From Strigamia acuminata (Eukaryota; Arthropoda; Chilopoda; Geophilomorpha; Linotaeniidae), in NCBI GenBank assembly GCA_949358305.1, contig OX442324.1:2717501-2781500 (forward strand): a stretch of 64,000 nt of DNA, in the 5' to 3' direction. Positions 1 to 64,000 of this stretch are shown in pieces; the stretch's first letter is position 1; each line of letters begins with the position of its first letter. The notes beneath the pieces are model-generated. The model had not been told where the DNA came from. It did no database searches and worked only from the letters and a program-made list of their open reading frames with translations. The position numbers and the translations under genes were made by a program.

Positions 1-63
1 GCCGTCAACAACTATATTAAGTTGCTCACTTGTCACCAGATCATCTTCGTCAGTACTTTCCAT
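1..63 (-). CDS. N-terminal coding end of an unidentified gene (partial)
   Basis: Reading the minus strand from the ATG at 61-63 gives an acidic N-terminus, MESTDEDDLVTSEQL, that stays open to the window edge. The upstream sequence (64-360) is AT-rich and looks like leader or promoter DNA, so this is a plausible true start. Only 21 codons are visible and the product cannot be recognised. It is divergent from the possible small gene starting at 370. Confidence 0.4.
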   Translation of the reverse strand, partial: MESTDEDDLVTSEQLNIVVDG

Positions 64-369
64 GGTGATAATAGGATTATGGTACAGGTATAAACTTCAT
101 TCGATCTGCAAACATCAAAATCAAGAATCTTAGAGCATTTTCTGTTGAAAAACAAAGACAACTAACAATTCGAATACATCATTTTTATTGTGTGTTTATT
201 TTCTTGGAGAAACATGTGTGTAGGTGCAATGATCAATGAAGCAACTCATTGCCTAAACAAATAACATTACTTCACCTCTGGGATCAAGTATGCAGTTATG
301 TAACAATCATGTAATAGTTCAACAGCCTCAGCCACGTCGACGACATCAATTGTTATTGTATTTTTTTAA

Positions 370-676
370 ATGGACGATCACGTCAGCATCAAATTTCTAA
401 CTGCACTCGAAAACAACATTTTTCTTGACCGAGTGATGTCTCGATCCAACTTCCAAAATGGCGGCTTATTTCGTCTGCTTTCGTTCGCAACAAAACATGT
501 TAAACACGCTTTTCAAATCCAACCCAATATACCGACTAATAACCCTGAAAACTATACGATTTTGAAGTAACTAAATATAAAAAGACAAATCTTTTTCGAC
601 TTTTTTTTTTAGCGCGCTATGTTTAGGTGAAGAGCTATTCTTGTCGCCATCCCGTATGTTCCAAGAAGGAAAATAA
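370..676 (+). CDS. Possible two-exon small protein, unrecognised
   Basis: Exon 1 (370-566) is open from ATG and ends at a GT donor (gtaact). A 46-nt intron with a strong poly-T acceptor follows, and exon 2 (613-676) continues in frame to a stop. The product would be about 86 residues and ends SPSRMFQEGK. An internal in-frame ATG at 436 is an alternative start. No domain is recognised. The support is the splice signals and frame continuity only, so it could be chance in AT-rich DNA. It is divergent from the partial gene at 1-63. Confidence 0.3.
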
Positions 677-1682
677 CATCTATTTCCTTCCCTTTTAATA
701 GCCAAGTAGGTAAAACTTGTACCCACATTACACTTCCTTATCCAGGTTGCAAAATCAGATTCTAACTCTTGTTATGAAAAGCTCAGCACCTTCCACTAAG
801 AACATCCTGGAAACCAGCTAATACAGGCGTGCAAATCTCTGGTTAGAAACAAAGCAGTCTGCATGTCCTTATAGACCCCCATAGACCTCAAACTTTAATT
901 TGTTGCTGTATAAATTAATGATACACAAACAGTCATCGACTTATCTTTGATATCATACGTTTATATTGGTAAACAACAACAAAAACACCTTGATAAAACA
1001 AGGCAGAGCTTAAAGTGAGCCGGAACGGACCGGAACGGCATTCCGGTTCGACTTTCTCAAGTCCGTTAACGGACTTGAAAAGTAACATCTGTGTTTCCTA
1101 GTTGGCGTGATCTAGGGGTTACAAACCCTCTTAACATCGCCTCTAAATAGATTTTTTTTTACTTCGATGTTCCGGTAGCAAAAATTCAGACTTTGAGTCC
1201 TGAAGGAAGGACTCAAGTTATGGCTGCTGGGTACTAATTCAGGATAACCTGGGCATGCTGTGGTCAAGGCAAAAAAAAAAAAGAAAAAAAAATTAATACA
1301 ATAATTAAAACAGAGACTGATGACCCTTTGTCATTTCCTCCCCAATCCCATTTCCATGCATGGGCTAACCATGACAATGACATTGGGGTTCCCCCTTCAA
1401 TCCGTTGCAACTTAATTTTTAATATATTTTTTTTTACTTTTAAATTCCATAAATACGAAACGAAAAGTAAATATCAAACAATCATAGAGATAATACTAGG
1501 AATGGTAGTGATTATCAACCCTTGATAACAGCAATTAATAATTTCCACCCTTTTTAGTACATAATTCATTGCAACATCAGCATCCTTTCCACATGACACA
1601 AATTCAATAATTGCTTGTCATGACAGAGAACAAAAAATATCTTTGTCCTCAAAGACTTGAATTGTAACTATTGGGCGAACGG
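677..1682. other. Intergenic, repeat-like DNA with dyads and an A-rich tract
   Basis: No gene is seen. A GC-richer stretch (1018-1085) holds repeated CCGGAACGG words and a perfect 22-bp palindrome at 1057-1078 (half-site TCAAGTCCGTT). An A-rich tail at about 1269-1292 follows a GC-richer segment, which resembles the end of a short retroposon. No family can be assigned. Confidence 0.4.
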
Positions 1683-1795
1683 CCTACCGAAGCCGATCAA
1701 CCATTCCCACCAAACAAACAAGTTAAGCAGCATTGGGTCTGGTCAGTAATTGGATTTAAGACACCGTTCCTATGGCAAACACATCTACCACCCAG
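1683..1795 (+). pseudogene. Degraded 5S rRNA-like sequence
   Basis: The segment begins with a GCCTACCG-like 5' end and contains AAGTTAAGCAGCATTGGGT followed by CTGGTCAGTAATTGGAT. These match in order the internal control region of animal 5S rRNA (AAGTTAAGCAGC, then GGTTAGTACTTGGATGG). Several substitutions in box C and the loss of the GGGAGACC stretch argue against a working gene. It could be a stray 5S pseudogene or the head of a 5S-derived SINE. Confidence 0.6.
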
Positions 1796-1897
1796 GTCTT
1801 CCGCTAGATCCTCATGAAAGTCCCGCCAACACCCAGTTTCCTGCAGTACACCCACACAAAATCGTCTATTCTCGACAAGTTCATACAGACGAAACTC

Positions 1898-2057
1898 TTT
1901 ATAACGAATCGCAATACAACGAATTATCGATACAACGAATACCTAAAAATGGCTGGTTTGGCTGGCCGGCAATAAAACACTATGTCAAAAAATTTCTATA
2001 TAACGAATTCTCGTTATAACGAATCGATTTTTCGGGTCCCTTGCGATTCGTTATAAA
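1898..2057. repeat. Short fold-back element with TTATAACGAATCGCAA arms
   Basis: TTATAACGAATCGCAA near 1900 is matched by its inverse TTGCGATTCGTTATAA near 2041. Further copies of ATAACGAAT lie between the arms (about 1924 and 2000-2025). The layout resembles a small MITE. Target-site duplications are not clear. Confidence 0.5.
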
Positions 2058-3599
2058 TAGACCCCGGATAAATGCATAAATGCATAGAATATATTTATAT
2101 TGAATAAAAAGCCGAAATTTCAACTGTACCGTAATTCAACGCTTCTTAACCAGAGGGTGGGAGGCCACTTCAGAAAAATGTTTAATACATAAGTGGTTAA
2201 GTGACACCAGATCTTGAATTTAGTCGTTTTTCTCCAGTTCTCGGTTGAAAATGCAAGGTTGGGTCCTCAAGACAGTCGCGGCTTTGGGAGTCACACACAC
2301 ATCAAATCAATCAATCAATTTTGTAATCCAGTGCCACTTGAGCTGTTATCCACAGGCATAAGCCTCATGTTTACCCTCCTGTAAGTTCAAGCCTTCCATT
2401 GGATTGATTGGGAGGTCATGTGTGGAGAAAAAATCCCCACTTGACATGTCCAATTTGAAACATGGCTCTCTGTCTCTCTTTGCATGAAAAATGGGCAGCT
2501 AATAAATCATACAAATTCAATACTTTTTTACTTCACCTATTTTATTTTAATACCACCACACTTGTTTAAAAGAAATAAAAAATTACTATTTCTATGGGTT
2601 TCGGTGTAAAGTGTGTGCAAATGATGGGGAAAATGATTAATCATTGAGCCATCTGGATTTTGTTTTCCTCCCAGACTAATAATAAATGGAAGCGACTGAA
2701 ATAAAATGTCGCTGAAACAAAATAAAAGAAAAATTTTTTTTTTGTTTAAAAATAATGACGATGATGATGATGATTATTACACAAGTTGAACATTTTCAAG
2801 AACTTCACCTTGAAGTTGCTTCAAACGCTTGAAATCGGTGTTTCCCAATAGGTTTATTTTAAAAATGGAGAACAACAAATGCGAGAGACCTCGTTACAAC
2901 AAACTAGGTCAATGTCGCAGCCAATTGACTGTGACAAAAGCGCCGTATTTGGTCCAGTTTTACCACTAATTCTTAACCACAGCGTCGGATTTAGTGGGGG
3001 GAAAAAATTGGTTAAAAACTTCCATTTTTCAAGCTTGTAAATCGAAATTTATTTTCCGGAAATGGAAGCTGGCAGACATTTTTTTTTTTTATTATTTTTA
3101 ATTTTTTTTTAATTTTTTTTTTATTTCGGTACAGGTTTTCCGAGCAAAACAATAACCGGGTTTTGTGTTTGAATCATCATTATGCAATTAACCCTTCGAG
3201 GACAGACAAATATCCTCCACACACACATCTTCCTCAATAGAAAATTAATTTTATTTAAGTGATAAAAATGTCTCTCATTTTCCCACTTTGTTTGCGAGTA
3301 AATAAGACGATGTATTTTATATCTCTCTCCCTCTCTCTTAATTAAAGTTCGTAGGAAGATAAATGAAAAATTTCTCTAATCTCTTTAAAATAACTCTTAA
3401 AAAAAATTACGCAACATTTATTTCTGCAAAACTAAAATAATATGAGTGGTTTTACTCGATCAAATCATGTTTTTACCATTTGAAAAAGGGAACCATTTTG
3501 TGCATTGCATTCTGGGATTTTATGTCATCGATGCCATCATACCGCAATACCGCATAAATACGGCAAATGCTAAACTAAATAGAGGATCGTGAACCCGAA
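2058..3599. other. Intergenic AT-rich DNA, no gene seen
   Basis: The interval is low in complexity, with (ATGATG)n near 2758, CT-rich tracts near 3323 and long T runs near 3080-3120. No splice-supported reading frame and no recognisable element were found. Confidence 0.5.
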
Positions 3600-4186
3600 C
3601 ACCGAAAATTTCCGTACCAAAGCCTAGTCAGATCGCTGATGTACTTAGTTGTAACAACTCGTCCCGACCTCGGATTGAAATTTCGAAAAACCGGCGAAGA
3701 CCTCATTGGATACGCCGACGCAGATTGCGATTTAAACACCCGCCACTCGCACACGGGTTTTATATTCAAACTCGCAGGCCGTGCGATCAGCTGGACGGCA
3801 AAGAAACAGAAAACCATCGCATTATCCAGTACCAAAGCCGAATACATGTCGGTATCAGACTGTTTAGTTTAGTTTATTTCAAGCACTCCCAGGGAGTAGA
3901 TACAATATGGTACTTGGTGACAGAGGCCATTTGTCTGAAGCGCTTCATCAAGGAAACCCAACATCGGACATCGTAATTATCCATAACGATAATCAAAGAT
4001 TGGTGGCCAATCCTACCAATCACTCTCGGACAAAACACATCGACATTCGATATCATTTTATTCGGGAAGTACAGGAAAACGGCCATATTTAAGATGCCTG
4101 CGGACATACTCACCAAAGGATTGTTTGCTCCTAAACATGAGAAATTTATTTCTAAGATGGGGCTCATACACTCATTTCATGCGTAA
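3600..4186 (+). mobile_element. Ty1/copia retrotransposon, degraded 3' end of pol (RNase H)
   Basis: Translation across frames gives the C-terminus of a copia polyprotein: LMYLVVTTRPDL-like, GYADADCD, HTGFIFKLAG, ISWTAKKQ, ALSSTKAEYM, then TEAICLKRFI, NHSRTKHIDIRYHFIRE and MPADILTKGL. These are the RNase H signature blocks in their normal order. The frame breaks at about 3870-3925, where extra sequence separates SDC from the TEA block, and again near 4090, so the copy is dead. Gag, protease, integrase and most of the reverse transcriptase are absent upstream. Confidence 0.85.
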
Positions 4187-4201
4187 AAGTTTGAGTGGGT
4201 G

Positions 4202-4350
4202 TGTTGGAATTATTCAACCATTTCCGCACAAAAACGTCCATGTGAAGTTAGTGTATTTTTTGGGTATCTAAACTCCTCTGTTTGTTCAATAAAAACAGTT
4301 CTTAATCAAAGTCGTTCCTTGCATGTAACTTTCGTTCTTTTAACAACATA
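4202..4350 (+). mobile_element. Probable 3' LTR of the copia remnant
   Basis: Just after the pol stop, a purine-rich tract (AAAAGTTTGAGTGGGTG) is followed by TGTTGGAATTATTC, the usual start of a copia LTR. The segment ends in AACA near 4350 and carries an AATAAA-like signal near 4290. No matching 5' LTR is in the window, so the boundaries are inferred. Confidence 0.6.
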
Positions 4351-4380
4351 ACAATTTCAATTTTTAATAAGTTAATTTGA

Positions 4381-4862
4381 TCAAAATGAAAGCAAAAAAA
4401 CAAAAAAACAAAAAATAAAACCCCAATCAATTCAATTTATGTATTTATGTATTTATTTATTTATTTCCAAACTAAAATTTTTTTTTTAAAAAAAGTTAAA
4501 AATTAAAGAATCAAGGCCAGAATAATCACCAATCAGATTGAAAATCCAACACTCGAATATAAACACTTTGTAATTTAATTTAATTTAATTTAATTTAAAA
4601 ATATATACATATATGTATATTAAAAATAAAAAAATTAATAAATAAATAAAATAAATAAATAAAATAAATAAATAAAATTAATAAATAAATAAATAAAAAA
4701 ATAAAAAAAAATGTCTGACTACAGTCTGTAGTACTGTGTAACCAGTTAATATTAATATGTTAATAATTTTTATTTTATTATCCCGGATCATGAAGTATGA
4801 GATGGTAGTCTATGCTACTCTTGTGACCTACGATATTAAAAAAAAAAAAAAAAAAAAAAAAA
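4381..4862. repeat. Low-complexity A/T block with (AAAT)n arrays and a poly-A tail
   Basis: Includes TTTAT arrays near 4440-4465, AATTT repeats near 4577-4598, AAATAAAT arrays at 4630-4700 and a 24-base A run ending at 4862. The segment at 4710-4838 just before the A run could be a short retroposon body. No coding potential. Confidence 0.6.
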
Positions 4863-7280
<2,418 letters not shown>

Positions 7281-8689
7281 ACGAGAAAACGTGCCAAAAC
7301 GAACAGTAGAAAAAGAATAGAATTGCACGAGCAATTGTCAAAATAATGGCTTCCGCAAGTCAGCGCTGTTTTTTGGAACGCGATTGTTACAGCGATTAAT
7401 CAAGCCTTTTACTATATTAAATAATTGCATTATTTTTAATTATCTAATGATTATTTTTCAATTGAAAGACAAATTTACCTCATAAAAGACCAGAGTGAAG
7501 ATTCTTTAACAACACGACTCAGACAGTGAAGTCGAGTTTCTATATGCCCGAGTTGTGTTACATGTTCAACAGATGGCGCATGAATCGGAAGAGGCAGTAT
7601 TATTGGCCTCTTGTATCATAAACAGAAGTAAATCTGACATTGTAAATACATTTTTATTTTATTTATAGTGGAAACAATTTACTGATTAAAATTGTATTCC
7701 TTTTTATCTTGCAATAAGTTATCCCTGACTCACAATAATTATTATTGACCAAGACTATCTCTCAGTGTTTTATTCGACAGCCCTTGATGAGCTGTACAAC
7801 GATATAATTCAGATTGCGAAAAAGGGTGGGAGAAACAAGATAGCATCGTCGTGGCGTGGTCGATGACGCCTGTCTTGGTGGTTCCTCAGTCCTTCTTTTA
7901 GTCCTGGATTCCCTCTTCACGCAAGTGAATGCTCTTTCGGGACTTATATCGTTGGCCTGCGTCGTTTAGGAGGTTTCAGGGTGATTTAATCTGGTCTCTT
8001 CGAATTTTCAAAAGGGACCCAACAAATCACAAAGGGTTAAGGCGAAAGGGTTAAATCTTCAAAATGGATGGGATGTTGCCACACTAAGCTTAATTGGTAA
8101 CATCATAAGGAACATCAGTATTATTCTCACCAACCGGTAGCGGACATATCCTCGATCAATCCTGTTTTTTTAGTAAAAGGTCTGACTGTTGAGGAAGTTC
8201 TTGCTGGTGATGCTTCTGGTTGATATTGTATTCTGTTCTGCTTGAATCCTGCTCTGGAAATTCCTGAGTGGATTAAATGTCGGTTCACTTATCTATTCTG
8301 CCAATTGTGTCTTGAACAGACCACGCTTGATTTCTTTGAGGGCATACATCTGAGTTGAGTATACCGATGAGTGACCTAGGCGAGTGGGAAACATAATGGC
8401 ATTAGTCATACAGTACGAACTAACAAACTTATTAACTCTAATTCAACGTAACCAATCAATAAATAAACAAAAGAGACAAGGCAATCAGCGACATCAAAAC
8501 CTTAGACTCAAAAACTTCAAGAGAGAACTGACTTTGATAGCATTAAATTCTCATTTTTTTGGAAACTATTCTGCCTATTCTACCTTTTAATTCGAAGTAG
8601 TTACACTCAATAATGCAATGGCTAGTAGCGCCATCTATTGCTGTAATTTGGAAGCCAATTGATGAAATTTATGCGTTTACGGTCGACGC
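7281..8689. other. Intergenic, no gene recognised
   Basis: The RBX1 promoter should lie just after 7280. The rest, including the GC-richer parts at 7500-7640 and 7780-8000, has no long or splice-supported frame that I recognise. It may be decayed mobile DNA. Confidence 0.4.
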
Positions 8690-11600
8690 CTATAGGGACT
8701 GCCTGCACGCTTAACAATATGCCAAAAATAATAAATTTGCCAAGCTTTGGCACAACGATTAATCTTTTGAAAAGTTTGTGCATTTGGCAACATTTGAATG
8801 TTTTGTTGTCTATTTACTATCTTCAATATGGCAACTATAATTTCCACAAATGGCAAAAAATATAAATTGTCAATATAAATTTGGGCAAAAATAACACAAT
8901 TTGATAACATTTGTGAATCCTTACTTTGAATTTAATTGTCCCACATTGTTAACATTATCAGATTGGGACTATGTCTACAATTCTAGATTCTGTGTGAATT
9001 TGCAAATTTTTGCTAATTTATAATTTTTTTGAAAAATGAGGAAGAATTTGGTTTAGTTGGAAAGACGATGACACCATGTGATGGGTAAAGTCATATTTCA
9101 AGGCATTTAGTAGATAATGCCAAACACAGCAAAAACTGCAGAAATGGCAATTTTGCCAAAAATGACACAATATGTTAACATATGAACATTTTGTTTGCAA
9201 TTTATCGTCCGTATTTCAAGATTTACTGTTTTTGACAAAAATTTCCCAAATTCTAGATCCTCAATGAATAGCTAGATCTTGGTAAATTTTGAAATTTTTT
9301 GGAAAATTTGGAAGAATTTGCTAAAATTGGAAAAAAATAAGATGAAATATGATGAAATAAGCGCTAAAGATAGAAATTTGGCAGAAAATGCCAAAATCTG
9401 CAAAAATGGCAAAACTGCCAAAAGTGCCAAAAATGGCAAACTTTTGGCAAAATTGTACTATTTAGCATGAAATAAACATTAGTCTTGAATTTCATTGTTT
9501 TTTTTCAGCATTTCCAATTTTTGATCAAAATTTTCCAAATTCTAGATCCTCTGATCTCTGGAAATCTTGACATTTTGTTAAAAATTTGTAGGAATTTGGT
9601 AAAATTGGGCAGAATGAGACAAACTATGTTTGCAGAAGTCGTCTCTTGAAGAATTTTGCAGAAAATGCCAAAATTGGCAAAATTTACACAAATGGCAGAA
9701 TTGTAAAATTTTAGCAGAAATCACACAATTTGGCACCAGGTAAACATTTTTCTCGAATTTTGCTGTCCTATTTCAAGATTGAAAGTTTTTTGCAAAATTT
9801 TCCCAAATTCTGGATCCCCTATGAAGTTGCAGATCCTGGTAAATATTGAAGTTTTTTGAAAAATGTGAAAGAATTTGGCAGAATTGTAATAAAATGTGAT
9901 GGAAAAAGTAAATTTTGAGTAATTTTGCAGAAAATGCCAAAATTGGCAAAAACTGCACAAATGGCAGAAATGACAAATTTTGGCAAAAATCGCACAATTT
10001 GGCAGCATGTGAATGTTTTGTTTGCATTTCAACATCCTATTTCCGGATTGACAGTTTTTTTCAAAAATTTCCAAAATTCTGGATCCTTAATAATTTTTCA
10101 AAACTTGCAAAGTTTCAGCTTTTTTGGAAAATTTTAGAGAATTTAGTAGATTTGAAATGAGTAAGAGAAAATATGATGGCCAAAATCAATATTTTACAAA
10201 ATTTGGTAGAAAATGCCACGTTAAGCAAAAACTGCACAAATGGCAAAATTGCCAAATTTTGGCAAAAATCACACAATTTGGCACCTTTTGAACATTCTCA
10301 TAAAATTGTGTTGTTCTAGGTCATCACAACAAGTTTTTGATAAAAATTTCCAAAATTCTAGATCCTCAATGAAAGCTAAACCTGGTAAATTTTGAATTCT
10401 TTTTAGAAAATTTGAGAGAATTTGATGAAATTGGAAGAAAGAGAATAAAACATGATGACAACATTTATATTTTGGGAAATTTTGCAAAAAAGTGCCAATT
10501 TTTGACAAAAACTACACAAATGGCAAAATTGCCAAATATTGCCAAATTTTGCTAAAAATTACCCAATTTGGCAACGCTTGAATACCTTGCTTGAATTTTG
10601 ATGTCCTATTTCAGAATTATTTGGATCAAAATTTCCAGAATTCTAGATTCTCAACGAAGAACTTGATTGTTGTAATTTTTTGCTGAAAATTTGAGAGAAC
10701 TTTGTATAACTGAGAAGAAGACAAAATGTGATGGCAGGTGTCATATTTGAAGGAATTTTTCAAAAAATGCCAAATCACACAAATGGCAAAATAGCAAAAT
10801 TTTGGCAAAATTTACATAATTTGGTAGCATTTGAACATAGCCTGAATTTTGTTGTCTGATTTCAACATTTCCAGTTTTTGATCAAAATTTCCCAAAATCT
10901 ACATCCTCCAGGGATTTGTTCATGGCTGTAACATTTGAAATTTTTTGGAAAATTCGAGAGAATTAGGTAAAATTGGAAGAAGAAAGACAAAATGTGATGG
11001 CAGAAGTCAACTGTCGAGGAATTTTGCATAAAATGCCAAAATTGGCAAAAACCGCACAAATGGCAAATTTGCAAAATTTGCCAAAATTTGGCAATATTCA
11101 CACAATTTGGCAACATTTAAAAGTTTTGCTTGAATATTATTGTCCCGTTTCAGCGAAACAAGTTTTTGAAGAAAATTTTTCGGATTCCAGATCCTCAATG
11201 AATTTGCTGATCTCGGTAATTTTGATTATTTTTGAAAAAAATCAGAGAATTTGGTAGAAATGGAAAGAAATGGATAAAATGTGATGCCATAAGTCACAAA
11301 AAGCGGAATCTGGCAGAAAATGTCAAAATTGGCAAAAATGAAAAAAAAATCAAAAGTGCCAAAATTGGCAAATTTTTGCAAAATCGAACAACTGAGCAAT
11401 GTATGAACATATTGCTTGAATTTTATTGTCCTATTTCAGTATTTACGATTTTTAACAAAATTTTTCCAGAATTCTAGATGCTGAACAAATGTGCACATGC
11501 AGTAAATTTTGGGTATTTTTGGAAAATATGGTACAATTTGGTAAGATTGGAAAGAAGATGACAACATGTGATGGGAAAAGTCATAAAAAGATAAATTTGG

Positions 11601-14205
11601 CAGAAAATGCCAAATTTGGCAAAAACTGCACAAATGGCAAAATTACCAAATTTTGGCAAAACTCTCACAAGTTGGCAATATTCAACCATTTTGTTTGAAT
11701 ATTATTGGCCAATTTCAAGGTTTTGATGAAAATATCCCAAAATCTAGATCTTCATAAAAGCAGGTCATGGTAACTTTTGAAATTTTTTAGACAATTTCAG
11801 AGAATTTGATGAAATCAGAAAAAAAGAGGATAAAATACGATGGCAATATCTATATTTTGAGAAATTTTGCAAAAAATGCAAAATTTGATAAAAAATTGCA
11901 CAAATGGCAAAATTGCCAAAACTGCCAAAACTTGGCAAAATTCACACAATTTAACAACATTCAAACATTTTGCTTGAATATTATTGTACTATTTCAGCAC
12001 ATCAAGTTTTTTATGAAAATTTCCCAAAAATCTAGAATTTGCTCATTTTGGTAAATCTGGAAGTTTTTGAGAAAATATCAGAAATTTCATTGGAAGAAGA
12101 ATGAAGTGGATAAAATGTGATGGCATACATCATAAAAAGATGATTGTGGCTGAAAATGCCAAAATTGGCAAAAATGGCAAAAAAATCAAAAGTGCCAAAG
12201 TTGGCAAATTTTGGCAAATTCGAACAACTCAGCAATATATGAACATATTGCTAAAATTTTATTGTCCTATTTCAGCATTTACGATTTTTAGCAGAATTTT
12301 TCCAGAATTCTAGATGCTCAACAAATGTGCACATGCAGTAAAATTTGGAAATTTTTGGAAAATATGAGACAATTTGGTAAGATTGGAAAGAAGATGACAA
12401 CATGTGATGGGGAAAGTCATAAAAATATGAATTTGGCAGAAAATGCCAAATTTGGCAAAAACTGCACAAATGGCAAAATTACCAAATTTTGGCAAAACTC
12501 ACTCATTTTGGCAATATTCAACCATTTTGTTTGAATATTATTGTCCAATTTCAAGGTTTTGATGAAAATTTCCCAAAATCTAGATCCTCAATGAGAGCAG
12601 ATCCTGTAAATTTTGAAATTTTTAGACAATTTGAAAGAATTTGATGAAATCAGAAAAAATGAGGACAAAACACGATGGCAATATTTATGTTTTGAGAAAT
12701 TTTGCAAAAAATGTCAAATATGACAAAAAATTGCACAAATGGCAAAACTGCCAAAACTGCCAAAATTTGGCAAAATTCACATATTTAACAACATTCAAAC
12801 ATTTTGCTTGAATATCCTTGTACAATTTCAGCACATCATGTTTTTTATGAAAATTTCTCAAAAATCTAGAATTTGCTCATTTTGGTAAATCTGGAAGTTT
12901 TTGGGAAAATATCAGAAATTTTATTGAAAGAAGAATGAAGTGGATAAAATGTGATGGCTTAAGTCATAAAAAAATGATTGTGGTAGAAAATGCCAAAATC
13001 AGAAAAAACTGCACAAATGGCACAACTGCCAAATTTTGGCAAAAATCACACAATTTGGCAACATTTGAACATTTTGCTTGAATTTTGTTGTCCTATTTCA
13101 TCATTGACAGTTTTTTGCAAAAATTTCCCAAATTCTGGATCCTCACAGAGTATACACATCTTGGAAAATTTCAATTTTTTTGGAAAATTTCAGAGAATTT
13201 GGTATACTTGGAAAGGGGAAGAGGAAATATGATGGCCACAGTCAATATTTCGAAAAATTTGGTAGAAAATGCCAATTTTGGTAAAAATTGCACAAATGGC
13301 AAAATTGGCAAATTTTGGCAAAAAAATCACAAAATTTGGCACGATTTGAACATTTAGCTGAAAGTGTATTGTTTTATTTCAGCACAACAGGTTTTTGATG
13401 AAAATTTCCAGAATTTGAAATCCTCAATGATGGCTGATCTCAGTAAATTTTGAAATTTTTTGAGAAATTTGAGAGAATTTAGTGAAATTAGATAAAGGAG
13501 GATACAATGTGATGTCAACATACAAAAATTGGAAAATTTAGCAGAAAATGCCAATTTTAACAAAAACAACACAAATGGCAAAATTGGCAAATTTTGGCAA
13601 TTTTTGACAAAAATCACTCAATTTGGCAACATTTGAATATTTTGCTTGATTTTTGTTGTCCCTATTTCAGCATTTACAGTTTTTGACAAATATTTCCAAA
13701 ATTCTAGATCCTGAATTTGGAAGATATTTTTCAAAAATCAGAGAATTTAGCAGAAGTGGAAAGAAGTGTATGAAATGTGATGGCAGAAATCACATTTGGA
13801 GGAATTTGGCAGAAAATTGTCAAAATTGCCAAACACAGCACAAATGGCAAAATTGCCAAATTTTGGCAAATTTTTGCAATGATTGCACAAATGGCAAAAT
13901 TGCCAAATTTTGGCAAATTTTTGCAATGATTGCACAAATGTGACAATGTATGAACATTTTGTTACAATTTCATTGTCTTATTTAAGCATTTACAGTTTTT
14001 GACAAAAATTATCCAAAAATCTAGATCCTCAATGGAATTGCTCATCTTGGTAAACTTTGAGGATTTTGAAAAATGGTCAGGAATTTGGTAGAATTGGATA
14101 GAAGTAGATAAAATGTGGATGGCTGAAGTCACACCCGGAAGAATTTTCAAAAAAATGCCAAAATCAGCAAAAAACCGCACAAATGGCAAAGTTGCCAAAT
14201 TACGC
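8690..14205. repeat. Satellite array, about 280-bp monomers, about 19 copies
   Basis: Landmarks recur at regular spacing: TTGTCCTATTTCAGCA-like words near 10,020, 10,310, 10,603, 10,852, 11,139, 11,424, 11,702, 11,982, 12,262, 12,539, 12,818, 13,088, 13,370, 13,656 and 13,972. Each monomer also has a TTCTAGATCCTCAATGA-like block and a dyad-rich core made of TGCCAAAATTGGCA, GCACAAATGGCAAAATTGCC and CAAATTTTGGCAAAA. Monomers differ by many point changes, so the array is old. A three-monomer block is repeated with an 836-bp offset (11,396 against 12,232 and 11,955 against 12,791), a small higher-order repeat. The short frames seen on both strands are products of the repeat and not genes. Confidence 0.95.
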
Positions 14206-14616
14206 CATTTGATTCTAAACTTTCCAACAATTCAGAAATCATTTCCCTACCTTTGAATTAAATGTTTTGGAAACCAAGAAAAAGCAATAAATTTACAGTA
14301 GTATAAAAAATTTATAAATTTCTGACGGTCTCTTCATTTCGCTGCCATTTGCTGGCCATGAAACGAATGTTTGTTTGATTTGTGGGTCCCAGTTAAGGCG
14401 CAGTGAGCGCAAATATCGAATAATAAAACCGTAGGATGAAGAAACCAAAGGCGAGTACGAAGCACCAAAGAAATCAAAACACGAAGAGTAAATATGAAAA
14501 AAACCTTGGCCGAAATATCATAAAACCTCATTAAGAACCAATGGCAAATTTTACTCCAGCCAGGACCAAAAATCGAATCGAAATTGGAATTCAAATTCCA
14601 ATCCCGGAAGGAAATA
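14206..14616. other. Flank of the satellite, no gene seen
   Basis: A minus-strand frame of about 86 codons (14,334-14,594) has no recognisable domain, unlikely composition and no splice context. Nothing else is visible. Confidence 0.4.
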
Positions 14617-14933
14617 CACCCAATTCTGTTTTGACATATAGTATTTATTTATGTAAAGACTTACATAAATAGTATCTAATTATATAGACTTACATAAATA
14701 GTATCTATTTATGTAAAGACTTACACAAATAGTATCTATTTATGTAAAAACAGATAAAAACCATGTTAAAAAAAGACAGACTAATTGCATTCAAAAAGTG
14801 GCGTTTTCGTTTTGTGATGTTAAAAGATACAAAAACAAACACAGAAACTACAAAAACACTCAAAAGTTCTTTTTCTAGATCGTGTTAAATCACCATCGTG
14901 TAAAAAAAGACCGTGTATAAACAGAATTGGATG
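14617..14933. mobile_element. MITE, Tc1/mariner-like by TA target site
   Basis: CACCCAATTCTGTTT at 14,617 is the inverse of AAACAGAATTGGATG ending at 14,933, with one mismatch. Both ends are flanked by TA. The interior is non-coding and contains three to four copies of a roughly 34-bp tandem unit (AGTATCTATTTATGTAAAGA) at 14,640-14,750. Confidence 0.7.
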
Positions 14934-15127
14934 TATTCTAGATTAAAAATTTCGACAAAATAATGAAATAATTACGCCAAAATGATTCCAGCGAAATACT
15001 TCAGTACCTCGCCGTTTCAGATTAAATAATTGTACTTATAAAATTACACAAACTGAAATATGACTTTATTTATTGATTAAATTGATTGTATAAATCTTGT
15101 TTCACTTTTAATTCTCATTGCAGGCAC

Positions 15128-16206
15128 CTAATACGTCAACTTTCTTGACGGGACGTGTTTAAAAGCGTCAATCCAACTCCTTTTGTAACTAACAGTCCAC
15201 AGAATTTTCACCATTTGATCCAACGTAAGAGACTTGTCCCCGCGACACCAACTGCAATCAAAAGAAAAATAAACAAATCAACACATTTTGACAAAATATT
15301 TCTCGAATTCGCTACGACTCACTGCAAATATCTTTCCAACGGAAGTCTGGCCATCCTCAGACCTTCCCTCTTCGCCTTGGCCATCGAGAGCGGTCCGCTC
15401 GGTCGCAGGTCCGCGAACGCCCCGATCACGTACACGTCGTCGTGGTTGAAATGCAGCAAATCGTTGCTGCAGTCTGGAGTGAGGTAGACGAGTTTCTCTT
15501 TGGGGAAAACGTGCAGATAACTGGTGTCGGTGGCCGTGACCAAACACTTGTCGGTGCGCAGCGTGGGCATCACTTTGTGCAGCGTGCGATCCAGCTCGGA
15601 ATTGCGCGCCAAGTTACAAAAGTAAAGATCGAACGGCTCTCTCTGCACTCTGTTGAAGCCGTACAGCTCGCCCACCTGATCGACGCACGACTGAGTCTCG
15701 CGCCGGTTCATGTTTTCTTCGTAGCCGAAATCCAAAACGAGTTTCTGTCCGAGCACGATCGAATTGGCGACGTTGCAGTTGTAGAATCTGTTGATGGCGG
15801 TCCTGCCGATCCGATAGAACATGGAATTGTGGCTGAAGCCGTACGAGATGTGCTCATTTGCGTCGCTCGCTTTCCGTAGCAGTATATTTCGCACGCGCGC
15901 TTCTTCTTTCCGCTCCCGCTTCTTTTCGGCGCTGATTTCGATCTTCTTGAGGTGTTTGTAGAGCAGCTGTCGTCCTTGGCGGCTGTGGATTCGCAATAGT
16001 TCGTGCCAGTATCGGTGGGGCACTTTGTCCGGCACGAAAAATTCGCCTTCGTCCCGCAGCATTTGCATTTCGAGCTCGATCATCGTTTGTTTCTTTTGCA
16101 CGTCGTGGGTGCAGTAAAGTGACGGTAAACTGCCCTGGCGACAACCGGCAGGCAGGGTGCCACCGATTCGTTGTATCAACTTGTGCATTTTGATGTGCTC
16201 TACCAT
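15128..16206 (-). CDS. TRMT10C: tRNA m1R9 methyltransferase, mitochondrial RNase P protein 1 type
   Basis: Two exons (16,206-15,323 and 15,251-15,128) join in phase to 335 residues. The charged N-terminal helical part (about residues 45-115) is followed by a SPOUT methyltransferase fold: LVLDFGYEENMNRRE, YLTPDCSNDLLHFNHDDVYV, IGAFAD, then LPLERYLHW, KSLTLDQMVKIL and a basic C-terminus ending VPSRKLTY. This is the TRM10 layout, closest to the mitochondrial paralogue that methylates position 9 of tRNA and forms the RNase P subcomplex with the dehydrogenase HSD17B10. The N-terminus is shorter than in vertebrates (about 400 residues); an in-frame stop lies just before this ATG, so any longer targeting sequence would need another exon. 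Confidence 0.88.
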
Positions 16207-18166
16207 GGGTTATCGAGATGTTACTCCAGGAGCAGTTGGCGAGAAGCGGTTAAGCCTATTCCGCATTTTACTTCTATTTTCCACTACGGATAATTAAAAT
16301 TGATAATTTTATTGAATAAATTTAAAGAAAAAAATAATATTGACATTGTTTTTGTTTCTAAAATTATTTAACTCCTGTAAATATTAAAATAAACGGATTT
16401 GGAACTTTCGCATTCCAATACGGCTTACTTCCGGTATTGAGAATGGAATAAAAATTCAAACTTTAGAGATCGTTTTTTTTTACGAAGCAAAGAATCAAAC
16501 CCAATTAATCCGATGTATAATCCAAATAAAACTTGTTGTTTAATCAATTTATTATTGTTTTGCCTTTCTTTTCTTTAAAAAAATTATGTGAAAATGGAAA
16601 ATGGAAATGTCAAAATGATGATGATGAAATTACAAAATGTGGAACAAGCAAATGTTAAATCAATAAAATGGAACTTGTTATAATTCCCACAATAAATCTC
16701 GGCATAAATTATGTAATTTAATAAAATAATAATAATAATAAAGTTATTTTTCTTCTTCCTTTTATTAAATTTTTTATTTCTTTCTTTATTTTTATTCCGA
16801 AATTGTCTCCAGTGCGTAAGTGAAGATTAACTAACACTGATGATAAATTACAATTAAAAAAAATATGGTCCATGAAAAGGAATAGTTAATTCACTACAAT
16901 AAAAGTCACCAAGTCCCATCTCCCGAACAAAGCCATCAAATTTTACAGAATTAAAAAATTTATTTTTCTTTTCTTCCACTTTTATTTATTTACCTATATA
17001 AATTTTTTCTTTGTATTTTTTATTTTTATTTTTATACGAATTATATTTTGAGAAATTTAATATATTTTTTTTCAATTTTTATTAACAACAATTTTCATTT
17101 GGTATTTTTTTTAAATTTTTTTTGTTCAACTAAAATCAAAATGATGCTTTTAAAAAAAAATTTCAATCCATCGAAATATTTCGTCCTAAATTTAAAACAG
17201 AAAAACGAAAAAAAATTACAATCAATCTTCACCATGATTAGTTGGCCTTTATATTTTTAAATAACAAAAAAAATTATTATTATTATTATTATTATTGGTT
17301 CCAAATACTTTCAAATATTCTTTTTTCATCGCCATTTTCGGTGAAAATCGTAATGTAATAAAAAGTGACATATTTTTCAAACAATTCGACGTTGCATTCG
17401 GTTTTTTTTAAAAAACAAAAAAATAAAAAAAACAAAAATGCAAAAATTTTCCCAAAATTTACCAATTTTCGAGTGAAATTGAAAACCGACAAAAATAATT
17501 AAATCAGGATGATTCAAAAATGATTTTCGTTGGTAAATTAAACAGAAAAGAAAGAGATAAAAAAAAAAGAAAAAAAAAAAAAACGAAAAACAAACAAAAA
17601 ACCGATTTCAATTGAGTCACCAATGACGAAAAAAAAAAATATCAATTTTTGTTTTTCCTTTAATTTAAACGAATTCATCCATTCCATAAAAAGAAATTAA
17701 AAACTCCAACTACCAAACCCGACGTCATTAAATCTTCAGATCATTACATGTTTTTAAATTATTAATCTTTTTTATCTTTTTTTATCTTCTTTTTTTTTAC
17801 AAATAAAAAGTGTAATATTACATAGATACAAATTAGTTTTTAATTGATTATAATTCATTCAAATTCTTTTTTTTTTGGAGATTTATAGCATTGAAATTTG
17901 ATACTTCATCAAGCAAGACACTCGGTTTTTTGTATTGGTGACACAATAGTTCAGTTTTCATTGTTTTATTTTTTTAATTTTTTTTTCATTCATTCATTTT
18001 TTAAGTCTGTCTGGCTATTAACGAAGCATTCCTTTTCCCCATATATGTTCATCGATTTGAGAATTTTCTCATCGGTATGTGTTGGTTTCGGTTTTTCATT
18101 TTTTTCTTTTTTTTTTTAAATTTTTAAAAAAATCCACATTCAAGTTGTTGTTGTTTTCGCTCGTTA
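16207..18166. other. AT-rich spacer, including CNOT7 3' UTR
   Basis: Long A and T runs, an AAT/ATT microsatellite near 16,725 and 17,275-17,295. The end nearest 18,166 must contain the CNOT7 3' UTR and polyadenylation region. No coding exon was found. Confidence 0.5.
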
Positions 18167-20406
18167 TCATGAGGATGCAGTGGTGGTTGTTGACGAGTTG
18201 TTAAGGTGGTTGTTGTGGTTGGTATGCTCGTCATGATAAGAGTTTCCGTTCATCACAAAAGAGGTCCCGAGTCCGTACAAATGACCGCAATATTTGGCGT
18301 CATCGATGTTATCCTCAAAAAACATCTGAAGAAATAAAATAAACAAGAAAAAAAAAGAAAATGGTAAAAAAAAAAAAAAAAAAATGGAATTAAAGAATGG
18401 TTTTTAGTGTTTTCCGAGTAGTTATCAAATCCACCACCACGCCGCGCAGCGAAAAATCAAAATGGCCATTTCATAACTACTCGAATTGTGGCGAAAACGT
18501 TTGATTTATATCTTTTTTTTTATCGCATTATTATTATATTTAAAACAAAAAAAAAACATTTTTTTGACGAATTTAAACCCCAGATGTGCGCAATTCAGAT
18601 CAAGCGGATCAAAACAGGCCTAAACGTCCCAGTCCCAAAATTGCAAATGGCCGCTCCCGAATTTTTCACTTTTGTATCGAATTTTTCTCGATTTCTTGCA
18701 CAAATATTGACATATACAAAATAAAAACTCTTAAAAACTTGAATTATTTTATTGTTCTTTGGGTTAAACAAACGAATCCAATTAAACTTAGAACTTTAAA
18801 TGTGAATTTAACTGATAAAAAAAAAGATGTAAACAAAATAAATAAAAATACATTAAAAGAAAAAGAAAAATTTAGACGTGATAATTACCTCTCTCATCTT
18901 GAAGAAGGCGGCCCCGGTCAACAGACTGTCACTGCCGGCTTGATGTTGTGGTCCTATCCTCTCCAGCTGCGCACAACGAAGGGTATTAACAAACACGTTA
19001 AATTGCACATTAAATTAAGCCGCAACAAGCTGGATTACCTCGAGTTGTTCGGCCACTTCTTGCAGTCCTCCTTTCAGGCTTTTGCAGCTTTTCATCAAAT
19101 ATTTCACATCGTAGATGCTCGGGAAGTATATCCGAAGTAAATCGAAAAAATCCGCTTCTTCCGACGGAAGATTTTGATCGATCAGTAATTTGAGGAGGTA
19201 ACCGAAGTCATAGCCACTGTAACATTAATTATTTCGGGTTAGAACCGTTCGGGGGAGATGGGTTTGCTTGCTTTTCTACCTGTGAAATGAAAGCCATTTA
19301 ACGTTCTCGTTGAGTACAACTCCTGATGTCATTAGAAGCTCGGCGAAATCATGCACTTCGATCCCATCTTCCTCGTGTTTTTTGAACTGGATGCCCGAAT
19401 TCTGAAGTAAATCTATAGAATCCTGGGCATACATATCCTCGCTGTGGATTCAAAAAACAGTTACGTTCATTTTGTGAGTTTTATTGGTGGTTGAAGAGGA
19501 AAAAGTGAGCAATTTCTCGATTTTTCGCTGGTTAAAAGCGAAAAAGAGAGAATTTTCTCAAGATTGGGTGAAAATTACGTCAAATTGAACTTGAAATTGA
19601 ATTGCCACGTTGAGTATCCAGGCGGTGTTTTGCCATTTTCATCAAGGAACGTCAGTCCCAGTTGAATGATTTTTAGAAGATCTACATTGCATCGAAGTAG
19701 TTGGTATTGATAATCTGCCGTGCTTCTGAATTCTCCAATAGGCCGTGCCACGACTCCGGGAAACTCCGTGTCCTTTAAAATGAAAATGTCCACAAAAAGA
19801 AAAATGAAAAACGAGAAAAAATAAACATTTCATATTTAAAAAAATGATAAATTCAATTTTTCACACTAAAAATAATGAAAAATTCAATTTTCCATTCTAA
19901 AAATCTTGAAAAATTTAATTTTCCATACTAAAAATAATGATAAATTCAATTTTCCATACTAAAAATAATGAAAAATTCAATTTTCCATACTAAAAATAAT
20001 GAAAAATTCAATTTTCCATACTAAAAATAATGAAAAATTCAATTTTCCATACTAAAAATAATGAAAAATTCAATTTTCCATACTAAAAAAATTGAAAAAT
20101 TCAATATTTCAGAGAAAAAATAATAAAAAGGCAACATTTCGCACGAAAAAATCGAATTTTCAGATGAAAAAAAATCAATTTTTCACACGAAAAATCAACT
20201 TTTCCGTGAAATAATGAAAAAAACCAACGTACCATCGCGACATACTGATATTTCTGCACTATTTGTCGAATATGTCTAAATTCTTCCTCCAAATTCGCAC
20301 CCCAAACGTCACGAATACCACACTCTTCGTTGTTAGGGATGTGGTTGTTAGAAGAGTTCAAACTACTGTGGTTATTGGGACCTGTAGCTATTGGCATTAT
20401 ACACAT
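18167..20406 (-). CDS. CNOT7: CCR4-NOT deadenylase subunit CAF1
   Basis: Six coding exons (20,406 or 20,397-20,233; 19,772-19,579; 19,441-19,280; 19,216-19,039; 18,966-18,889; 18,325-18,167) give 311-314 residues against 285 in human CNOT7/8. Two in-frame ATGs start MCIMPIATG or MPIATG; the second resembles the usual family start. The DEDD-type nuclease residues are visible in [18 protein letters not shown] and [10 protein letters not shown]. The last exon encodes [20 protein letters not shown] and a His/Asn/Thr-rich tail. CAF1 shortens mRNA poly(A) tails in the cytoplasm. The leader has a spliced exon ending near 20,522 with an ATG whose frame runs past the main start (see the upstream ORF entry). 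The gene is head-to-head with VPS37A, and a second, truncated copy lies at 48,353-49,686. Confidence 0.95.
19845..20105. repeat. Intronic minisatellite, 31-bp unit, about 8 copies
   Basis: Copies of a unit close to AATTCAATTTTCCATACTAA plus AAATAATGAAA fill most of the CNOT7 intron between coding exons 1 and 2. The corresponding intron of the second copy (about 48,600-48,735) has only about three units, so the array changed in number after duplication. Confidence 0.85.
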
Positions 20407-20522
20407 CAATTCCAATAAGAATTAAGTTCCTTTGCCTTTGCGTCCAATAGTGATGATTGGCTGTCATGTAGTACTGATCACAAACTCCTTTCCTAATTAC
20501 ACTTGCCTTCATTAATGCATAA
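20372..20522 (-). promoter_or_regulatory. CNOT7 leader exon with overlapping upstream ORF
   Basis: After a TTTAG acceptor the leader reads ATGCATTAA (a two-codon ORF) and then ATGAAGGCAAGTG. The second ATG opens 46 codons, starting MKASVIRKGVC, that run across the CNOT7 start codons in another frame and stop inside the first coding exon. Such an arrangement usually lowers initiation at the main ATG. The same structure is kept at 48,230-48,378 in the second copy. Confidence 0.6.
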
Positions 20523-21399
20523 CCTAAACAAAAACAAAAACAAAAACAATTCAAAATCAAACTCTAAACAAAAAATTTTCCAAACAAAAAACATAAAAAA
20601 ACAAAAAATTAATTTTTTCGTTTTTTTAACTAAAATTTTGATACATTTAAGCCTAAATCGAGTAAAAAAATAACACATTGAACGCCCGCAAAAAGTGATT
20701 TGTCTCAATTAAATTCAATCATTCCAGTTTGAAATCAATTCATCGAACATCGTTTTGTCAAAACGTGATGGCGGATTGAGCATTTTATACTTTTAAATTG
20801 CTGTTGTTTGGGTGAATTTGTAGCAACCATGTCGAAACAAACATCCCAAACCGCCATCGTTTCGTGCCGTCTTTCAAATTTGCTTTTTTCCGTTTCAATT
20901 CGATCGAGTTTCACTTACCTATCGAGGAAAATGCATTTATTTGAACGTGATCACAGTATCGTTAGTGAAATGGCAGCCCCAAGCCAACAACAATGCAAAA
21001 ATATTCAGAAATGCTTTGGCCTCTTTGTGGAGATATAAATGACGTGAAATTGCTATACTACGCAGCCGCGCAAGTCGTTCTGGGTAACGTGAGCAGGGAA
21101 ATCGATTATCCGTATCGGTCGGATCGTTAGTCGGAAAATTAAAGTGGAAACCGGTTCTAACGTTTAGAAATTTGATTTCTTTTAAATTTTAAATTTAGTT
21201 TTCGGTGATTTTTGTCAGATTTTGCAGGTTTGGTGTGGTTGGTGCGATTAGTAAAGATGGAATGAGTGTTTAGCAAGAAATCGATAACGTTTTTAAAATT
21301 CGGTTAATCGATTCTTGTTAACGACGTCATTCGAACACAATGACGTCATAGAGATCGCGTAGTCAACAAAGTTTGACTGAGAAACTCGTTAAATGCACG
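20523..21399. promoter_or_regulatory. Shared divergent promoter region of CNOT7 and VPS37A
   Basis: The two genes point away from each other, with about 1 kb between their start codons. The segment at 20,740-21,150 is less AT-rich than its surroundings. TGACGTCA-like words occur at 21,320-21,350 (GACGTCATTCG, AATGACGTCATAG), suggesting CREB/ATF-type sites near the VPS37A start. The part up to 21,276 is duplicated at 47,494 onward; the rest is not. Confidence 0.5.
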
Positions 21400-23215
21400 A
21401 TGTTTCATGCATTATTTCGGAAAAGAGAAGACGAAGATCCAATCATAACTCCCTTGCAAAAACAAAGGGATTTACAGATCGAAAAAATGACAACATTTCA
21501 TGCCAAGTAAAAAAAACCCGTGATAAATAACTTAATAAAAACGAATAAATGACATGGCGTGTCAATCAACTTTCTCTTTCGTTTTTCTAGTGTCGTTGAG
21601 GTTGTTCGTTACACCGACTACAGAATTCCACTCGTCCTAGGCAACCTGTCAATCACTTTAATAATGTAACGAATTGGAAATTAAAAAATCATTTTTTTCG
21701 CACACTAAAACAATTTTTATTCCGCCTTTGCAGATTATTACCGCCATATTTTCCTCAAGACCGACCCGATTTCCAAATATCTCCGCCTGTATTACATCCG
21801 TGGGTCAATGACGAGCAGAAAGTTGTTGGCTGTATCGCATTAAAAACTGTACGAAACAAGATACGAAATGGCACAACGTAAATGTTGAATACAACGCAGG
21901 TGTATTGACAGAATCAAGATTTTCCTCATCATTTTTTAGTCGTTTGGTTCAATTTAGACATTTATTTTAGCCGTTTGGTTCAATTTAGACATTTATTTTA
22001 GTCATTTGGTTTAATTTAGACATTTATTTTAGTCGTTTGGTTCAATTTAGACATTTATTTTAGTCGTTTGGTTCAATTTAGACCCGCGTTGTAAAGGATA
22101 CTGCGTTCTATTAGAGCATTTACAGTAACTTGTTTACGATTTTTTAATTGTTTTACATTTTTTTTTTAAATAGTTTAATTTGCATTCAGATTTGAGTAAA
22201 ATCATTGAAGATGTTATTAATGAATTCCAAATGAGGCCACCCGTGTTGGATCTTGCTTGCCAGTAATTGTTTAGGATTGAATTTCTTTGATTGATTTAAA
22301 ATTAATTTTTTTGTTTTGTTTTAGTTCGAGTGCGAAAGCTCCGCCGCCGCCATTTATTCCAACCGAAATGTCGAGTATTATTGGAACTTTGATGTCTTAT
22401 GGCACATATCATCCACTATCGGTATGGATTTGTGGATTTAATCAATCGGGATCGGTTGATTCACCTTTTTTTTTCTCTTTAAAAGGGCACAAATTTGGCT
22501 TTGGAGGTTCCATGTTGTTTTCCTGAATTGAAAGACTTGAGGTATTCGAACGAGTACCTACGAAAATATTAAATATTAATTCATGTGTTCGTTCTGATTT
22601 TAAATTCAGCATAGAAGAACTTGAGCATTTAAACAACGACGAAACTAACCTGTCGGAAGTGATCGACAAGTTACCGATAATGCAGACATTAGAGAAGGAA
22701 TTAGAAAAATTGAGTGTTTATAATGAAAATCTTGCAAGTAGGAAAAATTTAAAATTTAATTTTAATTCATTTACAAATTTGTTAATTGATTACTTTGTTT
22801 TATTAGAGGAAAATATAAGACAGCAGCCTCGAATAGAAGAATGTAAGAAGCTGGTGTTAGATAAAGTGGACCAATTGACGTCGTGTCGCGGCGACTACGA
22901 CGACTACAACGCTCGATTTCAAGAGTTGGCGCAACGTTTTATGCCCGAAAGTATCCAACAGCATTTGAAATTCGCAGCGCTGCGTGCGGAGGAAGAATCG
23001 GAGGAATTGGCGCTCACTTTCCTAGAGAATAAAATGGAAACCGACGAATTTTTGCATAAATTCTTAGAATCAAGAACCGTAAGAATGAATTCATTGCGGA
23101 AAATAAATCATTTCCAATATACATATATTTTTTTTATCTTTAGTTGTATCACTTAAGAAGAGTTAAAGAAGAAAAACTTCAGCAACAACTCTTCGATATG
23201 CACAAATCAAACTAG
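21400..23215 (+). CDS. VPS37A: ESCRT-I subunit VPS37A
   Basis: Nine exons (21,400-21,506; 21,591-21,665; 21,734-21,848; 22,174-22,262; 22,325-22,421; 22,486-22,541; 22,610-22,737; 22,807-23,078; 23,144-23,215) join in phase to 336 residues (human about 397). The N-terminal third is a UEV-like fold: VVEVVRYTDYRIPLVLGNLS, LPPYFPQDRPDFQISPPVLH, FNLHSDLSKIIEDVINEF. A proline-rich linker (APPPPFIPTE) follows, then the C-terminal Mod(r) helical domain with KLPIMQTLEKELEKL, CRGDYDDYNARFQELAQ, EEESEELALTFLENKM and RRVKEEKLQQQLFDMHKSN. The protein is part of the complex that sorts ubiquitinated cargo into multivesicular bodies. Its 3' end faces RARS1 with 168 bp between stop codons. Intron 3 carries a MITE. 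Confidence 0.92.
21876..22128. mobile_element. MITE in VPS37A intron 3, with an internal 32-bp minisatellite
   Basis: ACGTAAATGTTGAATACAAC near 21,876 is the approximate inverse of GCGTTCTATTAGAGCATTTA near 22,104-22,123. Between them are five copies of a 32-bp unit (TAGTCGTTTGGTTCAATTTA plus GACATTTATTT). The same terminal repeats, with one diverged unit, occur in a UBE3A intron at 38,098-38,297, so this is a dispersed family. Confidence 0.7.
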
Positions 23216-25267
23216 CAATTTTGTTGTGATTTTACTTCGCTAAATTTCTATATTTATTTCAGCAATTGTTTAAGATTTTTTTACGCGAATTGTTTGTAGA
23301 TGTTGAATAAATTTAATAATAAAAAAAGCCTTCGATGTTTCTAGTCCTTCTCAAACAAATTGTTATTTTATTGACCAAACATTTTACATTTTCTCAACGG
23401 TTTTAATTCCCAAAATGCTAAAACAAGCCGCCATGACAGCGGAAGTAGCTTCGCACAACATCAAGCGATTCATGTTTACTTTGACGATTTCGCCTGTAAA
23501 TTAGAATAAAATAAAATATATATAAAGAAATGATATAAAATGCTTTTAACGTACCTTGTTTGTCTTTTTCGATACAATAACATTTATCGTAAAACTCCGT
23601 AAAAGTACAAGCGATTTCGTACAAATAGTCGCAAATCGAATGGATCAACAAATCCTCCAAACACTGGAGGATAACATCGGGGAAATGGAGCAACAATTTA
23701 GCCAACTTCAATTCTTTCGGATGATCAAACGTCGGCGGTCCTTCTTCGGCCGCTTTTCGAAGTTGTTCGCAACTCACTTGAGCGGTTCGCGCGATCGAGC
23801 AGATTCGCGTGTGCGCGTACAACAGATACGCCGCCGTGTTGCCTTTATCGTCGAGCATCTGCCGAAAAACACAAACAAATAAAACAACTTTCCAACACTT
23901 AAACCGCATCAAATAAAAACGAACTCACTTTATCAAACGAGAAAATGTAATCGTTCGTTCGATTATGCGACAAATCCGCATATTTAATGCATCCGAACGC
24001 AACCGCTCGCTGCGCCGCTTCCAATTCTTCTTTCGTCAGAACCTTATCGCGTCCTTTCTCCTGCAATTTCTGCAACGATCGGCTGAGACCTTCGTTTAAC
24101 AGATCTTTCAACCGAACCGTATCGCCGGAACGAGTCTTAAATTTCTTTTTGTCTTCGCCCAACACGACGCCAAAGTGCGCGTGTTCGATGCGTACTTTTT
24201 CGGGGTCGTAAAACCCAGCTAATTTGGCACAAGCGAAAACGCTGAGAAAATGTTGTGCTTGGCCGGCGTCCACGACGTAAACCAGTCGGTCGTGTTTCTC
24301 GTCGCGTACTCGATGACGAACAGCGGCCATGTCCGACGTATCGTACGTAAATCCGCCGTCGGACTTCACAATCGTCAGCGGAATATCCTGTTCCTTGGAA
24401 AACATAATTTTCCGTCCGTTGTCCTCCTCCAGGAAGCCTAAAAATTGCAAAAACGTATGAAAATCGTTGCAAAAAATTTTTAAAATAAAAATTAAATTAA
24501 AAATTCCACCTTTTTCTTCTAATTCTTTCACGACATCGACCATCATGTCTTGATAAAAACTTTCGCCTCTTTCGATCAGCGTGATGTCCAGAACATCGTA
24601 AATCGCTTCGAATTCCTTTCTGCTCACGTTGCAAATTAATTTCCACGCTTTGATGAAATCTGGATGGTGATTTTGCAATTTAACGACACAAGAATACGCT
24701 CGTTTTTTGAATTCTGCATCTTCATCAAATCGAATTTTGGATTCCTAAAAGAAAATCCAAAAAAAAAATTAATTTTCGTTAGAAAACATTTTTTTTAACC
24801 CTAAATTAACTTTGTAAAACTGTTGTAAATCTGCAATTGGAGGCGAAACCGTCAAAAAATTTGGATATTCGTCTTGCAAATGGGCAATTAACATGCCAAA
24901 CTGAGTGCCCCAATCTCCGACATGATTAATTCTGGTCACCGCATGACCGACGTATTCTAGAAGTCGACAAATACTTTCTCCGATGATGGTGCTACGTAAA
25001 TGGCCGACATGCATTTCTTTCGCGATGTTCGGCGACGAGAAATCGACAGCAACTCGGTGCTGAGGTCCAGTGTACGGAGACTTGACGCCTCCCAACAGAA
25101 TTGCGTGCAAACGTCGTTGAATAAATTCGTGTTTAAGAAATATGTTAATAAATCCTGGCCCGGCTATTTCGGTTTTCTCTATCACGTCATTGCTGGGAAC
25201 TTTGGAGATAATTCTGCTAGCAATTTCGCGTGGTGAGATGGAAATGCCTTTCCTGGCTTTCAGAAGC

Positions 25268-25298
<31 letters not shown>

Positions 25299-25310
25299 AA
25301 GAATAATTTG
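22726..25310. repeat. Segmental duplication block D2, source side
   Basis: It matches 51,019-53,626 inverted at about 99 per cent by eye, covering VPS37A from the end of exon 7 to its 3' end and RARS1 exons 4-8. In the copy it is joined directly to 27,031-27,221. Confidence 0.9.
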
Positions 25311-26675
25311 ATTAATTAATCGATTAAACGAGTGAAAATAGGAGGAAATTACTAACAGGGTTGAGTTGCAGAGCCGCATTGCAGTCGTAATCGCCGAATT
25401 TCTCGTTTTGGCTCCGATGAATGACGAAAATCGGTTCGCCTATGTCTTCGAAGCAGTCGTTTATAGCAATTGTGAACAAGTCGCGTAAGATATTCTGAAT
25501 GTTGGCACTCATGGTGTCGTTCAAATTCCTTGATTTGCTCTCTTCTAGCTGACAAGCCTAAAAGTTGACGTAAAAAGTAAAAAAAAAATGAAAAAAATGA
25601 AAAAAACTGAACAAAAAATGTAGAAAATTAAAAAAAAAAAAGAAAAAAAAAAATTGATTTTAAGAAAATTGGAATAGAAATGAAGAAAATTGAAGAACCT
25701 TGAAAGAAAACTGTAGAAAATTAATTTAAAAATTGAAGAAAAATTTGAAGAAAAAAAAATCAGCTTATATTTGAGGGCGGGGACCAAATTGGCAATGGGC
25801 AAAACCATAAAATGGGGACAGCATAGACGAGCTCCCAAATTTGCGATTTTAAAGTAATTAAACAAAAATTCTCTCAAATTGGCGACTGCAAAAAATGTTG
25901 TCCCAAATTGGCGATTTGTAAAAGATTTTGTCCAAAATTGGCGATTTTTAAAAGGTTTTGTCCCAAATTGGCGATTCTTAAAAGATTTTGTCCCAAATTG
26001 GCAATTTTTTAAGAAATAACAATAAGGAATAAACGATATAAACTTTTATTTATTTTATTAAAAGACGCGTACTGCTAGTGAACTGAAATGTAAAGAATGC
26101 ACTTTAGGCAAATAATCGACGAAGGTGTTTGCACTTCTTGATTACTTCACGACACACATGGCATTTCAGCTGTACGCAAAACATACTCAATCGCCAATCG
26201 CCAATTTGCATTCGTCGCCAGTGTATTCATCGCCAATTTGAGATGAAATTAAAATAAATAACCATCTCCAACCTGGTCCTCGTCGCATTACATTATTTTA
26301 AATTCGGCGCCAAATAAGGCTATCGCCAATTTGGGAGTGATTTAAGAAATCGCCAATCTGGCCATTGCCAATTTGGTCCTCGTCGATATTTGATTTTTTT
26401 ACTCACTCGTTTTAATATGTCTAATCTGCTCTTGAGTTTCGTGTTTTCCAAACGCTGTTTTTCCAACTCAGCCGTTTCACCACCCAAGCCTTGCCACGTG
26501 CTTGACGCGGACTTAACACTTTCCAAATCTTTTGTTAATCTTTGAATTTCAGCTTCCTAGAAACAAAAAACAATTCTCAAAAAAAAAATATGTATCCCTC
26601 ATTCTTTTTCTCGACAAAACCAACCGCCTTTTCTGCCTTTTGAGTATATTCGTTGACAATCAGTTCAATATCCAT
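23384..26675 (-). CDS. RARS1: Cytosolic arginyl-tRNA synthetase
   Basis: Eight exons (26,675-26,625; 26,556-26,407; 25,557-25,357; 25,266-24,811; 24,744-24,510; 24,437-23,929; 23,858-23,555; 23,493-23,384) join in phase to 671 residues, close to human RARS1 (660). A leucine/lysine-rich N-terminal helix, as used for docking in the multi-synthetase complex, precedes the Add-1 domain. The class I catalytic core has the HIGH motif as [50 protein letters not shown] and a KMSKS-equivalent [13 protein letters not shown]. The C-terminal anticodon-binding helices end [20 protein letters not shown]. It charges tRNA-Arg. The gene is head-to-head with AKAP17A and tail-to-tail with VPS37A. Intron 3 (25,558-26,406) carries a tandem repeat. 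A 5'-truncated second copy lies at 51,052-52,931. Confidence 0.96.
25866..26020. repeat. Tandem repeat in RARS1 intron 3, unit about 38 bp
   Basis: Four to five copies of a unit containing GTCCCAAATTGGCGATTTTT and AAAAGATTTT. The word CCAAATTGGCGAT recurs, singly and inverted, up to about 26,380 in the same intron, giving a cluster of dyad words with an ATTGGC core. Confidence 0.75.
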
Positions 26676-26909
26676 CTCCAACGCCGGTAAATAAACGTGG
26701 CTCCGTGTTATTCTTCTCTCACGACGCACTCAAACCCCGGCACGATGCAGCCACTATCCCGCCCACCTAGCGTCAAAATCCAAAACCTCGAAAACAAACC
26801 CACATTTTTCCATTGACGGTAATGTTGTATAGCAATACAGCAATGTGGAAGGATTTCTAACTGAACGAATGGTGCATACACCATTCTGCAGACTTTCTCA
26901 GGAATTGCG
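26676..26909. promoter_or_regulatory. Bidirectional promoter between RARS1 and AKAP17A
   Basis: Only 234 bp separate the two start codons, so both leaders and the promoter share this space. No TATA box is obvious on either strand. The interval is absent from the second copy, which jumps from 25,310 to 27,031. Confidence 0.6.
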
Positions 26910-28925
26910 ATGAACACAACAATGCAGCTGTGCACCGACACGAGCGAATCTCAAGCGCTATTCGAAAGCCAGGGTCTGTACCTGAAACCAATGGCGAAAA
27001 CGTCGATCAGTGTGCAACTGCCGCAGATGAAAGTCCCCGGCAAATCCATCTCGAACTGGGAAGTGATGGAAAAAATCAAAGCAGGCATCAAACCGAACCA
27101 ATTCACCGCACTCAAAGTGAGCAAAAGCACGTTGGATTTGATCCGTTTCGAAGGAGAGGCAGAAAACAGGACGCAATTAAAAAATATTAACAGTCGCTTA
27201 GACAACAGAACGATTAAATTGAGTGGTTTTCCAGATTCACTGCGAGTGCGTGCGGCCGAGAGTAAGCTCAGTTTCCCCACCAGGCAGGACTGGGACGCCT
27301 ATTTCCGGGACGTGAAGAATTCGGACGACACGAGGCCCGACACGGTGCATTTTCAGCAACTCCCGTGCCGCTGGTTCGCCAGTAAAAACGACTTGTTGCA
27401 AGACAGGCCCGACGAGGAGGTTTTGAAGACGGTTTTTTCCACTTTCGGCACGATTAAGTGCATCGATATTCCAATGTTGGACCCGTATAGAAGGGAGATG
27501 ACGAGAAGTGCGTCGGGGATTCAGACTTTTTCGTTCGGGCAAGATTTGACGTTTGAGGCGTTTGTACAGTATCAAGAGTATATTGGGTTTGTTAAGGCGA
27601 TGGATGCGTTTAAGGGGATGAAGTTGATGCATAAGAACGAGGATGGAAAGTGTTTTACGGCCAATGTTAAGGTGATTTTTCGAGTTTTGCTTTTGGTTTT
27701 GCTTTGTTTTATTATTGAGTTTTTTTTTTGTTTTTTTTTAGATTGATTTTGATCGGACGAATCATTTAGGGGAGAAGAATGTTAAGAAGAGGAGGTTGGA
27801 GAGAGAGAAGTTGATACAGTTGGAGAAGGAGAGAGAAGATAGGGTGAGGAAGGAGAGAGAAGCGGAAGGGAAACGAAGGGAGGATGAAAGGTATTGATGT
27901 TTAATTTTGGTTTTATTAGGGTCTGTTTTGTTATATTTTTTCCATGAGTTTTCTTGTTTGTTTTATTTGTTTTTGTATTCGATTTCTGTTGAGTTTTCGT
28001 GATTAATTTCTCGGTTTTTGTTGATTTTTCTGTGGTTTTTGTTAAAAATACACGATTTTTGTTAAAAATACACGATTTTTGTTAAAGATACATGATTTTT
28101 GTTAAAAATACACGATTTTTGTTCATTTTTAGATGATTTTTGTTCATTTTTAGATGATTTTTGTTGAGAATACATGAATTTTGTTCATTTTTAGATGATT
28201 TTTGTTGAGAATACATGAATTTTGTTCATTTTTAGATGATTTTTCCTGAATTTTACGTGATTTTTCTTGAGTTTTACGTGATTTATTTCCAAGTTTTTCT
28301 TGATTTATCTTGACTTTTTAATTTTTTGCAGAATGAGGCAGGAGAATGAAGATAAGGAACGGGAATTAAAACGGGAATTAAAAGTACAGAAAAGAGAAGA
28401 GAGGAGACAACGGAAAGAAGAAGAAAAGAAACGATTGGAAAAAGAGAAGAAATTAGCATTAAAATTATCCATGGAAGAACAAACCAAAGTGGAAAACGAG
28501 CGCAAAATTGCCGCCAAACGTTTGCTCGGAGCTTTATTTAATAAAATCAAGGTATAAAAATAAACTCATTTTTTTAATTTCCACTCTAATAAATTTCTAA
28601 CTTTTAGATAAAAAAACAAAAGGAGGAAATCCGCTATCGGATGGGACTGGAACGCGAAAAGCTCCTCAAGAAACGAGACGAAAAAATGGAAGAATTGAAA
28701 AACGAAGAGTTGGTGGCCGAAAAGCGAGCGAAAAACCAACTGGTCAGACAGGAACACGTCCTGAGAGAAAAAATCCTCCAGAATCTCCAACTCCGGAGAG
28801 AGGAGGAGCAGCGAGAACGATTGCGGCACGAATTATCCGGAAGGACAAAGTTGAAAAGTGTTCTTGTGTCCGCGAAAAACGAGACTATTCCCAAACTGAA
28901 AAGCGTGCTCGTGTCTAATTTATGA
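26910..28925 (+). CDS. AKAP17A: A-kinase anchor protein 17A / splicing factor XE7
   Basis: Four exons (26,910-27,671; 27,742-27,890; 28,332-28,551; 28,608-28,925) join in phase to 482 residues. The N-terminal part has LCTDTSESQALFESQGLYLK, VQLPQMKVPGKSISNWEVME and KVSKSTLDLIRFEGEAEN. An RRM-like region follows (RPDEEVLKTVFSTFGTIKCI, then GQDLTFEAFVQYQEYIGFVK), and then a long Arg/Glu/Lys-rich helix (KNVKKRRLEREKLIQLEKER and more of the same to the end). This order matches AKAP17A, a nuclear-speckle protein that binds splicing factors and protein kinase A. The vertebrate C-terminal tail is longer; here the protein stops soon after the charged helix. A fragment of exon 1 is copied at 50,829-51,018. 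Confidence 0.9.
28030..28275. repeat. Tandem repeats in AKAP17A intron 2
   Basis: Copies of two related units, GATTTTTGTTAAAAATACAC and GATTTTTGTTCATTTTTAGA, alternate through the intron between exons 2 and 3. Confidence 0.75.
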
Positions 28926-30068
28926 TTTTCTAATTCTATGTTTACACACATTCTTTTTTATTATAATTATTATTATTATTTAATTTAAAAAATGCGTCCG
29001 GGTAAAAAATAAATAAATAAATAAATAAATGAATAAATAAAAAATAAAAATTATCACATCTGTGTTTAATGAAAAACAAAATCACTCATTTCCACAGACA
29101 AGGAAATCAATAACACGATTTTTCTTTGAATATTTTTCTGAATAAAAAGAAAAATTAATATCAATTTTGTTAACTCATTGCTATTTTTTTTGTGTTTTTT
29201 TGTTTCATTTCCAGACATAAAATCAGACAAGATATAGATAACGTCAGACGGGGTTTTGATTAGCCCGTCAAAAAGTCATCCTGGAATTCGTTATTTCTCG
29301 TAAAAAGTCATTGCAGTTGGATTTCACGTAAAGGCACTAAGATCAAAACAGATAAAAATAAAATTAAAGAAAAGGGGCTTACAAACGATTTTTTTTTTTA
29401 GATTTTTTTTAAATTTTTTTAAATTTTTTTTCTTTTTTTTGGAAAATACATAAACGTACAGACAAGACTAATGCCACCTCGTTGTGTAAAAATATTTTTT
29501 TTTTTGTTTAAACAATTGATTAATTAATTATAAGCACTAATAAATTGTTAAGACAGAAAAAATGGAAATCGTAATTCGAAATTAATTACATTCTAAATGT
29601 CTATTATATAAAAAAATTTCATTTTTACAATTTTTTTTTTTTTTAAATTTTTTTTGTTTTGTTTTTGTGCCAGTAAACTTTGGACATCAAGTTTTGAGAT
29701 AAAAGTTGATGTAAATGATTTATTTGCCTTTCGATCAACAAAATCTTCAAAAAACATGAACATTTTTCTTTCTTTTTTTCAACTGTATAATGAAATGGAA
29801 ATCAACTTTTATATATATTTTTATTTTTTTTATGTTAAATTATTCAATTATTTTTTTTTAATTTTTTTTTAAAAAATAAAACAAAAACAAAAGCAAAAAA
29901 AATGGAAATCAAATTTCCACTTTTTTATTTTCTATTTATTTTGTATTTTTTTTTCTTTCTTTCTTGATTTTTTTTTTAAAACATTTTCCAGCGAGTTAGC
30001 TTCGAACGTTGTTAAATCGTTGGCCGGTTGCCGTTGAATATACCTTAATATACAAATTTCACATCATT
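28926..30068. other. AT-rich spacer, 3' regions of AKAP17A and PGRMC
   Basis: The two genes converge here. The interval is poly-T/poly-A rich, with (AAAT)n near 29,008-29,040. No exon was recognised. Confidence 0.5.
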
Positions 30069-31078
30069 TCAATCATCTTTTGACTTTTCCGATTTATTTT
30101 CATGATTCTCCTTTATCGACTCGTCTTCCCCTTTCGTCCCACTCTGACTGCAATCATCGTCGTCGGAATAATCGTTCGGTTCTTCGCCGGGCTTCAAAAG
30201 TCGCCCAACATAATCGTATTTCTCTATTTAAAAAAAGACAAAAATTTAAACAAATTAAACAAAACATCGAAAAATAACCTAAAAATAAGGAAAAACCAAC
30301 AAATAACATCAGCAGGTGTTATAAACCCTCCATACATCACCTCCTGATAAATTATTCAAGCAAACAACGAACATTGGCAACAATCTCTCATCACAAACAC
30401 ATCCCTAAACGATAACAATTTAAATATTAAATTTCCTTTCACAAGCAGCTGAGATCCGCCCACTGGAATTGTATTCTTAGGTCGCATCGAGATGCGCAAT
30501 ACACCTCTGAAATAAAGAGAAATAAACGGTCGAAATCGATGTCGTTACCTGTGAATTGCATTTCCCACTCCCTCACACTTTCCATTTGCATTGTGTTAAG
30601 GTCTGAGAGGTCATCGTAATCGTCTTGAATCGCTTCGACGGAAAATATTGCCAATCCCCTGGACGCATCACGGCCAGCGAAAGCTGCGTACGGGCCACCT
30701 GTGAACGACATTCGCGTTAGAAAAACCGTTAGGATTGAATTAAAAATGTGAAATGTTGAATAAAAATTCACCTTGGCCGTAGAACCTCTTGCCGCGTGTC
30801 ACATCGAACACTTTGCCGTTGACAGCGACGAGGATGCGTCCTCCCGCGCCTCGTCCGTCCCCGTGTTCGCGAAGTTGCTCCAGCGTAAAATCTTGTTTCT
30901 TCAGTTTGGGCAACTCCGGCTCCCGCGGCTTCGCTGCGACGGGTTCGCGCTTCAGAGTTATGATTTTGTACAACAGAGCTCCGCATATGGCCACGAGTGC
31001 AAGGTTTAGTGGACTTGACACGACGTCCAGTGCGATTTTTGCCATGAGTGCGACGATACCTTCAGCTTTCTCCGCCAT
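30069..31078 (-). CDS. PGRMC1: Membrane-associated progesterone receptor component
   Basis: Three exons (31,078-30,772; 30,698-30,549; 30,223-30,069) join in phase to 203 residues (human 195). A luminal N-terminus and one membrane segment ([20 protein letters not shown]) precede a cytochrome b5-like domain: [79 protein letters not shown]. The tyrosine in GPYAAFAG corresponds to the haem-binding tyrosine of PGRMC1. The acidic tail, with [12 protein letters not shown], resembles the phosphorylated tail of the family. The protein acts in the ER membrane with cytochromes P450 and in haem and sterol handling. Single-copy invertebrate genes are equally related to PGRMC1 and PGRMC2. Confidence 0.93.
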
Positions 31079-31314
31079 GACGGTCACTTAGATGTTGCGA
31101 AGAATGCGAAATATGTTGGATTGGTAGAGGGAGGCATGGGTGGTGGTTCAAGCGTATACGTGTTTGTAACGCCATTGGTCCGATTGTGTGCATGTGATCT
31201 TTTTGAGGAGTTGTCAATGCAAATAGAATTTATTAATTTTTTTTTATTTTAGTCATTTTGTTTTATTTTTCAAATTAAAAAAGTTATTATTTATTTTTAT
31301 TAATTTTTTTTTAA

Positions 31315-31580
31315 AGATTGAAATCCTCCTTGGAACATAAAAGCGAGAGTTACTCCTTTAGTCGGTCCTGGTGGATGACGTCATAATGGTTATTAACCCG
31401 GTTCGTTGGATCATTTTCGAACATACTCGCTCAAGTATTTTGGTAATTTTATTATTTGTAAATCAACTGATTATTATTAAAAATAAATTTTTTTTCGCCT
31501 TTTTATCCAACTATTTTCCTGCATCGTATTGTTTAGTTTCCAAAACTTGCAAATTTTGCCCACCATTACCTCGAGAGACG
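31315..31580 (+). repeat. Direct repeat A, left copy (interrupted by a MITE)
   Basis: AAGCGAGAGTTACTCCTTTA through CCCACCATTACC matches the segment at about 34,390-34,620 with moderate divergence. The match resumes at 32,448 (GACAATGGCGCTTTGAAAAC), so the element at 31,581-32,447 is an insertion into this copy. Confidence 0.75.
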
Positions 31581-32447
31581 GGGTCACTACAAAACCCGGG
31601 ATACACCCGGAAAAAAACAAATTATTTCTGGAAAAAACAAATTATTTCTGGAAAAAACAAATTATTTCTGGAAAAAACAAATTATTTCTGGAAAAAACAA
31701 ATTATTTCTGGAAAAAACAAATTATTTCTGGAAAAAACAAATTATTTCTGGAAAAAACAAATTATTTCTGGAAAAAACAAATTATTTCTGGAAAAAACAA
31801 ATTATTTCTGGAAAAAACAAATTATTTCTGGAAAAAACAAATTATTTCTGGAAAAAACAAATTATTTCTGGAAAAAACAAATTATTTCTGGAAAAAACAA
31901 ATTATTTCTGGAAAAAACAAATTATTTCTGGAAAAAACAAATTATTTCTGGAAAAAAAAAAAATTATTTCTGGAAAAAAAAAAATTATTTCAGAAGGAAA
32001 CAAATTAGTTTGGTGTAAATACAAAGTTTTTAGGTGTCAATAAATTTTATTGGTGAGAGTTTCATGCTTTTTCGTGTAAAAACAAATTTTCTTGTCCTAC
32101 AATTCCACCATCGGATTAAACAGTCCAAAAATCGAGTTTGGCGCCATATTATTGCTCAAGATGCATGGAGCGATGTGATTGGCCATGGGGACAATTATTA
32201 TTAATCACTTGTGTCTGGGTTTCAAGCTATATGAAGGGTAGTTGGAAAATGTGAGACCGACAGTAACACAAATGAAACTTTCGTTTTTTTTAATGAAAAC
32301 ATTTAAAATTTTTATTTTTTTTTAGAGAACAAGAACATTTTTACATAATAATTATTACATTTATGACTATTTGTTTATTTTTAGGACTTTGGGGTATACC
32401 CCATGAGGTACCCCAATTGGGGTGTACCCTGTGTTTTGTAGTGACCC
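31581..32447. mobile_element. MITE of 867 bp with terminal inverted repeats and an internal minisatellite
   Basis: The left end, GGGTCACTACAAAAC, is the inverse of the right end, GTTTTGTAGTGACCC. Subterminal GGATACACCC/GGGTGTACC words are also inverted. Flanking octamers CGAGAGAC and TGAAAGAC could be an 8-bp target duplication with two changes. The uninterrupted relative at 34.4-34.66 kb shows the empty site. No transposase is encoded. Eight-bp duplications would suggest the hAT or a similar superfamily, but this is inferred. Confidence 0.75.
31609..31985 (+). repeat. 20-bp minisatellite, about 18 copies, nearly perfect
   Basis: The unit AAATTATTTCTGGAAAAAAC is repeated without change about 16 times from 31,619; the last two copies have gained extra A residues. 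Because 20 is not a multiple of three and the unit lacks stops in all phases, the array is open in all plus-strand frames, which produces false 159- and 215-codon frames. The uniformity points to very recent expansion. Confidence 0.95.
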
Positions 32448-32644
32448 TGAAAGACGACAATGGCGCTTTGAAAACGAATAAAAAGTAAATACTGTATCGT
32501 CTGTGGCGAAAAAATAATGCAAAATAAATTAAGGCAACATTTTATAAACATCAAAAACTAGTGATTAATAAATAAATTGTTATAGATAATTGGTATAAAT
32601 TAATTTCTTACAAAAATATCATGATTACATTAGGAATATCACGA

Positions 32645-33132
32645 TTACATTAGGAACATATCGGCCGTGGCCTCGGCCCCTATCAGAGCCCCGAGAATAT
32701 TCTAAATAGAAGAAAAAAAATTATTTTTTTTAAAATTTTTAGTTTTTACTCACATATCGTATCGACAATTCCGCAGTCGCAATGCGCGGTCAAAATTCAT
32801 GTATTATTGACTACGTAGTTGAAAAGCGATGTGAAGCCGATGGCCCATCGCAAACATTTGGCTACACACACTGCAACTAATTAAAGTGTGTTATTTTTTT
32901 CTTCAAAATTTCATTTTAAAATTTTTTTACCTTATGTCGAACGTGAAAGTGAAAAATCCGTTGTCAAATGACAGGCGTAGCAGGTCCATGGTTGTGCGTA
33001 TGCGATTCAGCTGTTCAATAGTGAAATTTCCAGCTAACACACTATTACAAACTTGAAGGCGAAATCCTAATGGCGCTTCTGTAAAAGCATTTATACTATA
33101 AATGCTTTTATAGCCTGTATGGTAGCTTGCAT
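32645..33132 (-). pseudogene. Broken paralogue of the 123-residue unknown gene at 50,212
   Basis: Three blocks (33,132-32,931; 32,870-32,754; 32,701-32,645) match the exons of the 50,212-50,701 gene in order and keep the splice signals. Conserved words are MQA, SVLAGNF, DNGFF, and ILGALIGAEA before the stop. Exon 1 is 5 nt longer and contains an in-frame TAA beside a 26-bp palindrome near 33,087; exon 2 is 1 nt shorter and has a stop. The protein identity looks like roughly half, so the pair is far older than the CNOT7/RARS1 duplication. Confidence 0.75.
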
Positions 33133-34359
33133 GGCTTGCTGGAGTGGATCAATGGGCAACCACATTTTAGACGAGATGATCAGAAGGAATGAATGAAACT
33201 GATTTAAACCGAATGAAACTGAATGAAACCACGTGATTTTATTTTTGAATGCGTGGGTCCACCTGGTGGCAGTTTCAAAAAAAGATGGCCTCTCTTTTTC
33301 AAGCCAGATGGGCGTCGAAAGCCGTTATCTGAGTAAGAAAATTATGCTAAATTATGCTAATTTTTTAAAATTTTCAGTTTACTCTGAAACTCCAGGCATT
33401 CGATGGTAAACAATTGAATTCACCATTTAATCGGACAAAACGATAGTCAAGAATATGCATCATTATAGGAAACAAGTAAATATAAAAAAACCAAGTTTTT
33501 GAAAAAGACTTTTATATTGGTGTTCAAATCGCCGCAAGAGTGCAGATTTTGATTTCCAGTCGAATGAGACTGGTTTCAAAATTTACAAATCTTATTTCGA
33601 CATAGAAAACAGCATTTTTCGTTTCGCCACGAACATTTTAGCCTCCATTAAAGGACACGGGTTCCGCCAGGTGGCGCTGCGCTTTGAAAAGTTACTTCTC
33701 AGGTCACGTGACCGGACGTTGAACCCCACACACACACACACACAAACGTTCAAGTCAAGTTAAATAAAAGCCTTTAAAAAGCTATTTTATTTGAATGTAC
33801 TGCACCGGTGCAAAATGCCACATTAAGATGACATGTTGGCAACACTGCGTTTGAAAGCTGCGACATCCGTTTTAGAAGATTGTTTTGTTTCTTATTGTGT
33901 ATTTTACTTTTTAGGCTTGACTGAATTTCTGCAATAAAAGAGAAAAAAAATCTAAATTTAAAAAAAATTTTAAAAAAAATTAATTTTATGAGCCGATCGA
34001 TAGGTGAATTTTCCGGCGGAGAAGCCTACAGCCTCTCGCCGCAGATAAGGGATCGCGCATAAAAGAGACAAATTAATTAAATTTAAAAAAAATAAATTTC
34101 TGCGCGGAATAGGCATTGCGCGGAATTGTGCCTGTGCAGAAATAAAATAATTTTTATTTTCATTGCGCGAATTAGGCAGTGCGCAAATTTAAATAAATTT
34201 ATATATTTATTAAAAAAAAATAATAAGCAAAATAGGGACCGCGCGGAATAGGGATCTCAAATAAGTGGAATAGGGATGCGCGGAAATATTTCGCGCGGAA
34301 ATGGGCATTGCCGAAGACAAAAGTATTTATTTATTTATTTTTTATAAACCAACCAATCA
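33133..34359. other. Intergenic; GCGCGGAAT word cluster at about 34,000-34,310
   Basis: 33,216-33,330 is similar, inverted, to 49,995-50,095 upstream of the unknown gene (CCACGTGATTTT, CTGGTGGCA, AAGATGG, GCGTCGAAAGC), so it is the old upstream flank of that gene family. A CA microsatellite lies at 33,728-33,746. From 34,000 the words GCGCGGAAT and AATAGG recur several times in AT-rich DNA. Confidence 0.5.
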
Positions 34360-34665
34360 GAAACGTCGAAATCCCTCTCGGAAAATGAAAGCGAGAGTTT
34401 CTCTTTTAGTCCTTCCTGGTCGCCAACGTCATATTTGTTACTAACCCGGTTCTTAAGATCATCTCCGAACACACTCGCTCAAGTATTTTGCTATTTTTAT
34501 TATCCGTAAAATCTAACTAATAACATCAATTCGAAAAATTAATTCGCCTTTTTTCCAACCGCTCTCCAGCATCGTGTCGTAAACAACCAAAACTTGTAAA
34601 CTTTGCCCACCATTACCGCGTGAGACGAAAATGGCGCTTTGAAAACGAGTAAAAAAAAAATACTA
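34360..34665 (+). repeat. Direct repeat A, right copy (uninterrupted)
   Basis: It matches 31,315-31,580 joined to 32,448-32,500 and ends AAAATGGCGCTTTGAAAACG. It shows the sequence before the MITE landed in the other copy. It ends about 220 bp upstream of the UBE3A start. Confidence 0.75.
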
Positions 34666-34888
34666 AAAAAAAATATATATATATATAATAATAATAGTAA
34701 TAATAATTAATTTGGTTAATTTTCTTTCTATTTTAATTTTCTTCTATTTTTTATTTGATAAAATCAGCCGCGGTCGATCCCCCTCGCATGCCCACGCAGG
34801 TCGCGTTGTACGCTCGGTTAAGAGTCGACTCCACAGCGGTGATGATAAAAAGTTGCACACTAATCTTGTCGGTGAACTACACCATTCT

Positions 34889-37800
34889 ATGAACTCAAAA
34901 GACGAGAAAATTTCTTCAGGCGGACCTGAAGCCGCAAGGTACCTCTCTCACACACCTCCTGCTTTAAAAACGTGCAAAATCCAAGCCTAATGCTGAGCTG
35001 TGCGTGTATAAATAGCTCGATGTGCGGAAAACTTGTTGCAATTTGAAAAAAACGTCGCAAATGCCGTTTGCAAATACATAAATAGCTAATTCCACTCGAT
35101 TTCGCTTTTCGTTTGCAGGCAGTACGAATTATCAGCGAATATTGCAGGGAATAAATTCAATTACGAGGATTCGGATCCTTCAGGAATGTAAGTACAGATG
35201 TGGTCGAAAAAATTAATTTTTAATTTTTTAAAATTTTAATTTTTTTAAAAAATAAATTTTCTGCGTTTTGTTCGTGTAGGAAACGAGCAGCTGCGAAGAA
35301 ACTTATTGAACGTTATTATTACCAACTTACTGAAGGATGTGGTAATTTAAGTTGCACAAATGTGTATTGTGCGTCGTGTAGCAAGGTATACGTTGTGATT
35401 TATTTATTTTTTATTTTGTTTTTGTTTTTTTTAAAAAATTGATTTTTATTGTTTTAAGGCGAGGGTTATGACTGCGGATGAAGCGGCGATTCAAGCGCTT
35501 CAGTTATTCAATCAACGAGCGAAACTGTGTGAACCAAATCCAGCCAAAATAGCCAAATTACCAACGTCGCCTTCTGATGTGCAAATTTCGGATTCGTCGT
35601 CGAGCGAATCGATTCGGAAAAGCGGGCTCGATAGTCCGGAAGATGTAAAAATCCCGCTAAAATCTCGTCCGTCGAACGAGAATTTTCCGTCGACCTCAAG
35701 TGCAGATAATTCTAGTAAAAACAAACAGAAAATTCAGAATTTGTACCGATTTTGTACTGATTTTGTGCCGATTTGTTTCAGAAAACGTTGCAAACAATTC
35801 GTATTACTTGACAGAAAGCAAGCTAATCGAAATAATCAAGACGTGCGTGGCGCTGAAGAACTATTCTTTACTCATACGAACAATAGGTGAAGTGTATTCG
35901 AAATCGGAGTACCTGAACCGCAGCTTCGTGAAGCAGCGCACGGACAAGGAAGCGCGCGCGCAAACGCTGACGAAAGAGGATTTGCGCGCGATGGAAGACG
36001 ACCAGGACAAGGACGAAGACTCGAAAGAAACGAACGACACGAACGACAACTGGAAACTTCGTCCGGACGAAGTGACGGTGGACGTGGCGTCGCTACGACG
36101 CGCGTACGCGGCGCTCTTCGACATCCCCGGCCTCCCGTTCCAGAGCGCGCTGTCGAACGCCTTGCTCATCCTCTCCGAGAACGTGGAGATGGATTTGAAG
36201 TACTTTAAAACGTTCGAACAAGACCCGAATTACGTGAACATGTTCATCATCGTGATGGAAATTCCCGCGTTGCATTTACAGGATTTCACGTCGGTCGCGC
36301 TCGTGCCCGTGTGCAAAGCGGCCGCGCACTTGCCGGTGGGCGGGCAGGCGAAACTCGTCCGCTTTTGGTCGCAGTTCGGCGCCGAGCGGCTCAAGGAGAT
36401 GGTGGGCACGCTCCACCAGGTGATAACCGAGCACGTGATCAATTCGAGCGAGCATTGCATCAACGAAAACGTAGCCGTGATCGCCGCGACGAAACTGATG
36501 AAGTTGCTCTTCTACGCGAGCATTTTGGGCGGCGAGCTGGACTGCGAGTCCGTCATCGCCGAGGAGACGGAGCTGAACGACGCGGAAGAGAATCTGCAGG
36601 ATTTGCTGCAGGGAGCCGTCGGGCGCGAGTCGAAGGAGCCGAAGCAGGTGAAGGTGGATTTGCTGGCGCAGGAGTTGGGCGTGAGGATCGTGGATTGTCG
36701 CAAGCCGCTCATTCCGTTCGAGGATTTTTACAACGAGTTGTTGAGCGACCAGATCGAGATGCACAAGGACCTCGTCTGCTATAAGGATTCGGATGTCAAT
36801 AAGTTTTCCTTCATGAATTACGGCTTTATTCTCACGCCGGCCACGAGAGCCATGGCGCTTTACTACGATAACCGCATTCGCATGTACAGCGAGAGGAGAA
36901 TTTCGGTGCTGCAGAGTTTTGTTCACGGCACCCCGTCGAATCCGTACCTCAAGTTGAGGGTGCGGCGTGATCATATCATAGACGATGCCTTAGTTGAGGT
37001 GACATTTGCAATGTTTACATTTTCATTTTCATGTTTTCATTTTGTTTGTTTACATTTTTAGCTGGAGATGATTGCTATGGAAAACCCGAACGATTTAAAG
37101 AAGCAGCTCGTGGTGGAGTTTTTGGGCGAGCAGGGCATCGACGAGGGTGGGGTGTCGAAGGAGTTTTTCCAACTCGTCGTCGAGGAGATTTTTAATCCGG
37201 ATTTTGGTATGGTTTGGTGGTTTGAAAGTAGTGCTGGCGTTTTAACTTTTCAATTGCTTTTGATTTCAGCTATGTTTACGTTGAATGCAGAGACGCAGAC
37301 GTATTGGTTTAATCCGACGTCGTTCGAAAGCGATGGACAGTTTACGTTGATTGGAATTGTGCTTGGATTGGCCATATACAATAATGTGATTTTGGATGTG
37401 CATTTTCCGCTTGTTGTCTACCGGAAATTGCTCGGGAAAATCGGCGGCTTTTCTGATCTCACCGATTGGGATCCGGTGAGTTGGTGTTTTATTTATTTAT
37501 TTATTCATTTATTCATTTATTTATTTATTTATTTATTTGTTTTTGAATAATTACAGAATTTAGCACAAGGATTAACACAATTGTTGCAGTACGAGGGCGA
37601 CGACTTTGAAGATGTTTTCGTGTTGTCGTTCCGGATCGGTTATACGGACATTTTCGGCGTAAATTTGACGTACGATTTAAAAGAAAACGGATCTCAATTG
37701 TTTGTTAATCAACAGAATAAACAGGTTAATGTTACTGGTGGTGTTGTTAAGGTTATTTTGGTTAAAATGTGTCTTTTTTTGTTTTTCTTGTAGGAGTTTA

Positions 37801-38698
37801 TCGATTTATACGCAGATTTTCTTCTTAATAAATCCATTGAAAAACAGTTTCGTGCTTTTAGACGAGGTTTTCAAATGGTAACTGAAGAGAGTCCTCTGAA
37901 GGCACTTTTTAGACCCGAAGATGTCGAGTTATTAGTGTGTGGAAACAAGGTAAATAATAAATTTTAACAAAAGTTGATTAATTTTTTGTTTATTTAATTT
38001 ATTTGTTTTGCAGAATTTTGATTTTAATGCTTTAGAAGAAGCGACGGAGTACGATAATGGATACAATACCGATTCGCCTGTCATTAGGTAATTACGACTG
38101 CAAATGCTCTCGTAGAACGCGGGATGCCCGTTTAATAGGGGTCTAGGAGACCCAAAACGACTGAATTCTACATGTAAATTAACCACATCGAACAAAACGA
38201 CTAAAATTGATCACGAACACTAAAAAAAAAATGTTGCAGGGGAAATCTAGGTTTTGTTAATACAACACCCGCGTTCTATTAGAGTATTTACGGTTTTTTG
38301 TCATAAAAGTAACAAAACAAATTATTTAATTTAATTTAATTTTCTTTAGATATTTTTGGGAAATTGTACACGAATTATCATTAGAGCAGAAACGCAAATT
38401 ACTCCAGTTTACAACTGGAAGTGACCGAGTTCCGGTCGGAGGACTATCCAAACTAAAATTAATCATTTCAAGGAACGGCCCCGACTCGGACAGGTATATA
38501 CAATATACAAATAAATAATTAATTTGCTTTAATTTGATTGAATTTGGACGTTAACAATGTTCATTTTTTGTTTGTAGGTTACCAACTGCTCACACTTGCT
38601 TCAACATTTTACTTTTACCCGAATATTCGAGTAAAGAAAAACTAGGGGACAGGCTCCTTAAAGCCATCACTTATTCCAAGGGATTTGGAATGCTGTGA
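34889..38698 (+). CDS. UBE3A: E3 ubiquitin ligase E6-AP type (AZUL finger plus HECT domain)
   Basis: Twelve exons join in phase to 903 residues (human 852-875): 34,889-34,938; 35,119-35,187; 35,280-35,385; 35,459-35,714; 35,782-36,998; 37,062-37,206; 37,270-37,475; 37,557-37,724; 37,794-37,949; 38,014-38,087; 38,350-38,493; 38,578-38,698. The AZUL zinc finger is [20 protein letters not shown] followed by [11 protein letters not shown]. The middle includes [19 protein letters not shown]. The HECT domain has [13 protein letters not shown]-like sequence, [36 protein letters not shown] and the catalytic cysteine in [18 protein letters not shown], and ends SKGFGML. It transfers ubiquitin to substrates in nucleus and cytoplasm. 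The start [14 protein letters not shown] is chosen because its exon splices in frame to the AZUL exon; the ATG at the 35,187/35,280 junction is an alternative. Exon 5 is much more GC-rich than its surroundings. Confidence 0.96.
38098..38297. mobile_element. MITE in a UBE3A intron, same family as 21,876-22,128
   Basis: ACTGCAAATGCTCTCGTAGA near 38,098 is the approximate inverse of TCTATTAGAGTATTTACGGT near 38,276. Both arms share GAACGCGGG/CCCGCGTTC with the copy in VPS37A. The interior has AACAAAACGACTAAAAT, the inverse of the 32-bp unit amplified in the VPS37A copy. Confidence 0.7.
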
Positions 38699-38973
38699 AA
38701 TCATTTTGTTCTAAAAAGAAAAAAGAAAAATCCCCAGATGAAACATCATTCGTCGTGGGGCGGGCGTTTGAATAAAGACATTTTTCTAAGATTGAAAAAC
38801 GTGTTAGAAGTTTAATCAGCAAAACAGTATTGTTTATTTTTTATTTTTTTTTCAAAGTTCTAGAATTTAATGATTTTTCTTTTACTGATTTCTGTTTGTT
38901 TTTTGATTTTTTTTGTTTTTTCTAATATCATAATCCAAGTGTAACAACAGGTAGTTAATTTTTTTTTCTCCAG

Positions 38974-39049
38974 AGAGTTGAATTATTTGTCGGATTCTCC
39001 GATTGGGAAACTGCAAAACGATTCTAGACTATGTGAGACTTTGATCCCG
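38974..39049 (+). other. Orphan candidate exon after UBE3A
   Basis: A 76-nt block has a poly-T/CTCCAG acceptor and a GTAAGA donor and is open in one frame (ELNYLSDSPIGKLQNDSRL). Its phase fits the UBE3A exons that end at 38,087 or 38,493, so it could be an alternative exon, but no downstream partner or stop is visible in context. It could also be chance. Confidence 0.25.
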
Positions 39050-41139
39050 GTAAGAATAAATGCTGTGATAAATGTGTTGGAATAACCTGTTGTGCCATGA
39101 TCACATTTTATTAGTATCATTATGTAATATCTACTATATCAAACTGTAAATTGAATTTTAACAAAACAAAAATAAAATAAAAAAAAACAGTTAAATAAAA
39201 GTCATGAAAAAGCCAAATTCGCTTTTGTTTATTTTCATTTGGATGTTTTTGTTTAATGTCGGACAAGTTAATTTTGTCGACAGCGTGCTCCGTGACCAGG
39301 AGTGACTAACGCTTCTAATAGAATTGCTCTCACCGCGCCGAAACTGATACATACAGTCACAGTCCATAGAAAGACTGTGATACAGTGCGAAATGGAGGGA
39401 AATCAATCAAACGAACAAGAAAACTCGATGGAAAATTCAAAATTCCAACGCTATATGGTGATTTTCAAACTGTTGAAGCATTAGTCATTCCTGGTGTGAT
39501 GGAAAAATTTCAACGCACGAGGACACAGATTAGGCCTAATCTGGCCTAATCTGTGCACGAGGAATGACGACAGAGCACGCTGTCGTCATGCACTTGTATT
39601 GTCGTCATGACACGGTGACACTCGATAGTGGCGTGTTGTGTTCGTTCGCATTGGTTTGGTTTGGTTTTGGTTGGTGAGTTCTCAATTGAATTTCCATGAG
39701 ACTTTTTCACTTAAGAATTAATTTCAATACAGATAATGTTAGAAATTGGTGATATTTTTAATTTCCTCTTTCGGTTTTGGAATGTTTTCTGCACTTTTTA
39801 GGTTTAGAATGTTGAATTCTCATATCAATGTGATAACATCTGCCTTCACATTCTTGCAAATTTTTCCTTTTCCGCTTCGAATTTCGGTTCTTTCAATCCT
39901 TCCGTATGAGCGGTGTTTACTGCCACTTTTACGCGCTTTTACCGTGTCCACTATAATTTAAAAATTTTTATATTTTATCCCACTGGCACAAAATGTTGCT
40001 TGCCACGAATACCTATAAGACCTCTGCCAGCTCTGGTCTGAAACAGTCTTTGCTGCACTTCTGTAGAACGCAACCCAAACCTCTCTGGTTGCATCGTACT
40101 TAATGCTGCTTTGATTTGAATTGCTTTTTTGCTGCTATTACTACTCGTATCAGCAGGCACAAGTGCAAAGGTGCGACCAACCTCAGTAGCAACTGCGCAA
40201 CTGGTTTTGGGAACAACAGCTACAACAGCTGCCAACGTGATTCAAATTTATTCATTTTCATTGAACCAAAACTTTGGTGTAAACAAGGTATTAGTTTGTT
40301 CATTTGCGCATACATTGATTCTTTCTTTTTCTTCTTTGTTTGCTAATTCTGGTTCCGTTGCTTCCTGTATTTGTTTTTCTTGCCATTGCCATGATCATGT
40401 GTTTTGTCGCTGTCGCAGTAACTGCCCTGGATGTTTGAACTAAAATGTTGCTCTCTGTCACTCGCATCTTAGTTCATCTATTTCTGTTTGGAGTTTCCGG
40501 CTGTCATCTGAGATTGTGTTGCACTTTACGAACTTTATTCTCTCTGAGAAGGTGTCTTTCTTTCACATTAGTTCTTTACTCTTTCTATTGGATTGTGACG
40601 AACCTTTGACTGAAATACAAGAAAAAAAATTACTGTTTTTGATTACAATTTCTGCCAAAGTCGCAAAAAAAAATTCATATTCCTATTAGAGGTGTTCGTT
40701 GAAAGTGGCAGGGTTTTCTGAGAAGATGTTGCTCTGCCTGGATGCCGACCGTTTAGCTTAAATCAGATTTTTCTACCTGATTTTAGCCAGGATGGTAGCA
40801 CACACGTCCCACGTCTAGATTTCACCAGGCGCAGTTTCTGGTCACTCGTAAGCCGTTGTGCCCCATTCGTTTGTCATAACCTGATTTACCTTCAGTATTT
40901 CCGCTTTCGCTGCCTGTGAGTTTGTCTTCTTCTCTGGTTCGTTTGCAACATCCGTAGTTTCTTTTTCTTTGCTGTGGCTACTATAACCCCCTCCTTATAG
41001 AATAATGTTTGGTTTTTTTATATCAAAATTTACAAGAAAATATAGAACAAATACACTACGGCATGATATAAATTATGCATCCACGCATTATATTTTTCAT
41101 ATTTTATTTCCTTGAAATGATGAAATCAAATCGAATTTT
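39050..41139. other. Decayed DNA with dyads; no intact gene
   Basis: Contains nested palindromes at 39,512-39,545 (AGATTAGGCCTAATCT-type) and 39,560-39,590 (ATGACGACAG ... CTGTCGTCAT). On the minus strand at 40,000-41,000 short protein-like stretches occur in different frames (KEKETTDVANEPEKKT, TEPELANKEEKERINV, LRSTEVQQRLFQTRAGRG) with stops between them. This looks like a dead gene or element that I cannot identify. Confidence 0.35.
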
Positions 41140-42475
41140 TCTTGGCAAAATTGAATGCAGGGGTCACTTCTGTGTGCTTACAATGAAGAAAATTAAAAAC
41201 GGAAGCACGAACTCCGTACAGGTTTTTTTGTACTTGAACTAAAAGTTAAGAGCAAAAAAAATGATCCATCCATTCAAATTTGATGGCTTTTTTGGCCATA
41301 ATTAGCAAACAAAACGGTTAATTAATATTTTGATGGCCTTCCTTTGGCTCTGATGACTGCTTGGCATCCAGTTTGAAGTTTTTTCCGAGGTGATCACACG
41401 GTCTGCCATGCTGGAATATAAAATTCGATTTCATTCGTAATAATCGAGCAGATTCGATTAATTGCCATCAAGAATATTTTTATAAAGATGTTGATCCATT
41501 AGAGTCTAAAAAAGATGGTTCCCCACACCTCTGTATGCCGTGCACTCCCATATCATGACATGTCCACACCTCCATGCTTCACTGGTCGTGCAAGGCACTC
41601 TAATTCGTACTCTTCCGCGGGTGTTCTCCAAACTTTTAGGCACTGCCTCGTCAGATAAAAGTGAATTCAATTTGGTTGGATAGGATGGATGCCTAAAGCT
41701 TTGGAGAACACCCGCAAAACACGTTAGGCATTAACTTGTCGTTAGCGACATAAGCGGCATCCCGACCGAACCCGACCTAATTTGATTTAACAAATGTGAT
41801 CGCACCCTCTCGAATCTCGATCCAAACAAATTGAATTTATTTTTATTCGACCAGATAGTGCTTAAACGTTTGGAGAACACCGCGGAGAAGTACAAATTAG
41901 AGTGCCCTGCACCACCAGTCAAACATGGCGGTGTGGATATGTCATGACATGGGTGTACATGGCATTCAGATGTGCGGGGAACCATGTTTTTAGAGACTCT
42001 GTAATGAATCAACATCTTTAGAAGAATATTCTTGATGGCAATTTAATCGAACATGCTCGTTAATTACGAAAGAGATCTAATTTTGTATGACAGCATGGCA
42101 ACCATTTTGCATCTCGCGCTGATGATTTCTACTCGCATACAAGTGGAGATTTTCTGCGCGAGGTGCAAAAGGGTAAATACCATGCGATGATCAAACTTCA
42201 AACGTAGTTGCCTCGACGCCTAGGCAGTGCTAGGCAGTCGTCAGAGTCAAAGGGGAACCAACAAAATATTAATTAACTGTTTTGTCTGCAAATTGTGGCC
42301 AAAAAAGCCACCAAACTTTGATGCAGAGTTTTTTTGCTCAAACATTTACTTCAAGTAAAAAATCTATATGGAATTTGTGTTTTTGTTTTAAATTTTTATT
42401 TTATTGTGTGCGTGCAATAAAAATGACCCCTGAATTCTGTTTGGCCAATAAAAATTTGATTTGAATTTTTCGTCT
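41140..42475. mobile_element. Fold-back pair of Tc1-like transposon remnants
   Basis: The arm at 41,140-41,683 is inverted at 41,817-42,475, with a spacer of about 130 bp. Matching words include GTTTGGAGAACACC, CAAATTGAATT, GGTTAATTAATATTTTGATG and TGGCTTTTTTGGCCA. Minus-strand translation of the left arm gives decayed Tc1 transposase pieces (KVWRTPAEEYELECL, GGVDMS, VMIWECTAYRGVGN, MDQHLYKNIL) with stops and shifts. Neither arm can encode a working enzyme. The arms differ by many changes, so the structure is old. Confidence 0.75.
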
Positions 42476-45364
42476 CTAAAATGTGAGATAAAATTTGAGG
42501 AAATCGTTTCGGCCCAGATTATTTAATTTATTTTTAATCTAGAGAATAAATAACGTGAAAACTTTACAATTTATATAAAAATTAGAGATTATATTGTAAT
42601 ATTCGCGAGTTTTCTAATCTTAAGGCACACTGTTGATTTATTTTCGGCCATTTCTGCTCCATCTAAACTTCTAGTTTGTTCTGTTGTTGTTGTGAATGAT
42701 GATGGAAACACCCTGTTCAGAAATAGTGACAACTATGACGTTGACATTGACGCTGTTTGCCAAAACTTGAAATGCTTTGTTGGCTTTGCTGTACGAATGA
42801 AATCTTTCGAGACGGAAAGTTTTATTTGCTTATTTTTCTTTCATTTTTTGTGTATCAACGCTATCATTCCATTGCGAATAAAATAAAACGTTTTTCTAGT
42901 TTCACATGTGTTAGTCAATTTTTTTGAGGTGTAACTAAACAATAAAATTAGCATAAAAACAAAAGGCCTTGTCAACCCTATAGAAGATGTGTGGGGAGGA
43001 AAGTGGTTGGATAACTAATTTTTGGCCGATTTTGACCAGGTTAACCTTGGTGATATTACCAAATTCACCAAGGACTAAAGTGTGTCGTAAAAGAGCTTAA
43101 AAAATCGATTAATTATTACATGTACCGGTATCTGCCACCGCTGCAGAGATATGGGTCAAAAACTGAATTTCTCAGAGAAAAAGTCGTCAGGAAAACGCAG
43201 TTTTTCGCCCACATCTCTGCCAGTTTTTTTTTTACGCAGACTACATGTAGTTTCCATGTAGTTCTACGTGTTTTTGGTTTGTTTGTTTTAACGGGACTGT
43301 GGCACACAACGACGCGACTGTATTGGAATGCAATACGGAGTGCTACTTTGGATTTACCGGATTTCATAAGCAAAATGAATATTTCTAGTCGTGACTACCA
43401 GAAGGTTTCTTCCCTCACCTGAAGAATTTGAAAGGGATTGAGTTTACAGGGCATACAAGTGTCATAACGATCTGAGCATAATTAATGACAGCAAGCCCTA
43501 CACTGCAACTGAACTCTACAATTAGCGAACAGCAGCGCTTACCTTAATTAACTTGCTAAAACTATCATGTGGAATGTATTTCCAAAATAAATTATTTCCT
43601 TTCTTTTGTGTTTCCTCTCTTCTACTTACAAGTATGACCCAATAAAGTGTCCTAATTGAGGATTAGCTTGGTTGCCTCAATAGTTTTAGGTTACAAAGCT
43701 GAGTTACAAAGCTGAGTAGACCAATGTTTCAAACCTATTTTCTCAAAACTTTTCAGTAAGAAATAATTTTTTTAAGAAAAGTTCTAGACTAATAGTATGA
43801 TGCTCTACAACTTTTTAATTGGAAATTTTGCTCTAACCTGATTGGTTTAGAAGTTAGCAAGTGGATGACCTTGAAAATGGCCTTCAAGATCAAATTTGAT
43901 GACATCATTGGATTGCTCTCACCCAACTTCCTATACGATCGCTTCATCAAAGTTGGCCTAGATGCATTTGCTCACGAAATATTTAGGGTGGTTCAGACTT
44001 TTGGGACACCCTGTATATATGAAACGTTTTAATTCCCTCGAAACGCTCGTTTTAAATAAATCAAATATTAAATTCATTTAGGAAATAACACCAACACACA
44101 AAATAATTTTTAAATTTTTCTTTTTTTCATCTCCAAACCGAAGCGCTTTAAGAAATTAACAGCCAATTTGACGTCTTTAATTATTGAAATTTTTCTTTTT
44201 CTTTTCATATTTTAGTTGTTGCGCTTTAACTTGTTTTAATGAAGGGATTGGGTTTCTGAAGATGTTGCAAAAAAAGATTTCCCAAATTAAAATAAAAAAA
44301 TTGAAAAAAAAAATTTTTTTTGAGTGGGGGTGTGGGGGGTAGTGAGTGTTTCTTAAGGATTTACTTCAATTTAAGGGGAAGGGGCGGAGTAAAGAAAACA
44401 AAATTCAAGAAAAGTATTTTTTTCCCCTGTCCTTTACTCCTTTAGGACTAATTTATAAAGGGAAGGGCGAAGTTTGCAGGGACTGCGAGTAAGTAATCGA
44501 TAAAACAGGGAAGAAAATGATTGATCCTAACACAAATCCTTTTCCGTGCTTTGAATTATGGGTAGCTTTTATCTCACTCTTTTTTTATTTCATGAATAGT
44601 GAACGGAATTTCGAAAATCCAAAAAAGAAAATGTTTTACTCGTTAATTTTTTTTCCTTTTCCCCTTTGAGAAGTCAGGAATGTTGTAAGTAAAGTGAAAA
44701 ATAAAAAAAAGTTCTTGCCAAACTGATGGAACTCGAATAATTACATTCTTATTGTTATTAAAAAATTCTATTTCATCCACCTTTGTTTATAAATGTTTGA
44801 AACGGGTTTTGAAATTTTGCTTAAATCTCTCCTCGTGCATTTTTCTTCCGTTTTTTTTTTCGCAAGTTTTGACTCTTTGCGTTAGATTTATGTTTAATCA
44901 ATCACCCAAAGTGTTTCCACGGACGCGCCGAGGCGAAAATTAAAACGCAAAATTGGTATTCGACTATTCGTCCGTGGGAAGTAGAAAAACCGGTCCGAAA
45001 AGGGTTTTTTATCTTTTTAAAACAAAATTGATTTTCTCGCCGACAATTTTCAACGGTTTAACTTTAAACGATTTGCCTATTGTTATCTAATGGACTTGAG
45101 GTTGCATTAAATGCAACGATGGCCACCGCGACAACAATCAATGTCCTCCGCGGCTCAAACTCTCGTTACAATGCGAAACAAGCTGGGATTTGTAATGCAG
45201 GGAAGCATTACACATTAGACTTCTGAACCCTGTCCTTTTGTCTCTAAATATAACACCGAAATTATAGAAAATAAAGTAATTTAAAAAAAAAAATTTTTGT
45301 TGCCATTATAAAGCAACAACAAACAAAATCCCACCAAAATTTGATATGATATGCTGCGGAATTG

Positions 45365-45547
45365 TTGCATCCGGGGTTTGCTACCATCGGGAAATAAATC
45401 GCGCGAAAAACTAGAAAATATTTCTATAAAAAAAAAGTAGTTCGATTTAGTTCGATACAGTTCGATATAGTTCGATTTAGTTCGATATAGTTCGATTTTA
45501 TTTCGCAGCCAATCACAGCTCATTTGCGGCAAACCCCGGATGCAACG
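45365..45547. repeat. Fold-back with 17-bp perfect arms around a 10-bp tandem array
   Basis: GTTGCATCCGGGGTTTG near 45,365 is the exact inverse of CAAACCCCGGATGCAAC near 45,531. The 10-bp array of TTCGATATAG/TTCGATTTAG units lies between them. This looks like a small MITE-like unit. Confidence 0.65.
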
Positions 45548-45594
45548 TATCCGCGACGTATCCGCAAGTGTGAACCGTCTTCCAAGAAAATTAC

Positions 45595-45628
45595 GGAAAT
45601 GACGTCGTTATGATGACGTCATTTCCGC
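45595..45628. repeat. 13-bp hairpin carrying two TGACGTC words
   Basis: CGGAAATGACGTC and its exact inverse GACGTCATTTCCG are separated by eight bases. Each arm contains a CRE-like half palindrome. No adjacent gene start is recognised, so a regulatory role is uncertain. Confidence 0.5.
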
Positions 45629-46937
45629 AATTTTCATGGAATACACTGCTAAAAGTGCACTAAAACCGGTTTATTAATTCAACCGGAGGTGGGAGAAATC
45701 TGATTACACCTTAGGATACTAATATAGGTATGCTGGATTTAATGCCGTTGTCCGTTTCGCTCTATCTTTTATAGTTTTTGCGGAATCGTTGTAGACGGAC
45801 GGACAGACCGACATGACCGTTTTATGAGACTTTCTAAACACCAGATTTAGAAGTCTAAAATCGATGGCCAGCTCAAACTAAAAATGCACCCCATTATCCC
45901 AACGAACCATCAATTGTTTCGAATTCATTACGAGATAAAAATAAAACGCGCTTTGAAAAACACGAGAAAGTCATGGATTTTTCCCCTCAATAAAAAAAAA
46001 CTTTTTATCTCGTTCCCGATAACACCGCCATTTTTCTTTTTAAAAATTTTTTTTCCTCCGTTATCCTTTTATGGGAGTTAATTGTATTCAAAAATGTTAA
46101 TTCCAACGCCCCAAAAATAGCTGGAGGAGATTTTCGCAGAATTCCGCCGTAATTTTGCATCCGAGTCAACCTTGGACTGGTTTTCACTCGAACACAAGGG
46201 ACATTTGAGGTCAGGGAAAAATAGAGGGGTCCATACAGCAAGGTCATGACCAGCCTGCTACAGCTGAAGGGAGATAGGGGACGCGCGATCCATCAATGAC
46301 TCACTCGCGATTACAATGACTCGACACATTTGAGTGTAAGCCGCTTCCACTCTTTTTCCCGTCTCGATTCTTCAATTCGCAACCGTTTAATGCCTATTTT
46401 CGGACACAAATTGGCACGAAAATAACCAAAACAAATGATGTCATCTGCCGAGTATTGCCCAACACGACGGAACAAGCACAAATGACCGTTTCCGGTGTTT
46501 TTTTTTTTAAAAAAAAATCGCTTGTTTCCACTCGTAATTCGGTGGGAGATCTAACATGCATTCGCGCTTTTTAGAGAAACACAAACATAAAACTCCTCGT
46601 GTTTCTCTCCGCATATAACATCAATAACAACATGTGTTTTTCCCCGCTTTTAACGACCAAATTACGCAACTTTTCATCCATTTCACGAAACCAAACCACA
46701 AAAAAAGACCTCGATCCAGAATCTTATCACCTCGGAGGAAAAAAAAGGAAAAAAGTTCGTCTAGACTGATAATAGCCGTTATCAACGAAACGACACACAA
46801 ATCCACTACGCGAAGACGGCAAAACAATTACTGTGGAGTGGCGAGCGCGATAGAGAGAGAAAGAAAGAGAAGCGTTGGAGAGCGCGATTAGAAAGACGCG
46901 GGCTGCACTTGGAAAAAAATAATTGAAGACCCCTCAC

Positions 46938-47340
46938 CTGCGACTAATTGTACAAGTCCTGCCGCTCTGGCCGTTGATTGGTTGATATCAGTGACGCAAC
47001 AGGCCATGACTGCCGTGAACGCCACGAGCAACGCCACAGCAGACGCTCCACCCACCAGCACGGTGCTCACCTGCCACGAGACGCTGGGCACGTGCGAGAA
47101 AGTGGTGTAGCGTCCGCATTCCGCCACTAACACAATGTCGCCTTGAGGCGTCAGGTTGGGGTAGTTGCAGCGCCGGAAACTACCGAAATACACGTCGTGC
47201 GTCTTGGACGTGTTGTTGGTGAACGAGGGCAACGTCCCGTGCAGCCAGTAGGGGAGGTAGAAGGCAGTACTGGCCAGTGCGACGCTTAAGAGTGATATGA
47301 GTGCCCACAGCACGCCCGTCGCTGTCAGGCTGGTGGCCAT
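46938..47340 (-). CDS. LHFPL tetraspan protein, first coding exon only
   Basis: The exon starts at the ATG MATSLTATGVLWALISLLSV and ends at a GTGAGG donor after ARAAGLVQLVAG (134 codons plus 1 nt). It encodes membrane segment 1 (VLWALISLLSVALASTAFYL), an extracellular loop with PYWLHGTL, YFGSFRRCNYP and VAECGRYTTF, and membrane segment 2 (VLVGGASAVALLVAFTAVMA) followed by CC. This is the LHFPL/TMHS pattern. The remaining exons, with membrane segments 3 and 4, were not found downstream on the minus strand and may lie outside the window or be lost. The duplicated block begins about 150 bp upstream of this ATG, so its promoter region abuts the breakpoint. Confidence 0.8.
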
Positions 47341-47493
47341 GGGATGAGGTTGTCTTGGGAACGGGGTAAGAACATGCGTCTTGGTCGGGCGCCGTGAGCA
47401 GAATGGGGACCACCGACTGGTGAGTTGCTTCGAGTTGCCCAATGGGAGAGGGACGGAGTTGACGGCGTCTGCTTGTGGTGCTTGGTGTTGGCG

Positions 47494-50008
47494 CTAAACA
47501 CTCATTCCATCTTTACTAATCGCACCAACCACACCAAACCTGCAACATCGGACATAAATCACCGAAAACTAAATTTAAAATTTAAAATAAACCCAATTTC
47601 TAAACGTTAGAACCAGTTTCCACTTTAATTTTCCGACTAACGATCCGACCGATACGGATAATCGATTTCTCTGCTCACGTTACCCAGAACGACTTGCGCG
47701 GCTGCGTAGTATAGCAATTTCACGTCATTTATATCTCCACAAAGAGGCCAAAGCATTTCTGAATATTTTTGCATTGTTGTTGGCTTGGGGCTGCCATTTC
47801 ACTAACGATACTGTGATCACGTTCAAATAAATGCATTTTCCTCGATAGGTAAGTGAAACTCGATCGAATTGAAACGGAAAAAAGCAAATTTGAAAGACGG
47901 CACGAAACGATGGCGGTTTGGGATGTTTGTTTCGACATGGTTGCTACAAATTCACCCAAACAACAGCAATTTAAAAGTATAAAATGCTCAATCCGCCATC
48001 ACGTTTTGACAAAACGATGTTCGATGAATTGATTTCAAACTGGAATGATTGAATTTAATTGAGACAAATCACCTTTTGCGGGCGTTCAATGTGTTATTTT
48101 TTTACTCGATTTAGGCTTAAATGTATCAAAATTTAGTTAAAAAATTGAAAAAATTAATTTTTTGGTTTTTTATATTTTTTGTTTAGAGTTTGATTTTGAA
48201 TTGTTTTTGTTTTTGTTTTTGTTTAGGTTATGCATTAATGAAGGCAAGTGTAATTAGGAAAGGAGTTTGTGATCAGTACTACATGACAGCCAATCATCAC
48301 TATTGGACACAAAGGCAAAGGAACTTAATTCTAATGGGAATTGATGTGTATAATGCCAATAGCTACAGGTCCCAATAACCACAGTAGTTTGAACTCTTCT
48401 AACAACCACATCCCTAACAACGAAGAGTGTGGTATTCGTGACATTTGGGGTGCGAATTTGGAGGAAGAATTTAGACATATTCGACAAATAGTGCAGAAAT
48501 ATCAGTATGTCGCGATGGTACGTTGGTTTTTTTCATTATTTCACGGAAAAGTTGATTTTTCATGTAAAAATTCGATTTTTTCGTGCGAAATTTTGCCTTT
48601 TTATTATTTTTTCTCTGAAATATTGAATTTTTCATTATTTTTTAGTATGAAAAATTGAATTTTTCATCATTTTTAGTTTGAAAAGAATTGAATTTTTCAT
48701 TATTTTCAGTGTGAAAAATTGAATTTTTTATTTTTTTAAATATGAAATGTTTATTTTTTCTCGTTTTTCATTTTTCTTTTTGTGGACATTTTCATTTTAA
48801 AGGACACGGAGTTTCCCGGAGTCGTGGCACGGCCTATTGGAGAATTCAGAAGCACGGCAGATTATCAATACCAACTACTTCGATGCAATGTAGATCTTCT
48901 AAAAATCATTCAACTGGGACTGACGTTCCTTGATGAAAATGGCAAAACACCGCCTGGATACTCAACGTGGCAATTCAATTTCAAGTTCAATTTGACGTAA
49001 TTTTCACCCAATCTCGAGAAAATTCTCTTTTTTTCGCTTTTAACGACCGAAAAATCGAGAAATTGCTCACTTTTTCGTCTTCAACCACCAATAAAACGCA
49101 CAAAATGAACGTAACTGTTTTTTGAATCCACAGCGAGGATATGTATGCCCAGGATTCTATAGATTTACTTCAGAATTCGGGCATCCAGTTCAAAAAACAC
49201 GAGGAAGATGGGATCGAAGTGCATGATTTCGCCGAGCTTCTAATGACATCAGGAGTTGTACTCAACGAGAACGTTAAATGGCTTTCATTTCACAGGTAGA
49301 AAAGCAAGCAAACCCATCTCTCCCGAACGGTTCTAACCCGAAATAATTAATGTTACAGTGGCTATGACTTCGGTTACCTCCTCAAATTACTGATCGATCA
49401 AAATCTTCCGTCGGAAGAAGCGGATTTTTTCGATTTACTTCGGATATACTTCCCGAGCATCTACGATGTGAAATATTTGATGAAAAGCTGCAAAAGCCTG
49501 AAAGGAGGACTGCAAGAAGTGGCCGAACAACTCGAGGTAATCCAGCTTGTTGCGGCTTCATTTAATGTGCAATTTAACGTGTTTGTTAATACCCTTCGTT
49601 GTGCTTAGCTGGAGAGGATAGGGCCACAACATCAAGCCGGCAGTGACAGTCTGTTGACCGGGGCCGCCTTCTTCAAGATGACAGCGGTAATTATCACGTC
49701 AAAATTTTTCTTTTTCTTTTAATGTATTTTTATTTATTTTGTTTATCAGTTAAATTGGATTCGTTTGTTTAACCCAAAGAACAATAAAATAAGTCAAGTT
49801 TTTAAGAGTTTTTATTTTGTATATGTCAATTTTTGTGCAAAAAATCGAGAAAAATTCGGGAGCGGCCATTTGCAATTTTGGGACTGGGACGTTTAGGCCT
49901 ATTTTGATCCGCTTGATCTGAATTGCACAAATCTGGGGTTTAAATTCGTCGAAAAAATGTTTTTTTTTTGTTTTAAACATCTAATAATGCGATAAAAAAT
50001 AATTTTCA
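47494..50008. repeat. Segmental duplication block D1', inverted copy
   Basis: Inverse of 18,508-21,276. It starts in the AACACTCATTCC word upstream of VPS37A/CNOT7 and ends within the intron before the last CNOT7 exon. The main difference is the shorter intronic minisatellite. Confidence 0.9.
48353..49686 (+). pseudogene. CNOT7: Second CNOT7 copy lacking its last exon
   Basis: Five coding exons (48,353-48,517; 48,803-48,996; 49,134-49,295; 49,359-49,536; 49,609-49,686) have the same lengths as the first five coding exons of the 18,167-20,406 gene and nearly identical sequence. All four DEDD-type catalytic blocks are kept. The last exon is missing: the copy ends in the preceding intron. Exon 5 ends KMTA instead of KMRE, just before an intact GT donor. 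Read-through of that donor would add a short unrelated tail. The leader and promoter are copied too, so transcription is possible. Without the C-terminal helix it is probably a pseudogene or a truncated protein. Confidence 0.85.
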
Positions 50009-50211
50009 TCCTCAGAAACGCTTTCGACGCCATCTTTTTCTGAGAATGCCACCAGATGGAGCCACGGATTCAAAAGTAAAATCACGTGGTTTTATTGATT
50101 TTTATTATGTTTAAACTTTAAACCATTTCTTTCATTCAAACTCCTCCTGGTCAGATTCAGTTGTCAGCTCTTCAAAAATTTCGTCGTCCAATTATCCACC
50201 ATTAAAAAACC

Positions 50212-50701
50212 ATGCAAGCTGCATTCAATACAGCCATGCTGTCTATCCACGCATTTGTGGAGGCCCCTGAAATGTTTCGCCTACAAGCAATTGAAAGCGT
50301 ATTGGCTGGAAACTTTAACGTTGCGCAGTTAAATCACGTTACGGAGACCATGGAAATGTTGCAGTTATCCGTTCACAATGGATTTTTCGTGTTTGAAATC
50401 GACCTAAGGTAAAAAAAATTAACAAGGAAAATTTGAAAAAAAAATTAACTGTCTTTAATTAGGTGCACTAATTTTGGTGTGATTCACGGGATGGGGATTC
50501 ACATGCCTATCCATTTTGTTATGTTGAATAATCGAATGATTTTGAGTGCCTTTTGTAATTGTGGACACCCGATACGATTCGTAAGTAAAAACTAAAAATT
50601 TAAAAAAAAAACATTTTTAAAAAATATTAATTTTCTTCATTTAGAATGTGTTAGGCGTGTTGATAGGGGCCACCGCCTTGCAGGATGAACTACAGATGTA
50701 G
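50212..50701 (+). CDS. Unrecognised 123-residue protein, three exons, intact
   Basis: Exons 50,212-50,408, 50,463-50,580 and 50,645-50,701 join in phase, with clean GT-AG borders, from ATG to TAG. The protein begins MQAAFNTAMLSIHAFVEAPE, has a helical, leucine-rich first half (SVLAGNFNVAQLNHVTETME), a middle rich in His, Met and Cys (GVIHGMGIHMPIHFVMLNN, FCNCGHPI) and a short hydrophobic end (NVLGVLIGATALQDELQM). No signal peptide or known domain is recognised. A broken paralogue with the same exon layout is at 32,645-33,132; conservation is strongest at SVLAGNF, DNGFF/HNGFF and the last exon, which argues for past selection on protein. It sits between duplicated CNOT7 and AKAP17A/RARS1 pieces but is not part of their source cluster. 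Confidence 0.6.
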
Positions 50702-50828
50702 TCGTGAAATATTATATACCTAGTGTTTTCAAAAATATTTTTGTATCTAAATTACCATATTTTGTAAAAAATTATTTATTCTCCAGTTTAATGTTTATAA
50801 AATTTGATTTGATTTAATTTGCATAATT

Positions 50829-51018
50829 TAATCGTTCTGTTGTCTAAGCGACTGTTAATATTTTTTGATTGCGTCCTGTTTTCTGCCTCTCCTTCGAAAC
50901 GGATAAAATCCAACGTGCTTTTGCTCACTTTGAGTGCGGTGAATTGGTTCGGTTTGATGCCTGCTTTGATTTTTTCCATCACTTCCCAGTTCGAGATGGA
51001 TTTGCCGGGGACTTTCAT
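50829..51018 (-). pseudogene. AKAP17A: Fragment of AKAP17A exon 1
   Basis: Inverse of 27,031-27,221: it encodes MKVPGKSISNWEVMEKIKAG through NRTIKL with two or three amino-acid changes and then ends. It is fused at 51,018/51,019 to a RARS1 intron, which corresponds to a 1.72-kb deletion of 25,311-27,030 in the copy. Confidence 0.9.
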
Positions 51019-51051
51019 TAATCAAATTATTCTTTTATTATTATTATATAG

Positions 51052-52931
51052 CTTCTGAAAGCCAGGAAAGGCATTTCCATCTCACCACGCGAAATTGCCA
51101 GCAGAATTATCTCCAAAGTTCCCAGCAATGACGTGATAGAGAAAACCGAAATAGCCGGGCCAGGATTTATTAACATATTTCTTAAACACGAATTTATTCA
51201 ACGACGTTTGCACGCAATTCTGTTGGGAGGCGTCAAGTCTCCGTACACTGGACCTCAGCACCGAGTTGCTGTCGATTTCTCGTCGCCGAACATCGCGAAA
51301 GAAATGCATGTCGGCCATTTACGAAGCACCATCATCGGAGAAAGTATTTGTCGACTTCTAGAATACGTCGGTCATGCGGTGACCAGAATTAATCATGTCG
51401 GAGATTGGGGCACTCAGTTCGGCATGTTAATTGCCCATTTGCAAGACGAATATCCCAATTTTTTGACGGTTTCGCCTCCAATTGCAGATTTACAACAGTT
51501 TTACAAAGTTAATTTAGGGTTAAAAAAAATGTTTTCTAACGAAAATTAATTTTTTTTTTTGATTTTCTTTTAGGAATCCAAAATTCGATTCGATGAAGAT
51601 GCAGAATTCAAGAAACGAGCGTATTCTTGTGTCGTTAAATTGCAAAATCACCATCCAGATTTTATCAAAGCTTGGAAATTAATTTGCAACGTAAGCAGAA
51701 AGGAATTCGAAGCGATTTACGATGTTCTGGACATCACGCTGATCGAAAGAGGCGAAAGCTTTTATCAAGACATGATGGTCGATGTCGTGAAAGAATTAGA
51801 AGAAAAAGGTGGAATTTTTAATTAAAATTTTTTTAAAAAAAAATTTGCAACGATTTTCATGCGTTTTTGCAATTTTTAGGCTTCCTGGAGGAGGACAACG
51901 GACGGAAAATTATGTTTTCCAAGGAACAGGATATTCCGCTGACGATTGTGAAGTCCGACGGCGGATTTACGTACGATACGTCGGACATGGCCGCCGTTCG
52001 TCATCGAGTACGCGACGAGAAACACGACCGACTGGTTTACGTCGTGGACGCCGGCCAAGCACAACACTTTCTCAGCGTTTTCGCTTGTGCCAAATTAGCT
52101 GGGTTTTACGACCCCGAAAAAGTGCGCATCGAGCATGCGCACTTTGGCGTCGTGTTGGGCGAAGACAAAAAGAAATTTAAGACTCGTTCCGGCGATACAG
52201 TTCGTTTGAAAGATCTGTTAAACGAAGGTCTCAGCCGATCGTTGCAGAAATTGCAGGAGAAAGGACGCGATAAGGTTCTGACGAAAGAAGAATTGGAAGC
52301 GGCGCAGCGAGCGGTTGCGTTCGGATGCATTAAATATGCGGATTTGTCGCATAATCGAACGAACGATTACATTTTCTCGTTTGATAAAGTGAGTTTGTTT
52401 TTATTTGATGCGGTTTAAGTGTTGGAAAGTTGTTTTATTTGTTTGTGTTTTTCGGCAGATGCTCGACGATAAAGGCAACACGGCGGCGTATCTGTTGTAT
52501 GCGCACACGCGAATCTGCTCGATCGCGCGAACCGCTCAAGTGAGTTGCGAGCAACTTCGAAAAGCGGCCGAAGAAGGACCGCCGACGTTTGATCATCCGA
52601 AAGAATTGAAGTTGGCTAAATTGTTGCTCCATTTCTCCGATGTTATCCTCCAGTGTTTGGAGGATTTGTTGATCCATTCGATTTGCGACTATTTGTACGA
52701 AATCGCTTGTACTTTTACGGAATTTTACGATAAATGTTATTGTATCGAAAAAGACAAACAAGGTACGTTAACCATTTTATATCATTTCTTTATATATATT
52801 TTATTTTATTCTAATTTACAGGCGAAATCGTCAAAGTTAACATGAATCGCTTGATGTTGTGCGAAGCTACTTCCGCTGTCATGGCGGCTTGTTTTAGCAT
52901 TTTGGGAATTAAAACCGTTGAGAAAATGTAA
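51052..52931 (+). pseudogene. RARS1: Second RARS1 copy, 5'-truncated but open
   Basis: Five exons (51,052-51,507; 51,574-51,808; 51,880-52,388; 52,459-52,762; 52,822-52,931) match RARS1 exons 4-8 in length and phase, with no stop or frameshift. Together they give 537 codons, holding the HIGH motif ([10 protein letters not shown]), the [10 protein letters not shown] region and the whole anticodon-binding domain. The first three exons, the start codon and the shared promoter are deleted. Translation could begin only at internal ATGs such as [10 protein letters not shown] (51,133). One coding change seen is HFSDVILQ in place of HFPDVILQ. Near-identity means little time for decay, so openness alone does not show function. 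Confidence 0.85.
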
Positions 52932-53099
52932 AATGTTTGGTCAATAAAATAACAATTTGTTTGAGAAGGACTAGAAACATCGAAGGCTTTTTTTATTATT
53001 AAATTTATTCAACATCTACAAACAATTCGCGTAAAAAAATCTTAAACAATTGCTGAAATAAATATAGAAATTTAGCGAAGTAAAATCACAAGAAAATTG

Positions 53100-53628
53100 C
53101 TAGTTTGATTTGTGCATATCGAGGAGTTGTTGCTGAAGTTTTTCTTCTTTAACTCTTCTTAAGTGATACAACTAAAGATAAAACATATACTAGTATGTAT
53201 ATTGGAAATGATTTATTTTCCGCAATGAATTCTTACGGTTCTTGATTCTAAGAATTTATGCAAAAATTCGTCGGTTTCCATTTTATTCTCTAGAAAAGTG
53301 AGCGCCAATTCCTCCGATTCTTCCTCCGCACGCAGCGCTGCGAATTTCAAATGCTGTTGGATACTTTCGGGCATAAACCGTTGCGCCAACTCTTGAAATC
53401 GAGCGTTGTAGTCGTCGTAGTCGCCGCGACACGACGTCAATTGGTCCACTTTATCTAACACCAGCTTCTTACATTCTTCTATTCGAGGCTGCTGTCTTAT
53501 ATCATAGAGTAAAGAATATTCTTTACTCTATGCTTATATTTTCCTCTAATAAAACAAAGTAATCAATTAATAAATTTGTAAATGAATTAAAAGTAAATTT
53601 TAAATTTTTCCTACTTGCAAGATTTTCA
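53100..53628 (-). pseudogene. VPS37A: 3' fragment of VPS37A with a palindromic insertion
   Basis: The last exon (53,171-53,100) and the Mod(r) exon (53,545-53,237) are present, plus a stub of the preceding exon. Exons 1-6 and most of 7 are missing. The Mod(r) exon is 37 nt longer than its source because of a 30-bp palindrome and a 7-bp duplication at 53,496-53,539, which breaks the frame. Confidence 0.88.
53503..53532. repeat. 30-bp perfect palindrome flanked by 7-bp direct repeats
   Basis: The half-site is CATAGAGTAAAGAAT. CTTATAT occurs on both sides (53,496-53,502 and 53,533-53,539). The source VPS37A exon at 22,807-22,830 has a single copy of that heptamer and no insert. Confidence 0.85.
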
Positions 53629-53835
53629 ATTGACTGGCTTTACTTCAGCTGATTTGTTTTCATTATAAAATGAAAACATTTAACTTAAGATGACTAAGAT
53701 AAGTTGGATAGTACTAATTTGATGGTGCTCTACAACTTTGTAATTGGAAATTTTGCTGTATCTTAAACCATTTAAAAGTTAGAAAGTGAATGACCCTGAA
53801 GATGACCTTCCGGGTTCAATTTAAGGTAAAATTTA
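53629..53835 (+). repeat. Dispersed repeat B, copy 2
   Basis: GACTAAGATAAGTTGGATAG and GGTGCTCTACAACTTTGTAA are shared with 62,125-62,270. The GCTCTACAACTTT, TTGGAAATTTTGCT and GATGACCTTG blocks are shared with 43,740-44,030, whose end reads GGGACACCCTGTATA, a common terminus of arthropod DNA elements. Confidence 0.7.
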
Positions 53836-54344
53836 AGGTAAAAATACGGGGAAAAGTGAGACCGACGTCTTGCCACCTAACGGAAACGAGGTTTTTTTTT
53901 CTCTCTCGACGTTTTGTGGTGATAACCATCTCGTAATTTAAAAACGTCTCCCGTTTTGAGTTATTGCAGAGCGTGGGCGTCAAATTTCGTTTAATTTAAG
54001 CCGAATTTAAGCCGAATTTAAGTCGTAGTAAAAATTGAGTGGGCAATGGCTGTCTCAATTCTTGAGTTTATGCGAGATTTGATCTACTGTGGCGTTTGGA
54101 TTGGACTGCGCGAGTCACTGCAGCAACAAGCCATTGTACATTGGGCATTAAAGCTGTAAACTGTTGGAATCCAGCGAGGTGCTATGTGCTCTAATCGGTT
54201 TTACGGTTTTACTAACTGAAAAGCGGTTCAGTATAATTTATTTAGTTTAGAAGCTGTCAGTCAAGACTACATATTAACAGGCCAGTAATAATAGCTTACA
54301 AGTCCAAAATGATCGGTAATAATTTCGTTTAACATCCCCTTGGT
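53836..54344. other. Intergenic, nothing recognised
   Basis: No coding frame, dyad or family match was seen apart from short AATTTAAGCCG repeats near 53,995-54,020. Confidence 0.4.
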
Positions 54345-54955
54345 TGTTTATTGCATTTCGACCGGGATTACAAGTATGGTTGGGGGTTTATATACCCCAA
54401 ATAATGTCACGCATTATATACGTGACGATGTCAGTATACAATACGTGATGATGACACGTATTGTATACATTACAGGACTAATGTGTATTGTTTAATCCAA
54501 CATTTTTCATTCATTCTTTTAAATATTTTCGGTCAATATTACGTGAAATATCAGAAGAAAGTGCCTACTGGATTACCTGTTATATCGGGATTCAGGGTAG
54601 AGTACCAATAAGCGGACAAAAATCTTTATTTTCAATTCAATTTCTTTTTTTAATAAACAAACAAATAAATAAAAACTGTGTAAATTAATTTCAAACTTTA
54701 ATTTCATCATTGGAGTCGCAAACAAACATGCAGAAATCAAACCTATTTTTCTACTTTTTCTTCAGACAAATGAAAAAACATCAGATTCGATTAAATTCGT
54801 TAGAAAATGCTTTTATTTCTCATTATTACAAAATTAAAACTACTGTAAAATATTCTAAAAACAGTGCTGCCACAAGGCAGATGTAATATTATTTACAAAA
54901 TAATGTACAAAAATATTTTTTTTTCATTGACATTTAAAGTTTTCTAAATAAATAA
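54345..54955. repeat. Inverted repeat C, left arm
   Basis: Inverse of 60,300-61,065, apart from about 240 bp (60,722-60,950) present only in the right arm. It holds the dyad ACACGTATTGTATACATTAC/CAATACGTGATGATGACACG, a GGTTGGGGGTTTATATACCC word and an ICMT exon end. Confidence 0.85.
54509..54611 (+). pseudogene. ICMT: C-terminal scrap of isoprenylcysteine carboxyl methyltransferase
   Basis: One frame reads ILLNIFGQYYVKYQKKVPTG followed by LPVISGFRVEYQ and a stop, the conserved end of ICMT. Everything upstream of this point is missing, including the NPIC block seen in the other copy. It is an inverted duplicate of part of 60,621-60,810. Confidence 0.75.
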
Positions 54956-56384
54956 AGACCACCACTAATAATTAAATTAAAAACGTTCTATAGCTGCTAA
55001 GTAAACTAAGTTTGTTTAGATCGACAATATAAAAAATATAATGTGTTGTTTTTTCTTTTTGATATTGCTAATAAACGTTGTGATACAATGCTGTGAATCT
55101 GAATATTATAGGATAATACTTGTTTTTGTTTTTTTTATACGGATGGGATTCGTAGGATTCGGATAGATTCGGGGGATTCGGATGGGATTGGGAGGGGATT
55201 CGATGGGACTTGGAAAGATGCATATTATCATCACATCATTATCTTTAAAACTGAATAATAAATATGAAATTTACCGGCAGTTTTGATCAAGTTATGTAAT
55301 AAAACACTACAGAATTCAGAAATTATCACGAAAGCAAAACCTAATTCCAGCCAATAGTAAACAATATTAAAAATACAAAAAATAAACCAAAGATATTGCT
55401 AAATTTTAATAACCAAAGTTAAAAAATTAAATTAAAAGCGAGGGGCGCAGGTGGGTGCAGGTCGAGCGCGCACGAGGGGAAATTCAATTACCGAGTCATT
55501 TAGACTTGTCAATTATTCCAGTTTTGGAAAACAAACTTTTTCTATTGTCTCTTGAATTAGTGACTTTTTTGATTTCTATTCAAAATTCAAAATTTAAAAA
55601 AAAAAATATTTCCAGAAAATTTGTTATAATTAATTAAATTAAATTTAATTAATTTAAATCCCACGAAATGCATGTTTAAAACAGAAACTTGATAAAGTTT
55701 ACCACCAAAAAACTTTTTCAACAACTTCCATAAAATGAAAATAAAACAATAAATGAAACAGTTGTAAATCAGCTGAATGAAGACCTCTTTATCAGGTCAC
55801 ATCAAGGCCTGGGTTATTATGAGGAAGTGAGAAGCCTTGGAATCAAACATCATGACGTATTCATGGCAGTGCATTTAACCAAAAAAATCATTTATCAAAC
55901 ATACCGGTAATGTGGAATTAAACTTTTAAGAAAAAAAAAATCTTTTTATAATTTGTCTCATCACCTGTATGCCACAGGAAAAAAGCTAATTTCATGGTTA
56001 TGTGCCCCAAGTAAAGCGAGGAATGTCGTATCTTTCTTTCTTTCTCTCTTTCTTTTATATTTTCCATTTATTTTTCTTGCATTTCCCTTCAAACACCTGT
56101 CGGGTTGACTTTGCCTAAAGGGGACCGGTGTCTCTTTACTGAATATTGGGGGAGGAACACCTGCTGCCATTTATATCACACCTCTCAAGGGTAAAGACAC
56201 GTCCGGCCCCTCTTCACACAGGTCACACACACACACACACACACCCACACACACACACACACTGTAAACTCTCCGACTTGCGCCACAAATTGAATTGTCC
56301 AAGTTTCATGTTTCATATTAATTTTTTTGAAGAATATTCGTCCTAGGAGTCATACATTTCTGTAATTTTATTAGGGGTTACAAT
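54956..56384. other. Intergenic; GGGATTCG tract and a CA microsatellite
   Basis: GATGGGATTCGGATAG-like repeats lie at 55,140-55,215 and (CA)n at 56,221-56,263. The 60-70-codon frames here have no splice context or recognised domain. Confidence 0.45.
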
Positions 56385-56635
56385 ACCTGGCGCGGAATGA
56401 ATGAGCGCGGAAAGTAATTCCGCGCTTATTCATACGCGCTTATTCAGTCCGCGGCTGATCATTCCGCGCCTGTTCAGTTGTGGCAATGAGAATTCCGCGC
56501 TCAGGCAATTCCAGAACTGACTAAGCGCGGAATGGTGTGCTGTAAAGAATTCCGCGCTTAGGCAAGTCAAGAACTGACTAAGCGCGGAATGGTGTTCTGT
56601 AGGGAATTCCGCGCTTAGTCAGTTCTGGGATTATA
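56385..56635. repeat. GCGCGGAAT dyad cluster 1
   Basis: About ten copies of GCGCGGAAT or its inverse ATTCCGCGC, most within the longer word AATTCCGCGCTTAGTCAGTT or its inverse. Pairs face each other, forming nested hairpins. A unit of about 62 bp (CTGACTAAGCGCGGAATGGT) is repeated near 56,520 and 56,580. Confidence 0.8.
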
Positions 56636-57003
56636 GTGGTGCCCAAACTATCCAACTAAAGGACCGCAATTCATGTGACGAGTGGGCACTAAGGTGATCA
56701 ATGCGACGTTTCGCGTAGATACGAGTGGCCGACGATTGAATTTAAAATGCCGACACGGTTTGTTGTCCAAAATGAATTACTAAACACCGTTAAAACCAAT
56801 CAAAGTAATAGGTTTATTTTTTAATTTTGCGGCGGACATTACGATGCATTCAAACATGGTGGCGCCCAGATCGTGTCGGCGTTAAACGAACATTTTTCAA
56901 GTGTGAGAACGTTTACCCAACGGCTTTCAACGTGGGAATACGTATATTCAGCGGTGGTTGGTTTTGTACCTGTTCGCCGCAAAAATCAAAAATAAACCTT
57001 TTT

Positions 57004-57207
57004 TTAAAAGTCCGTAATGTCAAATTGTTTATCAAACAGTATGTTGTCACTTTCCACTACTAATTCGATCGATTCCATGGTATTTCGTCGATTTTTAAAT
57101 TGCTGAATTATGTTTAAAAAAGGGAGCCACAACCACAATTCGTTGGTGAAATAAAAGAATAATAATTCGTAATCAATCTTGAACGGGAACTTGTTGAAAT
57201 GATCCAT
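57004..57207 (-). other. Candidate coding exon, unrecognised
   Basis: A 67-codon frame starting MDHFNKFPFKIDYELLFFYF has protein-like composition and starts at an ATG. It is head-to-head with another protein-like frame at 57,275-57,481 on the plus strand (LSCHEGQNETYLSRLIEHEN). Neither has a recognised family or confirmed splice partners. Confidence 0.2.
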
Positions 57208-57434
57208 TTGTGTTAGTCACTTTAATTAAAAATTTACAAATTCAAAATTCAAAATTTACGAATACAAATACGTATTGCATACACAATATATTTCTCTTAA
57301 AATTGCCTGGAAACACGTGCTATTTTTGTCGTGCCACGAGGGTCAAAACGAGACGTATCTCTCGCGTTTGATTGAACATGAAAACGCACACGGAAAAACG
57401 CACCTTTACGAGATTTGGCATCAATTGCTAGGTG

Positions 57435-57710
57435 ACGAATTTTTTCGAATTCCGCGGTTATTCAGTTTTAATTTATATTGAAAATATTATTTCCGCGCTT
57501 ATTCAGTTTCCAATTTCTGATGATTTTATTACATGTTATTTTCAGTTTCCGCGCTTATTCAGTTTGGATTTCTACATTCCGCACTAATTCAAATGTTGGT
57601 TTTGAAATTCCGCGCCAATTCATTCCGCGCTCAATCAAACAATACAAAATCCTATTTCGAAATAAAAATTTATTCCGCGCCAATTCTTTCCGCGCTTATT
57701 ACGAATCCCC
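57435..57710. repeat. TTCCGCGC(T/C)TATTCA cluster 2
   Basis: Eight or more copies of TTCCGCGCTTATTCAGTTT or TTCCGCGCCAATTC in one orientation, separated by 10-50 bp of AT-rich DNA. The same word family occurs at 56,385 and 34,000-34,310. Confidence 0.8.
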
Positions 57711-58096
57711 TTTATTAGATTCACACAGGTGTAAACATTTCCCCCACCATTCCGCATAATTTCCTATAATAGAATTTCCAAATTGGTTTCTAACAAAAAA
57801 AAACTTCTAAACGTCATTTTTATTTGATTTATATTTATGTATTGGAGCATTTTACGCTAATCTGTTTGGCATTAAAAATTAAAAACGAATTAAAACACCG
57901 GTGATTTATTTGCTTCCATTTTGACCACTTTAAAAAGTGAATCTCATTTCATGCTCAATAAATTATGCATGGTTTCTTTTTTTAAACCAATATAAAATAG
58001 AATGGTAAAATACTGTTAAAATTTAGCGAAGAATTATCCATCGCTCCGTTGCTTAGCGACCACGTGTTTCGCAGCGAAGTCGCCCATCGGAATAAT
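57711..58096. other. Intergenic, nothing recognised
   Basis: AT-rich, no coding frame. Confidence 0.4.
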
Positions 58097-58174
58097 TTGA
58101 CGCGCTATCTTTGAAATTGTTGGAAAACATGCGAAAAACATTGTTTTCCAACAATTTCAAAGATAGCGCGTCAA
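58097..58174. repeat. Perfect hairpin with 33-bp arms and 12-base loop
   Basis: Arms 58,097-58,129 and 58,142-58,174 are exact inverses (each contains GACGCGCTATCTTTGAAATT or its complement). If transcribed it would fold like a small-RNA precursor; perfect pairing also fits a recent inverted duplication. Confidence 0.85.
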
Positions 58175-58899
58175 AACAATATCACCTTCGTTAAAATCTG
58201 ATTATTTGATGAAATAAGACTTATTTTACTTGCAAAAACCTATACATTAATTTATTGCCGTTTGTATTTGCCGTTATACAGAAGAAAATAACTGCACCAG
58301 AGCGAATAAAAATGACATGTCTTTTTAAGTACGGATCGACTTCCATTTAGCCACAAAATGCATTAAAGTTTTCGATCCAAAGTGCTCCGACTTACTAATT
58401 CCTGCAATTCCTCGCAAAAAACTTTATTTTAATTTAATTAAACTAGAATTAGCTATTTCACCGTGTCGCCATCTATCGCCAGAATAAAAATCTCAAAAAC
58501 GAGCTCGAAATTTAAATTTAGTAAACTATAATAATTCACTACAAACGAGGAAAAATATTATGCTCTCTCCTGAGACTAAATTGGGCTAATTATTGCATGG
58601 TTTTATTCATTTGATTTAATTTAATTGTCTGCACCGACGATTTTTCAATTTGGCCCTGACTTCTCTATTTTGCACTTGCATTTTCAAACATTTTTTTTCT
58701 CTAATTGAGCCAAAAAAGTAAATAAAGGAAATTTTCCATTTGCCACACGAACAAAACATGGTTGTTTAATTCGAAGAGAAGATTAACAACAACTAAAGAA
58801 TCATACATAACAACAGAGACACTTTACCGTATAAAATTATACATTAACAATTTGCAGCGGCACTCTTCACTGCAATAACCGTTGCTTAGCAACCAGCCA
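58175..58899. other. Intergenic, nothing recognised
   Basis: AT-rich. The segment near 58,860-58,900 may be a promoter for the candidate gene that follows. Confidence 0.35.
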
Positions 58900-59251
58900 A
58901 TGAGCCTCAGACGGAGAGGCGGGAAGCGGCGCACACTAAAACCCGGCTGTCAATCGTCAATCGAAATGGAGAGAAAGCATTGGCAACCGAATCGCTCCAA
59001 AATGGCGTCGCGTCCAGGCAGAACTCGCACCAACCCAACGAGCCGCGCTGCTAGCGGGACGAAGGCGACGAGCACGACTAACGGAGGCAGTGGGAACGAA
59101 AGACGGGTAAAATTTGATCCTATCAGCGTAGTAAAATAAACTCCCTGACTAATTCTCTTTATTTGTACAGGCGAGGAGTACGAGAAAGCGGATGAGCGCA
59201 CATTTTAAAATTAATTTTACAGCAAGCCAAACACAGCGGGCTAAATGCTGA
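58900..59251 (+). CDS. Possible basic Ser/Thr-rich small protein, two exons
   Basis: Exon 1 (58,900-59,106), from ATG (MSLRRRGGKRRTLK), ends at a GTAAAA donor; exon 2 (59,171-59,251) follows a TACAG acceptor and stays in frame to a stop, for 95 residues. A later in-frame ATG (58,966, MERKHWQPNRSK) is an alternative. Exon 1 is GC-rich against its surroundings and carries RPGRTRTNPTSRAASGTKAT. No family is recognised. It may be a 5' exon of a larger gene. Confidence 0.3.
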
Positions 59252-59573
59252 CATCCACCTCGCTCTTGATTCGTCCATATTTTGATTGTTGTGTTTCAAA
59301 TTCCACCACCGCGATTACCTCATTGTTGGGAGCGCTGGCGGCCATCATCTTGCTGACTTAATGATAATGACGGGTATTTTTTTTCTTTTTTTCTTAACAA
59401 GGGGGAACTAGCGCCCCCCTTGACCCCCCGCGGACCTCACCTTAACTGGTTTTATTTGTGTGAAGGGACATGGGCAGTAATCACAACGCGCCATTTTGAA
59501 ACACAACAATCCAACAATCCAACAATCGAATATTCGGACCAATCAAGAGCAAGGTGGATGTCAGCATTTAGTC
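59242..59573. repeat. Imperfect inverted repeat, arms about 80-100 bp
   Basis: 59,242-59,320 is the approximate inverse of 59,476-59,573 (shared words GAGGTGGATGTCAGCATTTA or AAGGTGGATGTC, ATTTTGAAACACAACAATC). The arm spacing is about 155 bp. The right arm ends beside the FH2 exon. Confidence 0.65.
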
Positions 59574-59581
59574 GCTTTCAG

Positions 59582-60112
59582 CCAAACAGGAAAGACGAAT
59601 CGTTGCTCAAGTTCACAGAGAAAATGCAGTATTTGGAAGAAGCATCCAAGTAAATAGTGGCTAAAACGGGAAGAAATAATATTTTTTTCAAGTCTCATGT
59701 TAAATTTTATTGCAGAACGTCAATTGATCAGTTGAAAAGCGAGATATCGGCTTTGGATGCACGTGTGGAAAAGATTTCAACGCAAGTTAATTCGGCTGAA
59801 ATGGACATACAGGAGCAAATGCAGACTTCCTAGTGGTGAACAGCACAGAAATTAAGGGGAAAAAGGATGGGTTCATCTACCCTCTAGCCTAGTTTCTGAA
59901 CTTAACAAATATTTACACTTATATTTCAATATTAGCTTCCATTATATCAAATAAATATTTGTTCAAAAACGGGGGGTGCTCATAAAATATTAATGGTTTT
60001 TTTCATACATATATATTTTTTTTCACAGTTTGCTCGTCAACAATTACAAGTACTTCACGATGATGTGCAGGAATTGGACATTGTTCGTGTCAGTTTAGCT
60101 GAATTTTATTGC
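59582..60112 (+). pseudogene. Formin FH2 domain, C-terminal fragment (FHDC1/INF2 type)
   Basis: Exons 59,582-59,649, 59,716-59,832 and 60,029-60,112 read KDESLLKFTEKMQYLEEASK, TSIDQLKSEISALDARVEK, then ADFL joined to FARQQLQVLHDDVQELDIVR and VSLAEFYC. This is the end of an FH2 actin-nucleating domain in its usual order. The frame shifts by one base near 59,820: the first frame stops after EQMQTS while ADFL is in another frame. The rest of the domain and the FH1 region are absent. A GC-rich Arg-rich block at 60,132-60,270 (RRLRSRNRSRDDVDDLMDC) may be a later exon. Probably a broken gene fragment. Confidence 0.55.
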
Positions 60113-60299
60113 GTAGATCAACAACTCCCCGATGGTGGGTCGTCGCAGAATCGATTCCAACTGGAGCGGCGACGCCGACAATTCCCCCGACATCACTCCG
60201 AACGGGACCGTGAGACGACTGAGAAGTAGAAACCGATCGAGAGACGACGTCGACGATCTTATGGATTGTAGGAAAGGATAGAAGGTTTAAAAAATATTT

Positions 60300-61065
60300 A
60301 AATGTCAATGGAAAAAAAATATTTTTGTACATTATTTTGTAAATAATTTTACATCTGCCTTGTGGCAGCACTGTTTTTAGAATATTTTACAGTAGCTTTA
60401 ATTTTATAATAATGAGAAATAAAAGCATTTTCACATGAATTTAATCGAATCCGATGATTTTTCATTTGTTGGAAGGAAAAGTAGAAAAATAGGTTTGATT
60501 TCTGCATGTTTGCGACTCCAATCATGAAATTAAAGTTTGAAATTAATTTACACAGTTTTTATTTATTTGTTTGTTTATTAAAAAAAAGAAATTGAATTGA
60601 AAATAAAGATTTTTGTCCGCTTATTGGTAATCTACCCTGAATCCCGATATAACAGGTAATCCAGTAGGCACTTTCTTCTGATATTTCACGTAATCTTGAC
60701 CGAAAATATTTAAAAGAATGAATTCTTCTTCGTATATCCATCCGCAAGTTAAAGAAATTCCATGATGCGATAGTGTAACCGATTAAACAGATCGGATTGC
60801 ACAACACAATCTGCAATTAGAAATAAACTTTTAGTGAGTAAATGCTACAAAGAAGGCTGCAAAAGTAGATTATTTGCTTCTAAAAAATGCTTATTCAAGA
60901 AACACAATTCCAGCAATTTCCATTAAAAAATATAGTGTTGGATTGAACAATACACATTAGTCCTGTAATGTATACAATACGTGTCATCGTCACGTATTGT
61001 ATACTGACATAGTCACGTATATAATGCGTGACATTATTTGGGGTATATAAACCCCCAACCATTGT
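60300..61065. repeat. Inverted repeat C, right arm
   Basis: Inverse of 54,345-54,955 with an extra 240 bp that includes the upstream half of the ICMT exon. The arms are about 5.3 kb apart. Confidence 0.85.
60621..60810 (-). pseudogene. ICMT: Last exon of ICMT, frameshifted
   Basis: After a TTCTAATTGCAG acceptor the exon reads IVLCNPICLIGYTIASWNFF, then shifts by one base near 60,735 to IYEEEFILLNIFGQDYVKYQ, KKVPTGLPVISGFRVDYQ and a stop. These are the C-terminal blocks of the ER enzyme that methylates prenylated CAAX proteins. The upstream exons with the RHPSY region were not found nearby. The shift and isolation suggest a pseudogene fragment, unless the missing base is a sequencing error. 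Confidence 0.75.
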
Positions 61066-61275
61066 TGAAGTCGAAAAATGTACGGTCGAAAAAAATCCCG
61101 GTCGAAGATAATCCCGGTCGAAGAGAATCCCGGTCGAAGAGAATCCCGATCGAAAGGAATCCGGTCGAAATATTTACTGGTCGAAAGAATTCCTGGTCGA
61201 AAAGTTTCTCGGTCGAGAAAAATCCAGTCGAAGAGAATCCCGGTCGAAAGGAATCCGGGTCGAAAATATTCCACC
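61066..61275. repeat. Degenerate tandem array of CCCGGTCGAA units, about 12 copies
   Basis: Units of about 15-18 bp, close to GAATCCCGGTCGAAGA, are repeated with small changes. The other arm of inverted repeat C has only one unit (TTTCGACCGGGATTA at 54,355), so the array grew on this side. It gives long frames on both strands that are not genes. Confidence 0.85.
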
Positions 61276-62124
61276 CTATCGTTCAAGTTCACTCTTAACC
61301 CTCCCCACCTCAACCTAGGGTCAATTTTGACCTCCAAAAGTGTTTTTATTTTTTTTCTCAAAAACTATTGGAATTTTCATTCTGAAATTTCATGTATTTT
61401 CATTTAACATCATAACAAACAATAAAAAAAATACTCCGTAATAGATTTAAAAATCGCAAAAAATTTTTTTTCACAAAATTCCTTTGTTTACTCACTACTT
61501 TTGAATGCAATGTCAATTATTTTTGTCGCTCTCTTTTGACAAATACCGAATTGCTGAAATTTCTTCATAAACATGAAATACTCAGAGAATAAAATCATTT
61601 TCACTCATTTTTGGAAAAAATTTTTCGGCATGGGGTAAAAAATGACCCGGGTTGGGTGAGTAAGGGATTTTTTTTAGGTTGGGGCTGCGAGGGTTAAAAG
61701 TGAACTAAGTTTGTTTTTTGCGTTCACTTGTAAAAGTGAACTAGTTCGCGATCTTAGTTTGCGAACTAACGAACTTAGTTTGCGAACTAAGATACAACAC
61801 TGATAAATGATGACCTTAAGCGAAGATACAGTAACTGCCGCCATTAAGACCATTGGAATTCCAGATCAAGTTTGGCAGTTAAACAATCTTTTATTTCCCA
61901 AATAAACGATTCAAAAATAAAACATTTCGTTAAAAATTCGTGCGAGACAGAAATTTAGACGAGAAATCAGCAAAGTGAAATTTTTTATTCTTGTGATAAA
62001 ATAATTATTGAGGCATTAAAAAAAGGCAGTGGTTTTTCTTGTTTACCTGCATAATGATGCACATTTGAATACGTTTATTTAAGTAATTCAGTATTTTTGC
62101 AATAGAAATTTAAGTTTTGTCACA
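61276..62124. other. Intergenic, nothing recognised
   Basis: A GTTCGC/GCGAAC dyad set (GAACTAGTTCGCGATCTTAG, TTTGCGAACTAA) lies at 61,720-61,790. No coding frame. Confidence 0.4.
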
Positions 62125-62270
62125 ATGGCTGGCTTTATTTCAGCTGATTTGTCTCCTTTTTAAAAAGAAAACATTTAACTTAAGATGACTAAGATAAGTT
62201 GGATAGTACTAATTTGATGGTGCTCTACAACTTTGTAATTGACTTTTTTGCTCTAACATGATTGGTTTTG
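62125..62270 (+). repeat. Dispersed repeat B, copy 3
   Basis: Matches 53,629-53,780 closely (GATAAGTTGGATAGTACTAA, GGTGCTCTACAACTTTGTAA) and ends next to the probable LTR. Confidence 0.7.
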
Positions 62271-62299
62271 TGTCTTTATCATGATTTAAACACAAATAA

Positions 62300-62473
62300 T
62301 GTTCCAGGCCTAACCAGAAGGAGAGGCCTCCGGAATGAACCACTCATTCTCACATTTATACAACAACTGATTTATTCCAGCTTGGTTGCCAAAGCAACCA
62401 AGACAACAATCAACACGAACCTTCGTTACAATAACAATTTAGACATCATTTATCGTCGTTAAACACAACATCA
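62300..62473 (-). mobile_element. Probable 3' LTR of the gypsy element
   Basis: On the minus strand, downstream of the polyprotein stop, a purine-rich AAATTGGGAAG is followed by TGATGTTGTG. The segment ends GGAACA near 62,300 and has an AATAAA-like signal. Boundaries are inferred; no 5' LTR is available for comparison. Confidence 0.45.
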
Positions 62474-62588
62474 CTTCCCAATTTGAAGCATCAAATTCTC
62501 AATCAAATAAATGCAATATTTTCTATACAAGATTCTCTAAATTCATCTAACATAAACATTTCAAACATTCAGACAAAAATTAATCTTT

Positions 62589-64000
62589 TCAATCATCGTG
62601 ACCAGTTTCTCCCTGCTTGGGCGTTTTCTTCCTTCTCTTTCTCGTTGTGGTTGTGAGCACCACATTTGGATCTCTCATCCACTCAGGCTGACGCTTCTCA
62701 CGAACCGGTCGTCCACTCGATGTAGTCGGTTGATCGACAGGAAGCCCAGCCTGCTCAACTCGCATGGATTCGTCAGACGAACCAGTATCTTCAGAGTCAG
62801 GTAGGTGAATCGCGCTGTGCGAATCAACCATCACCTGAACATTCACATCCTGCAATTCATCACGGGGAAATGGACGTGCTGGCACAGCCACTTGTTCGTC
62901 CGCCGTTCCAGGTTCCAGATCCTCCAGTCGCTCCAGACAGACGCTCAAGCGCTTGCCATCTATGATCACTTCGTCTCTTGGCGACTGCATAAACTCGACT
63001 TTTGGTGGTTGAATCACCTCATTTCTTGGTGGTTGAACCACCTCGTCTCCTGGTACCTGGATCACCTGCTCCACGTCCACCACCAGGGGCAGGTTAGGTT
63101 CTATAACAACAATTTGATTAGGCAGCAATACCACTTCATCACCCTGATCACTCAATCCAGATGATGACGACGAATCTGGCGGCGGTGGCGACACGACCAG
63201 CATCCACTGTTCTTCTTGAAGTTCCTCGGCCACCGACTTGACCTGCGAGCCCCTCTCTGCAGGTTGGTCCTGGTTCAACATCACTGTTCCTTCGGGACCG
63301 CCGGTGGCCATCAGCTTTTGCACACGAGCACGCATTTGATTGACATGTCTAATGTGCACAATGTTTGTTTCCACATCAAGTATTTCATACAGTACCATTC
63401 CCTTCTTTTTGAGGACCTTCGCGGCCCTCCAAAGCTTGGTTGTGGCCGGGAATACTTTGTACCACACCAAATCGTCTATGCTAAAACTTCTGAAGCTGAC
63501 TTCAGTGTTTTCCAAGGTGCTGACCACTTGGCTGGGACTGGACGTTACAATCTGCAAATGAGTGCGCAGCGGGCGCGCCAGAAATCTGTGTGCAGGGGAC
63601 AACCCATCTCTTCCCCCCACCGACGAGTGCTGCGCAAACAACACCCTCGCAATTCGCACCTCCAAACTGCCACTGGTGATCTTCGCCAGTCTCTCCTTGA
63701 ACTCGCGGACCCCCCTTTCCGCCCGGCCATTACTTTGGGGATGCCATGGCGGTGACCACAACTGTGAAATGGCGTTTCTTGCCAGAAAGTCACGAAACTC
63801 TTGTGACTTAAAGCATGTGGCGTTGTCGGATATTACAGTCGCAGGCAGACCGTAACCGGCAAATAAACGCCTTAACACCGCGATCGTGGCGGCGCTGGTT
63901 GCCGAAGCCACCGCCTGCGCCTCCAACCACCCCGAAAATGCATCGACAACGATCAAAATCATTTTGCCGAGCAGGGGACCAGCATAGTCCACGTGGATGC
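62589..64000 (-). CDS. Ty3/gypsy-type polyprotein, integrase and C-terminal tail (partial)
   Basis: The frame enters from beyond the window edge and runs without a stop for at least 467 codons. The integrase catalytic triad is visible: D in ILIVVDAFSGWLEA, D in LPATVISDNATCF, E in HPQSNGRAERGVREFKERL. Then come RPLRTHLQIV, a DLVWYKVFP strand and HIRHVNQMRARV of the integrase C-terminal fold. The tail is rich in Pro and Glu, with short repeats (VVQPPRNEVIQPP), and ends near RPVREKRQPEWMRD and a basic tip. An intact frame suggests a young element. Upstream gag, protease, reverse transcriptase and the 5' LTR are outside the window. The enzyme inserts element cDNA into the host genome. Confidence 0.9.
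   Translation of the reverse strand, partial: IHVDYAGPLLGKMILIVVDAFSGWLEAQAVASATSAATIAVLRRLFAGYGLPATVISDNATCFKSQEFRDFLARNAISQLWSPPWHPQSNGRAERGVREFKERLAKITSGSLEVRIARVLFAQHSSVGGRDGLSPAHRFLARPLRTHLQIVTSSPSQVVSTLENTEVSFRSFSIDDLVWYKVFPATTKLWRAAKVLKKKGMVLYEILDVETNIVHIRHVNQMRARVQKLMATGGPEGTVMLNQDQPAERGSQVKSVAEELQEEQWMLVVSPPPPDSSSSSGLSDQGDEVVLLPNQIVVIEPNLPLVVDVEQVIQVPGDEVVQPPRNEVIQPPKVEFMQSPRDEVIIDGKRLSVCLERLEDLEPGTADEQVAVPARPFPRDELQDVNVQVMVDSHSAIHLPDSEDTGSSDESMRVEQAGLPVDQPTTSSGRPVREKRQPEWMRDPNVVLTTTTRKRRKKTPKQGETGHDD

What the first reader, a model, noticed from the sequence alone, without database searches (positions are those of the whole stretch)
18508..53626. Near-identical inverted duplication whose block order is circularly permuted
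Source order is CNOT7(-), VPS37A(+), RARS1(-), AKAP17A(+). A plain inverted copy would read AKAP17A(-), RARS1(+), VPS37A(-), CNOT7(+). The copy at 47.5-53.6 kb reads CNOT7(+), unknown gene, AKAP17A scrap(-), RARS1(+), VPS37A 3' part(-). All blocks are inverted, but the cut lies inside VPS37A (21,276-22,726 is missing) and the old outer ends (18,508 and 27,221) now face each other across 820 bp. That is the signature expected if a circular DNA of the cluster was opened and inserted. Identity is about 99 per cent including introns, so the event is recent, or reflects assembly of two haplotypes.
Basis: partly seen in the sequence, partly recalled or inferred. Interest (0 to 1): 0.9.

Follow-up and report, generated by a model that had tools for sequence, protein, structure and literature searches.

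The report
Patchwork gene-fragment duplication on centipede X
A stretch of a centipede's X chromosome is a patchwork of copied gene fragments from several places, most likely left by an error-prone DNA repair, so the shuffled order that looked like an inserted DNA circle has a more ordinary explanation.

Summary
The inverted, re-ordered copy is real. Source A 18513-21274, B 22724-25317 and C 27027-27220 recur inverted at 47493-50002, 51018-53628 and 50825-51018. Ungapped identity is 97.8%, 98.4% and 99%, not 99% throughout. By size the genome is Strigamia acuminata and the contig its X, from a male. That makes a second X haplotype unlikely.

On its left, 44014-47494 copies a chromosome-8 fragment (LHFPL), joined to A with 2 bp of microhomology. 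The "unknown gene" 50003-50829 is a 65% paralog of a gene at 32.5 kb, cut at both ends. On the right come a half MITE and a copied X fragment from about 240 kb away. Divergence of four blocks does not differ (p=0.60).

The two strict marks of circle insertion fail: 827 bp separate the old outer ends, and 1,449 bp with VPS37A exons are lost at the opening point. With two or three same-strand blocks, rotated order is weak evidence. Serial template switching in break repair fits best; a circle is not excluded.

The parts
18513..21274 (+). Source block A: CNOT7 exons 1-5 (gene on -), the shared CNOT7/VPS37A upstream region and the VPS37A start; CNOT7 last exon lies outside at about 18295
21275..22723 (+). 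Middle of VPS37A (exons recognised by recall), absent from the copy; elsewhere in the assembly only its 31-bp minisatellite was matched
22724..25317 (+). Source block B: 3' part of VPS37A (+) and RARS1 exons from 25268 to the stop (-)
25318..27026 (+). Segment skipped inside the copy (RARS1 first exons, start of AKAP17A)
27027..27220 (+). Source block C: piece of one AKAP17A exon
32512..33292 (-). Gene D, 65% paralog of D'; the only close relative of D' found in the assembly
43556..44017 (+). Half of a palindromic multi-copy DNA element; its outer end meets the chromosome-8 block at a TA
44014..47494 (+). Copy of C10 (chromosome 8 by length) 8283985-8286783, with LHFPL exon 1 on -; interrupted by a 678-b element at 45179-45856
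47493..50002 (-). Copy of block A (CNOT7 lacking its last exon)
50003..50829 (+). D': gene fragment paralogous to D, homologous to it up to both junctions
50825..51018 (-). Copy of block C (AKAP17A scrap)
51018..53628 (-). Copy of block B (RARS1 lacking 5' exons; VPS37A 3' part)
53631..53827 (+). Half of a MITE with inverted arms (66 of the 75 matches are arms of this element); cut at its inner side where block B ends
53840..54355 (+). Copy of C12 (X) 3013434-3013936, about 240 kb to the right; 94.8%

Best explanation
The stretch of about 10 kb at 44.0-54.4 kb is a patchwork segmental duplication on the X chromosome of the centipede Strigamia acuminata. It is made of truncated copies of sequence from chromosome 8, from the neighbouring CNOT7-VPS37A-RARS1-AKAP17A cluster, from a paralog of a gene at 32.5 kb, and from an X site about 240 kb away. 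It most likely arose when a chromosome break, possibly at a DNA transposon, was repaired by copying from several templates in turn, with jumps at about 2-5 bp of matching sequence (template switching as in MMBIR, or as in duplication-dependent strand annealing). Shown: the blocks, their matching places, the junctions, the truncations, and divergence that does not differ between four blocks. Inferred: the direction of copying, that one repair event made the whole chain, and that replication rather than ligation of fragments did it. RARS1 is the only gene that would have been complete had blocks B and C first been copied as one piece, and RARS1 shows by far the strongest constraint. So the 1,709-bp gap may be a later deletion.
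For: Several sources in one chain: chromosome 8, local X blocks, D', a half MITE and X +0.24 Mb. Direction: the source RARS1, CNOT7 and VPS37A read as complete by eye while the copies are cut; an LHFPL profile match to positions 115-153 (with one TAG inside) lies at C10:8272967, about 11 kb beyond the copied block. Microhomology at J1 (GC) and J4 (AT), perhaps up to 5 bp at J3, and similar sequence at J5. A gap bounded by microhomology is described as a trace of strand-annealing repair (PMC3276153, passages). Differences per site: A non-coding 46/1509, B non-coding 14/591, chr8 block outside the LHFPL exon 54/2285, X+0.24 Mb block 14/503; p=0.60 (counts, test). DNA elements lie at the left edge and right of B. 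Genome searches with window 1-8800 and 33400-46600 listed no low-copy match of 500 b or more in 1-8800 or 33400-43500 (about 40 places scored each).
Against: D' is far more diverged from D (0.42) than the other blocks from their sources (0.024-0.031), so its template is not the present D, and no closer one was found. Similar divergence cannot separate one event from several close together. A further X match (61693-61965) is more diverged, 0.045, and was left out of the test. Divergence is not uniform inside blocks: differences in A are clumped (p<0.001; longest identical run 402 bp, p=0.006), in B mildly (p=0.017), and RARS1 synonymous sites differ more than the non-coding sites of B (21/347 against 14/591, p=0.007); this points to gene conversion or mixed ancestry. 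Short microhomology is also usual in end joining. RARS1 shows 1 non-synonymous difference where about 16.5 were expected for a dead copy, so the history holds more than a dead patch.
Confidence: 0.55

Rival explanations
1. A DNA circle of the cluster, closed through a copy of gene D, opened inside VPS37A with loss of 1.4 kb and was inserted in inverted orientation beside an existing chromosome-8 duplicate.
For: All blocks share one orientation and the order is B-C-D-A; counted as four blocks, rotations are 3 of 23 non-identity orders. The mechanism is reported for human, cattle, tilapia and yeast (PMC7450558, PMC3245284).
Against: 827 bp of non-source DNA at the closing join and 1,449 bp lost at the opening point, against 1-27 bp in resolved cases. 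Rotated order is likely anyway with two or three blocks. The chromosome-8 and X+0.24 Mb blocks in the same chain are unexplained. D' is 0.42 diverged from D.
Confidence: 0.2
2. Several independent insertions piled up at one fragile, transposon-rich site: A on one side of D', B-C on the other, and the chromosome-8 piece separately.
For: The right flank 54.4-64 kb is rich in multi-copy elements, the 678-b element in the chromosome-8 copy shows the site takes insertions, and D' is older than the rest.
Against: Divergence of four blocks does not differ (p=0.60); the printed joins run block to block (no systematic search for target duplications was made); D' is homologous to D right up to both junctions, so it looks cut rather than resident.
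Confidence: 0.17
3. The copy was made recently but from strongly divergent alleles (or a sister lineage), so that most differences predate the copying.
For: 30 synonymous and 9 non-synonymous differences in five genes where 34 non-synonymous were expected of a dead copy; none of the ten copied CNOT7 and RARS1 exons displayed has lost a splice dinucleotide; European S. [quoted passage not shown] Compatible with the best explanation.
Against: Would need about 2.6% divergence, against 4.5 variants/kb in S. maritima (PMC4244043, passages). The constraint is concentrated in RARS1 (21:1 against 9:8 in the other four genes, p=0.005), which selection on a once complete gene explains better.
Confidence: 0.25
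4. Assembly artefact or second haplotype placed in the contig.
For: No reads could be examined here.
Against: Male animal, X at half coverage, HiFi reads, QV 59.6 (PMC10556566); no N in the window; the copy is permuted, truncated and joined to chromosome-8 DNA; a 1-kb RARS1 query has two places in the assembly, both in this window.
Confidence: 0.04

Closest known systems
Template-switch duplications and templated insertions (MMBIR/FoSTeS; PMC8421209 and PMC6902434 outlines with abstracts seen, PMC2621351 seen in search listing only)
   Same: Chain of copied pieces, microhomology or near-microhomology at joins, duplications mixed with deletions
   Different: Those cases are human disease or cancer; here an older, inherited patchwork on an arthropod X
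Duplication-dependent strand annealing, as in the Drosophila simulans X-linked Paris sex-ratio duplication (PMC3276153, passages seen)
   Same: X-linked copy, DNA transposon beside the duplication, gap in the copy bounded by microhomology
   Different: There an exact copy of one segment lies beside its source with transposon modules between; here dispersed, inverted and drawn from several loci; no link to drive is known
Circle-mediated segmental duplications (PMC7450558 parts 1-2 of 4 read; PMC3245284 passages seen; PMC7188851 outline with abstract seen)
   Same: Rotated block order, microhomology only, dispersed copy
   Different: Closing and opening points are not clean (827 bp gained, 1,449 bp lost); another chromosome takes part; much smaller than the 22-3918 kb human cases

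Membership tests
Circle-mediated segmental duplication | Block order rotated, all blocks in one relative orientation | tested here: met
   weak evidence with few blocks
Circle-mediated segmental duplication | Old outer ends joined with only a few bp changed | tested here: not met
   827 bp of D' lie between them, 50003-50829
Circle-mediated segmental duplication | The two ends of the derivative are adjacent in the source (one opening point) | tested here: not met
   21274 and 22724 are 1,449 bp apart; the lost part holds VPS37A exons, and only its minisatellite matched elsewhere
Circle-mediated segmental duplication | Circle observed, or acceptor site known from a relative without the insertion | not testable with these tools
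   no relative genome held for G000 (note); no reads
Template-switch / strand-annealing duplication | Several distinct templates in one chain | tested here: met
Template-switch / strand-annealing duplication | Short microhomology at joins | tested here: met
   J1 2 bp and J4 2 bp clear; J3 perhaps up to 5 bp; J2 and J5 not exactly definable
Template-switch / strand-annealing duplication | One event | tested here: inconclusive
   divergence of four blocks does not differ, p=0.60; D' and the match 61693-61965 are more diverged
Template-switch / strand-annealing duplication | New copy made by DNA synthesis rather than ligation | not testable with these tools
   sequence alone does not decide
Haplotypic duplication in the assembly | Second haplotype of the same chromosome available in the animal | tested here: inconclusive
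   contig matches X by length and the animal is male; a pseudoautosomal location was not excluded

The most novel reading that the evidence does not exclude
One germline repair event stitched copies from chromosome 8 and several X sites into the X, creating a complete second RARS1 gene. That gene stayed under purifying selection for most of its life and was truncated only recently by a 1.7-kb deletion with 2 bp of microhomology: a natural chromoanasynthesis-like event with a gene birth and death inside it.
Probability: 0.25. Interest if true: 0.5.

Novelty: new member of a known kind. Interest (0 to 1): 0.33.

Why it matters
It shows how easily a patchwork duplication can pass for a circle insertion, and which features tell them apart: clean closing and opening points, and whether neighbouring blocks come from elsewhere. 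If the chain is one event, it is a readable fossil of multi-template repair on a centipede sex chromosome. The RARS1 constraint gives a way to order events inside such a patch.

Tried and rejected
Transposon or Helitron capture of the cluster: the elements at the left edge and right of B are halves cut at their inner sides, not a pair of outer ends around the cargo, and I saw no matching short repeats in the printed junctions (no systematic search for target duplications or Helitron ends was run). Set aside as main model. Retrocopy: introns are kept. Source on the Y or another chromosome: a 1-kb RARS1 query has two places, both on C12; the 17000-28000 query found A, B and C elsewhere only in this window's copy, besides repeats and a diverged CNOT7-like gene on C8 (39 of 596 candidates scored). 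A later insertion into the source as the reason for the missing VPS37A middle (the kind of reading offered in the tilapia paper): rejected, since the stretch holds VPS37A exons (recognised by recall). Pfam for D and D' exons gave nothing but one sub-threshold hit. tRNA and Rfam scans (gathering thresholds) found nothing. Literature, judged from listings: 'Strigamia acuminata' gave 9 papers, none by title on such a locus; centipede + segmental duplication + microhomology, two of three terms, gave 328, and none of the 10 listed is on the animals by title. Other searches. Limits: genome searches scored only about 40 places each, so weak dispersed matches may be missed; 8800-17000 was not searched against the genome.
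Full report
What is there. Self-alignment of the window confirms a second, inverted set of blocks: A 18513-21274 at 50002-47493, B 22724-25317 at 53628-51018, C 27027-27220 at 51018-50825. Ungapped differences are 54/2509 (A, 97.8% identical), 40/2570 (B, 98.4%) and 2/194 (C, 99%); non-coding parts are 97.0% (A) and 97.6% (B). The claim of 99% including introns is thus somewhat high. B and C are joined by skipping 25318-27026 with 2 bp of microhomology.

Where it is. The window is C12:2717501-2781500 of a genome of 237,517,015 bases in 157 contigs. Contig C12 has 9,630,499 bases and C10 10,363,448. The Strigamia acuminata genome note gives 237.5 Mb, X 9.63 Mb and chromosome 8 10.36 Mb, from one male, HiFi 98-fold, X at half coverage (PMC10556566; two of three parts of the text read). 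The RARS1 protein is 84% identical to that of Strigamia maritima and 60-64% to the other listed hits (120 of 7993 listed). I therefore take C12 as the X and C10 as chromosome 8; this is by size, not by name. In a male a second X haplotype is not available, unless this part is pseudoautosomal.

What surrounds the copy. The left neighbour 44014-47494 is a copy of C10:8283985-8286783 carrying the first LHFPL exon, with a 678-b element inside. It ends at 47494, where A begins at 47493. Left of it sits half of a multi-copy palindromic element, 43556-44017. On the right, B ends at 53628 against half a MITE (53631-53827), followed by a copy of C12:3013434-3013936. The unknown gene at 50003-50829 has one close relative in the assembly, the gene at 32512-33292, 65% identical (three matches, the others being itself and a 47-b hit); five 38% exon matches lie on C8. 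Its homology to D runs to both junctions, so it looks like a cut piece. Controls: the 1-8800 query listed itself and matches under 500 b, and the part 33.4-43.5 kb listed no match (about 40 candidates scored each). The stretch 8800-17000 was not searched.

Direction. The copies are truncated and the sources read as complete: the CNOT7 last exon lies at about 18295, outside A; RARS1 runs 26675-23387 in the source, but its copy starts at the exon of 25268; the VPS37A middle is lost; and an LHFPL profile match (positions 115-153, one TAG inside) lies at C10:8272967, beyond the copied block. So 18.5-27.2 kb and chromosome 8 are most likely donors. No outgroup genome was available to confirm this.

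Age and constraint. Differences per site: A non-coding 46/1509, B non-coding 14/591, chromosome-8 block outside the LHFPL exon 54/2285, X+0.24 Mb block 14/503 (all of it counted as non-coding); they do not differ, p=0.60 (counts, test). A further X match, 61693-61965, is more diverged (0.045) and was left out. D' against D is 0.42. Coding differences (synonymous:non-synonymous): RARS1 21:1, CNOT7 1:3, VPS37A 3:1, LHFPL 5:2 plus one lost codon, AKAP17A 0:2. If the copy had been neutral for half the divergence, 34 non-synonymous changes are expected and 9 are seen (p=3e-7). RARS1 carries most of the deficit (16.5 expected, 1 seen), but the other four together are also low (17.7 expected, 8 seen, p=0.008). 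RARS1 differs from the other four together (p=0.005; 0.019 with CNOT7 left out). It is also the only copied gene that would have been complete if B and C were first one piece. That suggests a complete second RARS1 that was truncated later; a divergent template is the other reading. Divergence is not even: A is clumped (variance/mean 2.42, p<0.001, identical run of 402 bp), B mildly so (p=0.017), CNOT7 has fewer synonymous changes than RARS1 (p=0.004), and RARS1 has more than B's non-coding sites (p=0.007). Gene conversion or mixed ancestry may be involved. Exon limits were set by eye from translations, so counts near exon edges are approximate.

Circle or not. In the human set of circle-mediated duplications, resolved junctions show gains or losses of 1-27 bp or 1-2 bp of microhomology, and the two ends of the derivative are adjacent in the source (PMC7450558, parts 1-2 of 4 read). 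Here neither holds. The rotated order itself is the only possible change for two same-strand blocks and 2 of 5 for three. If D' counts as a fourth block it is 3 of 23, which is the best point in favour of a circle; but D' is far too diverged to come from the present D in the same event. The chain of chromosome-8, local and distant X fragments with short microhomology fits serial template switching or strand-annealing repair better. The report on the Drosophila Paris duplication describes similar traces, a DNA transposon beside the duplication and a gap bounded by microhomology as expected of strand annealing (PMC3276153, passages).

Verdict. A real, complex segmental duplication of a known kind, with the circle reading possible but second-best. 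The most interesting open point is the strong constraint on a RARS1 copy that is now truncated.

Noticed in passing
C8:11113598-11221336: Five equally scoring D-like exons about 17-31 kb apart on another contig, suggesting a tandem amplification.
   Followed up: no
window 31608-32454: This stretch matches repeats spaced about 2 kb apart in arrays at C10:6.77-6.80 Mb and C1:35.19-35.21 Mb.
   Followed up: no
window 21934-22129: A 31-bp minisatellite in VPS37A has over a hundred listed matches on many contigs, up to 96% alike.
   Followed up: partly
C8:14089425-14091410: A second CNOT7-like gene: five matches, 69-87% identical, that together cover all six exons.
   Followed up: no
window 8844-14201: Degenerate tandem array of about 280-bp units rich in TGGCAAAA.
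   Followed up: no
window 54376-61275: Pieces of a multi-copy element (one piece has 15 listed places at 92-93%), with an inverted repeat between 54.4-54.9 and 60.3-61.1 kb.
   Followed up: no
window 45179-45856: A 678-b element in the chromosome-8 copy, absent from the donor; listed relatives are only 80-89% alike.
   Followed up: partly
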